Of a stretch of 64,000 nucleotides of DNA, positions 1-64,000 are shown one piece after another; the first letter of the stretch is position 1; the number at the start of each line of letters is the position of its first letter. The DNA lies in IMG/VR virus record IMGVR_UViG_3300048121_001678, positions 62,001 to 126,000 of that record; one strand, 5' to 3'. A program made the translations under genes and the position numbers. Origin of the DNA: a virus. A model generated the notes under the pieces. It worked only from the letters and a program-made list of their open reading frames with translations. It made no database searches and was not told where the DNA came from.

Positions 1-20
1 AAAGAAATATTAAAGTTTTT

Positions 21-1040
21 TTACTGTGTTTTAAAGTTATGACCTAATAATGATTTCATTCTATCGATATCCTCATTAATTTTCTTTTGTGACTTATCCT
101 CAGTTCCTTCAGACAATGCTGACATCACTTCGTCAGGTGACATTGCCGCCTTATCACTTTTAGATTTACCAGCCACATCCTCTACAGGTTGTACTGCTTT
201 GTTGTAAGATTGTTTCTTCAACTTAGCTAGCCAATTCTTCTTACGTCTGTCGTTAACCTTTTCGTTAGCATCAGTAGCAACCGCATTTGCATATTCCTGT
301 GAGTTACCTGTCTTTGAATCACCTAAGATGTTCATTTCAATCCAATCTTCGTTAGGTTTTATAGCATCATAATCCAAGTTTTCCATACCACCCGAACGAG
401 CAATTTGGTCAATATACTCTTCAACTGCGTCAGATGCGTGGTACTTCATACTCAAGTCCTCACCCATTTCACCATTTCCTTTAGGGAAATCTTTAGGGTC
501 TTCTTCATAACCTTCGTTAGAACCCGCTTTAACGTAGTCTTTCATTTTTTTGTTAACGTCCTTCATTGCTTCGTCGTTAACCTTCTTAGAATCTTTCAAT
601 ACTTTTTCAGTATCTTTCATTCCTTTAGCTTCTTTTTCTTCCATAACCAGTCTTTGGATAAGTTCAACCATTTCTGATTCAGTAAGTGTTATGGTCTTTT
701 TAGTTGACTCATTAACTTCATCTTCCTCTCCTTTAACTGGAAATTTTTTACCATCAACCTCAAAAGAATCTTCACCCTTCTTAATTGCTTCGTCTCTCGC
801 GCCACTGAAAGCGTTTCCTTCTTCCATTTCCTCTTCGTCCATTTCTTCTTCCATACGTTGTTTTTTGATGTCTGAATCGACACCTACAACTTCAGAATCA
901 CGTCCGTCAAACTCGTCTCTTTCTTCAGGCATTTTACCCATGTCTTCTGAAACCGCATCAACAGCTTCTTCTACTTTTTTTGACAATTCTTCATTTAAGA
1001 CCTTGTCAACAATTTTATTTATAGTTTTTTCAATATTCAT
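21..1040 (-). CDS. Acidic protein with LTES-type tag, probably virion-associated
   Basis: No function recognised. The 339-aa product is very rich in Glu, Asp and Lys. Residues 116-133 (TITLTESEMVELIQRL) match the N-terminus of the EF-hand protein encoded at 7165, and the C-terminus ends in an IDRMKSLLG segment resembling the start of the product of 3342-3950. Residues about 205-285 (VEEYIDQIARSGG, then a basic Lys/Arg stretch) look like a folded domain; the rest looks disordered. It is the last gene of the leftward cluster containing the endolysin. A TATTTAT element ends 16 nt before the ATG. A head-internal or scaffold-like role is only a guess. Confidence 0.8.
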   Translation of the reverse strand: MNIEKTINKIVDKVLNEELSKKVEEAVDAVSEDMGKMPEERDEFDGRDSEVVGVDSDIKKQRMEEEMDEEEMEEGNAFSGARDEAIKKGEDSFEVDGKKFPVKGEEDEVNESTKKTITLTESEMVELIQRLVMEEKEAKGMKDTEKVLKDSKKVNDEAMKDVNKKMKDYVKAGSNEGYEEDPKDFPKGNGEMGEDLSMKYHASDAVEEYIDQIARSGGMENLDYDAIKPNEDWIEMNILGDSKTGNSQEYANAVATDANEKVNDRRKKNWLAKLKKQSYNKAVQPVEDVAGKSKSDKAAMSPDEVMSALSEGTEDKSQKKINEDIDRMKSLLGHNFKTQ

Positions 1041-1056
1041 AATATTTCTTTTTATA

Positions 1057-1063
1057 ATAAATA
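1057..1063 (-). promoter_or_regulatory. TATTTAT element upstream of the 21-1040 gene
   Basis: The coding strand reads TATATTTATTATAAAAAG, with the TATTTAT core ending 16 nt before the ATG at 1040. The spacing matches five other copies in the window. A promoter role is inferred from recurrence and position only. Confidence 0.4.
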
Positions 1064-1070
1064 TACGTGA

Positions 1071-2513
1071 TTATCTAAATCTCGCATATGGATTTATTCT
1101 AATACTTGAAAGGTACATACCCAAGCTTGTCATAACTCTATCAACATATTCCATATTATGCATAATAGCACTTTCAACTGGGTCACCTCTGTAAGATTCT
1201 TCTTCTTCCTCTGGCGGTAAGTAACGAGAAATCATTTCATAAAATTCAACAGGTACACTTTGACCTTTGTATTTCAAATCAGATAATTCTACCCATAATT
1301 CAGCATAATTACTATTACCAAAATCATAATCACTAGCCTTACCAAAGAATCCACCAATCTTACCTTTAGGACCAACATCAAGAATTTTTACCTTACCCGA
1401 TAAACCATTATTAGCATTAAACTCAAACTCCTTATCTTTCAACTCTTTGAGTAGAAATTGAGCCTTCTTATCAGGAACTGTTTCTAACCATTCTTTTTGG
1501 TGTTCCTCACTACTCTTTGGTTTATAATCATCGGGTAATTCAATAGTTATTATTTCACCGTCCTCTTGTTCTTGGATATATCCTAATTCCTTCGCTATGA
1601 TATTTCTAACAACATACTCTTCAACATTTGTCTTTTCAGCAGTATTCGAAACGATTTCCTTTACCATCTCTCTTTCAAAGAACTCTAACGCATTTATATC
1701 CCCCTGATTACAGTACGGAAACTTAGAACATTTCTTCTTTACCTTAACATACTTACCACCTTTACCTCCAAACTTTGGGAAGTTCTTGTCTCTAACAGAC
1801 CTTAACTCCTTCTCCACTGTGTCAGGGTTAGATAGTTTTAATGGGTCTTTCTTAGGACCTCCGAATGGTGCGTCATATACACCGGCTGATGCCGATGTTG
1901 TAGCTTCAGTAGCTTCACCACCAGTCTCCATACTCTCTAACTTAGTATAGTATTGTGGGTCTTCATATAAGTGGTCCAACGCAATCTCAATAGCAACCAT
2001 CATTTCTGAGGTATGTTCCATTTCATGTTGTATACCCTTTTTAAACTCATCATAGATTTCGTCTACATCCATATTATGCATCTTAGCGATGTCTTCGATA
2101 TCCATACCATCGGCTTTACCACCTTCAATTTTTTCCTCATTAACAAACCCACCCTCAGGTTTCGTAGTTAACTTAGACTCAGTACCTGGTTGGAACATTG
2201 TATTTTTCTTTGGTTCAGAAAATAATGGGGCTTCAAAACCGCCAGCACTACCAGCACCAGTAGCTTCAGTAGTTTCACCGTTTTCATTTCCTTCGTCCTT
2301 AACAATCTTCATTAAAATCTGATTTAGAACATCCGAGGATTCCTCGGTTGTTTCTTCTTCAACTTCTTCCTCAGCCATATTCTTAGCTTTAGTCAAACTG
2401 ATAAAATTATCAGTAATAGAATCATTACCACTTAACGAGGTCATGTTCTTTGAGAATGCCTTCTGCAAACTCGTTTTAATCATATCTTTAAGTTCTTGCT
2501 CGTTCAATTCCAT
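1071..2513 (-). CDS. Modular phage protein with DUF5661-like motif
   Basis: 480 aa from the ATG at 2513, which overlaps the upstream stop as TAATG; a longer TTG start at 2543 also exists but is less likely. The N-terminus MELNEQELKDMIKTSL resembles the LTES tag of nearby proteins. Two Gly/Ala/Thr-rich linkers share the pattern ATxAxSAGxxxAPxxxPKK, which suggests an internal duplication. Between them the HEMEHTSEMMVAIEIALDHL segment with EDPQYY matches what I know of the DUF5661 family. A Cys-containing KKKCSKFPYCNQGDIN segment follows, then a C-terminal domain ending in Arg-rich residues. The function is unknown; a virion component is plausible from the company it keeps. Confidence 0.8.
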   Translation of the reverse strand: MELNEQELKDMIKTSLQKAFSKNMTSLSGNDSITDNFISLTKAKNMAEEEVEEETTEESSDVLNQILMKIVKDEGNENGETTEATGAGSAGGFEAPLFSEPKKNTMFQPGTESKLTTKPEGGFVNEEKIEGGKADGMDIEDIAKMHNMDVDEIYDEFKKGIQHEMEHTSEMMVAIEIALDHLYEDPQYYTKLESMETGGEATEATTSASAGVYDAPFGGPKKDPLKLSNPDTVEKELRSVRDKNFPKFGGKGGKYVKVKKKCSKFPYCNQGDINALEFFEREMVKEIVSNTAEKTNVEEYVVRNIIAKELGYIQEQEDGEIITIELPDDYKPKSSEEHQKEWLETVPDKKAQFLLKELKDKEFEFNANNGLSGKVKILDVGPKGKIGGFFGKASDYDFGNSNYAELWVELSDLKYKGQSVPVEFYEMISRYLPPEEEEESYRGDPVESAIMHNMEYVDRVMTSLGMYLSSIRINPYARFR

Positions 2514-2761
2514 TACTTCACTGATTTTAACGTTGGTTCCCAAAAACTTCTACGGGTCCACATAATTTTATAGAACTCACGCATTATCTTAACAACAATA
2601 TCATTTATATCTCCCTGTATTTTACCCCTCTGAATTTCCTTCTGAATGGTTTTAATCATCTTGTCCTCAAATTGTTTTAATGTGTTAGAATCCATGAAAT
2701 TTTTGATTTCTTTTCTAATCATCACTTCAATCTCTTTCTTATCTGAATTTGTAAGTGCCAT
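2513..2761 (-). CDS. Small helical protein, unknown function
   Basis: 82 aa, predominantly helical by composition (MALTNSDKKEIEVMIRKEI start). Its first 20 residues resemble the tag helix of neighbouring proteins. Both ends are coupled: its ATG overlaps the stop of the upstream gene (TAATG at 2759-2763) and its stop overlaps the next ATG (2511-2515). This strict coupling supports a real gene with matched expression. No family recognised. Confidence 0.75.
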   Translation of the reverse strand: MALTNSDKKEIEVMIRKEIKNFMDSNTLKQFEDKMIKTIQKEIQRGKIQGDINDIVVKIMREFYKIMWTRRSFWEPTLKSVK

Positions 2762-3342
2762 TATTTACCTATTTTCCAATACATACGACCTGATAACACT
2801 GGTTGTAAATCTTGATTCACACCCAACCCTAAACCGAACATATTTTTTTGTTTATTTTTATACATAAATTCACCACCTAAATAATTAAGTTGGTCTTTCT
2901 TTCCTTGGAGACCTATACCCCAATAAAACTCTCTCTTATTAAGATATATTTCTTTTGTTATAGTTGTTGTCGGTATTTTAATGTTCGACACAAAACTTCT
3001 ACTTGAAATACTATTCATTGTTATAGTATCATTTAAAACTAAAAAACCTAACGTATCTAATGTTAGGGTGTCCACATAACTATATTTTGAATAGTAATCA
3101 TTTAATATCATCATCGTATCCACATATGATGGTACTGTATCGTGTTCAACAACAACCTTTGTTCTCCATTTTGGTACATACTCTGTCTGTACAACCTCAA
3201 CAGTATCCCATTTAGTCTCTATAGTTACAATAACCTCTGGTTCTACCACAGGTTTTTTTCTACTACATTGACTTTGGAATAATAGTATCACCACCAAAAC
3301 GATGATTAATATTGATTGTATTGAACTTAGATATTTCTTCAT
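2761..3342 (-). CDS. N-terminally membrane-anchored protein, possible lysis accessory
   Basis: 193 aa with one hydrophobic segment at residues about 9-26 (ILIIVLVVILLF), followed by QSQCSRKK. This is either a signal-anchor or a lipobox-like end, and a Val/Thr-rich stretch with long polar beta-type segments follows. The C-terminal third (WGIGLQGK, GLGLGV, SGRMYWKIGK) has an alternating pattern like an outer-membrane beta-barrel edge. It lies two genes downstream of the amidase, so an i-spanin-like or envelope-disrupting role is possible but not shown by homology. Start and stop are both coupled by TAATG overlaps. Confidence 0.75.
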   Translation of the reverse strand: MKKYLSSIQSILIIVLVVILLFQSQCSRKKPVVEPEVIVTIETKWDTVEVVQTEYVPKWRTKVVVEHDTVPSYVDTMMILNDYYSKYSYVDTLTLDTLGFLVLNDTITMNSISSRSFVSNIKIPTTTITKEIYLNKREFYWGIGLQGKKDQLNYLGGEFMYKNKQKNMFGLGLGVNQDLQPVLSGRMYWKIGK

Positions 3343-3950
3343 TACTCTTCTGTAGAATCTATATTTTTAGTTTTCTTTCTTTGTGATAATACTTTCGCCC
3401 ATTTAGACTTAAACTGCTCATAGTAAGATGTTAATTTATTAATTAATTCTATTAAAGAATCATCTAATTTAATCATATCACCATTAACGTACACTCCGTT
3501 ATTTTCACCTATCGAATAGAAAAATTCTAAATCAAAGTCAATCACCTTACCACTCCATTCAACATTATTTGGATAGATGTGTAAAGTACCGAAGTCTGAT
3601 AAATCAGATACTTGTTCAACAAAATCATCCATAGTCTCTTGAAACGATGACTTCTCTTCTGTAGATAACTCTAATTCTTGTTTATCTTTACCATGTAATG
3701 TAACGATACCACCAGACACTCTATAAGATTCGCTCTTATCCTCTTTAGGTGTTGTTTCAATATCAATTTCATCTTCAATGTCGGCACCAATATTTATAGG
3801 TTCATCCGTCAAGTCGGTTACGACCTTTTCTTCTTGTTCATTGAGTAGACCCATTCTTTTTAGCGTCTCTCTCGATTCTTTTAAGTTTTCTTTACCTAAC
3901 ATCCTCTTAGATGCACTAAGTAAAGATTTCATTTCATCATACTGATTCAT
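3342..3950 (-). CDS. Acidic protein with MKSLL tag, unknown function
   Basis: 202 aa. The N-terminus MNQYDEMKSLLSASKRML and the following LKRMGLLNEQE resemble the IDRMKSLLG ending of the product of 21-1040. The middle is acidic and low in complexity, with a folded-looking C-terminal half (TLHIYPNNVEWSGKVIDFD) and a Lys-rich tail. The start overlaps the last 14 bp of the amidase gene, and the stop overlaps the next gene as TAATG, so it sits inside the lysis-like cluster. No family recognised. Confidence 0.75.
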   Translation of the reverse strand: MNQYDEMKSLLSASKRMLGKENLKESRETLKRMGLLNEQEEKVVTDLTDEPINIGADIEDEIDIETTPKEDKSESYRVSGGIVTLHGKDKQELELSTEEKSSFQETMDDFVEQVSDLSDFGTLHIYPNNVEWSGKVIDFDLEFFYSIGENNGVYVNGDMIKLDDSLIELINKLTSYYEQFKSKWAKVLSQRKKTKNIDSTEE

Positions 3951-4542
3951 CTTCTAATACTTTTAAAAATTCTTCATAGTCAAAAGCTGGACTTAAATCT
4001 GTTACATCACTAGTGTAGTTACTTCTTGAAACTATACCTTCATATAATTCGACATTATCCACCTTTACATTATGACCTATACAGGTCTTTGGTATATCAA
4101 ACATATCACATAAATCTAAACATAATTCCTGTACAGATTTCATCTGAGATTCAGTATACGGGTCCCAAAAAAAGTTACCCCTCCACTTCCTGTTATACAC
4201 ACCTTTACTATAAATATTACCAATCCAGTTAATGTAAGAAGCATTTAGTGGGTTTTTCTTCAACCAGCCTAAATTCTCCAATGAAATAACAATAGTTTGT
4301 TTCTTATTTTTAAACCCTTTAAGATAATTAGAGTGTAACTCAGGGTCTATTAATTGAAAAATCCTCCCATCTTTTCTAATAAGATAGTGAGGAACTTTCA
4401 GGTATTTACCATTATGTCTATTTTTTAATGAGGTGATATAGTCACCACCTTCACGTGATGTATGAGTTAATAGTATTTGTTTTTTATTTTTCCACTTACC
4501 TACACTATTAAATCCTGTCAATTCTTGTATTTCTGTTAGCAT
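3937..4542 (-). CDS. N-acetylmuramoyl-L-alanine amidase (endolysin)
   Basis: 201 aa, a full-length Amidase_2/PGRP-type domain. It is expected to cut the amide bond between MurNAc and L-Ala in peptidoglycan and so release progeny. Visible landmarks are ILLTHTSREGG (His27, likely zinc ligand), VPHYLIRKDGRIFQLI (typical beta-hairpin with His52), VISLENLGWL, and CIGHNVKVD (His157, likely zinc ligand). The usual third ligand is not obvious by eye. The C-terminus has the SPAFDYEEFL ending common in this family. No signal peptide is visible, so export would need a holin. It overlaps the upstream membrane-protein gene by 35 bp. Confidence 0.9.
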   Translation of the reverse strand: MLTEIQELTGFNSVGKWKNKKQILLTHTSREGGDYITSLKNRHNGKYLKVPHYLIRKDGRIFQLIDPELHSNYLKGFKNKKQTIVISLENLGWLKKNPLNASYINWIGNIYSKGVYNRKWRGNFFWDPYTESQMKSVQELCLDLCDMFDIPKTCIGHNVKVDNVELYEGIVSRSNYTSDVTDLSPAFDYEEFLKVLEDESV

Positions 4543-5671
4543 TACGAGGTTGATATCTCAAAGTCTTTATCTGAGGGGTTTTCACATCCTCAACTTTTAC
4601 TTCTTCTATTGTAGTATTTTTTTTAGAATTTTCAATGTTTTCTAACGATTGTCTTAACTTCTCAATATCCTGTTCGGTTGGATTTATTGGTGTCTTCTTA
4701 TCAATCTCAGGTTCTTTTAACTCATCAATATCCTCATTAGTTAATTCATTAACCACATCATTTAATTCGGTCCCCAATACTTTTTCTAAACCATTCTCAT
4801 CGTTTTCGTCAAAATCTTCTTTAACCACTTTTTTTGGTGTGTCAGTTTTTTTTACGTCTCTAATTCTATCAAACGCAAAATTCGCAGCAATCACCAACGA
4901 TATCGCTAAAGGGTCAAATACAAATATTATTATTAACATTAATATATTAACAACATTACCCATCGGTACGTTAGTCAATTCACTAATATATTTTAGTGGT
5001 CCAAGTTCTGAGGTAATTTCTGAATTACTCTCAACATCTAACACTTTTAATTCTATCGATGTAATAGAGTCTGTTGCGTTTTCTAATTTAGTACCCAACA
5101 AATCCCTAGACGTAACCGCGTCATTAAGTTCTTTTTGTAATGCCTTTCTTGTTGATGAGGACGTTGTTGTTATAATCTGACCTGTCTCTCTATCTTTGTA
5201 CTGAATCACATTGTTAGATAGACCATCTCTTAAATCTTTAATACTTAAATCTAACGATTTTTTCTCAGATAAATAATATTCTCTATTCTCAACAAAACGA
5301 GCCTTTTTAAGTTCTAACACCTTAACCTCCTTATCAACTACACTCGATAAGTTAGCCGTTTCTTGATATGCACCAGATAGAAAACCGTAAATACCTACAG
5401 ATGTTATAAGTATTAATACTATTGTCGCAATTGATAGATATGCCCTTAACACTTTATTGAGTTGACCCCAATATTGATATAGTAATGATGCAATTACTAA
5501 TTTAGCGAACTCTAACGTACTTGCCATTATTAGCACCTGTAACGAGGCTCCCGCAAATAATTTCGAGAGACCCGTTACTGAATAGAATGCTGCAGACGCA
5601 CTAACTGATAGTGCCGATAATGTAATTATTGTTGGAAATATCCTTTTTTGTATCCATTTTAAAATATTCAT
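4508..5671 (-). CDS. Multi-pass membrane protein with central coiled coil
   Basis: 387 aa. Three hydrophobic segments lie in the first about 110 residues (FPTIITLSALSVSASAAF, LQVLIMASTLEFAKLVIASL, AYLSIATIVLILITSVGIYG), then a long charged region predicted helical (about 115-225), a further hydrophobic segment (VVNILMLIIIFVFDPLAIS), and an acidic Glu/Asp/Lys-rich tail. I recall similar conserved membrane proteins in T4-like marine phages, without an assigned role. Its 3' end overlaps the endolysin gene, so holin-like or envelope activity is conceivable; the size and coiled coil are unlike a classical holin. Confidence 0.85.
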   Translation of the reverse strand: MNILKWIQKRIFPTIITLSALSVSASAAFYSVTGLSKLFAGASLQVLIMASTLEFAKLVIASLLYQYWGQLNKVLRAYLSIATIVLILITSVGIYGFLSGAYQETANLSSVVDKEVKVLELKKARFVENREYYLSEKKSLDLSIKDLRDGLSNNVIQYKDRETGQIITTTSSSTRKALQKELNDAVTSRDLLGTKLENATDSITSIELKVLDVESNSEITSELGPLKYISELTNVPMGNVVNILMLIIIFVFDPLAISLVIAANFAFDRIRDVKKTDTPKKVVKEDFDENDENGLEKVLGTELNDVVNELTNEDIDELKEPEIDKKTPINPTEQDIEKLRQSLENIENSKKNTTIEEVKVEDVKTPQIKTLRYQPRNANRNTRIDRI

Positions 5672-5701
5672 AGCTATGTTTTTTTAGGTTTACCCTATAC
5701 T

Positions 5702-5708
5702 ATAAATA
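5702..5708 (-). promoter_or_regulatory. ACTATTTAT element upstream of the membrane-protein/endolysin cluster
   Basis: The coding strand reads CAAACTATTTATAGTATAGG, with the core ending 30 nt before the ATG at 5671. It carries the extended 9-mer ACTATTTAT shared with the starts at 7165, 12702, 49793 and 53148. It would drive the membrane-protein, amidase and downstream coupled genes. Confidence 0.45.
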
Positions 5709-5713
5709 GTTTG

Positions 5714-6538
5714 TTATATGTAATCAAACAATTCTGAACTATCGTTACGTAATTTACGAAGTGCTTTCTCCTTAATTTGTCTTACTCTTTCTTTAGTTAA
5801 GTTAAAGTCTGTACCGATATCTTCAAGTGTACGTGCTGTACCTGATATACCATAATAGTCTTGAATAATATGTTTCTCACGTTCGTCCAATACGTTCATT
5901 ATTTCTAACATCTTATTCTTTAACAAACTTTTTGTACAAAATGACTCATCAGGTTGAACTGCATCCATGTTTTGAATTAAATCAACTAAGGTGTCACCTT
6001 CTTCATTTATATTCATATCCAAATCAATAACCTTTGGTAACCTACTAAACTTATCATCCAAATCCTTATTGGTTTTTTGTGCTTCTTTCTTAGCACGATG
6101 TAAATCTTGTACCACATTAACTGGTAGACGAATGGTACGTGAGTTTTCGTTAAGCGATTGGATAATTGATTGCTTAATCCACCACACGGCATAACTAATA
6201 AAACGTAGTTTCTTTGTCCAATCAAAGTTTTTAATCGCTTTCATCAATCCTAAATTACCTTCAGCAATTAAATCACTCATTGGTAATCCTTGATTCTGAT
6301 ATTGTTTTGCAACTGTTATGACAAACCTTAAATTACCCTGAAGTAGTTCTTGGTGGATGGCATCCATCTCCAACTCTGTTGGGTTACCTGAACAAACCAT
6401 CTCTGATAGTTCTTTTTCTCTTTCAGGTGTCATCACCTTAATCTTTCTAATGTCTGAAAGATACATCTGTATCTCATCTTGGTTCAATGGTGAACTCATA
6501 GTTTTCTCTGTTTTATTTTTGTTTATATTCATTTGCAT
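5714..6538 (-). CDS. RpoD-like sigma-70 factor, Bacteroidetes type
   Basis: 274 aa. Region 1.2 is EIQMYLSDIRKIKVMTPERE. Region 2 contains NLRFVITVAKQYQNQGLPM, LIAEGNLGLMKAI and FISYAVWWIKQSIIQSL, including the core-binding and -10-recognition helices. A region 3 segment follows (about 135-190), and region 4 contains LEDIGTDFNLTKERVRQIKE, a normal helix-turn-helix. Length and wording are close to the short primary sigma factors of Bacteroidetes. It should direct host RNA polymerase to phage promoters. Its start overlaps the 3' end of the upstream acidic gene by 26 bp, so the two are probably co-transcribed. In-frame ATGs at 6532 and 6499 are alternative starts. Confidence 0.93.
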   Translation of the reverse strand: MQMNINKNKTEKTMSSPLNQDEIQMYLSDIRKIKVMTPEREKELSEMVCSGNPTELEMDAIHQELLQGNLRFVITVAKQYQNQGLPMSDLIAEGNLGLMKAIKNFDWTKKLRFISYAVWWIKQSIIQSLNENSRTIRLPVNVVQDLHRAKKEAQKTNKDLDDKFSRLPKVIDLDMNINEEGDTLVDLIQNMDAVQPDESFCTKSLLKNKMLEIMNVLDEREKHIIQDYYGISGTARTLEDIGTDFNLTKERVRQIKEKALRKLRNDSSELFDYI

Positions 6539-7112
6539 ATTTGTCTAATAGTAATCTATCCTTCAAAGATAAGCTATCCACACCGTTTTCCATCATATTA
6601 TCTAATATTTCATCCATAGTAGGTTCAGTATCTTTTTTAACCATCATTGGGTCAACATCATCATCTTCTTCAAATTCAAAGTTTAATCCCATATCTTTTG
6701 TAAAGTAACTAATTAACTTATCTAACTCATCATCACCTTGCTTCGCTTGTCTTTGAACCTCTTCTAACGTTGGGATGTCCATAATCTTTACGTTTTCGTT
6801 TTCTTCATCCAAATCGAATAGATTCTCCGCCAATCCTTTAGGTAACTTAACCGAACTCTTCTCTGATAACGGCATTAAAAAATATTCATAAGTGTCCTCT
6901 TGTAAGGTTGTGTAAATAAATTGTTTAAACTCATCAAAAGGAATGTCAGTCGTTATTTTTAAAACCATATGATACGGTCCATATATATATTTAATTGTTT
7001 CATCATTACTAGTTAAGATGATTGACTCACCAACGTTGTACACACTACTTTCTGTCGTGAAGTTACCAAATACGAATAATAAGTATGTTTCAGTGTTATT
7101 TTCTTTATCCAT
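6513..7112 (-). CDS. Acidic protein co-transcribed with sigma factor
   Basis: 199 aa from the ATG at 7112 (MDKENNTETYLLFVFG); a TTG start six codons earlier is less likely because it falls on the promoter. The N-terminal about 110 residues look like a compact alpha/beta domain (YIYGPYHMVLKITTDIPFDE). The C-terminal part is strongly acidic and ends in MDEILDNMMENGVDSLSLKD, reminiscent of the short helical C-terminal module (DUF6576-like) of Bacteroidetes proteins. The overlap with the sigma gene suggests a partner or modulator of the sigma factor. That is inference from position only. Confidence 0.8.
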   Translation of the reverse strand: MDKENNTETYLLFVFGNFTTESSVYNVGESIILTSNDETIKYIYGPYHMVLKITTDIPFDEFKQFIYTTLQEDTYEYFLMPLSEKSSVKLPKGLAENLFDLDEENENVKIMDIPTLEEVQRQAKQGDDELDKLISYFTKDMGLNFEFEEDDDVDPMMVKKDTEPTMDEILDNMMENGVDSLSLKDRLLLDKYANEYKQK

Positions 7113-7127
7113 GTTATTTATTTTTTT

Positions 7128-7160
7128 CAAATATACGACTATTTATCTATTAAACCCAAA
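7128..7160 (-). promoter_or_regulatory. Bacteroidetes-type promoter for the sigma operon
   Basis: The minus strand shows TTTG (7160-7157), a 21-nt spacer, then TATATTTG (7135-7128), 15 nt before the ATG at 7112. This fits the known Bacteroidetes housekeeping promoter, a -33 TTTG and -7 TAnnTTTG separated by about 19-21 nt. It suggests that host polymerase can transcribe the sigma operon directly. Confidence 0.65.
7140..7146 (+). promoter_or_regulatory. ACTATTTAT element upstream of the EF-hand gene
   Basis: The plus strand reads CGACTATTTATCTATTAAAC, with the core ending 18 nt before the ATG at 7165. It overlaps the spacer of the opposing sigma-operon promoter, so the two promoters may interfere. 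Confidence 0.5.
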
Positions 7161-7164
7161 GATT

Positions 7165-7809
7165 ATGAAAAAAATTTCATTAACTGAGTCTCAGTTGACA
7201 AATATAATACAAAAAGTTGTAACTAAGAAATTAAGTAAACTAAATGAGGATTCTGCCGACATTAATCAAGATGGTGTTATTTCACCAGAAGAATTATACG
7301 AACACTTTGACCTCGATGGTGACGGAGTGGTAACAATGGCGGATTACGCGGCTCACGTTGATTTTCATTGTGAGAACCCTGAATTACTTCAAAAAGAAAG
7401 AGAAACTGAAGATTACATATCCAAAATGGAACAAGACCGTGAACCGTTTGTAGCATTCTTTGGTGTTGACGGAATGGCTCCGATGATGGAGCAAGAAGAA
7501 GATGATTACGAAGAAGAAGACATGGACGAACAACCAGGAAAATACCCTGTTGAAGATGCAATGTTCGACTTAGACGATTCTGATGTTGCGGATATCATGT
7601 CAACTGACGGACCAACAAGAAGGTTCAGAGGTTCCATCTATATTGATGAACTTATCCCTGAGACTGACGATGTTGAGTATGACAGAAAACTAGCAATCAA
7701 AGTATTAGAGAATTACGCTAAGAAACTTCCAACCCATGAATACTACATTGGTGGGGCAGGATTTAAACAGAGAAGTTTAATCGAACCTTACGACAATATG
7801 GACTTCTAA
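7165..7809 (+). CDS. Protein with two EF-hand loops and LTES tag
   Basis: 214 aa from the ATG at 7165; a longer in-frame extension runs back into the divergent promoter and is not likely coding. The N-terminus MKKISLTESQLTNIIQKVV is the clearest copy of the tag helix also seen at 21-1040. Two adjacent EF-hand-like calcium loops follow: DINQDGVISPEE (residues 32-43) and DLDGDGVVTMAD (49-60), with Asp/Asn at positions 1, 3 and 5 and Gly at 6. The remainder is acidic, with a folded C-terminal part (RFRGSIYIDELIPETDD). Calcium binding is well supported; the function is unknown. It is the only plus-strand gene in the first 12 kb. Confidence 0.85.
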   Translation: MKKISLTESQLTNIIQKVVTKKLSKLNEDSADINQDGVISPEELYEHFDLDGDGVVTMADYAAHVDFHCENPELLQKERETEDYISKMEQDREPFVAFFGVDGMAPMMEQEEDDYEEEDMDEQPGKYPVEDAMFDLDDSDVADIMSTDGPTRRFRGSIYIDELIPETDDVEYDRKLAIKVLENYAKKLPTHEYYIGGAGFKQRSLIEPYDNMDF

Positions 7810-7828
7810 CTAAACCACTATATATAAT

Positions 7829-7860
7829 AAAAAAACCCACCATTACAGTGGGTTTTTTTT
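7829..7860. terminator. Bidirectional rho-independent terminator
   Basis: An A-tract, CCCAC, a 7-nt loop, GTGGG and a T-tract (stem 7836-7840 with 7848-7852) lie between two converging genes. It reads as a hairpin followed by a U run on both strands, so it can end the EF-hand transcript and the leftward transcript of the gene at 7863. Confidence 0.85.
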
Positions 7861-7862
7861 AT

Positions 7863-8588
7863 TTAGATAATTTCACAATTTATATCATTAATACCAAATT
7901 CCTTAGCAACCATCTCGATTCTTTTAATCTTAGTTACGTTAGAACCCCAAGTAGACATATATAACCCATTCTTCATCAAAACTCTATCATAAGGTTTGAT
8001 TGAGTCTCTGAAACTTTCAAAATCCTCTTTGAAGAACTGACCAAATGTTTCATTAACCTTTGTTTTTTCAATACCTTCAGTGATTTCGTTCATAACACCC
8101 ACATACGTTTCTTTAGCGGTACTATTCATATAAACTTTACTACCTAAGGTAACCTTAAGGTTTGTTGATTTAGCTCGACCGATAGTTTTCTTAACTACAC
8201 TCTTCTCCTCTTCAGTCAATGTCATATCATTATCAACACTGAAACCTAAATCAATTTCTTTAATGTCAAGGTATCCCACCATCTTATCAATTCTTTCATT
8301 GAAAGAGTCAATGTCTCCAACATTAAACCATTCAGTGGTAATATTTCTACGGTCATCGTATTCTTTAATCACTCGATAATCATCAAAACAGACGTGAAGG
8401 ATACCTTCCAACTTATTCATATCCTGAGTTTCAAATACTCTAATCATCAATACATCAAATGGTAGGTGAGTCGAATTAAGTTGAGTCTCACGAATCTTAT
8501 ATTGTTTTGACAATCCAATCTTGTGATAACCATTTACGAAGTTACCACCATGGTCAATAATTCTTGCAACATAAACATATCCTTCCAT
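7863..8588 (-). CDS. T5orf172/MUG113-type GIY-YIG-like protein 1
   Basis: 241 aa. The N-terminal domain (about 1-105) opens with MEGYVYVARI, continues with HKIGLSKQYKIRETQLN, then KLEGILHVCFDD and TEWFNVG. This is the order expected for the T5orf172 branch of the GIY-YIG nuclease superfamily: the paired Tyr strand, the KIG strand, an Arg-containing helix, a Glu in the next helix, and the WF strand. The C-terminal about 130 residues are unassigned. It lies 3 bp from a paralogue starting with the same MEGY. It may act as a homing, host-degrading or modification-dependent nuclease; activity is unproven. Confidence 0.8.
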   Translation of the reverse strand: MEGYVYVARIIDHGGNFVNGYHKIGLSKQYKIRETQLNSTHLPFDVLMIRVFETQDMNKLEGILHVCFDDYRVIKEYDDRRNITTEWFNVGDIDSFNERIDKMVGYLDIKEIDLGFSVDNDMTLTEEEKSVVKKTIGRAKSTNLKVTLGSKVYMNSTAKETYVGVMNEITEGIEKTKVNETFGQFFKEDFESFRDSIKPYDRVLMKNGLYMSTWGSNVTKIKRIEMVAKEFGINDINCEII

Positions 8589-8591
8589 ATC

Positions 8592-9191
8592 TTAATCTTT
8601 TAATCGTTCTCCTGTTTCTTTGATAGTGAATTGTGACATATTATTTGTACCACTACCACCTCTCTTACCGTTTACAAATTTAACAATTCCATTGTTATAA
8701 AGTTTGTTTGGAGTGTCAAAAGTTTCACCTTTGAAGTGTAATAATCCTTTTGTGTCTAATTTTACCTCATATTCTACACCCTTATACTTTCTGATTAGTA
8801 TAGTGTCCTGTCCTAATGATTCTGCCAATACCGAAAGTCTATTATCAACTTCAACAGAACTGTTTTCTTTCTCTTGCTCCATATCGAAGTGTTCCGCTTC
8901 GTATGCGTTCATAAAGTTGATGAATTCACCAGTCAATGTGTCTTCGTCATCTTTGAACCATTCTCCGTGGGTTCTACGACTATCTAAGATGGAATGTAAC
9001 ATCTTCTCCACCTTATTCATGTTATCGACCTTAAAGACAGTCACAACTTTGTAACCAACAGGTGACTTTGTTCTATTAAGTTGATTTTCTCTCTGTACAG
9101 GATTAATAGATAAACCAATTTTTTTGTCATTGATATCCATCTGTCTTCCCATAACATCGTATAATTCTCCTAAGTAAATATATCCCTCCAT
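8592..9191 (-). CDS. T5orf172/MUG113-type GIY-YIG-like protein 2
   Basis: 199 aa, a paralogue of the downstream gene: MEGYIYLGEL, KKIGLSINPVQRENQLN, KVEKMLHSILDSRR and GEWFKD align with the same GIY-YIG-like landmarks. The C-terminal domain differs (about 125-199, YKGVEYEVKLDTKGLLHF, NGKRGGSG) and resembles a small RAMA-like or DUF4357-like beta domain often joined to nucleases and methylases. The start overlaps the upstream stop as TAATG. Either a nuclease or a DNA-binding accessory is possible. Confidence 0.78.
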   Translation of the reverse strand: MEGYIYLGELYDVMGRQMDINDKKIGLSINPVQRENQLNRTKSPVGYKVVTVFKVDNMNKVEKMLHSILDSRRTHGEWFKDDEDTLTGEFINFMNAYEAEHFDMEQEKENSSVEVDNRLSVLAESLGQDTILIRKYKGVEYEVKLDTKGLLHFKGETFDTPNKLYNNGIVKFVNGKRGGSGTNNMSQFTIKETGERLKD

Positions 9192-9448
9192 TATCCTAAG
9201 TGATTTTTAAATTCTCTCATCTCTTGTTCTTCGTATCTTTTGTATTGTTCTTCACGACGCAAGACACTCATAAAGTCGAAGATGTATTTCTTAACCTCGT
9301 TGAGGTGATTGTTAACGTCCATTCCACGGTCCAACATCTCTTGACTATCAGATAGGTTAGATGCCACTCGCATCAACACATCAGTGGTTTTCAACATTTC
9401 AGCCGGTAAAAATTCTCCGTACTTCTCACAAAATTCAACTTTGGTCAT
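9191..9448 (-). CDS. Small helical protein, unknown function
   Basis: 85 aa, almost entirely helical by composition, with a charged C-terminus (REEQYKRYEEQEMREF). It is translationally coupled to the GIY-YIG-like gene (TAATG at 9189-9193). Upstream, the minus strand holds TTG-N20-TATATTCG, one base off the Bacteroidetes promoter consensus, just past the preceding terminator, so a transcript may begin here. No family recognised. Confidence 0.7.
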   Translation of the reverse strand: MTKVEFCEKYGEFLPAEMLKTTDVLMRVASNLSDSQEMLDRGMDVNNHLNEVKKYIFDFMSVLRREEQYKRYEEQEMREFKNHLG

Positions 9449-9469
9449 ATCTCTATCGTTTTATTATAT

Positions 9470-9500
9470 TACGAATATACAACAAAAAAGGGACTCTCAC
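9470..9500 (-). promoter_or_regulatory. Possible Bacteroidetes-like promoter
   Basis: On the minus strand TTG and TATATTCG are separated by 20 nt, downstream of the deaminase terminator and upstream of the ATG at 9448. One base differs from TAnnTTTG and the -33 box is CTTG. The call is weak, but it is well placed to start the 9448-7863 operon. Confidence 0.3.
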
Positions 9501-9510
9501 AAGTCCCTTT
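9483..9510 (-). terminator. Rho-independent terminator after deaminase
   Basis: A 9-bp stem (AAAGGGACT at 9487-9495 with AGTCCCTTT at 9502-9510) and a 6-nt loop are followed on the minus strand by TTTTTTGTT. It ends 4 bp past the deaminase stop codon. Confidence 0.85.
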
Positions 9511-9514
9511 CAAA

Positions 9515-9964
9515 TTATTCATCATAAAAAATCACCTCCACACCACTTTCTTCAAACATTTGTTTTGAACGTTTGGCATGTTCGTCCCAATGTTCTCGGT
9601 TTCGTGTGGTATCCTGAGTCTTACAGTATATACGTCTTACCCCTGAACTGATAATCCCACGAGCACAATCACTACACGGAATACCACAGGTCAGATACAT
9701 TGTCGTATCTCTTAGACTAACACCGATACGTGCAGCATTATACAAAGCGTTACGTTCAGCATGTTCAAACCAAAAATACTTCTCTGGTCTTACCTGACGT
9801 TCTTCAACATCATCGTTGATACCACGAGGAAAGGAGTTATACCCAGTGGTGATAATCTCATTATCTTTTCCAACGATAACGGCACCTATCTGAGTTCGTT
9901 GGTCCTTTGACTTTAGTTTAACGGTCTCAGCGATGTTTAAAAAATACTTATCCCAATTCATCAT
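9515..9964 (-). CDS. Deoxycytidylate (dCMP) deaminase family protein
   Basis: 149 aa, zinc-dependent deaminase fold. Landmarks are TQIGAVIVGKDNEIITTGYN, the zinc and proton-shuttle motif HAERNAL, and the PCSDCARGIISSGV cysteine pair. Length and the MMNWDKYFLNIAETVKLKS start fit the dCMP deaminase/ComEB family, which makes dUMP for thymidylate synthesis. This is a common phage nucleotide-metabolism gene. A strong terminator follows immediately. Deaminases of free cytidine or tRNA are possible but the sequence is less like them. Confidence 0.9.
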   Translation of the reverse strand: MMNWDKYFLNIAETVKLKSKDQRTQIGAVIVGKDNEIITTGYNSFPRGINDDVEERQVRPEKYFWFEHAERNALYNAARIGVSLRDTTMYLTCGIPCSDCARGIISSGVRRIYCKTQDTTRNREHWDEHAKRSKQMFEESGVEVIFYDE

Positions 9965-10097
9965 CTTCTTTTTTTACATACCACGATGGGTTTGGTAGAC
10001 CTGAATACTCATCCCACTCTTCATCAGGTATCCAATTTACTGTACTACCTGAGAGACGTTGTTCGTCTTCTCTATCTTTACTATTCCGTCTGCCCAT
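9948..10097 (-). CDS. Possible 49-aa overlapping acidic protein
   Basis: A short frame opens with ATG at 10097 and ends with TAA at 9948 (MGRRNSKDREDEQRLSG start, WYVKKEDDELG end). It fills the 72-bp gap between the deaminase and the gp46-like gene, overlapping the latter by 61 bp and the deaminase start by 17 bp. Composition (Trp, Asp, Glu, Pro) is protein-like, and the arrangement fits the overlapping style of the genome. The long overlap lowers confidence. Confidence 0.4.
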   Translation of the reverse strand: MGRRNSKDREDEQRLSGSTVNWIPDEEWDEYSGLPNPSWYVKKEDDELG

Positions 10098-12412
10098 TGT
10101 GATACCATTGGATTATGTGTAATTATTAATATTTTCTCGAAGTAGTCCTTAATCTTATGGAAGAATTCTGCAACCATCTCCAAGTTGTCGTTAGATATTT
10201 TACCGAATACCTCATCGAATACAACGATATTTGGTTTTGGTAGAGAACATACTTTTGATAGAACTGCTCTGAGTGCTAGTGACGCCATTGTTCTTTCAAA
10301 CCCTGAACCTGAAGACATCAACTTTTCAATACCAGTGTTGTTATCAATCATCCAAAACTCCACTTCATCTTTATCAGATATACGAACCTCTAACTTAAAC
10401 TCCGCAGAATCAACTAATAATCTTTGTAGTTCTGAGTTGATGACTGGCATCATACTTCTCATAATCATCTTTGATATACCTTTCTTACCAAACAGTTCCA
10501 AATATATTTTATAGATTTTAAGTTTCGACTCTTCTTCTTTGATTTTCTGAATTAATTCTTTAAAGTCTTCAATCTTCTCCTCATATTTTTTAATGTTGGC
10601 CTCGGAATTAGTGATTTCATAATTCACCCCATCTTTTTCTCTTTGAAGGTCTTCTAACCTCATATCAGCACGTAAGATTGTTTCATCAATTTTTTTATTC
10701 TCCTCAAACTTCTCCTTATCTTTATTAAAACGGTCCAACTTGTCTTGCACTTTTTCCCTTTTTAATGTTAAGGACTCCAATTGAATCTCATACTTTTCTT
10801 TAATGAGTTTATTTCTTTCATACTGGTCGAAATCTTTCTTTAAATTAACAAACGTTAACTCTTTCTTCGATAACTTATCAACCTCTTTGGTACTTACCTT
10901 AACTTTCTTATTAAGGTCTTTTACCTCATCTTTCTTTTTGTCAGCATAATCTGATTTAGCCAACTCTATCCCACAATATTGACAGGAGAAACCTCCCTCA
11001 AAATCCTTCAATTCATCGGTGATGTCTGAGATTTTTGATTCCATTGTTCTCAATGTAATTTTCTCCTCAGACAGAAGGTTCTTAACATCATCATGTTTAT
11101 CCTCGTGATAATACTCAGAAGGTTCAATAACTTTCACTCCTTTTAAGTCTGACTCAGTTGAGATGATTTTGGATTTAAACTCCTCAATATCTCTTTTCAT
11201 ATCGTCAGGTCTTATTTTTAATAACTCACTATCCAAACCAGTATGTTTCTGTTTCAAAAGCCCATCACGGTACTCCTGTCCTTTCTCAATTCTTTGGTTA
11301 ACGTCTTTGAGTTTTTCATTCTGACCTTTAATGTTATCTTCTTGACCTTTGATTTGTTCATTGTGCTCACCAATGTAACTTTTCAAAGACTCGATATCAT
11401 AAAGATTTGAAGTCATACTCTTTTGAAACTTTGATGACATTTCCTTTGCGGTGTCTTCTTTAAGTTTCAATGCGTCCAACCCTAAGAACCTTGAAAGGAC
11501 TTGCCCTCTCGCTGTTGGTTTGGCGTCAATTAACTCTTCTAAGTTACTTGATGTTGTTAAGATTGTCATCAAAAAGTCATCCATAGAACCTATAGATTTC
11601 TTAATGAAGTCTTCTGTTTCCCTTCTTTGTTCACCAGTGAAGTTCAATAGGCTACCGTCGGCAAGTTTTTTGAAGAAGTCCAAAGAAGTACTAACAGTGT
11701 AGTCTTTCTTATTTCTCTTCAACTTACGTGTTACCTCTCTGACGATGATATACTCCTCACCATCAATAAGAACTTCACCCTTTACTGTGACCTTATCCTT
11801 GTTTCTAAATCTATTAAAGATTTCTTCTGCCTTACTCGTCTTAGTAGTCTGGTTAAAGAAAAGGAAAAGAAGGAGGTCTACTGTCAATACGGTCTTTCCA
11901 CCAAAATTGGGGGGGTTGGATTCGACCGTTGATATCCCCTTGATTTTATTGAAGTCCAAAATCTGTCCGTCACCAAAAGATAAGAAGTTTGAAAACTCAA
12001 CCTTCTTAATGTACCATTTTTTAAATGGAGTAACTTCCGCTTTATCAGACGCAATCGCGTTCTCAACGGAATCATCCAATTTAAGTACATCATCACTAAA
12101 TTCTTTTAGTCCATTATTATCTAAAAACTTGACAATCAATTCCTTCTGGTAATTCTCATCCAAAATATTCATAGACACGTCTATTGACTGTAAATCACCT
12201 TCATCGGTTTTGACTTTAGTGACCACATTAACATTAGTGGATGAATATTTCTTCTGAAAATAAGTTCTAACTCTTTTTATTCTTTCCTGTGTGAAGTTTT
12301 CGGGGGTATCTTCCCACACAACCTGAATATAAGGATTAGACAAATCATCAGTTTTTAGTTTATGCGACATAAATTTATAGTTTAATTCTTTTGGCGGATT
12401 GAACAAATCCAT
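10037..12412 (-). CDS. 46: gp46-like SbcC/Rad50 family ATPase
   Basis: 791 aa. This should be the ATPase subunit of the phage recombination and host-DNA-degrading nuclease, partner of the protein encoded at 14467. The SMC-type head begins late: KKVEFSNFLSFGDG at about 136-149, and the P-loop SNPPNFGGKT at 165-174, which lacks the usual first Gly. Long coiled coils flank a zinc hook with CQYCG near residue 476. The C-terminal head has the signature SSGSGFERTMASLALR, Walker B NIVVFDEVF and the H-loop IIITHNP-like segment ILIITHN. An extra about 130-residue N-terminal domain makes it longer than T4 gp46 as I remember it. It is followed closely by the deaminase. Confidence 0.93.
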   Translation of the reverse strand: MDLFNPPKELNYKFMSHKLKTDDLSNPYIQVVWEDTPENFTQERIKRVRTYFQKKYSSTNVNVVTKVKTDEGDLQSIDVSMNILDENYQKELIVKFLDNNGLKEFSDDVLKLDDSVENAIASDKAEVTPFKKWYIKKVEFSNFLSFGDGQILDFNKIKGISTVESNPPNFGGKTVLTVDLLLFLFFNQTTKTSKAEEIFNRFRNKDKVTVKGEVLIDGEEYIIVREVTRKLKRNKKDYTVSTSLDFFKKLADGSLLNFTGEQRRETEDFIKKSIGSMDDFLMTILTTSSNLEELIDAKPTARGQVLSRFLGLDALKLKEDTAKEMSSKFQKSMTSNLYDIESLKSYIGEHNEQIKGQEDNIKGQNEKLKDVNQRIEKGQEYRDGLLKQKHTGLDSELLKIRPDDMKRDIEEFKSKIISTESDLKGVKVIEPSEYYHEDKHDDVKNLLSEEKITLRTMESKISDITDELKDFEGGFSCQYCGIELAKSDYADKKKDEVKDLNKKVKVSTKEVDKLSKKELTFVNLKKDFDQYERNKLIKEKYEIQLESLTLKREKVQDKLDRFNKDKEKFEENKKIDETILRADMRLEDLQREKDGVNYEITNSEANIKKYEEKIEDFKELIQKIKEEESKLKIYKIYLELFGKKGISKMIMRSMMPVINSELQRLLVDSAEFKLEVRISDKDEVEFWMIDNNTGIEKLMSSGSGFERTMASLALRAVLSKVCSLPKPNIVVFDEVFGKISNDNLEMVAEFFHKIKDYFEKILIITHNPMVSQWADGIVKIEKTNNVSQVVQ

Positions 12413-12414
12413 TC

Positions 12415-12675
12415 TTACAACTTAATCTCCAAAGGGGTATTTTCGTCTTCGTTTGGTGCACTTACTGCACCCATATCAATTTTAGCTGTTTTACCCTCAA
12501 CAACCATATCTTCTTGTGTCTTACCACTTAATTCTCTAAGCGATTCCATCTGTTTCATCATTTGGTCTTGCCACATTTTTTCCATCTGACGTTGAGCACT
12601 TTTGATGTTTTGATTTCTTGCTTGAACTCTCTTACGGTGTGCCTTAGCACCACCTCTTTTTTTTGATTTTCCCAT
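12415..12675 (-). CDS. Small basic-headed protein, unknown function
   Basis: 86 aa. The N-terminus is strongly basic (MGKSKKRGGAKAHRKRVQAR), the middle is a Gln/Met-rich helix, and the tail is acidic. It lies 2 bp upstream of the gp46-like gene and is presumably co-transcribed. The basic head suggests nucleic-acid binding, but no family is recognised. Confidence 0.75.
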   Translation of the reverse strand: MGKSKKRGGAKAHRKRVQARNQNIKSAQRQMEKMWQDQMMKQMESLRELSGKTQEDMVVEGKTAKIDMGAVSAPNEDENTPLEIKL

Positions 12676-12677
12676 AC

Positions 12678-12684
12678 TATTTAT
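12678..12684 (+). promoter_or_regulatory. ACTATTTAT element upstream of the 12702 gene
   Basis: The plus strand reads ATACTATTTATAAATAAATT, with the core ending 17 nt before the ATG at 12702. It overlaps an opposing copy on the minus strand, so the 26-bp gap may hold two divergent promoters. Confidence 0.5.
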
Positions 12685-12689
12685 AAATA
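12683..12689 (-). promoter_or_regulatory. TATTTAT element opposing the plus-strand copy
   Basis: The minus strand reads AATTTATTTATAAATAG, 7 nt before the ATG at 12675. The short gap would leave almost no leader, so this copy may simply be the palindromic shadow of the plus-strand element. Confidence 0.25.
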
Positions 12690-12701
12690 AATTATTTGTT
12701 T

Positions 12702-12908
12702 ATGAGAAATATAATAACAAAATTCATGAATAACAAGTGGGTTAAGCTCATTTTTTCAATATCTATTATAGTCTCATCTATACCCTCAATTATACAAGAT
12801 TTTCAGGTAGGAGTCAATAATGGATGGCACCATTATGGAATGTTGTTAATTGGTATAAACTATCTTTTAGAATCCCTACTTTGGGTTATTGACTTATGGA
12901 AAAAATAG
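12702..12908 (+). CDS. Small membrane protein
   Basis: 68 aa from the ATG at 12702 (a TTG two codons earlier is possible). Two hydrophobic segments are visible: VKLIFSISIIVSSIPSII and MLLIGINYLLESLLWVI. The stop overlaps the next gene by 13 bp, so it is translated with the CorA-like protein and may act with it. No family recognised. Confidence 0.75.
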   Translation: MRNIITKFMNNKWVKLIFSISIIVSSIPSIIQDFQVGVNNGWHHYGMLLIGINYLLESLLWVIDLWKK

Positions 12909-13306
12909 AATCATTTAGAAAACAAGTAACACTACTTGAAAGTTTAATTAGAAATGATAAAGACAGCTACGATGAATGGGACTTCTATCGTATAAAGAAA
13001 GATATGTTAGAATTTAAGTACTTAAATCCTGATAATTATGAAATTGATAAACTCATTTTATTATTAGAATCATTGGAAGAAGCACATAACAAATTACAGG
13101 ATAAAAAAATGAACCATAAGTTAAATCTATTAACTATATGGTCCACTATTTTCTTACCACTATCATTCTACACAGGTATGTGGGGAATGAACTTTGATGA
13201 CGTACCTTTACTCACTGGTGATGATGGATTTTGGGTATTTGCCACATTATCCGTCATAACTATTATAGTAATGTTCGCTTACTTCAAAAGAAACAAGTGG
13301 TATTAA
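12896..13306 (+). CDS. Minimal CorA-like membrane protein
   Basis: 136 aa. A helical N-terminal part (1-75, EEAHNKLQDKK) leads into a first membrane segment LTIWSTIFLPLSFYTGMWGMN and a second FWVFATLSVITIIVMFAYF ending in KRNKWY. This is the C-terminal pore part of CorA-type Mg2+ channels, including the diagnostic GMN (residues 97-99) and the basic tail. The large cytoplasmic domain of ordinary CorA (over 300 aa) is missing. It could still form a pentameric channel, which may move Mg2+ or affect membrane potential. It converges on the next gene with a 4-bp overlap of stop codons. Confidence 0.85.
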   Translation: MEKIESFRKQVTLLESLIRNDKDSYDEWDFYRIKKDMLEFKYLNPDNYEIDKLILLLESLEEAHNKLQDKKMNHKLNLLTIWSTIFLPLSFYTGMWGMNFDDVPLLTGDDGFWVFATLSVITIIVMFAYFKRNKWY

Positions 13307-13632
13307 GATTCAAAATGGTCAACAATCGTATTGATTGCCCATACACCACCTGAAGCTAACATCCCATCAAAGAAGATTGCAGGTACTGTTGATAGACCCA
13401 TTTCATTACCCCAAATGGAGTAAATAAATGCACCCATAAAAAATCCTACCCACGTTGAACAACACATCATACAGGAAATAATTCCGTGAATAAAGTTGAA
13501 CAACGGTCCGATAACAGGGGTACTTGAGTTACCCATAGTCTCTACTGATGTACGTAATCCTTGAAATATGGAACCATATACAATTATCTGTGTCATTCCG
13601 TATGCGGCTACTAACCATGCTAATAATATCAT
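13303..13632 (-). CDS. Small membrane protein, DUF1360-like
   Basis: 109 aa with three to four hydrophobic segments (ILLAWLVAAYGMTQIIV, a segment around IISCMMCCSTWVGFFMG, and VPAIFFDGMLASGGVWAI). The CxxC followed by STWVG is the feature of DUF1360-like phage and bacterial membrane proteins. The start overlaps the upstream gene as ATGA. Function unknown. Confidence 0.75.
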   Translation of the reverse strand: MILLAWLVAAYGMTQIIVYGSIFQGLRTSVETMGNSSTPVIGPLFNFIHGIISCMMCCSTWVGFFMGAFIYSIWGNEMGLSTVPAIFFDGMLASGGVWAINTIVDHFES

Positions 13633-14495
13633 AATTTATTTTTTAAATTTGTTGATGCCAAAAATGTGGCGTTTTCTTTTTTAAACTCTTTATCTAATTC
13701 TAACATAATTTTTTCATATTGTGAAATAAAATTATCTTTTTCTCTAATTTTGTCTTTAAGCTTTTGAATAGTTTTTTGTAAACCTTTAAGTTTTTCAGGT
13801 GAACTATCACCCTTTATCTCTTTGATTACCTCCACTGGTACTTCTTTGATAATCTCGACTTCTTTGATGACTTCGACTTCCTTAACAACCTCTTTAGGTT
13901 TTTCCTCCAAAAGAATTTCCAACTCAGATAGTTGCTTCTCCAATTTTTTCTTTTCAGCATTTGTATTCTTTAGCTTCGTACTATATGTTTTATTTGACTT
14001 TTCCAACTTGGCAAGTTTTCCACCAAGTTCCTTTACCTGTTCGTCATCAGTAATATAAACCTCTTTGGTGACCACCTTTTCGATAGGTTTTTCTACCTCA
14101 ATAATCTTCTCAACTTCTTTAATTACCTCCACAGGTTTTTCAACCTCCACGATAACCTCTTTCTCGACCACCTTTTCGACAATCTTTTCAACAGGTACCT
14201 CTTTGGTAATAACCCTCTCAACCTCTTTGATAACCTCTACGGGGACTTCTATCTCGACAACCTTCTCTACCACCTTTTCAACAGGAACCTCCACACGGAC
14301 TTCTTTAACCACTTCTTTCTCAATGACCTTAACTCCATCGGCGTTTAACATCCCATACTTTTCAATCTGATAACCTTGGGCAAAACATTCTTTTGTGAAC
14401 TCATCAATGTTGAGTTCATTCAACTTACAAAACGCTTTAAGGTCCTTAAGTTCAGAGGACGAAAAATTAATAGTTGGTGAGTTGCTCTGTGCCAT
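13629..14495 (-). CDS. Val/Glu/Lys repeat protein, extended coiled coil
   Basis: 288 aa. The N-terminal about 55 residues are non-repetitive (SSSELKDLKAFCKLNELNID). Residues about 65-150 and 205-230 consist of irregular repeats of the type EVPVEKVVEKVVE and KEVEVIKEV, and the rest is a conventional charged coiled coil (LEKSNKTYSTKLKN, LKGLQKTIQKLKDK). It overlaps the gp47-like gene by 29 bp, so it is expressed with the recombination nuclease. The repeats alternate hydrophobic and charged residues with Pro every few positions, giving a stiff rod rather than a plain leucine zipper. No family recognised. Confidence 0.8.
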   Translation of the reverse strand: MAQSNSPTINFSSSELKDLKAFCKLNELNIDEFTKECFAQGYQIEKYGMLNADGVKVIEKEVVKEVRVEVPVEKVVEKVVEIEVPVEVIKEVERVITKEVPVEKIVEKVVEKEVIVEVEKPVEVIKEVEKIIEVEKPIEKVVTKEVYITDDEQVKELGGKLAKLEKSNKTYSTKLKNTNAEKKKLEKQLSELEILLEEKPKEVVKEVEVIKEVEIIKEVPVEVIKEIKGDSSPEKLKGLQKTIQKLKDKIREKDNFISQYEKIMLELDKEFKKENATFLASTNLKNKL

Positions 14496-15249
14496 TTTCT
14501 AAATCTTCTATATCTGTAATCTTAAAACTTAAGAATGGACGTGGGTTTGATAAATCAACAAACGAATACTTCTCATTCTCTACATCATAAACACCAAAAC
14601 CGTGTTTAGTTACTGATTCACCAAAGTTTTGTTGTATCGTTGAACCAACCATATACGCCTTTTTCTTATTTGGTATATCAATCACCTGACGTTTATGGAT
14701 ATCACCACATAACACAACATCTAACCCTTTAAAGTTTTCAATCTCATATGCATGGTCTCCAAAGTCGAAACCAGTATCTGTTGTTAGTCCCTGAATCGGG
14801 TCGTGGAATAACCCAATCTTATACCCTTCAGCATCAGAGATGTCGGGTTTGATGTTACCCTGAAACTGTGAATACACACACCAACTTATATTATTATCCT
14901 CATAAACCCCTCGGTCTCTGTAGTATACAATCTCAGAGTTTTTCAATGAATCAATAATAGGTGTCAGCGCATCCAAACGATTAAGATTGTTATTAAGGAA
15001 GTCATGGTTACCAGGAATAAGGACTGTCTTCGCAATCTTTGTACATTCTGTCAATGTCCATGCAACTATTTCAATAAGTTCAGGTGTCATCTGATTCTTA
15101 CTGTGAACCAAATCACCAGTGAAAACAATACGGTCAGGGGTAATCTCTTTAAACTTATCTAACATCTCTGTCAGAATCTGTCTATATAAATCGTGGTCCT
15201 TAAATAACCTTATATGAAGGTCTGAAAAATGTACAATCTTTTTTATCAT
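14467..15249 (-). CDS. 47: gp47-like SbcD/Mre11 family nuclease
   Basis: 260 aa from the ATG at 15249, which overlaps the upstream stop as ATGA; the TTG two codons earlier is less likely. All metallophosphoesterase motifs are in order: IVHFSDLHIR (Asp10, His12), VFTGDLVHSK, LIPGNHDFLNNN, IGLFHDPI and VLCGDIHKRQ. It is the nuclease partner of the gp46-like ATPase (10037-12412). Together they resect DNA ends for recombination-dependent replication. In T4 the two genes are near neighbours; here four other genes and part of a fifth lie between them. Confidence 0.93.
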   Translation of the reverse strand: MIKKIVHFSDLHIRLFKDHDLYRQILTEMLDKFKEITPDRIVFTGDLVHSKNQMTPELIEIVAWTLTECTKIAKTVLIPGNHDFLNNNLNRLDALTPIIDSLKNSEIVYYRDRGVYEDNNISWCVYSQFQGNIKPDISDAEGYKIGLFHDPIQGLTTDTGFDFGDHAYEIENFKGLDVVLCGDIHKRQVIDIPNKKKAYMVGSTIQQNFGESVTKHGFGVYDVENEKYSFVDLSNPRPFLSFKITDIEDLENGTEQLTNY

Positions 15250-16130
15250 AAACAACTAAAATATCTATCCCCTCTATCACATAGGAATGTTACTACTATA
15301 CCATCAGGATTATTCTTTTCAATCCATCTTTCTGAAGCCAAAATATTAGAACCTGCAGATATACCAACAAATATACCATGTTCCTTTGCTAATCTCTTAG
15401 ACCTTTTCTTTGCATCTTCAGTTGAAACCGTCATAACCTCATCGACTCTATTCATATCAACCAAAAACTTTGAGCCGTCTCCAATACCTTGTATACCATG
15501 TAACCCTGGCTCACCACCACTCATCACTGGTGATTCTTCAGGTTCAACAGCAACTATTTTTACTATCGGCATATAGTCTTTAATTTTCAATCCGGCACCC
15601 ATTAGTGTACCACCTGTCCCTGTACCTGTAACAAAAGCATATATAGGGAGATACTCTTCAGTGTGATAATGAATGTCACTTAATATCTCCTTAGCCGTGG
15701 TTTCTTCATGTGATTTTATGTTTAATGGATTATTAAATTGGTCACAGTTAAACCACCCATTTTCCTTCGCTAATTTATCTCTAAGATTAATAGCGGTATC
15801 AAACTCACCCGCTGGTACCTCAATAAGTTCAGCGCCATAATACTCCATAGTTTTCTTTCTTTCTTCTGACATATTAGACGGCATCACAATCACACAATGA
15901 TACCCTCTTTCTGCCGCCAACCAAGCGAATGACACACCCATATTACCTGATGTCGCCTCAATAATCGTATCCCCTTTTTTTAAAATTCCTCTATTTTCCG
16001 CATCATTTATAATATAAGATGCTGGTCTGTCTTTTATTGAACCTGTTGGATTGAATACCTCCGCCTTCGCATATAATTTTTCACTTAACTTAATAAGTGG
16101 TGTATTTCCTATTTTATCTGATAATCTCAT
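15246..16130 (-). CDS. cysM: Cysteine synthase, CysM-like
   Basis: 294 aa, a complete PLP-dependent beta-replacement enzyme that makes cysteine from O-acetyl- or O-phosphoserine and a sulfur donor. Visible motifs are NPTGSIKDRPA (PLP lysine K33), EATSGNMGVSFA, the phosphate-binding GTGTGGTLMGAG, FVGISAGSN and the C-terminal LCDRGDRYFS. MPSNMSEERKKTMEYYGAEL and CDQFNNPLN are closer to CysM than CysK as I recall them. It is coupled on both sides by ATGA overlaps, so it is part of the phage operon rather than a passenger. It is an auxiliary metabolic gene; the many Cys-rich virion proteins nearby may be one reason for it. Confidence 0.92.
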   Translation of the reverse strand: MRLSDKIGNTPLIKLSEKLYAKAEVFNPTGSIKDRPASYIINDAENRGILKKGDTIIEATSGNMGVSFAWLAAERGYHCVIVMPSNMSEERKKTMEYYGAELIEVPAGEFDTAINLRDKLAKENGWFNCDQFNNPLNIKSHEETTAKEILSDIHYHTEEYLPIYAFVTGTGTGGTLMGAGLKIKDYMPIVKIVAVEPEESPVMSGGEPGLHGIQGIGDGSKFLVDMNRVDEVMTVSTEDAKKRSKRLAKEHGIFVGISAGSNILASERWIEKNNPDGIVVTFLCDRGDRYFSCL

Positions 16131-16537
16131 CGTATTGATTTAAATTTTCCGTGAATATAATAATTAAATTGTTCCCACCAAGTTAGTTTAGTTCCCCACA
16201 TCACTCGGTCAATCATATCAATACACCAATTATCCCATTTTTCAAACAGGAAAAAGACATCAATAGTAAGTTCACCAGCATGAGTTACCGTTGGGAATGA
16301 CCATGTGATTTCAAATAGTGAGCCTTCCCAATGAATACCATTGTGGATATTCATGATTTGGAAACCAAACTTATCATGGTCACCACCCAAATACACATTG
16401 AATAATCCTATCTTAAGGTTCCATCGGTGGGTCTTCCACGCTATCTTCTGAAGTAGCTTTCTTATTTTCATTTTTTTTTGTTTTTTCATTCCACATTTCA
16501 TCCCAAAAATAAAACTCTTGTTTATCCTTAAAATCAC
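16127..16537 (-). CDS. Hypothetical Trp-rich protein
   Basis: 136 aa from a GTG start that overlaps the zinc-ribbon stop (GTGA); an ATG at 16501 is an alternative. The N-terminal 30 residues are basic. The rest is rich in Trp, Phe and His (IHWEGSLFEITWSFPTVTH, WDNWCIDMIDRVMWGTKLTW), suggesting a compact beta-rich domain. The stop overlaps the CysM gene. No family recognised. Confidence 0.7.
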   Translation of the reverse strand: MILRINKSFIFGMKCGMKKQKKMKIRKLLQKIAWKTHRWNLKIGLFNVYLGGDHDKFGFQIMNIHNGIHWEGSLFEITWSFPTVTHAGELTIDVFFLFEKWDNWCIDMIDRVMWGTKLTWWEQFNYYIHGKFKSIR

Positions 16538-16758
16538 TCATCCCCAAGAATATTAAACTCCTCATTCATGTGCCCACATTCTCTACATACATATGTTTCC
16601 ATCGGGACCAATTGGTCTTCAGGGGAACCTGTTAACAATTTACTAATTTTTTTTATAATTGTCACCTTTTCAAAGAAAATATTTTCACATTTCTCACATT
16701 TGATATTCGGTGAATCCATTACGTTCACCTGAATCTGTTTTCCTCCACTTAAATCCAT
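16534..16758 (-). CDS. Small zinc-ribbon protein
   Basis: 74 aa with two CxxC knuckles (CEKC at 21-24 and CREC at 58-61) about 34 residues apart, the spacing of a zinc ribbon. The opening MDLSGGKQIQVNVMD resembles a small conserved protein I recall from T4-like marine phages. It probably binds zinc and may bind nucleic acid or polymerase. It is coupled downstream by GTGA. Confidence 0.75.
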   Translation of the reverse strand: MDLSGGKQIQVNVMDSPNIKCEKCENIFFEKVTIIKKISKLLTGSPEDQLVPMETYVCRECGHMNEEFNILGDE

Positions 16759-16772
16759 AATTTATTTGGCAT

Positions 16773-17411
16773 TTATCTTTTTAATTGGCAGAATGATACA
16801 ATAATGTATCTCTGACCTGTTAATACGGGTAAACCCCCGTGACGATGAGTTATTTGACCTGGATGTACCGATATATAACCTTTTTCACCTTTGAGTGATG
16901 TTTTTTGGTTTGGAAAATACGTACCACCACCAGTAAAATCTTCAGTATTTAATGTAACCACAACAGTTATTTGACTCGCATCGTGGTGTAAACCTAAATG
17001 ATATTGTGCATATGGGTGGTATCTCGCAATAAAGTTTTCCGAATGTAAATTCACCCATTCAGGTTCTTCTAATTTAAATAAATGTGCTGACATAGGCCAC
17101 ACATACTCCTCCAGTATCGATTGGTAAGTATCATGTAATCCCAAGGTTTCTAATACCATATCAGTTGTTGGATAATTCTCATGTCTATCAACGGTCCAAC
17201 AGTTACAGGCCTCCGCTTCTTGAACTATATAATCACAAAATAAATCTGTGAAACAAGGAATGGTATAGATATTAGGTAACTCTTCCTGTACATATAAATC
17301 CCAATTACCTGTTAGTAATTCAGGTCGTAAAAACTTCTCTTTCCACCCATCAGGGTCAGTAAAATAAGTATATAACTCAGGGTGTATTTTATTGGTTTTA
17401 ATATCTTCCAT
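16773..17411 (-). CDS. 2OG-Fe(II) oxygenase, prolyl/lysyl-hydroxylase type, 1
   Basis: 212 aa. The double-stranded beta-helix core carries LHHDAS (iron ligands His142 and Asp144), the distal GQITHRHGG (His189), and Arg201 in LTGQRYIIVSF for 2-oxoglutarate. The GGGTYFP loop and the overall pattern are those of the P4H/PLOD hydroxylases that act on Pro or Lys side chains. It starts inside the tail of the small membrane-protein gene at 17398. Two such genes lie nearly side by side. A virion-protein substrate such as Thr/Pro repeats is possible; nucleic-acid or small-molecule substrates cannot be excluded. Confidence 0.9.
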   Translation of the reverse strand: MEDIKTNKIHPELYTYFTDPDGWKEKFLRPELLTGNWDLYVQEELPNIYTIPCFTDLFCDYIVQEAEACNCWTVDRHENYPTTDMVLETLGLHDTYQSILEEYVWPMSAHLFKLEEPEWVNLHSENFIARYHPYAQYHLGLHHDASQITVVVTLNTEDFTGGGTYFPNQKTSLKGEKGYISVHPGQITHRHGGLPVLTGQRYIIVSFCQLKR

Positions 17412-17562
17412 TTTCTTCTCCGTATTCTCTTGCTAATCTTAGACCCCATCCAATCATTAACCCACCAGCAAATGATGACCATAACCATGGATACATACAT
17501 AACCACATCCCTATAATAGCGAATATGCCTGAGTGTCCGTATTTAGTTATTTTTATTTTCAT
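17398..17562 (-). CDS. 54-aa small membrane protein
   Basis: The ATG at 17562 overlaps the end of the upstream oxygenase gene by 20 bp, and the TAA at 17398 overlaps the start of the next oxygenase by 14 bp. The product begins MKIKITKYGHSG. It has a hydrophobic stretch about 12-40 (IFAIIGMWLCMYPWLW, FAGGLMIGW) and a charged tail LRLAREYGEENGRY. It fits exactly between the two oxygenase genes, which supports it as real. Function unknown. Confidence 0.65.
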   Translation of the reverse strand: MKIKITKYGHSGIFAIIGMWLCMYPWLWSSFAGGLMIGWGLRLAREYGEENGRY

Positions 17563-18154
17563 TACAATAATTAATCATATATTTCACATTATTATCTCTA
17601 ACCATTTTAACACCGTATCTGTGAGTTACTTGACCAGGAAAAATATATAAGTGTCCCTGTTTTGGTTTTATAACACAATCATACTTTTCAAAGTATAACT
17701 CACCACCATTATCTACATTCTTATCAAATTTTATTAATTTAGTTATATTAACAAAATCATGATGGAGTCTAATATCATCACCTTTTTCAAATGTTAGTAA
17801 CTCACTCTTGACATTCATCTCTCTAAAACCTCTACCTGATACGGACCAATAGTGATTCATCATTTCAAAACCATATTCCTCAATAACATCATAATAATCT
17901 TGATAGAATGAATGTTCATTAAATTCATACGACTTTAATCGTGTCCCCCATTTATTAGTTACCTGTACCTCTTCATTCTCAATATTTTCTAAGAATTTAT
18001 CACAGAACTCTTCAGTGAAAAAAGGAATTTCTAACACGTCAGTGCATGGGTTTCCTATCATTAAGTCCCATTCTTTGGATAATGCTTCCTTTCTCATGCA
18101 AAGAGCTTTCCATCGGTTAACGTTAGTAAAGTCAAATATTTCAGGGTATTTCAT
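17543..18154 (-). CDS. 2OG-Fe(II) oxygenase, 2
   Basis: 203 aa, a diverged paralogue of the gene at 16773. The iron triad is intact (LHHDFV with His131 and Asp133; GQVTHRYGV with His178). At the position expected for the 2-oxoglutarate-binding Arg it has Lys191 (NNVKYMINY), which is acceptable in some subfamilies. The first 45 residues share a similar layout with the other oxygenase (WKALCMRKEALSKEWDLMI versus WKEKFLRPELLTGNWDLYV). The pair probably modify related substrates. Confidence 0.87.
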   Translation of the reverse strand: MKYPEIFDFTNVNRWKALCMRKEALSKEWDLMIGNPCTDVLEIPFFTEEFCDKFLENIENEEVQVTNKWGTRLKSYEFNEHSFYQDYYDVIEEYGFEMMNHYWSVSGRGFREMNVKSELLTFEKGDDIRLHHDFVNITKLIKFDKNVDNGGELYFEKYDCVIKPKQGHLYIFPGQVTHRYGVKMVRDNNVKYMINYCNENKNN

Positions 18155-18180
18155 AACAGATTAAAAATAATATATTTTAT

Positions 18181-19038
18181 CTACTTATCAAGATATTTGG
18201 TTATATCCATTTCCATAATAGTTTTTATAACATCTTTAGGAACTCTAAATTCCTTATAGTCCGATTCCTTAGTTACTAATACAACAATACAACCCATAAG
18301 TTTTAAATTCTCATATTTTGTACCCTCCAACATCTTTAATAGTAACTTACCATAGAAAGGTAACTGCAAATAGTAGTGACCTAGTGAGTTATCAGGTAAT
18401 TCTTGAAATGGTGATTTCATTTTTTTAGTCCACTTATTAGTTTCAAAGTTTTTAGGTTTGTTAGTTTTCCAATCAGTAATGACCAAACCAAAACCTGTTT
18501 TTTCTTTATTCATAACCAACCAAACTTTATCAGGTTGACCCGTGTACCCTAATTCGGGGTGACCCAACACCATTTCCGTATCTAATAATACGGCATCCCT
18601 ATCAACCATTAATTTAATGAATTTCTCACCGGCATTAATCATTGAGTTTGACTTCATTTCCTGTTCCAAATCGACCTCGAAGATTGGTTCACGAACATCT
18701 TTGTAGTCACCATTTTGTTCAATGATTTTCTTCTCCAAGATGTAGTGAACACGTGACCCCATATTAGTTGCGTATGAACCTGCCGCTGACCATTCGTCCA
18801 ATAGACGTTGCATCTCTACTCTATCTCCCTTCGCCTTCTTATATGCTATCTCATCAGCAGGAAATGGTTCATAAAATAACTTCAACAATTTAGAGACTGA
18901 CGGCCATTTAGAACTTGTTTCACCATCACTACCTCTCATAAAATAAGTGTGAGTGTCCTCAATAAAACTAAGGTTTAACTCTTCTTTCTTATTCTCAATA
19001 ATTTCTCTGATTTCCTCAGCGATTTTTTTTAATTCCAT
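18181..19038 (-). CDS. PD-(D/E)XK (RecB-like) nuclease
   Basis: 285 aa. The pattern fits RecB/Cas4-type phage exonucleases: MGSRVHYILEKKI (motif I helix), GYTGQPDKVWLV (catalytic Asp), VITDWKTNKP (D-x-K), and HYYLQLPFYGKLL (the QxxxY helix). It probably degrades or processes DNA ends. It is placed between the oxygenases and the primase. Confidence 0.85.
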   Translation of the reverse strand: MELKKIAEEIREIIENKKEELNLSFIEDTHTYFMRGSDGETSSKWPSVSKLLKLFYEPFPADEIAYKKAKGDRVEMQRLLDEWSAAGSYATNMGSRVHYILEKKIIEQNGDYKDVREPIFEVDLEQEMKSNSMINAGEKFIKLMVDRDAVLLDTEMVLGHPELGYTGQPDKVWLVMNKEKTGFGLVITDWKTNKPKNFETNKWTKKMKSPFQELPDNSLGHYYLQLPFYGKLLLKMLEGTKYENLKLMGCIVVLVTKESDYKEFRVPKDVIKTIMEMDITKYLDK

Positions 19039-19041
19039 ATT

Positions 19042-19968
19042 CTATCTTTCTAACTTAACAAAGCAACCTTCAGGTATTTGACCCCTTAAGTCACCTAAAT
19101 CCCTATCATCGGGTAATTTTATAATATCTATTCTACCGTAAAGTCTACCACCACTTAATTTGTGGTACAATTTTTTAGCATCCTCCCAAGCGTCACCATC
19201 TAAACAAATAATAATTCTACCTTTAGCTCTTTCATATAATGTTTCCCACAACATATCGGATAAGAACTTACCAAGTAGTGGTATCGAATTAGGTACGAAG
19301 AAACCATCAAAGACCCCTTCTACCAAATATATATCCTCATCCCAATTTATACGTGACTCATTAAAGATAAGCAATTCTTTCGGAGCAACAGGGTTTTTGT
19401 ATTTAAACTTTGAATATTTATCCCAACTCCTTGAAACGAAATAGTTTAACACCCCATTTAAATCATATGATGGAACGATAATACGTCCACCATATTCACC
19501 ATCGATGGCAAATCCAATATCGTATTTCTCAATCATTTCATCGGTTATACCTCTTTTCTTTAAATAATTATACGCCTGTGCTCGAGGTGGGTATATTGGA
19601 TTAACATCTTTGAATTTTTGATATTCTTTAGGTATACGAAGTTTTTCGTATTTCTTCTCTTTTCGTTCAAAATCATCAGGACGAACTAAAGTATAGTATT
19701 CTTTATCTTTCTTATTACCATACTCGTCAATTAATCTACCTAAGTGACCATAAGTACCATGAGTTTCAGCACAAGACCAACACTTATAAACGTGTTGTGC
19801 ATAATTAATTTCGAGATTACCCTTACCATCACCATCATCTAATCCTTTTATATCGTGTGAACAAACAGGACAATCAAAAGATACCTGTCCAGTAATCTCG
19901 TTGTGTTTACGATACTCACCGAAGATACCTTCAATTATATCTAATATTAATGATTCATCTCTCTCCAT
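19042..19968 (-). CDS. DnaG-type DNA primase
   Basis: 308 aa. A zinc-binding domain has CPVC (33-36) and CWSC (63-66), followed by a linker and a TOPRIM domain with YLVEGVFDGF (catalytic Glu) and IIICLDGDAW (DxD). It lacks the helicase-binding C-terminal domain of bacterial DnaG, so it is closer to T4 gp61 in size. It should make RNA primers for phage replication. A TATTTAT element ends 13 nt before the ATG. Confidence 0.9.
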   Translation of the reverse strand: MERDESLILDIIEGIFGEYRKHNEITGQVSFDCPVCSHDIKGLDDGDGKGNLEINYAQHVYKCWSCAETHGTYGHLGRLIDEYGNKKDKEYYTLVRPDDFERKEKKYEKLRIPKEYQKFKDVNPIYPPRAQAYNYLKKRGITDEMIEKYDIGFAIDGEYGGRIIVPSYDLNGVLNYFVSRSWDKYSKFKYKNPVAPKELLIFNESRINWDEDIYLVEGVFDGFFVPNSIPLLGKFLSDMLWETLYERAKGRIIICLDGDAWEDAKKLYHKLSGGRLYGRIDIIKLPDDRDLGDLRGQIPEGCFVKLER

Positions 19969-19981
19969 CAGAGTAAAGATA

Positions 19982-19988
19982 ATAAATA
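19982..19988 (-). promoter_or_regulatory. TATTTAT element upstream of the primase
   Basis: The minus strand reads AATTATTTATTATCTTTAC, with the core ending 13 nt before the ATG at 19968. It lacks the preceding AC of the stronger copies. Confidence 0.35.
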
Positions 19989-20005
19989 ATTATTGAGTAG
20001 TCAAT

Positions 20006-20605
20006 TTACCAAAGACCTTGTTGTCTCATATAACCCTGAACACAGGTATATGCGTCCGCTTGGTCGAAACATTCTTTTTTCAATGTATTGTTTCGAGTGT
20101 ATAACCAAACAATTTGTGGTTCAGCCTCAGAAACTTTTTGCCACACAACTTCTTTCTTATCAATATCTTTTGGCATACCACCAAATAATACCTTTTTTCC
20201 TTTATTGTTTTCTTGCACCAATTCAGGCCAAGCAAACTTTCGTGAATTATATGTTGAAATATAATTAGGGACAATCCCTAAAATGTCATAAATTGATTTA
20301 GTTATCATTGAATTGTACCTTAATAAGGTACCTACGGTCCATACATTATTAGAATTAAGAAGTGGTTCTTCTATAATCACTTTGGTGATACCAATCCCCT
20401 TATACTCCTTTAACTTCTCTTCAAATGCATCGACTTTACCTAATAATTCCTCAATCTTATCTTCAGGTTTTGGTTTAATAACTGGTGATACATGAGTTAG
20501 TTCTAGTAGTTTTTGTGTTTGAATATCAAAAAGTGACCAACCAATAGTTTTGGTAGATATATCTAACCCCAATACTTTTGGAGCGTTCTTTAAATTATTT
20601 CTCAT
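20006..20605 (-). CDS. RuvC-like Holliday-junction resolvase
   Basis: 199 aa, RNase H-fold. Acidic residues are visible at VLGLDISTKTIGWSL (Asp15), VIIEEPL (Glu about 78), and the C-terminal FDQADAYTCVQG (Asp pair). These match the RuvC-type layout. It should resolve recombination junctions before packaging and would work with the gp46/47 system. Its start lies 9 bp from the stop of the virion gene at 20615. Confidence 0.87.
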   Translation of the reverse strand: MRNNLKNAPKVLGLDISTKTIGWSLFDIQTQKLLELTHVSPVIKPKPEDKIEELLGKVDAFEEKLKEYKGIGITKVIIEEPLLNSNNVWTVGTLLRYNSMITKSIYDILGIVPNYISTYNSRKFAWPELVQENNKGKKVLFGGMPKDIDKKEVVWQKVSEAEPQIVWLYTRNNTLKKECFDQADAYTCVQGYMRQQGLW

Positions 20606-20614
20606 ATTGTTTTT

Positions 20615-22822
20615 TTAGAAGTCAAATTTTATCGTATACTGTTGCACCCCTAATCTTTTTTCGGGAGACTGTACTTTTGATATAATCATAAGGTCTTTAT
20701 CTGAATTATAAAGACCAACTTCACTAACATAAGGATTTGAACCCGTCCATGTAGGGTTTGAACTATCAAGATATTGTGTTTGACCGAGATTTACCCGATA
20801 ATTCATTACATATATTGAGGCCGCGATATCACTTTTAAGTGTACCATAAAAGAAATACTCTTCACCAAAATTCATTTTATTACCTGAACTTTGAGGTATA
20901 TCGATATAATCCTCTAATACGTAATCAGTACCTCCTTCAAAATTTTCTTTGGTGATTTGGAATGTTGTATTTGCTAAACCCGCTGAGTTTAAATAACCAT
21001 TAGATGTGGTTGCTGATATTTGTGATGTTACACCTGATATTTCAACCCAAGAAGCAGGATTAGGTCTTGTATCACCAGTGACCTTTTGTACTAATATTGA
21101 TATTTCATTAGCACTAAATCCTGAAGGTACACCTGATGGTGTATTATTAAGGTATGGAAATTCAGGTCCAAAATCAAACGTAACATTCTTACTAGTACCA
21201 TCGCTACAATCATCATCCTCACCTTTTATCTTAGTGTAGTAATTACAATGTAATGACTCAGTAAACGCACTGTTATTAAATCTATATGTCACCCATAAAG
21301 TTTCGTTAGACCCCGTTAGGATTCCTTGAAAACCAGTAGAAATAGATTGTGAGTTAACTGGCGATATATACCCTAACTTAGGTGCCGGTAATGTCCAATT
21401 CCTGTTAGACTTATAACTCATAGCAGCAATTAATTCGTCATCATCAATAATCACAATTTTTAAGTCAGGAAAAACTTTACCCACACGATTAGGATATCCA
21501 TTACTATTCGTGTTAGTATCCCATAAGTGGTAATACCTAATACCTGGCTCATTCATATTACTATTTACATTAGACTCAAGATAGTGAGGTATGAAAAGTG
21601 AAAAATCAGAATAACCTGGAGGGTCAGTATAAAATGTTTCACCCATTGTACCACCTGAAGATTTATGCCACATTAACCACGGAATATCAATATTAAAATT
21701 ACGTGCACTACCCGTGTCTCCCGATAATGGAACTGATGGGTCTCTTTGTTTCTGAGCTATCTTCTCACCGTAGAAGTTATCAAGAGCATTATTCGTATAG
21801 TGAATTATTGCAATTGACTTTTGGTCTGAAGGTGAGAGATTAATCTTTTCATCGTATGAATTATAATAGTATGTTGAATCTGTATCTGTTTGACCAGTAT
21901 TTGAATTATATCCTAAATATTCTTTTGTACCTGTGTATCCTGTCGAACCGAAGAAGTTATAATCTAAATCATCTACAGTATAACCTGCTGGTGACTCAGT
22001 CCATGGAATGTTCATATTCCATATCTTAACATCTTGACCTGTACTACAATTAGTTTCAAAATTTAATTCTTCTATTTGAGCATAACTTAAAGGTGTGTTT
22101 GAATCATACATTGCCGTCATACCTGAAGGAAAGAAATGTACACGTCCATTACCACCTAATGGCATCGATGAAAAATCAGGTAACTTTCTATCCACCTTAA
22201 CGGTTACATTACCCGTCGACGCGGTTGTTGAACCAGTTATACCTTCAATTCGATAAACTAACATTGGGAAGTTACCTGTCCACGTGTTACAGTTCGCAGT
22301 ACCATCCATCCATATTGATAGATAATCACCTATCTGTGTATCAGCACTAAAAGAACCATTACAGTTTAAGTAAGTGGCTGTGAAGGTATCCGTAGCGTTA
22401 AGTGTTGATAAATTAACTATCCAATTTGAGGATAAAGTATACGCAGAAGTAGTATTATGATAAAATGAATCTGTAGTACCAGTAAAAAATCCTCTCGGGC
22501 TTGAACTATTATATATTTCATCAACTTTTGGTTCTGAAAACGGAATACCAAAAAATGATGTTTTATTTGAGTCCACATAAAGTGGGTATTTTATATTTGA
22601 TTGATTTTTTTCGGGTAAAGGTGTTTTGTTTTGTGCGTTAAACGCTGGCTTTAAAACTTCTAACGTGGAAAGGTCTGCATTTTCAATACAATCATAACAC
22701 ACTTCACTATCCCCAACCTGAAAATAGGTGATATTAAAATTACCCATAGAAATTGCTCTACGACCTGCATCGGTAATTACCGAATTAATTAATGCTGAAG
22801 TATCTTTTATATTATATCCCAT
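20615..22822 (-). CDS. Large virion (fibre-like) protein
   Basis: 735 aa. The N-terminal about 45 residues (LINSVITDAGRRAISMGNFN, TYFQVGDSEVCYDC) have the form of a conserved attachment segment found at the start of structural proteins in large phages. The rest is beta-rich with many Gly, Ser, Thr and Asn. The C-terminus ends QQYTIKFDF. It starts the block of Thr-rich virion genes. I assign it to a tail appendage but cannot name the part. Confidence 0.8.
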   Translation of the reverse strand: MGYNIKDTSALINSVITDAGRRAISMGNFNITYFQVGDSEVCYDCIENADLSTLEVLKPAFNAQNKTPLPEKNQSNIKYPLYVDSNKTSFFGIPFSEPKVDEIYNSSSPRGFFTGTTDSFYHNTTSAYTLSSNWIVNLSTLNATDTFTATYLNCNGSFSADTQIGDYLSIWMDGTANCNTWTGNFPMLVYRIEGITGSTTASTGNVTVKVDRKLPDFSSMPLGGNGRVHFFPSGMTAMYDSNTPLSYAQIEELNFETNCSTGQDVKIWNMNIPWTESPAGYTVDDLDYNFFGSTGYTGTKEYLGYNSNTGQTDTDSTYYYNSYDEKINLSPSDQKSIAIIHYTNNALDNFYGEKIAQKQRDPSVPLSGDTGSARNFNIDIPWLMWHKSSGGTMGETFYTDPPGYSDFSLFIPHYLESNVNSNMNEPGIRYYHLWDTNTNSNGYPNRVGKVFPDLKIVIIDDDELIAAMSYKSNRNWTLPAPKLGYISPVNSQSISTGFQGILTGSNETLWVTYRFNNSAFTESLHCNYYTKIKGEDDDCSDGTSKNVTFDFGPEFPYLNNTPSGVPSGFSANEISILVQKVTGDTRPNPASWVEISGVTSQISATTSNGYLNSAGLANTTFQITKENFEGGTDYVLEDYIDIPQSSGNKMNFGEEYFFYGTLKSDIAASIYVMNYRVNLGQTQYLDSSNPTWTGSNPYVSEVGLYNSDKDLMIISKVQSPEKRLGVQQYTIKFDF

Positions 22823-22828
22823 GTCTTT

Positions 22829-22835
22829 ATAAATA
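22829..22835 (-). promoter_or_regulatory. TATTTAT element upstream of the 22822 gene
   Basis: The minus strand reads AATGTATTTATAAAGAC, with the core ending only 6 nt before the ATG at 22822. This is closer than the other copies, so a promoter here is uncertain. Confidence 0.25.
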
Positions 22836-22883
22836 CATTATTTAATCTTTTTATTTTAATTATAGTTAAATCAACACCATTTA

Positions 22884-24269
22884 TTATGGTCCAACATTAA
22901 CACTCGCCGAAACAGAATTACTAACAAGTACATTTCCACAGTTACTTGTGCTCAATACCGGATTTATTATTTGTACAGTATGATTATCATCTCCGAAAGC
23001 AGGACAATCATTTATCACCGATGGATTACTATTTTGAACTCCAAATGTATTTAAACCTGTTATCGTACCACCTGAAAGTGTTACACTATATGTTTTAGAT
23101 ATACCACTAAATATCGTACCACCACCCATTAATTGTGTGCCATTACATAATCTAGTATTTGTCTGTGATGTGATAACTTCATTACCATTGGTATTAATCA
23201 CCGCATTTCCATTAGTAGTAACACTATAATTTCTATTTAACTGTATTTGTTGTTGAGAATTATAGTTGTTCGTGAAGTTATTCGTAATTAATATGTCCGC
23301 AGTTATTGAAACACCCACAGGAAGTGCAGGTGATACAGATAGTGTCCATCCCACTGACTTTGTATTGTTACTCGAAGACGAAGTTACTGTATTGATACTC
23401 GAACTTAATACTAAATTATATGTGGTCGGTGCTGGCCCTGCAAGTATATTATACCCTCTTATGACGATAAGACCTGTCGTGTCTGTAATATGAACACTAC
23501 CGATACCTGCAGGTAATCCAGTAAATGTTGGTGATGATTGATATGTTAATCCACCATCAATAGAATAACTATAAGGTGGTACACCTGCCCACGCAGTCAC
23601 TGTTATTGTACCATCATTTGAATTAGCACAGGTCTCCATTGTTTTAGATACACTGGCATTTAACGCAACAGTTTCACAAGTACCCGTTGTCATAATCCAT
23701 GTATTACTTGTTCCCAATTCAGTCCATAAACCTTGTGGAATACTAATGTTAGATTGTAGAACAATGTTACCAGGAGTATATCCACTGATTTCCCAACGTG
23801 GTGGTGTATTAGTATTATTATATACAACATCATAAGTTGAACCTGTCCATGACGGTTTACCATTTACAATACCCTTATACCCAAACGCATATTGAGTATT
23901 CGGTGCTTGATATTTAGTCAAACATAATTCAGATGGATATGAAGGAGCCGGTGATGGTGTTGGTGTCGGAGTTGGACTCGATGTTGGAGTTGGTGTCACC
24001 GCATTTACAATACATGTTGTAGACCCACTGTAATCACCATAATTATCAATTACTGTCGCAGTATACGTACCGCTGGCTAAATTTGTTAATGTAGTTACAC
24101 CTACATCACCTGTTGACCAATTTATTGTATAAGGTGGTGTCCCCCCTGTGATAAATAAGGTCATAGTGCCCCCATAACCACTATTGTTGGCATCTGTTGT
24201 TGTACACGACACCCCTAATGGGAGAACGGTAAAAACATCACAGTTATTTGTAGGTATAAGATTACTCAT
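22884..24269 (-). CDS. SprB-repeat virion protein
   Basis: 461 aa. An SprB-type repeat (TLFITGGTPPYTINWSTGD then LASGTYTATVIDNYG, residues about 30-88) is followed by a short Pro/Thr spacer (about 90-115), a Cys-bounded module with VNGKPSW, a second SprB-like repeat (ITVTAWAGVPPYSYSIDGG), and a long Thr/Asn-rich beta domain. SprB repeats are typical of the flavobacterial gliding adhesin, so the phage appears to use a host-type surface fold in its fibres. Confidence 0.82.
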   Translation of the reverse strand: MSNLIPTNNCDVFTVLPLGVSCTTTDANNSGYGGTMTLFITGGTPPYTINWSTGDVGVTTLTNLASGTYTATVIDNYGDYSGSTTCIVNAVTPTPTSSPTPTPTPSPAPSYPSELCLTKYQAPNTQYAFGYKGIVNGKPSWTGSTYDVVYNNTNTPPRWEISGYTPGNIVLQSNISIPQGLWTELGTSNTWIMTTGTCETVALNASVSKTMETCANSNDGTITVTAWAGVPPYSYSIDGGLTYQSSPTFTGLPAGIGSVHITDTTGLIVIRGYNILAGPAPTTYNLVLSSSINTVTSSSSNNTKSVGWTLSVSPALPVGVSITADILITNNFTNNYNSQQQIQLNRNYSVTTNGNAVINTNGNEVITSQTNTRLCNGTQLMGGGTIFSGISKTYSVTLSGGTITGLNTFGVQNSNPSVINDCPAFGDDNHTVQIINPVLSTSNCGNVLVSNSVSASVNVGP

Positions 24270-24299
24270 ATGGTTATATATATCTTTTTTTCATGTTAT

Positions 24300-25649
24300 T
24301 TATGTCCTTTGAAAAAACTTAAGATACGCCCAATTTTGGTCTGTAGTAAATCCACCACCGGAAGATGCTAAGTTCGGTCTTAAATTTCCATTCTTGAAAT
24401 AGTTGGTGGTTGGAACTGACCATGAAGTATTTGGGTCTGAATCATCAGGAAAATTAAACATAGGTGCACCACCCGGTTCGAGTTCAAAACCATAAGCTTG
24501 TTGCACTCCGTTTACATAGTAATCCCACGATGGCACTCTTCTTATAATCTTATAAAGGTATAATATACATCTTGTTGCAGGTGCAGAACTATTGACATTT
24601 GTCCAAACATCATCCAAATCTACTATTGCGAGATACCAATTTGAAGTCCCACCTGACGGTATCATGTCCAATGCAGTCGAGAAGTTTTGATATGTTAAAT
24701 TATTCACATTAAAAGAAGTCGGATTCGCTTTTTTTCCTACCATAATTGAATTGAAATAAGAAAACTTCAAGTCACCAGTAGACTCATATAATTGATTACC
24801 ACTCGAGTCTGTCATCGGGGCACCTCCATAGTTATACGATTGATATCCTGATGTTTGAATCGGATAATTAGTTGGACCACTGGCACCTGAGTAAACAAAT
24901 CCACCATCATACGCATGGAATGTAGAACTTTGACTAGCATCACGAATACCGAAAGTCCATCTATCTGGAAATGAAAAAGGACCTGATGGTGCCTTTTTTT
25001 GTAAGAACGTACCCAAATTTTGGTCTGCGAACCAAGACTGACCTGAAACTTGCGGTGTTGACGAACCACCGAATGCAGATGGAGGTGTCGGAAGGAGAGA
25101 AGCAATATTACCCTGTTTACTCATATATGAAAATTCAGGAGCAGGTGAGTTTGGTTTCAAGTCAGTAATATCTTTACCACATTTATGACAGAATAAAGTT
25201 CTACTATTGGCGTTTTGACCCTTCCTGGCAGTAGCCGTTTGTAAAACACTCTGATTAGCATTATTATTAGTATTGAGGTAATCACTCAAAGCATTATAAT
25301 ATTGAACGGCAACATTATCAGGCATAGGACCTTCAGGGGTTATAACTGTATTATATGTAGTATCTCTAAGTGCAAAAATAGACGCTTGATTTTCCGTTGG
25401 GCAATTCTGACATTGGACGGTAACATTCTCCACACTAGTAGAACCGTTAGTACATATCGTTACAATTTGATAGTAATAGTTTTTAAATGGTGAAGGGTCA
25501 ACCGTATTATCATACCATGTCCCAAGATATCCAGGAACACTACCCAATAGAGTCCACGGTCCATTACTACTATCTGACCTATAAATTTTATAAGACAAAG
25601 CGTTACTACTAGTTGTCCATGTTACTTTTATTCTTGCTGATTCTGCCAT
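24300..25649 (-). CDS. Virion protein with FN3-like head and zinc knuckle
   Basis: 449 aa. The N-terminal about 90 residues resemble a fibronectin type III domain (ARIKVTWTTSSNALSYKIYR, then YYYQIVTICTNG). A helical linker follows, then a CHKCGKD pair (possible zinc site) and a long Gly/Ser/aromatic C-terminal region (SWFADQNLGTFL, GGFVYSGASGP). FN3 modules are common on tail fibres, where they can bind carbohydrate weakly. It lies between two Thr-rich fibre genes. Confidence 0.78.
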   Translation of the reverse strand: MAESARIKVTWTTSSNALSYKIYRSDSSNGPWTLLGSVPGYLGTWYDNTVDPSPFKNYYYQIVTICTNGSTSVENVTVQCQNCPTENQASIFALRDTTYNTVITPEGPMPDNVAVQYYNALSDYLNTNNNANQSVLQTATARKGQNANSRTLFCHKCGKDITDLKPNSPAPEFSYMSKQGNIASLLPTPPSAFGGSSTPQVSGQSWFADQNLGTFLQKKAPSGPFSFPDRWTFGIRDASQSSTFHAYDGGFVYSGASGPTNYPIQTSGYQSYNYGGAPMTDSSGNQLYESTGDLKFSYFNSIMVGKKANPTSFNVNNLTYQNFSTALDMIPSGGTSNWYLAIVDLDDVWTNVNSSAPATRCILYLYKIIRRVPSWDYYVNGVQQAYGFELEPGGAPMFNFPDDSDPNTSWSVPTTNYFKNGNLRPNLASSGGGFTTDQNWAYLKFFQRT

Positions 25650-25661
25650 ACTATGATGTTA

Positions 25662-27140
25662 TTAACTCGGCCAAACAAAGTCGGTCAAATATTGATTTTC
25701 TACGTTTATGTTACTCGCACCTATACATGCTGGTGTTGGGGTCACAAGGTCAGTAATACACTGACTACAATCGCTATAATAAATGGAAGGATTACCAAAT
25801 ATATTAGTACTAGATGTTGTTAACACATGATTTGGTGGTGCAACATATGGTTTTTGGAACATACCAACAACCGTCCAACAAGTAGTAAGAGGAGGAACAG
25901 TATATTTGAATGTTGTACCAATTGAAAGAGGACCTACAGACACATCTTGAGCGACAATACTATTTGAACTACATGCACTATACACAAATGTATATTGAGG
26001 TTGACCCTGTGACGATGAAGGTGTGATTGAAGGTGTATTAGGTGGTGTAGATGTTTGTGTAGGTGTTTGTGTAGGTGTAGGTGTTGGTGTACTACATACA
26101 CATCCTGTGTCAGGAGTTGCACTACCTCCTACACCACCACTTAAAATAATTACGTTTATTGCACATACAGTAATCACAGTATATGGATTAACATATACAT
26201 TATACGAATTACCATCACAATCAATAACCGTAAAATTAGTACCATAATTATCGTCATATCCACCATATAAGTCCCAATCTGTACAACATAGTGGTGTTGA
26301 TGATGGTGTCACTGTTGGTGTAGGTGTTGGTGTACTACATACACATCCTGGGTCAGGTGTTGCAGTACCAGTAAAATAGTTACCAGGTATTGGCATTGCG
26401 CTTACCGCACATACCGTAACCACAACAAATGGATTCACATATAAAACATACACATTACCATTACAATCTGTAACTATAAATTCAGTACCATAATCATAAC
26501 CACCGTATAATCCCCAATTTGTACAACAATCGGAACCTGTTGAAGGTGTCACCGTTGGTGTCACCGTTGGTGTTGGCGTTTGACTATGTGAGGGCGTGAC
26601 CGTTGGTGTTCTTGTTGGGCTTGAAGTAATTGTTGGCGTTAAAGTCTGAGTTTGAGTTGGTTCAGGAGTAACTGTTTGTGTGAAAGAAGGTGTTATTGTT
26701 GGTTGAGGTGTACCTGTTGGTGACGAGCCAGGTGTTGCAGACAAAGAAAGTGTTGGGGTGACACTTTGAGTAACTGAAGGTGTTAATGTATTAGTAGGTG
26801 TATGTGTTGGTGTTGGGGTTACTGAAGATGTCGGTGTCGGGCTCGGTATAATCGAATCTTCACAATCTTCACATGAAGTATAGACGTTATTAATTGAGTT
26901 TAAAATTGTGTCAGGTGAACCAGTAACATCACTATCATAATATAAACATAAAAATGAAGTACCATTTGCGTTTGTTATCGCACCATAAAACACCCCACCA
27001 ATATTAATTTGTGTTTGTCCAAATATTAAATCATCAATAATATAAAAAGCATTATTAGTACCACACTCAATAAGCTTCTTTACCGTATCACAGTCAGTCG
27101 ATTCTCTAAATATGTCAAATTTTATACTTCCAGTTATCAT
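25662..27140 (-). CDS. Thr/Pro-rich virion protein with duplicated Cys modules
   Basis: 492 aa. An N-terminal Cys module ends in TSCEDCEDS, followed by a Thr/Pro/Ser tract (about 97-205). Two tandem modules follow, each starting CCTxWxLYGGYD and ending CVCSTPTPTPT, about 70 residues apart and clearly duplicated. After more Thr/Pro there is a last module with TTCWTVVGMF and SDCSQC. The Cys patterns recur in the proteins at 27222 and 53276. It is probably a fibre or decoration protein. Confidence 0.82.
   Translation of the reverse strand: MITGSIKFDIFRESTDCDTVKKLIECGTNNAFYIIDDLIFGQTQINIGGVFYGAITNANGTSFLCLYYDSDVTGSPDTILNSINNVYTSCEDCEDSIIPSPTPTSSVTPTPTHTPTNTLTPSVTQSVTPTLSLSATPGSSPTGTPQPTITPSFTQTVTPEPTQTQTLTPTITSSPTRTPTVTPSHSQTPTPTVTPTVTPSTGSDCCTNWGLYGGYDYGTEFIVTDCNGNVYVLYVNPFVVVTVCAVSAMPIPGNYFTGTATPDPGCVCSTPTPTPTVTPSSTPLCCTDWDLYGGYDDNYGTNFTVIDCDGNSYNVYVNPYTVITVCAINVIILSGGVGGSATPDTGCVCSTPTPTPTQTPTQTSTPPNTPSITPSSSQGQPQYTFVYSACSSNSIVAQDVSVGPLSIGTTFKYTVPPLTTCWTVVGMFQKPYVAPPNHVLTTSSTNIFGNPSIYYSDCSQCITDLVTPTPACIGASNINVENQYLTDFVWPS
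26105..26545 (-). repeat. Tandem Cys-module duplication inside the 25662 gene
   Basis: Two copies of a roughly 210-bp coding unit (CCTNWGLYGGYDYG and CCTDWDLYGGYDDN forms) are joined by Thr/Pro spacers. Protein similarity is high while many silent positions differ, so the duplication is not recent. Confidence 0.75.
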
Positions 27141-27162
27141 TTTAATTTTCTATCACTTTCTA

Positions 27163-27169
27163 ATAAATA
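27163..27169 (-). promoter_or_regulatory. TATTTAT element upstream of the 27140 gene
   Basis: The minus strand reads AAGATATTTATTAGAAAG, with the core ending 22 nt before the ATG at 27140. Confidence 0.35.
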
Positions 27170-27221
27170 TCTTAGATGTCATTTCCTTTATAATAATATA
27201 ATAATGTAACAACTAAACTGA

Positions 27222-30200
27222 TTAACAGCAGTTATTACATATTGTAGTTAAATTATATGTTATCGGATTATAAAGTGCCGGTATCACAACCGTATTGTCC
27301 TGAGCACATATTGTAATTGTTGTCGGTACATTTATTATTACACCACTTACCTGTCTCTCTAAACCACATAAAGTATCATCACATTCCGTATAGTAGTACT
27401 CAAAGGTCTGTGAATTACTAAACCCTGTAACCGTTAATTCATATTGTGAACAGAATAAAACTGACGGTGTAGAACTTGGTGTTGGCGTATAAGTTGAAGT
27501 TACAGATGGAGTAACTGTATTTGTAGGTGTAACAGAGGATGTAAGTGTTTGTGTTGGTGTCGGAGTCGATGTTGCATCCAATGATGAAGATGGTGTGACT
27601 GACGCTGTCGGTGTTGGTGTCGATGTTGGAGTCGCACCTGGTGTTGAAGTTACCGTCGGTGTCGCTGTTAATGTAGGTGTAACGGATGGTGTCGGCGTAT
27701 TAGATGACGTCACAGTTACCGTTTGTGTCGGAGTGATTGTGGATGTCGGAGTTGATGTAGGAGTTCCACCAGGTGTCTCTGATGGTGTCACAGTCTGTGT
27801 TACGGTAACAGTTGGCGTAAATGTTGGAGTGATACTTGATGTGATTGATGGAGTCACCGTTAAAGTAGGTGTTACCGATGCCGTTGTTGATGGTGTCAAT
27901 GTCGGAGTAACAGATGGTGTTGCCGATGCAGTTGGAGTAACTGTTGAAGTCTGTGTTGGTGTATTTGTCTGTGTAACATCCGGTGTTTCAGAAGGTGTAA
28001 CTGTTTGTGTAGGTGTTGAAGTTGGAGTCTCAGAAGCAGTAACCGTTGGAGTAACTGAACCTGTAGGTGTATTGGTATTTGTAACCGTTGGTGTTACCGA
28101 AGCAGTCGTAGATGGTGTAGGTGTAATAGATGCCGTTGGGGTAACTGACGATGTAGGAGTTATCGTTTGTGTCGGAGTATTAGATGGTGTTACCGTAACT
28201 GTTTGAGTCGGTGTATTAGTAGGTGTTGAACCTGGCGTTTCAGATGGTGTCACTGTTTGTGTCTGTGTAACCGTCGGAGTAATACTTGCCGTCAATGTTG
28301 GAGTTACTGACGCAGTTGGTGTAATAGTATTAGTAACCGTTGGAGTAACTGATGAAGTCACCGATGGTGTAGGAGTTACTGATGAGGTTGGTGTAACCGT
28401 AGATGTTGGAGTGACAGAAGATGTTGGGGTTACTGTTGACGTTTGAGTGACAGTCTGAGTTGGTGTAGATGTTGGTGTAACACCTGGTGTTTCAGAAGGA
28501 GTTACCGTTTGTGTTTGAGTAACTGTTGGAGTCACACTCGAAGTTAATGTTGGAGTTACTGAAGCAGTTGGAGTAACAGATGAAGTTACCGTAGCAGTTA
28601 CCGATGGTGTTGGCGTATTTGACGTTGTTGGTGTTATTGTCGCAGTTGGTGTCACGGTTGAAGTCTGAGTAACCGTTTGTGTCGGAGTATTAGTTGGGGT
28701 TACCCCTGGTGTTTCAGAAGGAGTGACAGTCAATGTCGGTGTCTGTGTTGGTGTTTCACTCGCAGTCACTGTAGGTGTTACAGATGCCGTTGGGGTAACT
28801 GTAGAAGTAATAGTAGCAGTAACCGATGGAGTCGGTGTAACTGATGATGTTGGTGTCACAGATGCAGTTGGGGTAACTGTTGAAGTCTGAGTAACTGTTT
28901 GTGTTGGGGTGTTTGTAGGTGTAGATACAGGAGTCGATGATGGTGTTACCGTTTGTGTTTGAGTTACTGTCGGAGTTACACTCGAGGTAATAGTTGGTGT
29001 TACTGATTCGGTCGGTGTAACTGATGCCGTCACAGTAGCAGTAACTGAAGGTGTTGGTGTATTTGATGTAGTTGGTGTAACTGAAGCTGTTGGTGTTACC
29101 GATGATGTTGGAGTTACTGAAGCCGTTTGTGTAACCGTTTGAGTTGGTGTATTAGTAGGTGTTGAACCTGGCGTTTCAGAAGGCGTTACTGTCTGTGTTT
29201 GAGTTATTGTCGGTGTGATAGTAGCCGTTAATGTCGGAGTCACTGACGCAGTTGGTGTTACTGTCGATGTTACCGTCGCAGTCACCGATGGTGTTGGAGT
29301 ATTTGACGTTGTTGGTGTAACTGAAGCTGTTGGTGTGATTGAAGCAGTCGGAGTGACAGAACTTGTAGGGGTATTAGTTGGTGTTGAGACTGGCGTCTCT
29401 GAAGGAGTAACTGTTTGTGTTTGAGTTACCGTTGGTGTGTTACTCGCGGTCAATGTTGGTGTAACCGACGCTGTCGGAGTTACCGTTGAAGTTATAGTCG
29501 CGGTTACAGATGGTGTCGGCGTATTAGAAGTTGTAGGAGTAACCGATGCCGTTGGAGTAACAGACGATGTTGGAGTAACAGACGCAGTTTGTGTTACCGT
29601 TTGAGTCGGTGTTGATGTTGGAGTTACCCCTGGTGTTTCAGAAGGAGTAACCGTTTGAGTCTGGGTTACCGTTGGTGTAATAGTCGCCGTAACCGTTGGC
29701 GTAATAGAAGCTGTCGGAGTAACTGATGATGTAACCGTCGCAGTAACTGATGGAGTTGGTGTGTTTGATGTAGTAGGTGTGACTGACGCAGTTGGAGTAA
29801 CAGATGCGGTTGGTGTAACAGAACTTGTTGGTGTATTAGTTGGTGTCGATATTGGAGTTTCAGAAGGAGTTACCGTCTGAGTTTGAGTTACGGTCGGTGT
29901 ATTACTTGCTGTCAATGTTGGCGTAACTGACGCAGTTGGTGTGACTGAAGCAGTATTTGTTGGAGTTACACTTGCCGTTGGCGTAACTGAAGATGTTGGG
30001 GTTACCGAAGCCGTTGGTGTATATGTTGGAGTGACTGACGGTGTTGGAGTGACCGATGCAGTTGGTGTAGGTGTTGGTGTCGGAGCAATGAAGATAACAT
30101 CAACAGGACATATACAAGCCGAAGTATCAACATTAGTAACACCCCAACTACTAATCACCTCACCTGGAGGAAGAATAGAGTTGAAGTTATACTCAACCTG

Positions 30201-33200
30201 ATGGTCACCTTGTGGCCATGTTCTTGTACCTGAATATGTAAATCCTGAACTACCAACCATAAACCCATCAACCTCATAATCACATAAGGACTCAGCAGGT
30301 ATGGTAAACCCAGTATCTTTCCAAAGATTCAATCTAATCTTATCACCCTGAACAACATAACCTGTTAAATATTGTGTCGTTTGAGAACATGTTGTAGATG
30401 GAGTAACTGTTTGAGTTGGTGTAATTGTTTGAGTTTGAGTGACTGTCGGAGTAACAGAAGCCGTAGGAGTAACAGAGGCAGTTGGAGTCACAGATGCGGT
30501 AACTGTTTGAGTAGGAGTAACAGACGCAGTTGGTGTAACCGATGATGTTGGAGTATTAGAAGGTGTTACCGTAACTGTTTGAGTCGGTGTATTAGTAGGT
30601 GTTGAACCTGGCGTTTCAGAAGCAGTTACAGTCTGAGTAGGAGTAAATGTCGGAGTTACGGTTGCCGTTACCGTTGGTGTAATACTTGCCGTTGGTGTTA
30701 CACTCGCAGTTATCGTTGCCGTTACTGACGGTGTCACTGTTTGAGTCGGAGTAACTGAAGCAGTTGGTGTAACCGATGAAGTTGGAGTAACTGAAGCAGT
30801 CACCGTTTGAGTTGGGGTGATTGATGCGGTTGGTGTCACACTCGCAGTTGGCGTAACTGATGAAGTAGGTGTATTTGTTTGTGTTACCTCAGGTGTTTCA
30901 GATGGAGTGACCGTTTGAGTAGGTGTATTAGTTGGCGTTTCACTTGCTGTCAATGTTGGAGTAACAGACGCAGTTGGTGTTACAGATGCCGTCACAGTAG
31001 CGGTAACCGAAGGTGTTGGAGTATTTGTTGGTGTTTCTGTCGGTGTTGGGGTAACTGAAGACGTTGGTGTTACTGATGATGTAGGAGTGACAGATGCCGT
31101 TACCGTCTGTGTTGGAGTGATAGTTGCCGTTTGAGTAACAGTTGAAGTCGGAGTATTAGTTGGCGTACTTACAGGTGTTGACGAAGCAGTAACTGTTTGT
31201 GTAGGGGTAAATGTCGGTGTTACAGTTGCAGTGACTGTTGGTGTGATTGAAGCGGTTGGCGTAACCGACGCAGTTACTGTCGCAGTAACAGAAGGTGTTG
31301 GAGTATTAGACGCAGTTACTGTTTGTGTTGGTGTTACAGAAGCCGTTGGGGTGTTAGTTGGTGTGGTAGTATTAGATGGTGTGACAGTATTTGTTGGAGT
31401 TAGACTAGCGGTCGGAGTAACTGACGATGTTGGTGTATTTGTTGGAGTTGATACAGGTGTTTCTGAAGGCGTTACCGTTTGTGTTTGAGTAACTGTTGGT
31501 GTCACACTAGCAGTCACTGTTGGAGTAATAGACGCAGTTGGTGTAACCGATGATGTAACAGTCGCCGTTACTGTTTGCGTAGGAGTATTTGTTGGTGTTT
31601 CAGTCGGTGTTGGAGTTACCGATGATGTAGGAGTAACTGAAGCCGTCGGTGTTACTGAAGCAGTAACTGTTTGAGTCGGTGTCAATGTCGCAGTTGGAGT
31701 AACTGATGATGTTGGTGTATTTGTCGGAGTAACGGCTGGTGTTGATGAAGCTGTTACGGTCTGTGTCGGAGTAAATGTTGGAGTCACAGTTGCAGTAACA
31801 GTTGGCGTGATACTCGCAGTTGGTGTGTATGTTGGTGTTACAGTCGCAGTAATAGATGGCGTTACAGAAGCAGTTGGCGTAACTGATGCCGTTGGAGTGA
31901 CCGAAGATGTTGGGGTCACAGAAGCAGTCACAGTTTGAGTTGGTGTAACTGTATTAGTAGGTGTTACACTTGCAGTCGGAGTTACAGATGCAGTTGGAGT
32001 ATTTGTAGGAGTAACCGCAGCCGTTTGAGTCGGAGTATGTGTCGGTGTTACTGTAGATGTTGCAGTTACAGATGGTGTCGGAGTAACAGAAGATGTCGGA
32101 GTTACCGACGCAGTTGGAGTATTAGTAGGTGTTACACTTGCAGTCGGAGTTACAGATGCAGTTGGCGTATTTGTTGGTGTCACCGTATTCGATGGAGTAA
32201 CAGTATTTGTTGGAGTAACGGATGCCGTTGGCGTAACCGAAGCTGTCGGTGTATTTGTTGGTGTAACTTGAGCAGTCTGAGTAGGAGTATTAGTTGGTGT
32301 GACGGTAGACGTCGCAGTCACCGATGGTGTAGGAGTCACAGATGAAGTAGGGGTTACCGAAGCGGTTGGAGTGTTCGTAGGGGTAACACTTGCAGTTGGT
32401 GTTACCGATGATGTCGGAGTATTCGTAGGAGTAACACTCGAAGTTGGAGTAACTGAAGCAGTTGGCGTATTTGTTGGAGTTACAGTGTTTGACGGAGTAA
32501 CTGTATTTGTTGGAGTTACACTCGCAGTCGGAGTAACCGATGCTGTAGGTGTATTAGTTGGAGTTACCGCGGCCGTTTGTGATGGTGTCACAGATGCAGT
32601 TGGAGTATATGTTGGGGTTACTGTGGCCGTTCTTGTCGGAGTATTAGACGGAGTGACGGTATTTGTCGGTGTATTGGTTGGTGTAACTGTATTAGATGGG
32701 GTAACCGACGATGTTGGTGTATTTGTTGGAGTAACGGTATTAGACGGTGTAACAGTATTAGTAGGTGTATTCGTAGGCGTCTCACTCGCTGTCGGTGTTA
32801 TAGTTCTAGTTGGTGTATTAGAAGGCGTAACTGTATTCGTAGGAGTATAAGTAGGAGTAACAGTATTCGATGGCGTAACCGATGCAGTAACAGTTGCAGT
32901 CGGTGTTATAGTTCGAGTAGGTGTATTTGTTGGAGTAACGGTATTAGACGGTGTAACCGTATTCGTAGGGGTAAAGGTCGGAGTAACAGTATTCGAAGGC
33001 GTGACTGAAGCAGTTACCGTTGCCGTTGGAGTTATTGTCCTCGTTGGGGTATTTGTTGGGGTAGCGGTGTTAGAAGGGGTGACTGACGGAGTAGCCGTAG
33101 TTGAAGGGGTTAATGTAGCAGTTTTAGTCTGAGTAATAGTTGCGGTAATAGTAGGGGTCACCGAAGCAGTAGGTGTATATGTTGGAGTTACAGTATTTGT

Positions 33201-34721
33201 AGGTGTATTTGTTGGCGTAACAGTATTAGATGGTGTAACTGACGCAGTAGGTGTGACTGTCCTAGTTGGTGTATTAGAAGGCGTAACCGTATTCGTAGGA
33301 GTATAAGTAGGAGTGACAGTATTTGTTGGAGTGACCGTAGGTGTCGGCGTAGCGGTTCTAGTCGGCGTCCTTGTAGGACTTACCGAAATACTTGGAGTGA
33401 CTGAAGGAGTAACCGTCGCAGTTCTAGTCGGAGTCCTCGTAGGACTTACAGAAATACTTGGTGTAACCGTAGCGGTTCTCGTAGGTGTTCTGGTTGGACT
33501 TACAGAAATCGAAGGTGTAACCGTCGGAGTTGCCGGTGGAGTTCGAGATGGAGTAACACTCGAAGTTGGTGTTACAGCTGGAGTTCGAGACGGGGTCTTC
33601 GTCGGAGGAGGAGTACTCGTTGGAGTCCTTGTTGGAGTTCTTGTTGGAGTTCTTGTTGGGGTTGGTGGTATCGGGGTAGTTGACGGAGTTGGAGTTGGAG
33701 TTACAGGTTCATCAGAACAACATTCTTCACATGTCTCGTATACACTAGCCGAACAGTCAACAACCGCTTCACAATCAGGTACAACACCCTCAATAAAATA
33801 ACAACATCCGTCACAACTATCTAATTTAACAACTTGACCAGCATTCGGACATGGATTTAAATTAGTGACTTTAACAAACTGAGCATGATATTGATAATTA
33901 CACTCACATTCGGGTTCTATAAAGTCACACCTAACTAAATAAAGACAACACGGTTCACCTAAGTTAGTCACATCATAACCCTGATTAGGTTCCATACCAG
34001 GTTCATATGGTGTTGGCTCATTAGTATTACCCAAACCTAAACACTCATCACAACCATTTGGAAAAAGAGTATTAACTGAACCTATAAATGATATGTTAGC
34101 GGTAGGACAGTTTTCGGCACAACTTCCAACAGCGATTACTTCCCAACAAACATTTATATTATCAGAAAATGCGTCACCGACACTAAAATTATAAACATTT
34201 TGAATACAAGCGACTGATGTTTGCGTTAGACAGTCCCGAATACATGCATATCCAATATTATGAACAATATATCCGTTTAAAACATAATAACTTGGACCAC
34301 TAAGTGTTATGTTATATAAAGATTCTTCAGAGTATACAATTTCCTTACTAACAACAGGTTCATGAATGATGTCACCATCAACCATTTTAACCATATCATA
34401 TTCACCATCAACAACTAAATCTATTGTAGATATAAACTGATATCTATCATCATTTTTATGATACGCTAAGACATTTTCGTCTATAACACCTAATCCATTA
34501 ATTTGAAGATAGTTACCCTCATCATTATAGATGTCTGTAACCTCAGGTGATTGTATATTATCAACATTAAGAGTTAGTGATTCGATTTCACGGAAGTCAA
34601 TTCCTGCGATAATTTCAGGTATATCAAAAGAGTATACACTGTCACCTAATTGAACATCTTCAATGTTCTTTACGGCACCATTTGAAAGTAATACTTTTTG
34701 TCCTAATTTATAACCAGCCAT
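27222..34721 (-). CDS. Giant Hint-like/Cys-rich/Thr-Pro repeat virion protein
   Basis: 2499 aa. Residues 1-157 look like a Hint (hedgehog/intein) fold: [19 protein letters not shown], then LGDSVYSFD, and at the end [11 protein letters not shown]. The terminal His154-Asn155 is kept but the initial Cys is missing. Residues about 158-335 form a Cys-rich region with several CxxC ends (CDEC, CEECC). About 337-1440 and 1545-2415 are Thr/Pro/Ser/Val hexad repeats (SVTPTA, TVTPTN types). They are broken by an about 100-residue Cys-containing domain ([19 protein letters not shown]) near residue 1450. A final Cys-rich domain ends ICNNCC. It is probably a long mucin-like fibre, situated next to the glycosylation cassette. 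Confidence 0.88.
27465..30095 (-). repeat. Thr/Pro hexad repeat tract, C-terminal half
   Basis: An 18-bp-period coding repeat of the (S/T)VTPTx type, organised into a higher-order unit of about 74-80 aa. The unit is recognisable from the recurring [14 protein letters not shown] anchor. Copies differ strongly at synonymous positions, so the array is old at the DNA level. Confidence 0.85.
30396..33705 (-). repeat. Thr/Pro hexad repeat tract, N-terminal half
   Basis: The same hexad family as the other tract. It begins with basic variants ([31 protein letters not shown]) near the Cys-rich head and passes to [11 protein letters not shown] types. Arg appears only near the N-terminal end and around isolated TPTRT units; elsewhere the tract is almost uncharged. 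Confidence 0.85.
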
Positions 34722-34735
34722 TTATCGATGTAATT

Positions 34736-34754
34736 AACCTATAAATAATAGGTT
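34736..34754. repeat. Perfect 7-bp inverted repeat upstream of the giant gene
   Basis: AACCTAT and ATAGGTT are separated by five A/T bases. The repeat contains the TATTTAT element of this gene (34741-34747). It could be an operator-like site or a weak hairpin; no T-tract follows. Confidence 0.5.
34741..34747 (-). promoter_or_regulatory. TATTTAT element upstream of the giant gene
   Basis: The minus strand reads CTATTATTTATAGGTTAAT, with the core ending 19 nt before the ATG at 34721. It is embedded in an inverted repeat. Confidence 0.45.
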
Positions 34755-34767
34755 GAACCCTTTTATA

Positions 34768-37128
34768 CTAAGATTCCTTCCTTAAACTTCCATCATAATG
34801 GTCAAACCTATCATGTTCAGTTGGTGATAGTAATAAAATACCTGGTTTAATATTACCTATTATCGTTTCTTGAAACATATATGACATCCAAGTCTGCTCA
34901 TAAGGTCGAGCCCATTTCTCAGTTAAGAACATTTTTTCATTACCATATTTTGACACCACCTGTGGCCAATTACAATAATAAATTTCACCATGTGCAAATG
35001 GTATACCTTGGAAGCTGTCTATTTTTGTGATTTTAGTTTTTGGTGCATTAGGGTCTAATCCTTGGATAGGTAATAATGGTTTTTCAGGCCAATGCTGTTC
35101 TCTAATTTTTTGAGGTACGTTATACCAAGCCCATTGAACTGTATTGTCACCGTAAAACTCAGTATATGATAACTTTAAAAAGTCAAAGTTGTTTTTCTTA
35201 GCAATTTTAAGCGAATTTCTATATAGGTTTTTAACATATCTGTTAAAACCATTTTTATCTACCTCACCCTCTTTAGGATAAAAGAACATATCATCCTCAA
35301 AAAAGAAATAATAATCATATCCATTTTCTTCAGCGTGTTCTGCAACCCATTGTCTACCACCACAAATACCTAAATTATCTTTTTTAACGTGTTCAATATT
35401 ATATTCTTTACAAAGTTCAACATATTCTTCAGTTGTCGATAAATCCGTAGAGTTATCTAACATCACCCATTGTGGTTTAGTTACAAAGTCCTCATCATAT
35501 TGTTTCATAGATTGAATCAATGTCTTTACCTGATTTGGACTATTAAATGTAATCACATAAAGTGCAACATTATCAATATCTAAATCATTAGTAATAACAT
35601 CAAACTTTAACTCATTAAGTGGTTTATGTGTATCATTTTTAACGTCTTCAAAAAACTTACTAATTAATCCATTACCCTCAATTGGGAAATACTGATAGTT
35701 TTCAGGATATCTATACAGTAAAATAGTGAAAAGAGACTCTTCAGTACCCATATAGCCCGAATTAAGAGTGTTTTTCATTAAATTGTAGTACTCATTGTTA
35801 AAATCTGCAATAGATTCTACAGGACCACCAAAGAAACCACCACGACAAACTTTATTTACTTTAGTACTTGTCATTTCACAAATCTTATCATAATCGAATC
35901 CATGAATTTCTGTCTCCGTTTCATAAGGGAATGCGATGTAACTAATTTTGTCTATTTTTGTTAATTTATCCAATACTTTATCGTGTGTAAAGTATCCAGA
36001 ATGTACGGTATTGGTAATCCCCGCATCTAACCAAAATAAATGTGTTGAATTAAATTGGTCCATTATTTTAGCATCATGTAAAAGATATGGTTTAGACATA
36101 ACCAGTGGATTATACATGTCAAGTTTAGCCTGTGTTGACTCACCTAACCAACCAACCTGATTTATCCAATCAGGATTATTTCTAATAGTTTGTATTGAGT
36201 TGTAAAACTCACCTTTAAACCATTCTTGGTCACGTGTTATAAACATAGTATTATCTCTACTACGTCTTTCAAAAACAAACTCCTCTAATTCTGCATCACC
36301 AAATACTATAAGGTTATAAGGTATTTCCAAAAATTGAGAAAACTTCTCTAAATAATGTTCAAAACTTCTTGACCATCCCTCGGCTAATTCATCTCTTTTA
36401 ATGTTCCATAACCCAGTAACTATTGTAATTCCACTTTCATTCATATCTTCATATATCTCGTTATATATTTCTTTGATGATACCTACTATGTCTTCAGATT
36501 CTTTACCATAAACGTATCCGTTATCATCAAAAGTTTTTATTATTTGTTGTTTTTCTTCATCAGATAGACTTGACCACTCTAATCTAACTACTTTAGGTCT
36601 ATACTTTGAAAAATCAATCTGTTTAAATATTTCATAATCATGTCCTTCGGCATCAATTTTTATAACGTCAAATTCAACAATATTATGTTTTTCTAATAAC
36701 CTTTCAAAAGTAATACACGGTACCTTTACTCTAAGTCCATATTTTTCAACAGTATCTCTATCACCATCACTACCCAATCCATTTTTTGGTGGATATATTG
36801 CACTCATACCCATAAAACAAGTATGCATCTTACCTTCTTGTATCGCTGAAGGACTGATAGTAATCATTTCCACATCACCATTATATGTTGAGATTGCAGA
36901 GTTTTCATACTTATTTTCATCCCCAAAGTTTTTCTTTAATTTTTCAAAATAGTATGGAATTGGTTCCACATATAAACCTTTAAAATCATAAGCATTTGAA
37001 TACCCACTTAACTCATCAAATGTTTGACCATCCATAGCCCCAATATTAATGGTAAATAATCTATGACCTTTCTTACCTAAATGATGTAATATATCATTAA
37101 AATAATCTGTATTTTTTAACTGTATCAT
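34768..37128 (-). CDS. FkbM methyltransferase / HtrL-like / glycosyltransferase fusion
   Basis: 786 aa from the ATG at 37128, which overlaps the upstream stop as TAATG; a TTG 10 codons earlier is less likely. Residues 1-230 are an FkbM-type SAM methyltransferase (FTINIGAMDGQTFDEL; FDVIKIDAEGHDYEIFKQ). About 233-515 resemble HtrL/YibB (WlaTC) proteins (ITIVTGLWNIKRDE; LFWLDAGITNTVHSG; PENYQYF). About 520-786 are a GT-A glycosyltransferase (VALYVITFNSPNQVKTLI; NLGICGGRQW; FFFEDDMFF as the metal site). One polypeptide could add sugars and methylate them. It opens the five-gene glycan cassette next to the Thr/Pro fibres. Confidence 0.85.
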   Translation of the reverse strand: MIQLKNTDYFNDILHHLGKKGHRLFTINIGAMDGQTFDELSGYSNAYDFKGLYVEPIPYYFEKLKKNFGDENKYENSAISTYNGDVEMITISPSAIQEGKMHTCFMGMSAIYPPKNGLGSDGDRDTVEKYGLRVKVPCITFERLLEKHNIVEFDVIKIDAEGHDYEIFKQIDFSKYRPKVVRLEWSSLSDEEKQQIIKTFDDNGYVYGKESEDIVGIIKEIYNEIYEDMNESGITIVTGLWNIKRDELAEGWSRSFEHYLEKFSQFLEIPYNLIVFGDAELEEFVFERRSRDNTMFITRDQEWFKGEFYNSIQTIRNNPDWINQVGWLGESTQAKLDMYNPLVMSKPYLLHDAKIMDQFNSTHLFWLDAGITNTVHSGYFTHDKVLDKLTKIDKISYIAFPYETETEIHGFDYDKICEMTSTKVNKVCRGGFFGGPVESIADFNNEYYNLMKNTLNSGYMGTEESLFTILLYRYPENYQYFPIEGNGLISKFFEDVKNDTHKPLNELKFDVITNDLDIDNVALYVITFNSPNQVKTLIQSMKQYDEDFVTKPQWVMLDNSTDLSTTEEYVELCKEYNIEHVKKDNLGICGGRQWVAEHAEENGYDYYFFFEDDMFFYPKEGEVDKNGFNRYVKNLYRNSLKIAKKNNFDFLKLSYTEFYGDNTVQWAWYNVPQKIREQHWPEKPLLPIQGLDPNAPKTKITKIDSFQGIPFAHGEIYYCNWPQVVSKYGNEKMFLTEKWARPYEQTWMSYMFQETIIGNIKPGILLLSPTEHDRFDHYDGSLRKES

Positions 37129-37658
37129 TATTCTATTACTATAAAGTTCTTTTGCCAACCTTTATATTCCGTCCAAGTCTTACCCAAAATCTCTGCGGTT
37201 TCAACTGCAAAATTATATTCATCTTCTCTGTGTGTGTCATCCATAATAATTGGAACTGATGTATTCAATCTATCCCAGTATTTTGCAATATTATTTCTAG
37301 TCTTAACTTGGTCTAAATTTGGTGGTCCATCAACAATAATTAACGAATATTCTTCAGGTAAACTATTGAATACAACTTCAGAATTATACCATCCGTCCAC
37401 AATATCCGCTAAGATGTAATTAGCCTTTGGTGCCAAACGTGTAAATCTTTCTTGGTGTTCAATAGCATATACGTTATGATACCTACTCAGCTCCATAGTA
37501 CCACTACCACTACCAAACTCAATGATTGTCTCACCCTTTTCAATATTTTCATCAATCCAAGAATAACACTCCATAGATATTGCCCAACCATCAAGGTTAT
37601 TCATATTAACATCCAATTCCTTTAACTTAGGAAATATATAATTTAAATCTGTATTCAT
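37128..37658 (-). CDS. SAM-dependent methyltransferase (class I)
   Basis: 176 aa, Rossmann-type. The SAM-binding loop is TIIEFGSGSGTMELSR, followed by VYAIEHQERF (acidic end of beta 2) and LIIVDGPPNL in the region of motif IV. It resembles small methyltransferases found in glycan gene clusters. Both ends are coupled (ATGA upstream, TAATG downstream). The substrate is unknown; a sugar hydroxyl is likely from context. Confidence 0.8.
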   Translation of the reverse strand: MNTDLNYIFPKLKELDVNMNNLDGWAISMECYSWIDENIEKGETIIEFGSGSGTMELSRYHNVYAIEHQERFTRLAPKANYILADIVDGWYNSEVVFNSLPEEYSLIIVDGPPNLDQVKTRNNIAKYWDRLNTSVPIIMDDTHREDEYNFAVETAEILGKTWTEYKGWQKNFIVIE

Positions 37659-38533
37659 AATTGCTCAAAAAACTTATAAAAACTTATTTTACCATCCAAA
37701 AATTCAGGAGTAACAGACTTATCAGTTAAGTTTGAATCGTCGTGATACCACGTATTAAATTTGAATGAGTGATAGTTTTCAGGTTTATCATACACCATTG
37801 TAGACATCATTGCTTCATGATTAAGAAGAAATTCTTTACTTAAACACATCTGAGAGTATTCCTCAAATCTTTGAAATAAATTAGGTAACTTACTCACATG
37901 ACCACCTATTATACCACCAATAGAAAGGGAGTCATACATGTGGTCTTTTTCTAAAACTTCATTCAACTTTCTATGGTCATGAAAAAATAATGTGTTTCTA
38001 ATATCAATTAATTTATCACCAAGCCAGTTGTTAATTTTAGGTATTGTATTTTCATTAAAAATACCATCATAGGTGTATCTATATTTGTTCATTGATAATC
38101 CTGTGATTTTATCCGCATTTGAATTATACCTTCTCGGATATAAACCAATATGTGATAAACCACAGTCAAACCAATATAAGTACTCTAAACCTTCTACCAT
38201 TTCGTCTTCCATCAAAGCAATTTTAGCCCATCCAACTTCTAAATAAAATTTAAACAATTCAGGGTTTTTTTCTTTGACTTCAATCATCTTTTTACTATGT
38301 CTTATATCTTGTAATTCTTTGACTTTAATAGTCACATTAGTTACTCCATTTTCATCTAAAATTTCTTGTAGTGATTCCGCAGTATTAGACCCAGTATAAC
38401 AAATAATTTGAACATTCATCTGAGATAATTGTACTAATGAATGAGTATATCTATCCCATCTTGCCTGTACTTTATGTCCAAAGAATGGGAAGTCTCCAAT
38501 TCCGAAATATAAAAAAGTTACAATTTTTGTCAT
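37655..38533 (-). CDS. HtrL/YibB-like glycosyltransferase
   Basis: 292 aa. Landmarks parallel the middle domain of the fusion protein at 34768: YLYWFDCGLSHIGLYPRRY versus LFWLDAGITNTVHSG, a GGIIGG segment, and PENYHSFKFN versus PENYQYFPI. It therefore probably belongs to the same HtrL_YibB/WlaTC-type family. The Asp in WFDCG may be the metal-binding site. It is coupled by ATGA overlaps to both neighbours. Confidence 0.72.
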   Translation of the reverse strand: MTKIVTFLYFGIGDFPFFGHKVQARWDRYTHSLVQLSQMNVQIICYTGSNTAESLQEILDENGVTNVTIKVKELQDIRHSKKMIEVKEKNPELFKFYLEVGWAKIALMEDEMVEGLEYLYWFDCGLSHIGLYPRRYNSNADKITGLSMNKYRYTYDGIFNENTIPKINNWLGDKLIDIRNTLFFHDHRKLNEVLEKDHMYDSLSIGGIIGGHVSKLPNLFQRFEEYSQMCLSKEFLLNHEAMMSTMVYDKPENYHSFKFNTWYHDDSNLTDKSVTPEFLDGKISFYKFFEQL

Positions 38534-40101
38534 TTTCTAAAGTAATAGTCTTCTAATAATAAACAGTCCATTTTAGTCTTATCATAGACCTTCAACGCAT
38601 CCGTGTATCTTGATAGGATAGGTTTTCCATTTACATTAAATGAAGTGTTTAATAATACACCTATACCTGATTTTTTCTCAAACTCCGTCAGTAGATTATA
38701 TAGCCAAGGATTTTGCTCTTCAGTTACAGTTTGAACACGAGCAGTACCATCAACGTGAGTTATAGAAACTAATCTCTCTCTCCATTCTTCTTTAACCGTT
38801 GGACAGAAACCCATCCATCTACTCTCACCCTCAAAGTCAAAGTATTTAGACACATCCTCTAATTTACATACAGGTGCAAATGGTCTATACCATTCTCTAT
38901 TCTTAACCTTAGCATTCAATATGTCTTTCATATCAGGATAAGCAGGATTGCAAATAATACTACGATTACCCAACGCTCTTGGTCCATGTTCTGATGTACC
39001 TCTAACAACACCAACAATTTTACCATCATTTAGGTCGTCTGTTAATCTTTCCAAATCTAACTCACTACCTCTACGTTCTTCAACGTGGGACATTAATGTG
39101 TGTTTATCTAAGATAGGTATACCAGCATATGTCACATCAACCGCCTTTTCAGGTTTCATATGATTCAAAATCATACCCGTAGCAATACCACAATCATTAG
39201 GGTTAGGTGGAACAAAAACAGGACGGTCTAATACTTGTTGTAACTTGGTATTAAGTAGAATATTAAGAGCACATCCTCCAACTGTTATCAACGGTATATT
39301 AGGATATTCATCTAAGAACGGCTGAGCCATCTCCATAAACACATTTTCAAACGCAGTCTGTGATGTTTTAGCAACATCCCATGAAGTTTGACCTGTTAAT
39401 CTATTCTGAATATCAAATACCAATCCTGTTTGTTCACCTAATTCACCCAAAAACTCAATATAGTTCAAACCGTCAGGTTTTCTTCTATAGTAGTTTTCAA
39501 AGTGTGGTAACCATTCATTATTCACGTTACCATAAGAACAAAGTCCCATGATTTTACCTGAATAAACTAAGTTACCAATATTTAATGCCGGTTCCTTACG
39601 AATATCCCCCATATAGTCACCAAATGACATATAAGGAAATCCTAAATCTAAATTGTATTTATCTAATAATGTAATTTCTGTTCTACCAGACGCTAAATAC
39701 ACGTTATAAAAACCATCATTACCACCACCATCAAAAGATATTATTAATGCGTCATCATAATCTGTCTGATACAGACCACATGCGGCATGACTAAGGTGAT
39801 GTAATTGATTTACGTGTTTTTTAGCAGGTATAAGTTGTTCATAGTGTACTTTGGTACCTCCTTCCAATGTATCCGAATTTAAGTAGTAACACGTATCGTA
39901 TTCACTGATACCAAATTCATCTTCAATGTATTTTAATATTTCTTTTAAAAGATAAGGTCTTGTGTAAGAAACGAGGTACTGTGCGTACCCCGCATTCTTT
40001 TCACTTAAAAATCTTTCAACTTCAATTACCGTAATTAATTCTCCATTCTCTTCAACCGCAACCGCAGCATTGTGAGAACCGTAAAATGATATATTTGCCA
40101 T
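38530..40101 (-). CDS. NodU/TobZ/CmcH-type carbamoyltransferase
   Basis: 523 aa. The N-terminal ASKHA/Kae1-like domain has HHLSHAACGLYQT and ISFDGGGNDGFYNV, then VGGCALNILLN. The C-terminal domain has TSEHGPRALGNRSII, EWYRPFAPV and LLNTSFNVNGKPI. These are the family's diagnostic motifs. It should transfer a carbamoyl group from carbamoyl phosphate, through an ATP-dependent adenylate, to a hydroxyl, probably on a sugar. It is overlapped by the HtrL-like gene downstream and is a glycan-decorating enzyme by context. Confidence 0.92.
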   Translation of the reverse strand: MANISFYGSHNAAVAVEENGELITVIEVERFLSEKNAGYAQYLVSYTRPYLLKEILKYIEDEFGISEYDTCYYLNSDTLEGGTKVHYEQLIPAKKHVNQLHHLSHAACGLYQTDYDDALIISFDGGGNDGFYNVYLASGRTEITLLDKYNLDLGFPYMSFGDYMGDIRKEPALNIGNLVYSGKIMGLCSYGNVNNEWLPHFENYYRRKPDGLNYIEFLGELGEQTGLVFDIQNRLTGQTSWDVAKTSQTAFENVFMEMAQPFLDEYPNIPLITVGGCALNILLNTKLQQVLDRPVFVPPNPNDCGIATGMILNHMKPEKAVDVTYAGIPILDKHTLMSHVEERRGSELDLERLTDDLNDGKIVGVVRGTSEHGPRALGNRSIICNPAYPDMKDILNAKVKNREWYRPFAPVCKLEDVSKYFDFEGESRWMGFCPTVKEEWRERLVSITHVDGTARVQTVTEEQNPWLYNLLTEFEKKSGIGVLLNTSFNVNGKPILSRYTDALKVYDKTKMDCLLLEDYYFRK

Positions 40102-40102
40102 G

Positions 40103-41371
40103 TTATAGTGTTCCTGTTAATCTGTCACACCAACCTTTAGATGACGAATAAGGCCATACAACCCAATAAGCTGGTTTTTCAGTTATGTTAAATTGTCTCC
40201 AAACTTTACAATAACCATCTGGGTCATTCATCATTCGGTCTATTTCTGCCCTATCAGCATCCTTTCTGTGAATAGTGTTATCTTCGCTATCGTGGAAAGC
40301 AACTACCCAATATTCATAATCTTTTTCAGGTACTTGCTCATAACCCACATCAATACAATGTTTATAGATAGTCGCAAAACTTTCTAACCATTCTTCTTTA
40401 CTCTCAAAAGTATCGATACCTGGGTTAGGTGGGTAATGTTTATCTAACGTATATTGTTGTACTCCTCTTACACCAAACTTTAATCCTGAATACTCTTCGT
40501 ACTCCTCCAAAGTTCTATTAGGACCAAAACCATACTTACCATCATGACCTTCTTGAGATTCACCATCCATACCAAATAGCTTTCTATTAGTTAAGTGAGA
40601 ATGACTGTTTTTGTTACCCCATTCTTTGTCATCATCCCATTGCTTAGTTCTACCCTTACGAGTATATTCATGCCAAATTAAGACTTTATGTGGGTGGAAC
40701 ATATCATAACCCCATGTGAATGCTCTTGCAGCTATTGAAATCTCCTCACCGTGGAAGTAATACTCAGGATTGTGTTGTACCTCTTCACTGAACTCACCTA
40801 ATGTGAAACAGAAGTGAGCAGAGTAGAATCTTGCGGGTACTGGTGTGTCTAACTCTCTCCAATTTGGAATTGTCTCAGGTAAAAAGAATACCGCACCTTC
40901 AGGAATAAATCGGTCAAATGCCATTCTCCATGGCTCTTGTACTCTAGCACCTGGGTCATTATCAGGGTCAAATGATGAAACATATCCTGTCAATAATGGT
41001 TTTGGTATCCCCATACCTTGGAGTTGTTTTACCATTTTAATCATCTCAACATCCCAATCTTTTGCAAATCTCATATGTGAGTCAATCTGTAAAGTATACA
41101 TCTCTCCTCCATATAATTGTTGAATCGAGTGTCTTGCCCAACACGCACCTTTAGAGTCCTCATAAGGGATGTCTAAAATACGAAAACGTTCGTCATCTCT
41201 ATATTTATCTAAATTGTCAAATCCATCTTCAGAATGATATTGTCTACAAATACCAAATACTAAGTTTTGTGGTCTTTTCGCATTCATTATCATATCCTCA
41301 ATTGTGTTAACTAACTCAGGGTCTCGATATGACGCCACTTGTATGAAAATCTTTTGTGCTCTTCTTGCCAT
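40103..41371 (-). CDS. GT60-like polypeptide GlcNAc-transferase
   Basis: 422 aa. IFIQVASYRDPELVNTI, FGICRQYHSED, GACWARHSIQQLYGGE and YTLQIDSHMRF fit the Glycosyltransferase (GlcNAc) family PF11397/GT60. Known members of that family attach GlcNAc to hydroxyproline of Skp1 in Dictyostelium and to Thr in trypanosome mucins. YFHGEEISIAARAFTWGYDM is a further typical segment. This is the enzyme of the cassette most directly pointing to protein O-glycosylation. Confidence 0.88.
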   Translation of the reverse strand: MARRAQKIFIQVASYRDPELVNTIEDMIMNAKRPQNLVFGICRQYHSEDGFDNLDKYRDDERFRILDIPYEDSKGACWARHSIQQLYGGEMYTLQIDSHMRFAKDWDVEMIKMVKQLQGMGIPKPLLTGYVSSFDPDNDPGARVQEPWRMAFDRFIPEGAVFFLPETIPNWRELDTPVPARFYSAHFCFTLGEFSEEVQHNPEYYFHGEEISIAARAFTWGYDMFHPHKVLIWHEYTRKGRTKQWDDDKEWGNKNSHSHLTNRKLFGMDGESQEGHDGKYGFGPNRTLEEYEEYSGLKFGVRGVQQYTLDKHYPPNPGIDTFESKEEWLESFATIYKHCIDVGYEQVPEKDYEYWVVAFHDSEDNTIHRKDADRAEIDRMMNDPDGYCKVWRQFNITEKPAYWVVWPYSSSKGWCDRLTGTL

Positions 41372-41427
41372 AATTTTTTTCTTTTATTAAACAATAAACA
41401 AAGAATATTCATAATAAAGTGATATTT

Positions 41428-41607
41428 ATGAATATGAAACTATTAAAAACAATAAAAGGTTTGGTTAAAGAATCTGAAGACAATTTAGAAAAAGCATTAA
41501 ATTCTAATGTTAATTCTAAAGAGTTAGAAGTACTAAAGGAAAATTATGAAAATTCCCTTAACCTAATATCATTATACGAAAACTTAGAAAACGAAAAAGA
41601 GGATTAA
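41428..41607 (+). CDS. Small coiled-coil protein
   Basis: 59 aa (MNMKLLKTIKGLVKESED start; a GTG three codons earlier is possible, or the second ATG at 41434). It is Leu/Asn/Glu-rich and helical throughout. It is divergent from the GT60 gene and convergent with the fibre gene at 41652, with a shared terminator. No family recognised. Confidence 0.6.
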   Translation: MNMKLLKTIKGLVKESEDNLEKALNSNVNSKELEVLKENYENSLNLISLYENLENEKED

Positions 41608-41627
41608 TTTCTTAACCCTCTCTTTTT
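41594..41627. terminator. Bidirectional terminator between converging genes
   Basis: AAAAAGAGGATTAA and TTAACCCTCTCTTTTT form an imperfect hairpin around a 4-nt loop, with T-rich runs on both strands. It overlaps the last codons of the small plus-strand gene and lies just past the stop of the fibre gene. Confidence 0.6.
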
Positions 41628-41651
41628 ATTTTTTATATTTTTGTATGGTTT

Positions 41652-44600
41652 CTATTTTGTAATATACTCCACTTCAATCTTATCAATATCTTTTCTTTCT
41701 GCTTGTATAAAGTAATAACAATCAATTTTATTACTAAATAAGTTACCGTTACCAATATGAACTACGTTGTTCTCAATTTTTTTAACATATAAATTTTGAT
41801 GTGAACCTATAGATGTTAATTGAACAGTAATCGTATCGGGGTCTACTAAATCTAACCAATATTCAGGTAATTCAATCTCCTTATCATTAAGTTGTCTACC
41901 TCTAATGTAAACACCGTGTTCTGGTCCCTCCAAGTTACCATGCTTCAGTCTCATTCCCTGTTCTTTCTTCTCGTTATTTGGGTGAGGAATATCAAAGGCC
42001 TTTGACGTGGCAGTTAAGTTACCTTGACCATCCACTCTAAATACAGGTGCCTGATTTGAATCATATCCCGTAGCTATCGCAACTGTTGGAGCCGAACTTA
42101 ATAGTGATAACACGTCACTATATACATCATCTGCCTCGATAAATACTCTAGGTACATTTAACGGTGTCGAAATAGATTTAAATATGTTTAGACTTTCGTT
42201 TGCACTTGACGCAAAATCAAGATTATTACTACCCTGAGTTATAGTACGAAGTGAAGATAATGTACCATCTGTAGAATAAATGTTAGTATTACCCGCAGAA
42301 GTTATATATCCCGCGTCGTTATTAAATCCACTATTACTAATATTACCCTTAGTAAGTTTCTTCTGATTATTTGAGGAATCTACAACCACAAAGAAATCAC
42401 CGTCCCCATTGGATGTCGATGTCGTTAATTCAGATAAGTCAACATTAACATTACTACCATCAACATCAATAAGAGTACCAGCACCTACATTTAAGGATAC
42501 TGAACCACCCAAGGAAGCTGAACCACCACCTGTTAATCCATTACCACCAGTAACAGTGATAGATGAGTTCGCTAACGAACTATTAGGTACATTGGATAAT
42601 CCTAATGCAATCGTACCATTTGTTGTGATTGGCGAACCTGAATCAACATCGATACCGTCTGAACCTGAAATAGCCACAGAAGTAACTGTACCCTGACTAT
42701 TAGTATATGGTAATGCGGCTATTAATGCTTTTTTAGCATTATTGTCAGAATCACTGACAAGTATATAATCAGTATCCTCAATATCATTTGGATATGCACC
42801 CGCGGCAAGAATAATGTTATCAGTACCTAAGTAATCAACATCCACAGTAATCGAACCAGATGTCCCCCCACCCGATAAACCTGTACCCGCAGTTACATTA
42901 GTTATATCACCAACGGTTATAGAACCCCCTAATGATGTTGAAGTACCATTAATGGTTATACTTGAATTTGCCAGTGAACTATTAGGTACGTTGGATAATC
43001 CTAAGGCAATTGTGCCTGAACTTGTGATTGGCGAACCTGAATCTATATCTATACCATCTGAACCTGAAATTGCAACTGATGTTACTGTACCCGACGTATT
43101 TGTATATGGTAAATCAGAAACTAAACCTTTCTTAACATTATTATCACTAGCATCATGGTAAACTATAGTATCGCTTAATCCAATACCTGTACCTTCTAAA
43201 TTAGTCGCAGAATCAATGAAATTATCGGTTCCTGTATAATCTAAAGAGACCGTCACTGAACCAGATGCACCACCACCTGATAAACCTGTACCTGCGGTTA
43301 TATTAGTAATGTCACCAACTGTCACAGTACCACCTAATGATATGGAACTACCATTAATAGTAATACTACTATTAACGAGTTGTGAGTTAGTAATTTGACC
43401 GGCACTAACATCAGAAATAATATCATCACCAGCTATTTGACCACCTAATGAAATATCACTTCCCGCAATATCAATAGAAGAATTAGTTAATGAACTATTA
43501 GGTACGTTTGATAATCCTAATGTTATTGTTCCATTTGTTGTGATTGGCGAACCTGAATCAACATCGATACCATCTGTACCCGAAATTGCAACAGATGTAA
43601 CTGTACCATCATTTGTTGTAAACCCAGCATCGTTATTAAATCCACTTAATTTAATATTAGCTTTAGTAAGTTTTCTTTGTACATTTGAAGAATCTATTAC
43701 CGCGAAGAAATCACCATCACCATCAGATACTGATGTTGCCAATTCTGAAAGGTCCACAGATATTGTATCTGCAGCGACATCAATAAGTGAACCCGCACCA
43801 ACATTAAGTGTAACTGCTCCTGAAGTACCCCCACCTGTTAAACCGTTTCCTGCACCTACTGAGGTAATATCACCCTGATTATTACTGAATGGTAAATCAG
43901 AAACTAATCCGAAATTAACCAACTGTGAACCATCACTAAATAATATATGTGAACTAAGTCCGATTGATTGTGAACTTGCATCAGTTGCAGATAAAATAAT
44001 ATTATCAACACCCGTATAATCAACATTAAGGGTAACCGCACCTGATGTACCACCACCAGTTAAACCATTTCCAGCACTCACACCTGTTATGTCTCCAACA
44101 TTAATTGAACCACCTAAAGATACTGATGTACCATTAATAGTTATAGATGAGTTTGATAATGAACTATTAGGTATACTATTAAGGTTAGCACCACTACCAC
44201 TGAACGAACCAATCACTTGACCTTGGAATGTCGCATCTTTACTCGAAGAGTCAAAGGTCACTGCAGTTCCTGTTTCACCATTGGTTGATAATATTAAATT
44301 ATTATTAGAGAATATTCTGAAATTGTTGGACCCATCATTGTCAAATGCCCCGACATTGGTCATTCTAAGACCGTCCCCATTCTGTGAAATTCTTAAAACG
44401 CTATTAGCATAAACAGTATCCGCAGTTATTGAAGTAAGACCCGCAATAGAAGATGCGGTCCCTCCAAGTGATACAGAAGTAGAACCAATAGTAATACTTG
44501 AATTGTCTAAAGATGCGTTTGGAATAGTCGAGAAAGAAAGTGAACCTGAACCGTTAGTTAATAATACAGTATTCGCTGACCCATCAGATGTTGGGAAAGA

Positions 44601-44717
44601 ATAATCTTCGTTAAATTGTATTGACCCGTTATTAGCTATGCTAAGACGCGTTGTTGTATTTGTTCTCAGATTAATACCTGATATATTACTATAGAAAACT
44701 CCGTTTTTTGTTGCCAT
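41652..44717 (-). CDS. Tail-fibre protein with Gly/Ser/Asn repeats
   Basis: 1021 aa. Repeated units such as VPNSSLANSSITI, NGTSVSLGG and GNGLTGGGTSGAVTLNV recur throughout (residues about 60-820). This is the beta-solenoid or triple-spiral wording of long phage fibres. The C-terminal about 110 residues differ (EGPEHGVYIRGRQLND, LPEYWLDLVD, DCYYFIQAERKDI) and look like a conserved terminal domain of structural proteins in large phages. It lies downstream of two other fibre genes. Confidence 0.88.
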   Translation of the reverse strand: MATKNGVFYSNISGINLRTNTTTRLSIANNGSIQFNEDYSFPTSDGSANTVLLTNGSGSLSFSTIPNASLDNSSITIGSTSVSLGGTASSIAGLTSITADTVYANSVLRISQNGDGLRMTNVGAFDNDGSNNFRIFSNNNLILSTNGETGTAVTFDSSSKDATFQGQVIGSFSGSGANLNSIPNSSLSNSSITINGTSVSLGGSINVGDITGVSAGNGLTGGGTSGAVTLNVDYTGVDNIILSATDASSQSIGLSSHILFSDGSQLVNFGLVSDLPFSNNQGDITSVGAGNGLTGGGTSGAVTLNVGAGSLIDVAADTISVDLSELATSVSDGDGDFFAVIDSSNVQRKLTKANIKLSGFNNDAGFTTNDGTVTSVAISGTDGIDVDSGSPITTNGTITLGLSNVPNSSLTNSSIDIAGSDISLGGQIAGDDIISDVSAGQITNSQLVNSSITINGSSISLGGTVTVGDITNITAGTGLSGGGASGSVTVSLDYTGTDNFIDSATNLEGTGIGLSDTIVYHDASDNNVKKGLVSDLPYTNTSGTVTSVAISGSDGIDIDSGSPITSSGTIALGLSNVPNSSLANSSITINGTSTSLGGSITVGDITNVTAGTGLSGGGTSGSITVDVDYLGTDNIILAAGAYPNDIEDTDYILVSDSDNNAKKALIAALPYTNSQGTVTSVAISGSDGIDVDSGSPITTNGTIALGLSNVPNSSLANSSITVTGGNGLTGGGSASLGGSVSLNVGAGTLIDVDGSNVNVDLSELTTSTSNGDGDFFVVVDSSNNQKKLTKGNISNSGFNNDAGYITSAGNTNIYSTDGTLSSLRTITQGSNNLDFASSANESLNIFKSISTPLNVPRVFIEADDVYSDVLSLLSSAPTVAIATGYDSNQAPVFRVDGQGNLTATSKAFDIPHPNNEKKEQGMRLKHGNLEGPEHGVYIRGRQLNDKEIELPEYWLDLVDPDTITVQLTSIGSHQNLYVKKIENNVVHIGNGNLFSNKIDCYYFIQAERKDIDKIEVEYITK

Positions 44718-44748
44718 GTTTAACTCTCTTTTTTTTATTTAAGGCTTC

Positions 44749-44770
44749 GGGAGAGGTTTAACCCCCTCCC
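44749..44770. repeat. G/C-rich hairpin in the gap between fibre genes
   Basis: GGGAG (44749-44753) can pair with CTCCC (44766-44770), with extra G-C pairs inside. No T-tract follows on the minus strand. It may be a processing hairpin or a weak terminator. Confidence 0.35.
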
Positions 44771-44784
44771 TGTATTATCTAAAG

Positions 44785-44791
44785 ATAAATA
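44785..44791 (-). promoter_or_regulatory. Distant TATTTAT element before the 44717 gene
   Basis: The minus strand reads AAGTATTTATCTTTAG, 67 nt before the ATG at 44717. It is further away than the other copies, so the assignment is doubtful. Confidence 0.2.
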
Positions 44792-44799
44792 CTTGTATA

Positions 44800-44820
44800 A
44801 TAATTTACAGAGTAAATTAT
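44800..44820. repeat. 9-bp inverted repeat at the end of the 44817 gene
   Basis: ATAATTTAC and GTAAATTAT flank a 3-nt loop and overlap the stop codon of the fibre gene. It is AT-rich and so weak as a hairpin. Confidence 0.35.
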
Positions 44821-47800
44821 ATTACTTGTACCCATCCAAACGATTTATAAATGTAGACACCCTCGTCTCCATCGGTTTGGTACACCAACAAACCTGTTGC
44901 CGGACTTCCGATTGCGTCTCTCTGTGTTTCTGTCATCCTTGGGAATAAGAAACCTTTTGTTGTTGACGACACTTCAAGAACTGCACTTGCTGCTGGTGCC
45001 GAAGCTCCGATTGCGACTGCAGATGCACTCTCATCAACTACTAATGTAGTTCCATCAACTGTGAAGTCACCACCAGTAAACGCTAACGTATTACTATCTT
45101 GTGTAACTGTTCTATTACCACCTAATGTTCCATCACTATTAAAGATGTTAGTGTTAACTGACGCACCAACTATAATATCCACAGTATTTGAACCTGTACC
45201 ATTGATGGTTACAGATGAATCTGAAGATGTGAAGTTTAACGTATCAGTGTTTGAACCCGCTGTTGGGTCAACACCTGAAGGTAAATTTATCGTTTTAAAG
45301 ATGTTCTGAGTAGAACCTAAATCAGTGTTAGTGATTGTAAAGTTAGGATACGTACCTGAAGTTGTTATACCTGTACCGTTAGATAAAGAAACTACTTTAT
45401 CGTAAAGGTTAGTTGAACCTTCAGCGATATCATCAGTATCTAAAACAACAGCACCTGTCGCTCCATTTACAGAACTTACTGAGTCAGTATTATCAATCTT
45501 GTCCCATTCAGCACCATTATAAAGAAGGTAGTCACCAACCTGAAAATCAATTGTACCACTACCTAAATCTTGATTACCTGCAACAGAAACACGATACATA
45601 TCACCCGCATCACCTGTTCCATCAGCTAATGTTGGAGTGTTAGTAGCCGCATTCCAGTTACCTTTGTATTCAAATGCTGAAGAAGGTAATTGTGAAGAAG
45701 GTACTCTACCGTTAGCATCAAGTGCCGCGTAACCGTTAGCTGAACCTTTTCTTGAAACAACCTCAACGAATGTATCATCAACAGAAATAACCATTGTATC
45801 CGTCGCCTGTGCAACAGTATCAATACCGTCACCACCTTGGAATGTAGATGTATCACCCAAATCTAATGTTTGAGTTCCACTATCACCCGCCAATGTTAAT
45901 GATGAGTTAGCTAACTTAGCGTTAGATACAGAAGAATCAACTAATTGTGAACCGTTTATTGTTTTGTTTGTTAATGTTTGTGAACCGTCTAATGTTACTA
46001 CTGTAGAATCAATAGCAATTGTTAAATCATCACCTGAAACTGAAGTACCAATACCTGTTCCACCAATCCATGTGATTGTTGAACTACCATTTGGAGTAAC
46101 TGAACCTGTATCACCTGAAATTGCAAATAAAGATATATTTCCCGCATTTACAGAGAAGTCAATCGCACCAGCACCATCAGCAACTATTTCTGCCGAATTA
46201 TCAGCCGATGTAAATGACAATGTACCACCAAGAGCAGTACTATTATTAGACGAACCAGCTCCATCAGCACTTGTAGTGAATGATGAGTTAAGTAATTTAG
46301 CATTTGTTACATTACCGTTAAGAATCTTATCAGTAGTTACAGAATCATTATCAATTGAAGCACTCAATACAACTGCACCTGTACCATCAAATGAAACTGC
46401 TGGTGCAGTTATATCACCTGAGATAGAGAAGTTTTGTGCCGATGCCAATGAACCTGCAGTACCACTAGCATTACCTGTTAAGCTACCAACAAAAGATGTT
46501 GAGGTAACCGAAGTTAAACCAGCGAGTGTAGTTGAAGATGCACCTAAACTAATTGATGTTGTACCAACTGTTAGACTTGAATTAGCTAATTTAGCATTTG
46601 TTACATTACCATCAAGAATTTTAATCGTAGTAACCGCATCCGAATCAATTGAAGCACTCAATGCAACTGCACCTGTACCGTCAAACGAAATTGCTGACGC
46701 TGTGATATCACCACTAATTGAGAAGTTTTGTCCCGACGCTAAAGCCGTAGCCGTATCAGCGTTACCTGTAACATCACCTGTTAAGTCACCACTAAACGCA
46801 GTAGAAGTTACAGATGTTAAACCAGCTAACGTAGTTGAAGACGCACCTAAGACAATTTCCGTCGTACCAACAGTTACACTGTCATTTACTAAAGCTGAGT
46901 TTGGAACATTTGTCCAAATACCAGCAATATCAACAGTATTACCATCATTTCTTGTTAATGTTGCAGTACCACTTGAGAACGTCGCACCTGTTACAAAAGT
47001 ATCAGACGCTGAAGTTGCGAAACCACTAATTACAATGTCAGACTCAAGACCACCATTAATAGAAAGTGTTAAATCACCTGTAGGTATATCTAATGAACCC
47101 GCAGTAATAAATGGTAATTCAAATGAACTTGAGATTGTACCTGTACCCCCGACAGTTAAACCATATGTTCCATCGTAAGACAAATCATCAATTGCGTTTA
47201 CTGTCAATGTGTTACCATTACCCTTGTTATCAGTTAATGTAATTACGTTATCCGCAATAGCACCTGATTCAATTAGGTCAATTGAACCAGTTAACTGAAC
47301 AGATTGTCCGTCATTTCTAGTTACTTCAATAATACCTGTTGATTGGGTATAAGAACCACCTGATACGAAAGTATCCGTACCATCGATTCCTGTAATTGTT
47401 ATATCTGATTCGTCAGAACCATTTACCGATAATGTGATTGTTCCTGCGTTATAAGAACCCGACGTAATGAAGGGTAATGCAACAGGAGTTGCACCAATAG
47501 TTCCTGAACCTGCCAAAGCAACATCCCAAGAACCACCATAAGTTACACCTGTCACTGCTTGTACAGTTAAAGATGTGTTTGTACCGTCAATATCAGATAA
47601 CGTTATTGTATTGTTTGCAATTGCACCCGATACTAATACGTCATCACGGTAAGACATTACACCGTTTACGTCAGACGCTAAAACCCTCACATCTGTTCCT
47701 GATGCAAGACCTTCAATTCTAACTGGTGTTGTACTTCCAGAGATGTGTACTAACGTAGCTGGCGATAGTGTACCAAACCCGTGTCTACCACTGTTGTCAA

Positions 47801-47873
47801 TGATTTCGCGAGTAATTTCGTTAGTTGTGAATTTCAATCCCGTAGAAGAAGAATTTAAACCATTTGTAGCCAT
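44817..47873 (-). CDS. Tail-fibre protein with FPRMT-type C-terminus
   Basis: 1018 aa. The N-terminus is MATNGLNSSSTGLKF, with a middle of many repeats (NSSLTVGTTSISLGASS, TTLAGLTSVTST, NFSISGDITA). The C-terminus GFLFPRMTETQRDAIGSP and LLVYQTDGDEGVYIYK is a form very common in Bacteroidetes and their phages. It probably forms a trimeric fibre with a receptor-facing end. The start lies 45 bp from the stop of the next upstream fibre gene. Confidence 0.88.
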   Translation of the reverse strand: MATNGLNSSSTGLKFTTNEITREIIDNSGRHGFGTLSPATLVHISGSTTPVRIEGLASGTDVRVLASDVNGVMSYRDDVLVSGAIANNTITLSDIDGTNTSLTVQAVTGVTYGGSWDVALAGSGTIGATPVALPFITSGSYNAGTITLSVNGSDESDITITGIDGTDTFVSGGSYTQSTGIIEVTRNDGQSVQLTGSIDLIESGAIADNVITLTDNKGNGNTLTVNAIDDLSYDGTYGLTVGGTGTISSSFELPFITAGSLDIPTGDLTLSINGGLESDIVISGFATSASDTFVTGATFSSGTATLTRNDGNTVDIAGIWTNVPNSALVNDSVTVGTTEIVLGASSTTLAGLTSVTSTAFSGDLTGDVTGNADTATALASGQNFSISGDITASAISFDGTGAVALSASIDSDAVTTIKILDGNVTNAKLANSSLTVGTTSISLGASSTTLAGLTSVTSTSFVGSLTGNASGTAGSLASAQNFSISGDITAPAVSFDGTGAVVLSASIDNDSVTTDKILNGNVTNAKLLNSSFTTSADGAGSSNNSTALGGTLSFTSADNSAEIVADGAGAIDFSVNAGNISLFAISGDTGSVTPNGSSTITWIGGTGIGTSVSGDDLTIAIDSTVVTLDGSQTLTNKTINGSQLVDSSVSNAKLANSSLTLAGDSGTQTLDLGDTSTFQGGDGIDTVAQATDTMVISVDDTFVEVVSRKGSANGYAALDANGRVPSSQLPSSAFEYKGNWNAATNTPTLADGTGDAGDMYRVSVAGNQDLGSGTIDFQVGDYLLYNGAEWDKIDNTDSVSSVNGATGAVVLDTDDIAEGSTNLYDKVVSLSNGTGITTSGTYPNFTITNTDLGSTQNIFKTINLPSGVDPTAGSNTDTLNFTSSDSSVTINGTGSNTVDIIVGASVNTNIFNSDGTLGGNRTVTQDSNTLAFTGGDFTVDGTTLVVDESASAVAIGASAPAASAVLEVSSTTKGFLFPRMTETQRDAIGSPATGLLVYQTDGDEGVYIYKSFGWVQVI

Positions 47874-47918
47874 TTTTCTTTTTTGTTTTTGTTTTATTTT
47901 TTAATCCTTTTAAAAGGC

Positions 47919-49793
47919 CTATAGCACGTTTACCCAACCTTGAGACTTATACATATACATACCTTCTTCTCCGTTTGAGTCAGAGTCTGTACAGTATACC
48001 AATAGTCCTGGTAAGGGTGTGTTTATAGCTAATCGTTGTACTTGAGTCATCCTTGGTATCAGAAGACCTTGATTTGTACTAGCTAATTCTAATAACGCAC
48101 ATACTGGTGATGTTGTCTCAGTACCCATCGATACTGAACCACCACTAAACGTTAAACTATTTGAGTTTTGGTCAACAACTCTATTACTCTCTAATTGACC
48201 ATCAGCACTGTATAGATTACCTGAAGTCGTAAAACCAGTAATTTCTACAGAACCATTAGTGTTATCTAACAGTGATAAGGTACCATTACTCAATGTACCA
48301 CCAGTTATTTCAGGTGCAAAACCACCTACATTAAACTCAGTACCATCATTCATACCTAACGTTAACGTAGTCGGTGTATATGTTGCACCTGTTAAGTATG
48401 TATCATCTTCAGCACCACCATAATTAGGTATGTTTAATACCCCATCTGAAAGAGTCGCAACTCCTGTTGTTCCCGTAGTAGTTAAACTTGTAAAATTAAT
48501 ATCAGGAAATGTTTGTAATGCAAAAGTACCATCCACATATTGAGTATTATTACCTTGTGCAGTAAAATTCAATTGTGCGGTAGGACCACTTGGATTTGTC
48601 TGTGACAAATTCATTGCAGGGTTTGCCGGAGTTGGGAAAGATGTTGTTATCGTCTCAACAGTTGTTGCCGGTAATGTTGGGAATGTTTGAAGTTTAAATT
48701 CACCATCTATATACTGAGTATCATTACCTTGTACAGTCCAATTAAGTTGTGAAATAGGTCCACTTGTATTTGTCTGTGACAAACTCATTGCAGTACCAGC
48801 ATAATTAGGCCAAGATGTGGTTATCTCTTCTATAGTTCCTTGTGGAAGTGTTGATAAAGCAATTAAATCACCTGACCCATTTATATAGTCAGTTGATGCA
48901 CCGGCAAAGGTAAATGATAAATTGGGTCTACTAGTCTCATTTGCAACTGAGACATCTAAAGCTGTACCAACTGTAGTTGCGGTTACAGATGTCACTGTTC
49001 CTACACCATTTTCCCATGGTACATTAACCACCAACTGTTGATTTTCATTAAACTGAATACCATAAGTTCTTTCTACAACCTCACTTACCTCCTGTGCTGG
49101 TATATTTTGAGGAATATCACTAAATAGTTTACCTAATCCAAGCACATTAGAACTCATTGGTCCATAAGTTTCTGAGGTAAACCCTGTTACGTTGATTGTA
49201 CCACCCGTATTGTTATCTAGTGATAAAGTACCTGTTCCTGAGTTGTAAGTACCACCAGTTATTTCCCAATCCGTACCGTAGAAAATTTTCCAACGTGCAT
49301 TTTCTCGTGTAACACCACCCTGACCTTCGACTGAAGAATCTAACCAAGCATCAATAAAATTTGTACCCCCATCAGTACTAGTACTTACAGTTGTAGTATA
49401 ATCAGATTCAGTAGTTGAACCTGAGGCGTTATTCCATAAAGTTTCAAAATTAGAGATTGTATACTGATAAGTTAGTTGTGTTTCATGTACATAAACTAAC
49501 ATACCTAATCTTCTACGTCCCGATGAAATATTATCAGAGTTAAGAGTTAAGTTATCAGGTAAGAATGGTAAAGTCCTCTTAGAATAGTTAACAGGAATAG
49601 TATTACCCGTAAATTCAATTTGACCAGTATCACCATCAGGTATTGTAAAGTTAAGGTCAGAAAGATTATAAACCTCCATGTACCCACCTGTTTGAAGGAC
49701 ACTGAAGTTCGTACCAAATACCTTCTCTCTGCCGACTGAATCAGTTGCGGTTATCTGTGTGGATGAAATTGGATTTTTATAGGTAAAACTCAT
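47919..49793 (-). CDS. Tail-fibre protein with FPRMT-like C-terminus
   Basis: 624 aa. The first about 250 residues are not repetitive; then come duplicated blocks (TTVETITTSFPTPANPAM, SGPTAQLNFTAQGNNTQY) and a C-terminus GLLIPRMTQVQRLAINTP, LLVYCTDSD, MYMYKSQGWVNVL parallel to the neighbour at 44817. It is probably a component of the same or an alternative fibre. Confidence 0.87.
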   Translation of the reverse strand: MSFTYKNPISSTQITATDSVGREKVFGTNFSVLQTGGYMEVYNLSDLNFTIPDGDTGQIEFTGNTIPVNYSKRTLPFLPDNLTLNSDNISSGRRRLGMLVYVHETQLTYQYTISNFETLWNNASGSTTESDYTTTVSTSTDGGTNFIDAWLDSSVEGQGGVTRENARWKIFYGTDWEITGGTYNSGTGTLSLDNNTGGTINVTGFTSETYGPMSSNVLGLGKLFSDIPQNIPAQEVSEVVERTYGIQFNENQQLVVNVPWENGVGTVTSVTATTVGTALDVSVANETSRPNLSFTFAGASTDYINGSGDLIALSTLPQGTIEEITTSWPNYAGTAMSLSQTNTSGPISQLNWTVQGNDTQYIDGEFKLQTFPTLPATTVETITTSFPTPANPAMNLSQTNPSGPTAQLNFTAQGNNTQYVDGTFALQTFPDINFTSLTTTGTTGVATLSDGVLNIPNYGGAEDDTYLTGATYTPTTLTLGMNDGTEFNVGGFAPEITGGTLSNGTLSLLDNTNGSVEITGFTTSGNLYSADGQLESNRVVDQNSNSLTFSGGSVSMGTETTSPVCALLELASTNQGLLIPRMTQVQRLAINTPLPGLLVYCTDSDSNGEEGMYMYKSQGWVNVL

Positions 49794-49810
49794 TAGTTAT
49801 ATGTTTAATT

Positions 49811-49817
49811 ATAAATA
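49811..49817 (-). promoter_or_regulatory. ACTATTTAT element upstream of the 49793 fibre gene
   Basis: The minus strand reads GATAACTATTTATAATTAAA, with the core ending 17 nt before the ATG at 49793. Confidence 0.5.
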
Positions 49818-49821
49818 GTTA

Positions 49822-52800
49822 TCACGATACTAAACCACCCTTAAAGAATATGGTTGTTGTCGTATTATCCAATCTAAAGTCTTCCGAACCATAAGTAGTG
49901 TAAACTCTGTATGTACCATTTAAATACCCTGTTGGATTAACAACCGTATAGTTAAAGTATGCAGTAGTCATAACTTTATTCGATAATCCTTGTGCACCCG
50001 AACCATAGGAAACTTCAATTTCTCTTGCTCTGTTAGCGGTACCTGGCCCACCTATTGATTCATCAGGTATTAACCAAGTATACCATGCGTTACCGCTAAC
50101 AGTACCTGAAGGTATTTCGACCGTTAAGAACTTATATTGTTCAATTGGATTACCAAATGAATCCTCACCACCTGAAGTTTGAGGTATATCTGATGTCACA
50201 ATTGCCGGTACTAATTCTGTACCCGCATTTTGATTAAAGTAACTCATATATGATGCCATATCACTACTACTTGTTGGTCCACTACCATTATTGAACCCAT
50301 AGAAAGCAGCACCAGCATTAAACATAAACGTTCCTATATTTGTTGCATCCGCCTCATTTTCAATTAATAAATAGGCCGGTGAATTAGCCGCACTTGACGG
50401 GGTTACCGTCGGAGTTTTAGTTGGCGTTGGAGTAAACGAAGTCGTTGGAGTCATTGAACTCGTAACACTTGGTGTCGGTGTAAGCGATGTAGATGGCGTC
50501 ACACTAATACTCGGAGTCACTGTTGGTGTTGGAGTAGTTGTCGGTGTACTTGTCGGAGTAGCCGATGGTGGTACTGGACACTCAGCAATTTGAGTAATAA
50601 CACCTTGATTATTAATTTGGAACTTAGTCACACCTAAACCATTTAATGTGTTACCAGCATCATACCATAAATCTAAACCATTAAATGGTGTAGCCAAATC
50701 AGAGTCTAAGAAAATTACATCACCGACCAAAGCATCTAACACATTAATGAATCTATTTGTGTAGATTGTAAAGTCTACAGTTTCACATAACTCTTCAGGA
50801 CTCGGTCTACCTAATTCAGGACCCGCACTTAAGAATGAATCTTGAATCTCAGGTGGAGTCGTTGATGGCGTCACTGTTGGTGTTGGTGATTTAGTCGGAG
50901 CAGGTGTACCCGTAACTGAAGGAGTTACTGAAGACGTTGGTGTCACTGAAGGAGTAACCGTAACTTCAGGTGTACTCGATGGAGTCACTGTTGGTGTACT
51001 TGTCGGAGTAGCCGATGGTGGTACTGGACACTCAGCAATTTGAGTAATAGCACCCGAAACATCAATTCTAAACTTAACAGTTCCAAGACCATTTAATGTG
51101 TTACCAGCATCATACCATAAATCTAAACCATTAAATGGTGTTGCTAAATCAGGGTCTAAGAATACTAAGTCCCCTACAGATGCGTTACTAACATTAATGA
51201 ATCTATTTGTGTAAACTGAGAAATCTACAGTTTCACATAACTCTTCAGGATTTTCTTTACCTAATTCAGGACCAGCATTAAAGTAAACTTGCTGAATCTC
51301 TGGCGGAGTCGATGACGGAGTTACCGTCGGCGTTGGTGACTTAGTCGGTGCCGGTGTTCCTGTAACTGAAGGAGTTACTGAAGACGTTGGTGTCACCGAT
51401 ATCGATGGAGTCACTGAAGAAGTTACTGTTGGTGTTGATGTTCTTGTTGGTTGAGGTGTAGATGTAACCGATGCCGTAACTGAAGGAGTTACCGTACTAG
51501 TCGGTGCCGGAGTCGATGTTGCTCCAGGTGTAGATGATGGAGTAACTGAAGCAGTAACTGACGGTGTTGGTGTCACATCAGCCGTTGGTGATGGAGTAAC
51601 CGATGAAGTTACTGATGGAGTAGGTGTCACATCAGCCGTTGGTGATGGAGTAACCGATGAAGTTACTGATGGAGTAGGTGTACTACCAGGTGTACCTGTC
51701 GGTGTACTTGTCGGTGTACTTGTCGGTGTACTTGTTAATGTTACTGAAGGAGTAACTGTCGGCGTAACCGATGAAGTAACCGATGGCGTATTTGTTGGTG
51801 TAACATCAGGAGTAGACGAAATTGTCGGCGTTGGAGTCTGACTAACACCTGGTGTATCAGAAACCGATACCGTTGGTGTTGGTGTAGAGTCAGGTGTTGA
51901 AGTAACAGATGCAGTTACAGTAGGTGTTGGTGTTAATGTAGCATTAGGTGTCTGTGTCGGTGTAGCGGTGTTAGACGGTGTAACCGTTACAGTTGATTGA
52001 GGTGTGGATGTTGGTGTAACACTATTAGTTGGTGTTGGAGTCTGACTAACACCTGGAGTATTAGATGGTGTTGGAGTTACCGTTGACACTGGCGTACCTG
52101 TTGGCGTTGAAGTCACTGTCGATGTAGGTGTCGGTGTTTGAGTATTTGAAGCGGTAACTGTCGGAGTATTTGTTGAAGTAGTAACAGGAGTACCTGTTGG
52201 TGTACTTGTCGAAGTAACTGCAGGTGTGTTAGACGGTGTTACAGTATTAGTTGGTGTTGGAGTCTGACTAACACCTGGAGTATTTGATACTGAAACTGAC
52301 GGAGTAACCGATGGAGTAACTGTCGATTGTGGAGTCGATGTTACCGTTGCTGTTGGTGTTTGAGACACACCAGGTGTGTTAGACACCGAAACAGAAACTG
52401 TCGGAGTTGGTGTAACACCACTAATTGTAGATGATGGAGTAACACTTGGAGTCACCGTACTTGTAGGTGTTGGTGATACTACAACACCACTTGAAGGTGT
52501 TGGAGTCGGCGTTGATGTAGGAGTCGGAGATGGTGTACCTGAGAATGTAATACCATTAATACTACCAAAATCACCACCTATAGATGGTTGACCATTATAT
52601 AAAAAATCACTGTAACTAACATTTCCTCTGTCAACTAAATCATAATTTAAAGGATTAATTAATTCATCTGATTGACCACTTAATTGACCGGCTAAAATTG
52701 TTATGGTAGGTGAAAATGTTATTGAACCACCTACTGTCGTACCAATAGTATTACTAAACTTAACGACTAAATCTTCAGATTTCACCAATGGAATTGACGC

Positions 52801-53148
52801 AGAGTAAATTGCGTGTGTTGAATTACCCTCAAAAACCTCAGCACTAATAACCACAATCTCACCTTGACCATCAACACTAATAACTTTCTCAATTGCATTA
52901 TCATTACAATTAGGGTCGTTATTCTCTACCCTAACCGTGTATTGGGTTCCGGCTTGTGTACCAACAAGTTCGGTAATAGGAATACCACCCTTTAAATCTT
53001 CTCTTGTTATATTTGAAACAGGCGAGGTTAGACCATTTATAAGTGGGAGAGCACCTGTCCAATTGTCAGGGTCAGGAGGTGTTACGGTTACAGTAAACGG
53101 ACCAAGTGAATTCGATGATAGGGTTAACCTTAGTATAATTGATGACAT
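49822..53148 (-). CDS. Thr/Pro-rich virion protein with duplicated NAGPELG domain
   Basis: 1108 aa. A beta-rich N-terminal domain (1-205) is followed by a Thr/Pro/Ser/Val tract (about 205-615). Then come two copies of an about 95-aa domain (FNAGPELGKENPEELCETVD and LSAGPELGRPSPEELCETVD, each continuing LATPFNGLDLWYDAGNTLNG and ending IAECPVPP). These are separated by more Thr/Pro, and an about 185-aa C-terminal domain follows (AYLLIENEADATNIGTFMF). It is likely an extended fibre with knobs. A strong ACTATTTAT element precedes it. Confidence 0.85.
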   Translation of the reverse strand: MSSIILRLTLSSNSLGPFTVTVTPPDPDNWTGALPLINGLTSPVSNITREDLKGGIPITELVGTQAGTQYTVRVENNDPNCNDNAIEKVISVDGQGEIVVISAEVFEGNSTHAIYSASIPLVKSEDLVVKFSNTIGTTVGGSITFSPTITILAGQLSGQSDELINPLNYDLVDRGNVSYSDFLYNGQPSIGGDFGSINGITFSGTPSPTPTSTPTPTPSSGVVVSPTPTSTVTPSVTPSSTISGVTPTPTVSVSVSNTPGVSQTPTATVTSTPQSTVTPSVTPSVSVSNTPGVSQTPTPTNTVTPSNTPAVTSTSTPTGTPVTTSTNTPTVTASNTQTPTPTSTVTSTPTGTPVSTVTPTPSNTPGVSQTPTPTNSVTPTSTPQSTVTVTPSNTATPTQTPNATLTPTPTVTASVTSTPDSTPTPTVSVSDTPGVSQTPTPTISSTPDVTPTNTPSVTSSVTPTVTPSVTLTSTPTSTPTSTPTGTPGSTPTPSVTSSVTPSPTADVTPTPSVTSSVTPSPTADVTPTPSVTASVTPSSTPGATSTPAPTSTVTPSVTASVTSTPQPTRTSTPTVTSSVTPSISVTPTSSVTPSVTGTPAPTKSPTPTVTPSSTPPEIQQVYFNAGPELGKENPEELCETVDFSVYTNRFINVSNASVGDLVFLDPDLATPFNGLDLWYDAGNTLNGLGTVKFRIDVSGAITQIAECPVPPSATPTSTPTVTPSSTPEVTVTPSVTPTSSVTPSVTGTPAPTKSPTPTVTPSTTPPEIQDSFLSAGPELGRPSPEELCETVDFTIYTNRFINVLDALVGDVIFLDSDLATPFNGLDLWYDAGNTLNGLGVTKFQINNQGVITQIAECPVPPSATPTSTPTTTPTPTVTPSISVTPSTSLTPTPSVTSSMTPTTSFTPTPTKTPTVTPSSAANSPAYLLIENEADATNIGTFMFNAGAAFYGFNNGSGPTSSSDMASYMSYFNQNAGTELVPAIVTSDIPQTSGGEDSFGNPIEQYKFLTVEIPSGTVSGNAWYTWLIPDESIGGPGTANRAREIEVSYGSGAQGLSNKVMTTAYFNYTVVNPTGYLNGTYRVYTTYGSEDFRLDNTTTTIFFKGGLVS
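50570..51300 (-). repeat. Duplicated NAGPELG-domain coding unit
   Basis: Two copies of a roughly 290-bp unit with their flanking Thr/Pro linkers, near-identical over long stretches of DNA (for example the shared ccattaaatggtgt and catcataccataaat segments). This is a recent duplication compared with the diverged Thr/Pro hexads. Confidence 0.8.
51572..51679 (-). repeat. Exact 54-bp tandem duplication in Thr/Pro tract
   Basis: Two identical 54-bp units (51572-51625 and 51626-51679) each encode 18 residues, three hexads with VTSSVTPSPTADVTPTPS wording. Exact identity indicates a recent slippage or unequal recombination event. Confidence 0.85.
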
Positions 53149-53164
53149 TTTATTTTCTTTTATA

Positions 53165-53171
53165 ATAAATA
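53165..53171 (-). promoter_or_regulatory. ACTATTTAT element upstream of the 53148 gene
   Basis: The minus strand reads ATAAACTATTTATTATAAAA, with the core ending 16 nt before the ATG at 53148, downstream of the terminator at 53241. Confidence 0.5.
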
Positions 53172-53240
53172 GTTTATATTTCGTAAATTACCCCTTAAAA
53201 TACTTTACTTTTTTAAATGTTTTCCATTTAAATAGAAAAT

Positions 53241-53254
53241 CCCTCCGTAGAGGG
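53241..53254 (-). terminator. Rho-independent terminator with UACG loop
   Basis: On the minus strand CCCTC and GAGGG enclose TACG, a stable UNCG-type tetraloop closed by C-G, followed by ATTTTCTATTT. It lies 22 bp past the stop of the 53276 gene. The rest of the 127-bp gap holds the promoter-like element and nothing else I recognise. Confidence 0.75.
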
Positions 53255-53275
53255 GTTATTTTCAATTTATTTTTT

Positions 53276-56200
53276 TTATGCTTGGCAACTTGTACATGAA
53301 TTCCATGGACCACCTGAAAGTGTCACATTTGGTGTGTTATCCACATAAGACTGAACCATATAACATACTAAATTAGTTCCCTTAACAAAATCATTAATTT
53401 GAGGTGGTGTACTTAATCCTGAAATATCACCATAATATACAGTAGTTGGACCTGTACAGTTATTGAAATCGTTAATTTCAATCATAGACACAACACCTGT
53501 ATTACACAATTCACACGATACATTTTGTTGAGTAACTGTGAGTGTCGGTGTAGCGGTGGTCGTAGATTTAACAATATAACACTTATTATCTTGTGATACC
53601 TTAACATATGAGTTAATATTTAACGGACCAATACTTGAAGATGCCACGTAATCTAATTCAACCTCCGAACATGAGCTACCATATAACACTTCCCTAAGTA
53701 CATAATTAGTTACCTGAGGACATGGATGTTCTTCAGCTGATGTACATACTTCACAGTCTAAGTATGCATCCTCAGGGACACCAGTCCACGGACCACCGTT
53801 AACATCTATAAATTCACCACTAATAATACCTAAATTAGTTTCTGAACCTGTACCTGGTTCATAGAAACTTACACATTGGTCACTGATTCCCGCTTGATTT
53901 TGTAAATACAATGTAGTGTTACCGAAAGCAATCGCTTGACTAATCTCACTTGCTAATACTGGTGAGACACTCATTCTAAATACCTGAGTATCTCCTGACT
54001 CACAACATCCTGAGAAGTATATCTCAACATAATTTGGTGATGGTGTAGGTGTTTGACTTACTGATGGTACTGAACTACTTGGTGTTACTGTTATTGTAGG
54101 TGTATATGTCGGAGTTATTGTTGGGGTTGTCGTTTCACTAATTGATGGTGTTACGGATGGTGTTGGTGTATTTGTATTACTTGGTGTTACCGTCAATGTC
54201 GGTGTTGCCGTTTGACTAACCTCTGGCGTATCAGAAACCGACACTGTTGGGGTAGTTGTTGGCGTGACATCAGGTGTCGACGTTACTGAAGCAGTATTTG
54301 TCGGAGTAATTGTTGGTGTAACATCAGGTGTCGACGTTACTGAAGCAGTATTTGTCGGAGTAATTGTTGGTGTAACATCAGGTGTCGATGAAATTGTCGG
54401 CGTCGGAGTTTGACTAACCCCTGGTGTATCAGAAACCGATACCGTTGGAGTCATTGTTGGCGTGACAGACGCAGTCTCAGTATGTGTCGGTGTTATTGTA
54501 TTAGTTGGTGTTACCGTTACCGTTGATTGCGGTGTACTTGTTGGTGTATTACTAATTGTTGGTGTAGGTGTTTGACTAACACCCGCAGTATTACTAGGTG
54601 TAATTGTATTAGTTATTGTTGGACTAATACTTGGAGTTTGTGTCACCGTACTTGTTACTGTTTGTGTTGGTGTCATTGTTGGTGTTTCAGACTGAGTAAT
54701 ACTCGGTGTAGGTGTTGCAGTTTGAGACACACCAGGTGTGTTAGACATTGTTGGTGTCTGAGTTACCGTCTGAGTATTAGTAATTGTCGGTGTAGGTGTT
54801 TGTGTTGGTGTGGATGTTTGTGTAGGTGTAGGTGTTTGTGTAACCGGCGGTTCAGGACAATCTAATACATAGTCAATGATTACATCTATATCTACAAACT
54901 CATTAGTTTCACAATCCCCCGTTATTTTTACACTATTAGTTATAGGGTCAACACTGACTCCTTGTATTCCAGGTAATAATATGATAACAGACTCCAGTGT
55001 ATTTGCCCATAAAATATCTGATGGTACATCATTTAATGTGTAACCAGTATAAAAACTACCTGTTGCGGTACTACCATCATAACTAATATCATAATTAAAC
55101 ACTGCACTTACTAATGTACACCCTGTTAAACCTAAACTATCAACTAAATCTAAGTAACCATCATTTAATAACTCATAGAACCCTCGTTTAGTCATAACCG
55201 TAGTATCAAAAGTATCGCTACATATATTAACTAATGGGAATGAACTTACAGCTTCTTTAACATCACTAATCGTGTATGTCGCAACACCTTCACATCCATT
55301 ACTATCAGTTACAGTTACACTGTACGTACCAACAGTACTTGCACTTATTGTGGTTCCTGTTGAACCATCGTTCCATAAATATGTAAATGGTGCAACACCA
55401 CTTAATGTCGTAGCACTTAATACATCTGGCGTTGAATAGGTTCCTGGAGTTACAGTAATGACTGTATTAACACCTGTGGTACCACTTAGGTATCTTACTT
55501 GACTAACACTACAACCTAAAGCATCTATAACAGTCACTGTGTAATTACCCATTGGTAAGTTACTAAAGGTGAATGCACTTAATGGTGTATCAATTATTGA
55601 TTGTCCATCAGAAAGAATATAATCTAATGGTCCTGTATAACCACTATTAGGTATAACCTGAATCGACCCATTATCAAAACCACAAGTACTACCTGTTAAA
55701 TTAACATCTATTGTGAACTTAGGTGTTGGTGTGACTATTGTTTGTCCTGTATAACAACACCCATCAGATGTTTTAACAGAGTAGTCATATGTATCACCAA
55801 CTAAGTTATTAAATTGTGTTTGGGTGTTAGATGTGGTAATAGTAGATGTTCCACCCGAAGTTTGTCCAGTATACCCGTAGGTATAAGGACCCCCATTACC
55901 AACAACAGTTAAAGTTAATACACCTAAACTATTACAGTTAATATAGTTTAATTGGGGACTAACACTAGATATACCACCAACATTCCCAATAAAAACATTA
56001 TCATTGTAAGTACAGCTTTGCGAATCTGTTATTGAAAATGTAAAATTACCTGATGAACACCCAGTAAATGTGAAATTTGTATTAGAAGTGGTACCTGAAT
56101 GACCATTTTGACCTAAATATGTATATGGTGCAGTCCCTCCACTTATAAATACCGTAACTTCACCATCTTGACTTAAGCATGAAGTTGGTATAGATTCATA

Positions 56201-58930
56201 AGATATCACCCCTATCGGGTCTGATGGGTTAACTACCCCACTCTTGGTTAATTCACAATCGTTAGCATCTGTAACAGTTACAAAATAATTACCAACCGTT
56301 AACCCGCTAATACTTGATGTTGTTTCATTATTACTCCACAAATAAGTGTACGGTGGTGTACCCGTTAATCCTGTTATACTAATACTACCACCACCTATTC
56401 CACAATAAGAAGTATTTTTAACATCAAGGCCGTATTCCAACGTACTTATAGATGTAATAACAACACTCTGTGTTTGTGCACTACTACCACCATAATCGGT
56501 TACAACAGAGTAGTATGTTCCATTAGGTAGTCCAACTATTGTGAAAGGATTATTACTAGTTGACCCATTAGTATATAAAATACCATCTTTATAAATCTGA
56601 TAATTATACGGTAAATCATCTGTACTACCACTTACACTAATATATCCATTATCTTGACCACATGTTGTACCTGAAAAATCATTAATAGTCGCACTAAGAC
56701 AACCATCAATAATCACATTAATATTAATTTGGTTATTTACATCACCTAAACTATCGTTTAGTACAAAGGTATAAGTACCCTCACTTAATCCAGTCCATGA
56801 GAATGGATTTACTGATGTACCTCCAGATAATGTGCCAGGAATTACGTTAGATATAGTATACGGAGGAACACCACCTGTAGGGAATATTGTTATTGAACCA
56901 AATCCTGATTCACAAGTACCCGTAGTTGAAAAGGTATACGCCAAATCTGTAGGATTACAATCCTGTGTAGTTAACGAACCTAAGGTTATTACATCAGCAT
57001 AGTAAAAATATAAGGTATTAATCTTAACAGATATTGGTTCCTGAGTAAAACCTTGTTGATATACATCACAACAATCTACATACTCATATGAACCACTAAT
57101 AATCGCATTATAACAATCTCCACTAGCTGATGGTGATGGTGTAACTGTTGGCGTTGGTGTTGGCGTTTGAGTAACGAAATCCTGTGGACACACCACATCA
57201 ATCGCATCCAAGAAGTTACCACCTGCCTGTGCCGAAGTAGCCGAGAACACAAGATTATAATCTGTCTCAGTCGCAGTAAAGTTAATAGCGTTTAGTACCC
57301 AAGCACTTGTAGAGCCCGTGTATTCGTCAGGGAAGAATACTAATCCACTCGTTGAACCACTAAGACCTACTTTTAACGTATTAAGAAAATTTGTCCTACC
57401 TCTGTGAGCGAATTGAACTTGATAACTAGCACCACTGACAGCAGTAAATGTTTGGAATAATGATTGAGCTGCCGATGACTGCGCATTAATCTCAGCAAAG
57501 TGACTACCTTGATAAGCAGGAACCCCTTGATATCCTGATGCCCATATTTCAATTAAGCTACTCGAGTCAGTTGTTTCCCAACCAGGAATACATTCTTCAG
57601 GATAAAAGTTGAACGTAGTAGCCGAGGTACAATTTGTCCCATCAGAAGTTGACCCCCCACCTGTTGTTGTACCAGTACACTCAGATGGACATGGGCCTAA
57701 ATCCGACATAAAGATATCAAATGAAGGGTTTACCAATCTATTACATGGAGTTGTAGGTGTTGGTGTTGGTGTTGGCGACCCACCAGGTGTTTCACTCGGA
57801 GTATTTGTTGGTGTTTGAGTAGGTGTAACCGATAAAGTAACTGACGGTGTATATGTTGGTGTATATGTTGGGGTCACTGATTGTGTTGGTGTTACTGATT
57901 GTGTTGGTGTTGGTGTATCACACGGTGGACATTCAATATCACCACATCCATTCGGCATTCGAACAGGATTACCTATACCTGAAAATATAAATGTTGGACC
58001 TAACCCTGAATAAGGAACTATAGTGGCACAAACAAAATTAACATTATCATAGTTGAAGTTATAGGTATCTCCAAGAATTAGAGGTCCGAACTCATTATCA
58101 TATCCACTAAAAATAAAATAACTACCATCACAACAATACTGAAGTTGGTAATCACCCACTTGTGAAGTCGTTATGGTAGGTGTTATAGTTGGTGTATACG
58201 TTGGAGTATGTGTCGGCGTAACTGACTGTGTCGGTGTTGGAGTTATCACACATAATGGGTCTTCACATCCACTCAACGGTGAAGTCACTTCTCCTGTTAA
58301 ATCAAAGGGAGGGTCAGACGGCACTTCATTAATTAAAGTATAACATCCTTCGGGAATTATATCGTCATTTTCTATAAATACTGTACCTGTAGTTGGTGCA
58401 GGAGTCCATGTTGAATAATTAACCATATATACCGTAACACCAGTACAAGCAGAAAGCCATACATAGGTAGGAACAGATGATGTTGGTGTAACCGAAGCCG
58501 TTGGAGTATATGTTGGAGTAACTGATGGCGTTAGTGTAACCGAAGCCGTTGGAGTATATGTTGGCGTTGGTGTTTGAGTATATGTTGGTGTGTTTGTTGG
58601 TGTGTTTGTTGGAGTAGGTGTTGGGGTGACAGCTTCCAAAACATCGGTACAGTTACCTATCTTTGGTTCGGCTAAATAACACTGACTACAATTAACATAT
58701 GCCCCACCAGTAAATAAAGCACTAACAGGAACGGTATATCCCCACGTACCAGAATAAGTACAGGGAGAACTTAAATGAATTACCTTAAAACATGAACTCT
58801 TACCTGCGACAGAAATAGAGTATATATTATTTACCGCAATATTCGCCGGAAAGTTGGTTTGACTACTATCGATTCTCGCCCTTACAGCACTGTTATCACA
58901 ACATTCTAATATCGCACACTGACCGACCAT
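53276..58930 (-). CDS. Giant adhesin-like virion protein with SprB repeats
   Basis: 1884 aa. Cys-bounded modules and Thr/Pro spacers alternate in the first about 390 residues (CYLAEPKIGNC; CDGSYFIFSGYDNE). About 392-585 is a DUF642-like, possibly carbohydrate-binding domain (CNRLVNPSFDIF; YQGSHFAEINAQSSAAQSLF; FAHRGRTNFL). About 665-1230 holds six or more SprB-type repeats (SITGLTGTPPYTYLWSNNE with VGNYFVTVTDANDCE wording). A C-terminal Thr/Pro tract (about 1360-1630) and three more Cys modules end in NSCTSCQA. It is probably a long receptor-binding fibre using host-adhesin-like folds. Confidence 0.87.
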   Translation of the reverse strand: MVGQCAILECCDNSAVRARIDSSQTNFPANIAVNNIYSISVAGKSSCFKVIHLSSPCTYSGTWGYTVPVSALFTGGAYVNCSQCYLAEPKIGNCTDVLEAVTPTPTPTNTPTNTPTYTQTPTPTYTPTASVTLTPSVTPTYTPTASVTPTSSVPTYVWLSACTGVTVYMVNYSTWTPAPTTGTVFIENDDIIPEGCYTLINEVPSDPPFDLTGEVTSPLSGCEDPLCVITPTPTQSVTPTHTPTYTPTITPTITTSQVGDYQLQYCCDGSYFIFSGYDNEFGPLILGDTYNFNYDNVNFVCATIVPYSGLGPTFIFSGIGNPVRMPNGCGDIECPPCDTPTPTQSVTPTQSVTPTYTPTYTPSVTLSVTPTQTPTNTPSETPGGSPTPTPTPTTPCNRLVNPSFDIFMSDLGPCPSECTGTTTGGGSTSDGTNCTSATTFNFYPEECIPGWETTDSSSLIEIWASGYQGVPAYQGSHFAEINAQSSAAQSLFQTFTAVSGASYQVQFAHRGRTNFLNTLKVGLSGSTSGLVFFPDEYTGSTSAWVLNAINFTATETDYNLVFSATSAQAGGNFLDAIDVVCPQDFVTQTPTPTPTVTPSPSASGDCYNAIISGSYEYVDCCDVYQQGFTQEPISVKINTLYFYYADVITLGSLTTQDCNPTDLAYTFSTTGTCESGFGSITIFPTGGVPPYTISNVIPGTLSGGTSVNPFSWTGLSEGTYTFVLNDSLGDVNNQININVIIDGCLSATINDFSGTTCGQDNGYISVSGSTDDLPYNYQIYKDGILYTNGSTSNNPFTIVGLPNGTYYSVVTDYGGSSAQTQSVVITSISTLEYGLDVKNTSYCGIGGGSISITGLTGTPPYTYLWSNNETTSSISGLTVGNYFVTVTDANDCELTKSGVVNPSDPIGVISYESIPTSCLSQDGEVTVFISGGTAPYTYLGQNGHSGTTSNTNFTFTGCSSGNFTFSITDSQSCTYNDNVFIGNVGGISSVSPQLNYINCNSLGVLTLTVVGNGGPYTYGYTGQTSGGTSTITTSNTQTQFNNLVGDTYDYSVKTSDGCCYTGQTIVTPTPKFTIDVNLTGSTCGFDNGSIQVIPNSGYTGPLDYILSDGQSIIDTPLSAFTFSNLPMGNYTVTVIDALGCSVSQVRYLSGTTGVNTVITVTPGTYSTPDVLSATTLSGVAPFTYLWNDGSTGTTISASTVGTYSVTVTDSNGCEGVATYTISDVKEAVSSFPLVNICSDTFDTTVMTKRGFYELLNDGYLDLVDSLGLTGCTLVSAVFNYDISYDGSTATGSFYTGYTLNDVPSDILWANTLESVIILLPGIQGVSVDPITNSVKITGDCETNEFVDIDVIIDYVLDCPEPPVTQTPTPTQTSTPTQTPTPTITNTQTVTQTPTMSNTPGVSQTATPTPSITQSETPTMTPTQTVTSTVTQTPSISPTITNTITPSNTAGVSQTPTPTISNTPTSTPQSTVTVTPTNTITPTHTETASVTPTMTPTVSVSDTPGVSQTPTPTISSTPDVTPTITPTNTASVTSTPDVTPTITPTNTASVTSTPDVTPTTTPTVSVSDTPEVSQTATPTLTVTPSNTNTPTPSVTPSISETTTPTITPTYTPTITVTPSSSVPSVSQTPTPSPNYVEIYFSGCCESGDTQVFRMSVSPVLASEISQAIAFGNTTLYLQNQAGISDQCVSFYEPGTGSETNLGIISGEFIDVNGGPWTGVPEDAYLDCEVCTSAEEHPCPQVTNYVLREVLYGSSCSEVELDYVASSSIGPLNINSYVKVSQDNKCYIVKSTTTATPTLTVTQQNVSCELCNTGVVSMIEINDFNNCTGPTTVYYGDISGLSTPPQINDFVKGTNLVCYMVQSYVDNTPNVTLSGGPWNSCTSCQA
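54267..54374 (-). repeat. Exact 54-bp tandem duplication in the 53276 gene
   Basis: Two identical units (54267-54320 and 54321-54374) and a partial third follow in the Thr/Pro tract, encoding [18 protein letters not shown] twice. The unit length of 54 bp is the same as the duplication at 51572. Confidence 0.85.
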
Positions 58931-58932
58931 TA

Positions 58933-61872
58933 TTATCCACAGTTAATTGTTATGTTTATACCCACGTTCAAGGTGATTGTTTTGTTTGTAAAATTTGGGT
59001 CACACCCTATATTTGTAAAAGTTATTGTGTTTCCACTTATAGTGTAACTTAAACCATATTGATATAAATACTGGAAATGTGTAATTGCCGCATTTAACCA
59101 ATCATTATTTGTTGGTGACGATGAGAATCCGTACCCCGTAAAAAATTGTTGTTGAACTAATATATTACCATCTAACCTTAAATCTATATACCAATCAGAA
59201 ACAATACTATTTAAATCACATTCATTAGTAGTATATCCACTTGATGATACAATAGTGTTTACTTGTTGGTTTAGTATACTTTGGAAGGTCGATGATGGAT
59301 AAAAATCACAATCAACAATTTGTTTAGCACAATCGTACTTCCATAACGGACCTTCAATTTCACAAGGCTCACATTCTATGTCAACAATCTCACAACCCCT
59401 TTGTAGTTTATAGTTATGTTTTTGTCTATGGAATTCTGAGTTCTCCATTTTCTGACCACCCAACCACAATGTTGACGCCGGAACAACTTGTTCCACTAAT
59501 CTCATCCAATAGTCACCAATACCATTAGTGAAGTCAATCATCTTTTGGTACGTGTATTGATTTGATGGTATATTTACATCCACTCCCGACGTTAAATATT
59601 TCCAATATAATGACGATAACGTTACATACCCACCACTCGATGTTTGTCGGTTTCTAACATTAATCATATTCTTATAGAATGTCTGAGCAAACTCAAAGAA
59701 TGATTTCTCTTTTGGTCTTGGATTTATAACCGTCCAATCAATACCACCAACAGTAGGGTAAGGATAAGTTAATCCAGTTGCAGGTATTGGGTATCCAGTA
59801 TTTCTACTCATGTCCCAAACATCATACTCCAATCCCTGACCCATATTGAGGTATAACTCAATATTCTTTCTATTTAATACTAATCTTTCATCGGTTACAT
59901 CATAATAAGAATTGAAAATACCGTTACTTTTTCTTAACCCTGTTTCGGTACTCGACCATGATTTTAAGTTATCTTTAATCGGTGTTAAGGTATACCCTAA
60001 ATCCATATTAGGGAAGTCTCTAAACCTATTAAAGTATTTTTCACCAAAACTATATGGTTCTAATGATGTTTGTATATTTGTGTTCTGACCTGTAAAGTTA
60101 GAATTCTGTATATCAATGGTTTCATTTGACCTATGTTTAGGTGTTTGTTCGAACCATCCTGAACCCATCTCGAAAAAATAACTGTCCGTTTGTGGTACCG
60201 CAGTAGGATATCCGTATTCATCCATAGGATAGTCAGTTCTTACATCCTCAACAAAAGATGTTATGGCTTGTGGAGTAAATCCTGTATATGTAACTCCTTT
60301 AACGTTGTATGTGTCACTAGGTACTAATACAGGTAAAATATTTAATTTAGTCCCACTAGTTATCTCATCATACTCTTGATTAAATTGTTTAAGGTTTATA
60401 GGTCCATCCGCCACATAAACGGTCTCATTAAATTCAATTAATGCTTTTGGTGCACCCACCATCCTCATTAAGAAATCTATTGCGGTTCTTGTTCCTTTTG
60501 ACTTATATAAAAATCCTGAATTGATTATTATCTTTCTGTAATATTCGTAATCTAATTCCTGAGGTGTTTTATCTCTAGTTTGACCAGGATATATGGATTG
60601 ATTCTTTGTCCCGAATACTGCAGTTAAAAAGTCATCCTGACTTATTGGCGAATTATTTGTTTCAAACCCTAATGTTTGCGCTAAATTCTTTAATAATACA
60701 GACGGTATATCATTTTTAGGGTTATAATTAACATTATTCATAAATGCTAAGGCATCTATGAATTTTTTTGTCTCATCAAAACTTCTACCATAAATTTGTA
60801 GAACTTTCTCCATCTTTTGGTCAGACGTATCGAAATCTTTAAATGAACCTGTTACTAAAAATCTACTGATTAGGTTTGTTTTATAACGGTCCATTAGTTC
60901 CGCCACTTCATTAATCCTACTTAAGTAATTTTCATATCCTACAGTCTGCGTATCTAAATTCCATAAACCTAATACCGGCCAAGTAATATTTTCAACAGAC
61001 GTATAATACTTACCCTGTTCAGTTTCTCTAGGAACCCTAAACATTGCAGTGTATTTTGGAGATATTAACCTATTTAATAAGAATTTCTCAATTTCGTCAA
61101 ATGAATCATCAAAAATTTCTTCAGTATAGAATTTACTAGGTCGTAATGTAATGTCCTCAGTTGAAAAAGTAACCCCACTATATGGATTACCGGCTACCAC
61201 AACCTCTAAAGTACCTGAAGATAATGAAGTTGACGGTGTAAAGTCCTGTAATTTATATTCCGTCTCACCTGTTCCAATAAATAAAGAATACTTTAAGAAT
61301 TGTCTAGTTAAGTTTCTGTACGGAGAAACATCCATTGGTCGAAGTGACATATTCCTGTCAGCCATCGTACTATAATCAATATCAAATGGATTTTTTATAC
61401 GAGCAACATCAATATTAAATGTAGTTTCGTCATCTATAATATCATAAGAAATATTATATACCGTATTTGCAGTTGTAAAATCTGTATAAATTTTATCAAC
61501 CTCTAATGCCGCAGGGAAATAATTAATTATCTTTGTAATTGATGATGAAAGTCTCTTTTGTAATGAACCATATAAAGAAAAGTTAGTTACAACAGAAATA
61601 TCATAGTTTGGGTAAACACCGTAGTTACGAGCAATAATTTTTCTCGACTCTTCCAAACTAACCAAATCCATATTCTCCAATGTGAACGGATTTGAAAATA
61701 CACCTGTGTTAAAGGTTCTATTAACCTTTTCGACAACTGAAGTCGTGAACTCAAAATTACCCTGAGTTAAACCACCACCATCAACAAGTTGAAACCCAAC
61801 CAAATCGGGTGAGAATGTGTCCTGTCCTGAAGGTGGAGCGGGTGGAAAACGATATTTTTTATTACTAGCCAT
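58933..61872 (-). CDS. Large structural protein, tail/baseplate candidate
   Basis: 979 aa. The N-terminus is Pro-rich (FPPAPPSGQDTFSPDL), followed by a long, non-repetitive alpha/beta sequence with many aromatic residues (SLEESRKIIARNYGVYPN; QDDFLTAVFGTKNQS; IIINSGFLYKSKGTRTAIDF). Near the C-terminus is a Cys cluster (RGCEIVDIECEPCEIEGPLW). The SKGTRTAIDFLMRMVGAP segment is reminiscent of tail or baseplate proteins of large phages. The start overlaps the upstream stop as TAATG. No named homologue can be assigned by eye. Confidence 0.8.
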   Translation of the reverse strand: MASNKKYRFPPAPPSGQDTFSPDLVGFQLVDGGGLTQGNFEFTTSVVEKVNRTFNTGVFSNPFTLENMDLVSLEESRKIIARNYGVYPNYDISVVTNFSLYGSLQKRLSSSITKIINYFPAALEVDKIYTDFTTANTVYNISYDIIDDETTFNIDVARIKNPFDIDYSTMADRNMSLRPMDVSPYRNLTRQFLKYSLFIGTGETEYKLQDFTPSTSLSSGTLEVVVAGNPYSGVTFSTEDITLRPSKFYTEEIFDDSFDEIEKFLLNRLISPKYTAMFRVPRETEQGKYYTSVENITWPVLGLWNLDTQTVGYENYLSRINEVAELMDRYKTNLISRFLVTGSFKDFDTSDQKMEKVLQIYGRSFDETKKFIDALAFMNNVNYNPKNDIPSVLLKNLAQTLGFETNNSPISQDDFLTAVFGTKNQSIYPGQTRDKTPQELDYEYYRKIIINSGFLYKSKGTRTAIDFLMRMVGAPKALIEFNETVYVADGPINLKQFNQEYDEITSGTKLNILPVLVPSDTYNVKGVTYTGFTPQAITSFVEDVRTDYPMDEYGYPTAVPQTDSYFFEMGSGWFEQTPKHRSNETIDIQNSNFTGQNTNIQTSLEPYSFGEKYFNRFRDFPNMDLGYTLTPIKDNLKSWSSTETGLRKSNGIFNSYYDVTDERLVLNRKNIELYLNMGQGLEYDVWDMSRNTGYPIPATGLTYPYPTVGGIDWTVINPRPKEKSFFEFAQTFYKNMINVRNRQTSSGGYVTLSSLYWKYLTSGVDVNIPSNQYTYQKMIDFTNGIGDYWMRLVEQVVPASTLWLGGQKMENSEFHRQKHNYKLQRGCEIVDIECEPCEIEGPLWKYDCAKQIVDCDFYPSSTFQSILNQQVNTIVSSSGYTTNECDLNSIVSDWYIDLRLDGNILVQQQFFTGYGFSSSPTNNDWLNAAITHFQYLYQYGLSYTISGNTITFTNIGCDPNFTNKTITLNVGINITINCG

Positions 61873-62777
61873 TAATCAATTACATCATTGAAGTTTTTAC
61901 TGAAATCGATATTATCACCTCTATCCTGACGAACCTCATACAATAGATTATTAAACTCATCTCTAATCTCAAACAAGTTATATTGTTTGTAGATATTATT
62001 TGATGGGTCATAAATTGTGTAAATACCATCTTCCATACTCTTAGTCTGATTACCGTAAAGTGCAATCGCTAATGTATCGATATCATGTTCAGCCATTTCA
62101 ATATCTAATGTAATTGGATTAAAATATGTATTAGTAATTATAATGTCTTGGTCAGGTTGACCAATGAATGGTGTTGCGTTAGGTTTGTTTGACGGAGCAC
62201 TTGAAGGTGATAACGTACAGAACAATAAATCACTACCATTCTCAACATATCGATATCGAATACTTTTTTGTGAACTATTAGTTAAATTAGTAGTTACTGG
62301 CTCACAATAAAATGAAGATGTTACAATTCTGTAAAAGTTAGGTATTTTAGTTCCATTATCGTTTAGATATTCAACTCTAAACCCAACTAATCCTTGTGCC
62401 ACAAATTTATTTCTAAACTTGGCATCAACATTATTTAAATCAACAATAATACCTTTAACGTTAGGTAACGCAGATAAAACACCACAATCTGTTATTGTTG
62501 TTCTAATCTCTGCAGGACGAATATATAGTGTATATATACCTGTTTGATTAAATTCATTTGCGGGTAAACGTAAATTATACATACCACCCAAAATTTCATT
62601 TGTATTCCCACCAGTGTCGTTGTTGTGGAAATAAGGCGTCAATAAAGAAGCCGCATCTAATTCTTTAAGTACAAAGTCTTCAGTCACATCTCTACTTGGT
62701 GTGTAGTTCATAATGATTTCAACGTCTTCTGGAGACATATCTGCGGGTCTTGTAATTCCGTAAGTTCCTAATGCCAT
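61872..62777 (-). CDS. Structural protein, unknown part
   Basis: 301 aa, non-repetitive, beta-rich (GIYTLYIRPAEIRTTI, VGFRVEYLNDNGTKIPNFY). The C-terminus is charged (YEVRQDRGDNIDFSKNFND). It is coupled to the 58933 gene by a TAATG overlap and lies 3 bp from the next upstream gene, so it is probably a partner in the same tail substructure. No family recognised. Confidence 0.75.
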   Translation of the reverse strand: MALGTYGITRPADMSPEDVEIIMNYTPSRDVTEDFVLKELDAASLLTPYFHNNDTGGNTNEILGGMYNLRLPANEFNQTGIYTLYIRPAEIRTTITDCGVLSALPNVKGIIVDLNNVDAKFRNKFVAQGLVGFRVEYLNDNGTKIPNFYRIVTSSFYCEPVTTNLTNSSQKSIRYRYVENGSDLLFCTLSPSSAPSNKPNATPFIGQPDQDIIITNTYFNPITLDIEMAEHDIDTLAIALYGNQTKSMEDGIYTIYDPSNNIYKQYNLFEIRDEFNNLLYEVRQDRGDNIDFSKNFNDVID

Positions 62778-62780
62778 TTT

Positions 62781-63863
62781 TTAAGTTTCATTAATTTTAT
62801 AGAAACCATAACCATATCTAGTTAGGTCTCCAAGGTTATCAACTTCACCCAATCTTTCTAATCCTTCAAAAGCTGAGTTCTTGCCTCTGTCTATAAATAC
62901 TTCACTCTGTATTTCTGGTGAAGAAACCATGTCTAATAATACCTCTTGTTTTGTAATCGCACTAACACTGATGTCATTTTCAGTAATTCCTGAGGATTTT
63001 TGAATATATATTGTCGACCCATCTGGGTAATCATAATAAGTAACCTCATTAATAGTATATGCGGTATATTGTGGGTTTATCTCATCTATCACACCCAATA
63101 AATCACCGTTTTTAAAAATAGGGACGTTAGTTGCGTACCTAATAGAACCATAACTACTTAAAGTTGTTAACTGACTTATAGTATACCCTGAAACTAAAAA
63201 AGGTACAGACACATAATTTGATGAAATTTGCGAATTTATATTATTCTCCGCGTCACCACTAAAAATAAAGTTGTAATTTAATGGTGTTCCTGACCAACTA
63301 CCTCCTTGAGGTGTAAAAGTTATATTACCTTGTTGATTTGATATCGTAACTCCGGTCATCGGAATAGTAATAGTTTTTTTAACTTCAGTTGTACCCCATG
63401 GATTCGTTTGAGTAATGGTTATTTTATAATCACCGCTACTTGCATAGGTGTGCGTTAAGAATGAAGGTGTTGTATCATTAATTGTTTGTGTAGATAACCC
63501 GTCTCCCCAATCAATAACATAGTTGGCTAACTTTAAAAACTTTTTAAAATCCCTATCAGACGTATTAAAGACTTTAATATCATAACCACTTGCAGTACTT
63601 GCAGAATAAACAAAGTTATTGACCACATCTTTCTGTAAAAGATAACCGTCAAATGGTGTGTAGTAACCCAAATCATTAAAGGATTGTGTAAACACTAATG
63701 GTATGGTTAAACCAGTTAATAATGAAGAACCACCCGTACCACCACTAAGTATTTCACTCATACCCGAATATACACCAAAAGTATTACCACTATAAGTTTC
63801 CTGAACAATGTCATCTTTTAACACTTCAGGTGAAATTTTAATATATGTTCTATCGGTCTTCAT
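62781..63863 (-). CDS. Structural protein with PKD-like domain
   Basis: 360 aa. Residues about 105-170 form a PKD-type Ig fold (YVIDWGDGLSTQTIND, FLTHTYASSGDYKITITQ, with the usual WGDG and HTY). The N-terminus carries a Gly/Ser loop (EILSGGTGGSSLLTG). The C-terminal half is beta-rich and ends GRLGEV-like in ERLGEVDNLGDLTRYGYGFY. PKD domains are common on phage and bacterial surface fibres. The ATG overlaps the stop of the next upstream, partial gene (TAATG). Confidence 0.82.
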   Translation of the reverse strand: MKTDRTYIKISPEVLKDDIVQETYSGNTFGVYSGMSEILSGGTGGSSLLTGLTIPLVFTQSFNDLGYYTPFDGYLLQKDVVNNFVYSASTASGYDIKVFNTSDRDFKKFLKLANYVIDWGDGLSTQTINDTTPSFLTHTYASSGDYKITITQTNPWGTTEVKKTITIPMTGVTISNQQGNITFTPQGGSWSGTPLNYNFIFSGDAENNINSQISSNYVSVPFLVSGYTISQLTTLSSYGSIRYATNVPIFKNGDLLGVIDEINPQYTAYTINEVTYYDYPDGSTIYIQKSSGITENDISVSAITKQEVLLDMVSSPEIQSEVFIDRGKNSAFEGLERLGEVDNLGDLTRYGYGFYKINET

Positions 63864-64000
63864 TATGGATTAACGTATTCGTAAAACTTCACAGGATTAT
63901 CTGTTGTACCAATTCTTATACCATTTAAATCAGTTAGTTTATATTGATAATTATCATAGTCGAGTACTATTTTACTATAAAACTTATCCTCTTTATTAAA
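63863..64000 (-). CDS. 3' end of a structural gene (partial)
   Basis: The last 45 codons of a gene whose start lies beyond the right edge. The tail reads FYSKIVLDYDNYQYKLTDLN and ends KFYEYVNP before a TAA shared with the next ATG (TAATG). It is tightly coupled to the PKD protein, so it is probably part of the same structural operon. Confidence 0.75.
   Translation of the reverse strand, partial: FNKEDKFYSKIVLDYDNYQYKLTDLNGIRIGTTDNPVKFYEYVNP

Follow-up and report, generated by a model that had tools for sequence, protein, structure and literature searches.

The 64,000-nt stretch of phage DNA analysed here (the window) probably encodes components of two distinct pathways that modify virion proteins, one of mucin type and one of collagen type, which lie side by side. 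This reading is built on directly established features, namely gene identities, folds, intact catalytic residues, gene adjacency and co-occurrence, from which we infer the substrates, the sugars, the order of the steps and the location of the products on the virion. In the mucin-type pathway, a GT60 glycosyltransferase would place a sugar on Thr/Ser residues of the Thr/Pro-rich fibres whose genes adjoin its own, an HtrL_YibB/GT2 protein would lengthen the glycan, and carbamoyl- and methyltransferases would decorate it in some phages, yielding glycosylated fibres that resemble a bottle brush. In the collagen-type pathway, two oxygenases would hydroxylate the Y-position lysines of Gly-X-Lys fibres, and a split LH3-type glucosyltransferase, perhaps together with a GT25 enzyme, would glycosylate the hydroxylysine. 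More broadly, we consider it likely that tailed phages possess an animal-type collagen lysine pathway, to which this jumbo phage adds mucin-type Thr O-glycosylation, with both modifications on one virion. The parts of the collagen pathway (lysyl hydroxylase and collagen galactosyl- and glucosyltransferases) would be split in the jumbo phage and fused in cyanophages.

A GT60 enzyme and its glycan cassette

All of the ORFs named in the initial annotation were found at the positions given there, each on the minus strand (Table 1). Phage records were also searched for sequence nearly identical to the first 25 kb, with no match.

Table 1. Features of the window discussed in the text
Feature	Position	Strand	Evidence
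Lysyl-hydroxylase (PLOD/LH3 C-terminal) domain enzyme	16773..17411	-	Sequence, AF2 fold, HxD...H and Arg
Second, diverged LH-like 2OG oxygenase	17543..18154	-	LH3 1e-6; alignment
492-aa protein with Thr/Pro-rich segments	25662..27140	-	Composition
2499-aa mucin-like Thr/Pro/Ser fibre; weak Hint/intein-like N-terminus	27222..34721	-	Composition
Three-domain protein: FkbM methyltransferase, HtrL_YibB, GT2/TAGT-like	34768..37158	-	PF05050 6e-18, PF09612 3.5e-13, PF20691 0.001
Probable SAM methyltransferase, accessory	37128..37658	-	Glycine-rich motif by eye; no Pfam match
Unknown-family protein within the cassette	37655..38533	-	No Pfam match
TobZ/NodU-type O-carbamoyltransferase, accessory	38530..40101	-	PF16861 2e-63
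GT60-family glycosyltransferase, polypeptide HexNAc-transferase-like	40103..41371	-	PF11397, phrog_24687, AF2 model, D97-S98-H99
1108-aa protein, Thr/Pro-rich stretches between other domains	49822..53148	-	Composition
1884-aa protein, Thr/Pro-rich stretches between Cys-containing domains	53276..58930	-	Composition

The assignment of the 40103 product to GT60, made in the initial annotation, was confirmed by profile search: its catalytic domain matches PF11397 at 4e-68 (231 bits, cut-off 21), and the protein matches phrog_24687 at 8e-165. Fold comparison was used for this enzyme because a PDB sequence search with the protein or its alignment gave no real match. The top PDB matches of its AF2 model (pLDDT 82) are GalNAc-T2 (ppGalNAc-T2) and TgGalNAc-T3, with TM about 0.4–0.5, indicating a GT-A fold like that of polypeptide HexNAc-transferases. 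The Asp-containing sequence D97-S98-H99, which is invariant in an alignment of 37 relatives, appears to be the metal motif by our own reading. Judged from its sequence, this enzyme is a genuine member of GT60, and the fold predicted for it is nearest to the mucin-type ppGalNAc-transferases. It is the presumed initiator of Thr O-glycosylation, and the sugar is probably alpha-GlcNAc by analogy with the protist GT60 enzymes, which begin Thr O-GlcNAc on mucins (PMC8724618, PMC3769586).

Further glycosyltransferase-like domains do lie near GT60, as had been reported. The three-domain protein, which combines FkbM methyltransferase, HtrL_YibB and GT2/TAGT-like domains, is the constant partner of GT60, being present in 76 of the 80 GT60 loci, and its best matches among phage records (∼70% coverage) are exactly the three records that carry GT60. 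The carbamoyltransferase contains both the N and C domains of Carbam_trans and matched a carbamoyltransferase (2e-49) and TobZ (3e-44) in the PDB search, consistent with the TobZ/NodU family; its gene adjoins GT60 in phages XacN1 and RAS14. The methyltransferase and carbamoyltransferase genes are present as annotated, but relatives of the carbamoyltransferase occur in only 4 of the 80 GT60 loci and those of the small methyltransferase in 2, and carbamoylation and methylation of the glycans are possible accessory steps. The unknown-family protein has weak relatives (∼25% identity) in 51 of these loci.

Recurrent pairing of GT60 with Thr/Pro-rich ORFs

The 2499-aa protein beside the cassette, already described as a Thr/Pro/Ser fibre, consists of 33% Thr, 14.5% Pro and 11.5% Ser. 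Such a skew across about 2,090 residues is not due to chance, and it provides the long Thr/Ser/Pro-rich scaffold of a mucin-type glycoprotein. This fibre is the presumed GT60 substrate. The two giants at 49822 and 53276, which had been considered similar to it, are indeed alike in composition.

Among 53 non-redundant GT60 phage loci, 30 contain a Thr/Pro-rich ORF within 400 bp of GT60 on the same strand, mostly 60–150 bp upstream, whereas none of 49 loci of a control gene from the same phage lineage has one within 400 bp (Fisher, 1e-11), in agreement with the co-occurrence of GT60 and Thr/Pro fibre genes that had been anticipated. As a Thr/Pro ORF is present within 10 kb in 32 of the 49 control loci, the lineage is generally rich in such ORFs and only the tight adjacency is informative. 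In the cultured phages XacN1 and RAS14, the same cassette lies next to the gene for a protein of the baseplate region that carries a Thr/Pro tail, and at least two virion glycoproteins have been reported for XacN1, although these are not tied here to named proteins or sites (PMC5852040). The virion proteome of XacN1 is public under PXD008065, an accession given in the same paper. Homologues of XacN1 ORF325, which bears such a Thr/Pro tail, were found only in the three GT60 phages, which ruled out the use of GT60-free phages with ORF325 as a control. The pairing also extends to two bacterial genomes, in which a Thr/Pro repeat gene abuts a GT60 gene at 32–35% identity. There is no Thr/Pro ORF in 4 of the 53 loci or in the 219-kb record G013, nor is there one near most cyanobacterial GT60 genes, and GT60 may therefore have other acceptors. 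The link of GT60 and its HtrL_YibB-containing partner with Thr/Pro-rich fibres is nevertheless tight and recurrent and, together with the GT60 membership of the enzyme, makes mucin-type O-glycosylation the preferred interpretation for the phage fibres.

Lysyl hydroxylases and collagen-like fibres

The two ORFs at 16773 and 17543 do encode 2OG-Fe(II) oxygenases as annotated, but they match LH3 and mimivirus L230 and are not of the P4H-like, prolyl type that had been proposed. The 16773 product matches LH3 (1.6e-29) and L230 (4e-25) by sequence, with no P4H among the matches. Its AF2 model matches LH3 at 1e-20 and L230 with TM 0.82–0.86, whereas the first prolyl hydroxylase ranks 16th at 2e-9; the closest neighbour is thus not a P4H by either measure. 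The HxD...H iron triad (H142-x-D144 and H189) and the 2OG-binding Arg201 are kept. The similarity is weaker for the 17543 product, in which Lys replaces the 2OG-binding Arg in the alignment. By sequence and predicted fold, the 16773 product is of the lysyl hydroxylase (PLOD/LH) type, not prolyl. It is not a single-enzyme LH3, as the GT and AC domains are absent from the ORF.

The 297-kb genome contains three giant collagen-like Gly-X-Lys ORFs with 110–123 GxKG sites each, which are candidate substrates; GxKG repeats are encoded, for example, at G000:30629-34687. They are encoded about 35–48 kb from the oxygenase genes, and LH is thus not next to the collagen genes. A separate ORF (G000:52731-54611) encodes an LH3-type GT+AC collagen glucosyltransferase (2.3e-50 to LH3) that keeps W145 and D190/D191, the catalytic residues being checked after PMC9546862. 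This enzyme also holds an insertion of ∼150 aa. The LH ORF and the GT+AC ORF together correspond to a split LH3, the latter being comparable to mimivirus R699.

In 11 related phage records, LH and Gly-X-Lys fibres are found together in 3 and are both missing in 8. Exactly the 3 relatives with GxKG fibres (335–376 sites) have LH and a close GGT relative, whereas the 8 relatives with 0–2 GxKG sites contain neither, except for a weak 37% GGT match in G039; these records are phylogenetically non-independent, and most may be fragments. The full stretches of the LH-less related records contain G-[ST]-S or G-[AP]-Q repeats with no Lys. Collagen-like fibres also accompany LH in 10 of 12 LH loci of other phages versus 5 of 102. 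Five GT60 loci were scored as collagen-like by a loose Gly-X-X pattern, which was dropped. Furthermore, PLOD-like multi-domain proteins adjoin collagen tail fibres in the cultured Synechococcus and Roseobacter phages S-CAM9, S-PRM1, S-8S53/55/56 and CRP-6. The oxygenases therefore co-segregate with Gly-X-Lys fibres and the PLOD-type collagen glucosyltransferase and rarely with GT60, and the 16773 enzyme belongs with the collagen-type system.

Alternative explanations

The window could instead encode one integrated system, in which Pro or another residue of the Thr/Pro fibres is hydroxylated by the oxygenases and GT60 adds a sugar to the resulting hydroxyl, as on Dictyostelium Skp1. Some GT60 enzymes do act on hydroxyproline, a protist dual prolyl hydroxylase/GlcNAc-transferase is known (PMC8724618), the LH and GT60 genes are 23 kb apart in one genome, and L102, the closest relative, has a Thr/Pro ORF near its LH gene. 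However, LH was matched in at most 2 of 32 GT60 records, one of them weakly, and GT60 in 1 of 12 LH records, the clear co-occurrences being nearest relatives. GT60 phages without LH still keep Thr/Pro fibres, the 2,090 residues of Thr/Pro repeats in the 2499-aa protein include just 3 Lys, and related enzymes act directly on Thr of protist mucins (PMC3769586). On the basis of co-occurrence and the LH-type sequence and fold of the oxygenases, we rejected this pathway as highly improbable. O-glycosylation of the Thr/Pro fibres, as inferred in the initial annotation, is upheld by the recurrent GT60–fibre link, but the action of the oxygenases on these fibres is not.

It is also very unlikely that the cassette alters the host surface polysaccharide, for superinfection exclusion or receptor masking, with the fibre neighbourhood acting as a moron hot spot. 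PHROGs does place the GT60 family in moron/host takeover, and members of the HtrL_YibB and FkbM families are also encoded in surface-glycan clusters of bacteria. However, the GT60 link is to Thr/Pro composition on the same strand and recurs in unrelated phages and bacteria, the predicted fold matches polypeptide GalNAc-transferases, and XacN1 has reported glycoproteins. Modification of phage DNA rather than proteins, yielding 5-carbamoyloxymethylcytosine or glycosyl-hmC, seems very unlikely, even though a phage 5hmC carbamoyltransferase has been proven (PMC8670742). The third domain of the 34768 protein does resemble phrog_842, a beta-glucosyl-HMC-alpha-glucosyltransferase family (1e-5), and weakly TAGT. 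On the other hand, the thymidylate synthase of this phage and of two relatives carries the Asn in PFNIASY that we take to mark the dTMP type, and the 295-kb relative G043 yielded no homologue of this synthase. A dCMP hydroxymethylase or TET source of 5hmC was thus not recognised, the Tet_JBP search, run without a positive control and so of little weight, giving no match. Moreover, XacN1 DNA is cut with BssHII, NaeI and SpeI (PMC5852040), the cassette abuts Thr/Pro ORFs, and the carbamoyltransferase is missing from most GT60 loci.

Significance and comparison with known systems

To our knowledge, there are few phages in which virion glycosylation has been demonstrated, and work on the glycosylation of hydroxylysine has dealt with animals and with giant viruses of amoebae. 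If both pathways are as proposed here, phages would themselves encode dense brushes of O-glycans as well as collagen-like fibres that bear sugars, and would do so widely, given the 511 GT60-encoding stretches in one viral collection and the PLOD-like genes of cultured cyanophages. This would bear on the shielding of fibres from proteases, on sticking to hosts or mucus-like matrices and on the origin of collagen-modifying enzymes, and would offer bacterial-type enzymes for hydroxylated, glycosylated recombinant collagen. XacN1, RAS14, S-CAM9, S-PRM1 and CRP-6 are recorded with their hosts.

The phage GT60 shares the PF11397 domain with the protist polypeptide alpha-GlcNAc-transferases (CAZy GT60; Dictyostelium Gnt1/Gnt2 and T. 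cruzi TcOGNT-2) and resembles these systems in adjoining Thr/Pro-rich, mucin-like acceptor candidates. Unlike them, it is phage-encoded, has no evident signal anchor and is partnered by an HtrL_YibB-GT protein, and its activity and donor are putative. As in mycobacteriophage virion glycosylation and the XacN1 glycoproteins (PMC5852040), the glycosyltransferases are phage-encoded and virion proteins are the likely targets. According to Freeman et al. 2023, as cited in PMC12619734, mycobacteriophage glycans are at the C-termini of capsid and tail-tube proteins, whereas here the acceptors are presumed to be the hundreds of Thr along the long fibres, and the enzyme is a GT60. The phage 5hmC carbamoyltransferase found by MetaGPA (PMC8670742) likewise has carbamoyltransferase domains and is phage-encoded, but here no hmC-making gene was recognised and the partner genes are of protein/glycan type.

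With regard to human LH3/PLOD3 with COLGALT1, the phage has counterparts of the GT, AC and LH domains, which can be aligned over almost their full length (LH3 chain 14–491 and 500–713), the catalytic residues are kept, and Gly-X-Lys fibres are available. The differences are that the domains are split between two ORFs in this phage, that cyanophages have one COLGALT-like + PLOD_GT + LH polypeptide, and that these are bacterial viruses, with no ER. Mimivirus L230 (LH) and R699 (collagen glucosyltransferase) (PMC9546862) are similar in combining a viral LH and a separate GT+AC enzyme with viral collagens. However, mimivirus is a giant virus of amoebae, whereas the viruses described here are tailed bacteriophages with collagen-like fibres.

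GT60 enzyme and Thr/Pro-rich fibres

All of the ORFs named in the initial annotation were found to be present, and a profile search placed the 40103 product in GT60, 210 bits above the PF11397 cut-off. This product also matched a PHROG of phage glycosyltransferases. Its predicted structure (pLDDT 82, pTM 0.78) has mucin-type polypeptide GalNAc-transferases as best PDB matches, at moderate TM values of about 0.4-0.5. Because of this fold and because protist GT60 enzymes are known to initiate mucin-type O-glycosylation (PMC8724618, PMC3769586), the best reading is that the predicted enzyme would O-glycosylate Thr residues of the fibres directly. The sugar identity, glycan extension by the FkbM-HtrL_YibB-GT three-domain protein (34768 product) and carbamoylation or methylation are steps that we infer.

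Thr makes up 33% and Pro 14.5% of the 2499-aa fibre protein, which has two Thr/Pro-rich blocks of about 1,140 and 910 residues that contain 310 TPT/TPS motifs and three lysines (2,090 residues counted). Neighbours of 492, 1108 and 1884 aa and two further giants elsewhere in the genome are of the same kind. At the N-terminus of this protein, some 160 residues weakly resemble a Hint/intein domain (PF14890, 0.0014, under the cut-off). The segment ends in VHN but lacks the usual N-terminal Cys; it is possibly a self-cleaving or relic Hint domain.

A scan of viral contigs for GT60 yielded 511 encoding stretches, 80 of which were kept. The three-domain protein accompanies GT60 in 76 of these loci, a carbamoyltransferase in only 4 and a small methyltransferase in 2. 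After removal of near-duplicates, 53 GT60 loci were compared with 49 control loci defined by the SbcC-like gene (window 10037) of the same phage lineage. A Thr/Pro-rich ORF lies within about 10 kb in 49/53 GT60 loci and 32/49 control loci; the latter figure indicates that the lineage is generally rich in such ORFs, so that tight adjacency is the informative part. At 400 bp or less, the counts are 30/53 and 0/49 (Fisher 1e-11), and in all 30 cases the Thr/Pro ORF is upstream on the same strand. The proposed co-occurrence of GT60 and fibre genes in relatives was thus borne out, and a mucin-type GT60 pathway acting on Thr/Pro fibres is well supported as a prediction from comparative genomics.

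The GT60 phages G013, G019, G020 and G038 (stretches L284-L294, L392-L401 and L409-L420) also contain long ORFs with (G-[ST]-S)n repeats of up to 983 triplets; these phages include some with few or no Thr/Pro ORFs. Their products are possible alternative O-glycosylation substrates.

Lysyl hydroxylase and collagen-like fibres

The oxygenases had been taken for prolyl hydroxylases, an assignment that sequence and fold searches do not support. For the 16773 product, the sequence search gave the lysyl hydroxylase (LH) domains of human LH3 (1.6e-29) and of mimivirus L230 (4e-25) but no prolyl hydroxylase. LH3 and L230 fill the first 15 ranks for its structural model, followed by the first prolyl hydroxylase (2e-9). 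This product retains the iron ligands as well as the 2OG Arg; in the 17543 product, Lys replaces the Arg.

The putative partners lie outside the window, in the rest of the 297,164-bp record (G000; window, bases 62001-126000). Three collagen-like giants each contain 233-242 Gly-X-Y triplets (counted in runs of at least five), have Lys at some 40% of their Y positions and include 110-123 GxKG motifs. The LH3-type glucosyltransferase (GGT) keeps, in our reading of the alignments, the Trp145, Asp190 and Asp191 residues highlighted for R699/LH3 (PMC9546862), and together with the window LH domain tiles LH3 almost fully. Behind its poly-Asp motif this protein carries an insertion of ~150 aa that the relatives G001 and G016 lack.

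Features of the phage genome and of bacterial GT60 loci
Feature	Coordinates	Remarks
Cysteine-synthase-like gene	window 15246-16130	PLP, OASS-type; auxiliary metabolic gene, by eye; near SbcD-like gene and oxygenases
2OG oxygenases	window 16773, 17543	
SprB repeat	window 22884-24269	
2499-aa fibre	window 27222-34721	
GT60 enzyme	window 40103-41371	
Arylsulfatase	G000:5587-7188	PF00884 2e-37, SGSH_C
Sulfotransferase-like protein	G000:23933-24700	PF00685 7e-5, marginal
Two 2OG oxygenases (PF13661, PF13640), GT17 glycosyltransferase (7e-31), DUF6445	G000:25885-30583	beside collagen-like giants; oxygenases possibly prolyl hydroxylases for these fibres
Collagen-like giants	G000:30629-34687, 34687-38634, 38818-43677	Gly-X-Y repeats
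LH3-type GT+AC gene (GGT)	G000:52731-54611 (= L085:14731-16611)	aligns with LH3 chain residues 14-491 (GT and AC domains), 2.3e-50, and mimivirus collagen glucosyltransferase R699, 5e-41
Thr/Pro giants	G000:174232, 177640	
Sugar-gene cluster	G000:187237-200184	by eye: DegT-like aminotransferase, sugar O-acyltransferase, UDP-glucose dehydrogenase-like, several glycosyltransferases; a possible source of nucleotide sugars for fibres
GT25-family gene	G000:236445-237209	resembles COLGALT1, 2e-6
Two carbamoyltransferase-like genes	G000:256231-258087, 258854-260521	by eye; distant from GT60 cassette
Type IX secretion C-terminal domain	G000:273648-274556	by eye; no Pfam match
Bacterial Thr/Pro-repeat proteins	L318:2-1165, L334:1-1998, L340:3-2432	end in LEW, IGW, SGW

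Eleven GT60-bearing records, all mutually related and several possibly fragments, were read in stretches. All 11 contain GT60 and the three-domain protein. Gly-X-Lys fibres (GxKG sum 335-376) occur in just three of them, G000, G001 and G016, and each of these three encodes LH together with a close GGT relative; the eight with 0-2 GxKG motifs contain no LH and, except for a weakly similar G039 gene, no GGT. This co-segregation supports, but does not prove, that LH, GGT and Gly-X-Lys fibres belong together.

Elsewhere among viral contigs, an LH relative usually forms the C-terminal end of a GT4-LH fusion, whose gene shares an operon with those of a collagen-like fibre, a small 2OG oxygenase and a GT2 protein. 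Collagen-like ORFs occur at 10 of the 12 non-redundant LH loci versus 5/102 in the two other sets. In S-CAM9 (L296), gp218 is a single polypeptide with COLGALT-like, PLOD-GT and LH parts, and it has relatives in cultured S-PRM1 (L297) and S-8S53/55/56; in these phages, the PLOD-like protein comes after a tail fibre in which 55-59 Gly-X-Y triplets and 22-24 GxKG motifs were counted, and two 2OG oxygenases are also present at the cyanophage loci. PLOD-GT and LH parts also occur in gp58 of Roseobacter phage CRP-6 (L098), encoded near a Collagen-family tail fibre. The PLOD-like proteins of cultured phages (L295-L298, L300, L098) are annotated as 'hypothetical protein' or just 2OG oxygenase, and a literature search, with most subscription papers outside its reach, turned up no publication about PLOD enzymes of phages.

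One system or two

The initial annotation had joined the oxygenases and GT60 into one system acting on Thr/Pro fibres. Its mucin-type part is well supported by the genome comparisons; the oxygenases are assigned instead to a predicted collagen-type lysine pathway, which had been missed because it is not visible from the window alone. A single system is argued against by the distribution of the genes: GT60 was found in 1 of 12 LH records and LH matches in 2 of 32 GT60 records, one of them weak, and the clear overlaps are the closest relatives of this phage. Moreover, the Thr/Pro repeats offer almost no lysine, and pp-alpha-GlcNAc-transferases do not depend on an earlier hydroxylation step to modify Thr.

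The cassette might instead modify phage DNA, for which a phage 5hmC carbamoyltransferase (PMC8670742) is a precedent; one domain of the 34768 product also resembles phage HMC glucosyltransferases. However, the thymidylate synthase of this phage is of the dTMP type, a search of the 295-kb relative G043 found none, and the DNA of phage XacN1, which carries a related cassette, is cleaved by BssHII, NaeI and SpeI. We prefer protein glycosylation, with the GT60 and lysine pathways separate.

Host and comparison with other GT60 systems

Tail-type PHROG matches fit a tailed jumbo phage. The type IX secretion-like C-terminal domain, the SprB repeat and the binning with Saprospiraceae/Bacteroidia of contigs carrying GT60 relatives at 71% identity suggest a Bacteroidota host.

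Most cyanobacterial GT60 genes have no Thr/Pro repeat gene nearby. In a proteobacterial MAG (L318) and Magnetospirillum sp. UT-4 (L334), with GT60 at 32-35% identity, Thr/Pro repeat genes overlap GT60 or stop 73 bp before it. The bacterial repeat proteins all end in Trp, perhaps a common sorting tail. Among 50,697 phage records, GT60 was found only in XacN1, RAS14 and CM1 (45-47% identity), exactly those with long matches to the three-domain protein (~70% of query, 38% identity). Both XacN1 and RAS14 have the cassette (GT60, carbamoyltransferase and further genes) near a 3.1-3.3-kaa baseplate-region protein with a terminal Thr/Pro tail. At least two glycoproteins were reported from proteomic analysis of XacN1, whose authors suggested that they result from the phage glycosyltransferases (PMC5852040). 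The link between GT60 and Thr/Pro proteins thus extends past this phage lineage.
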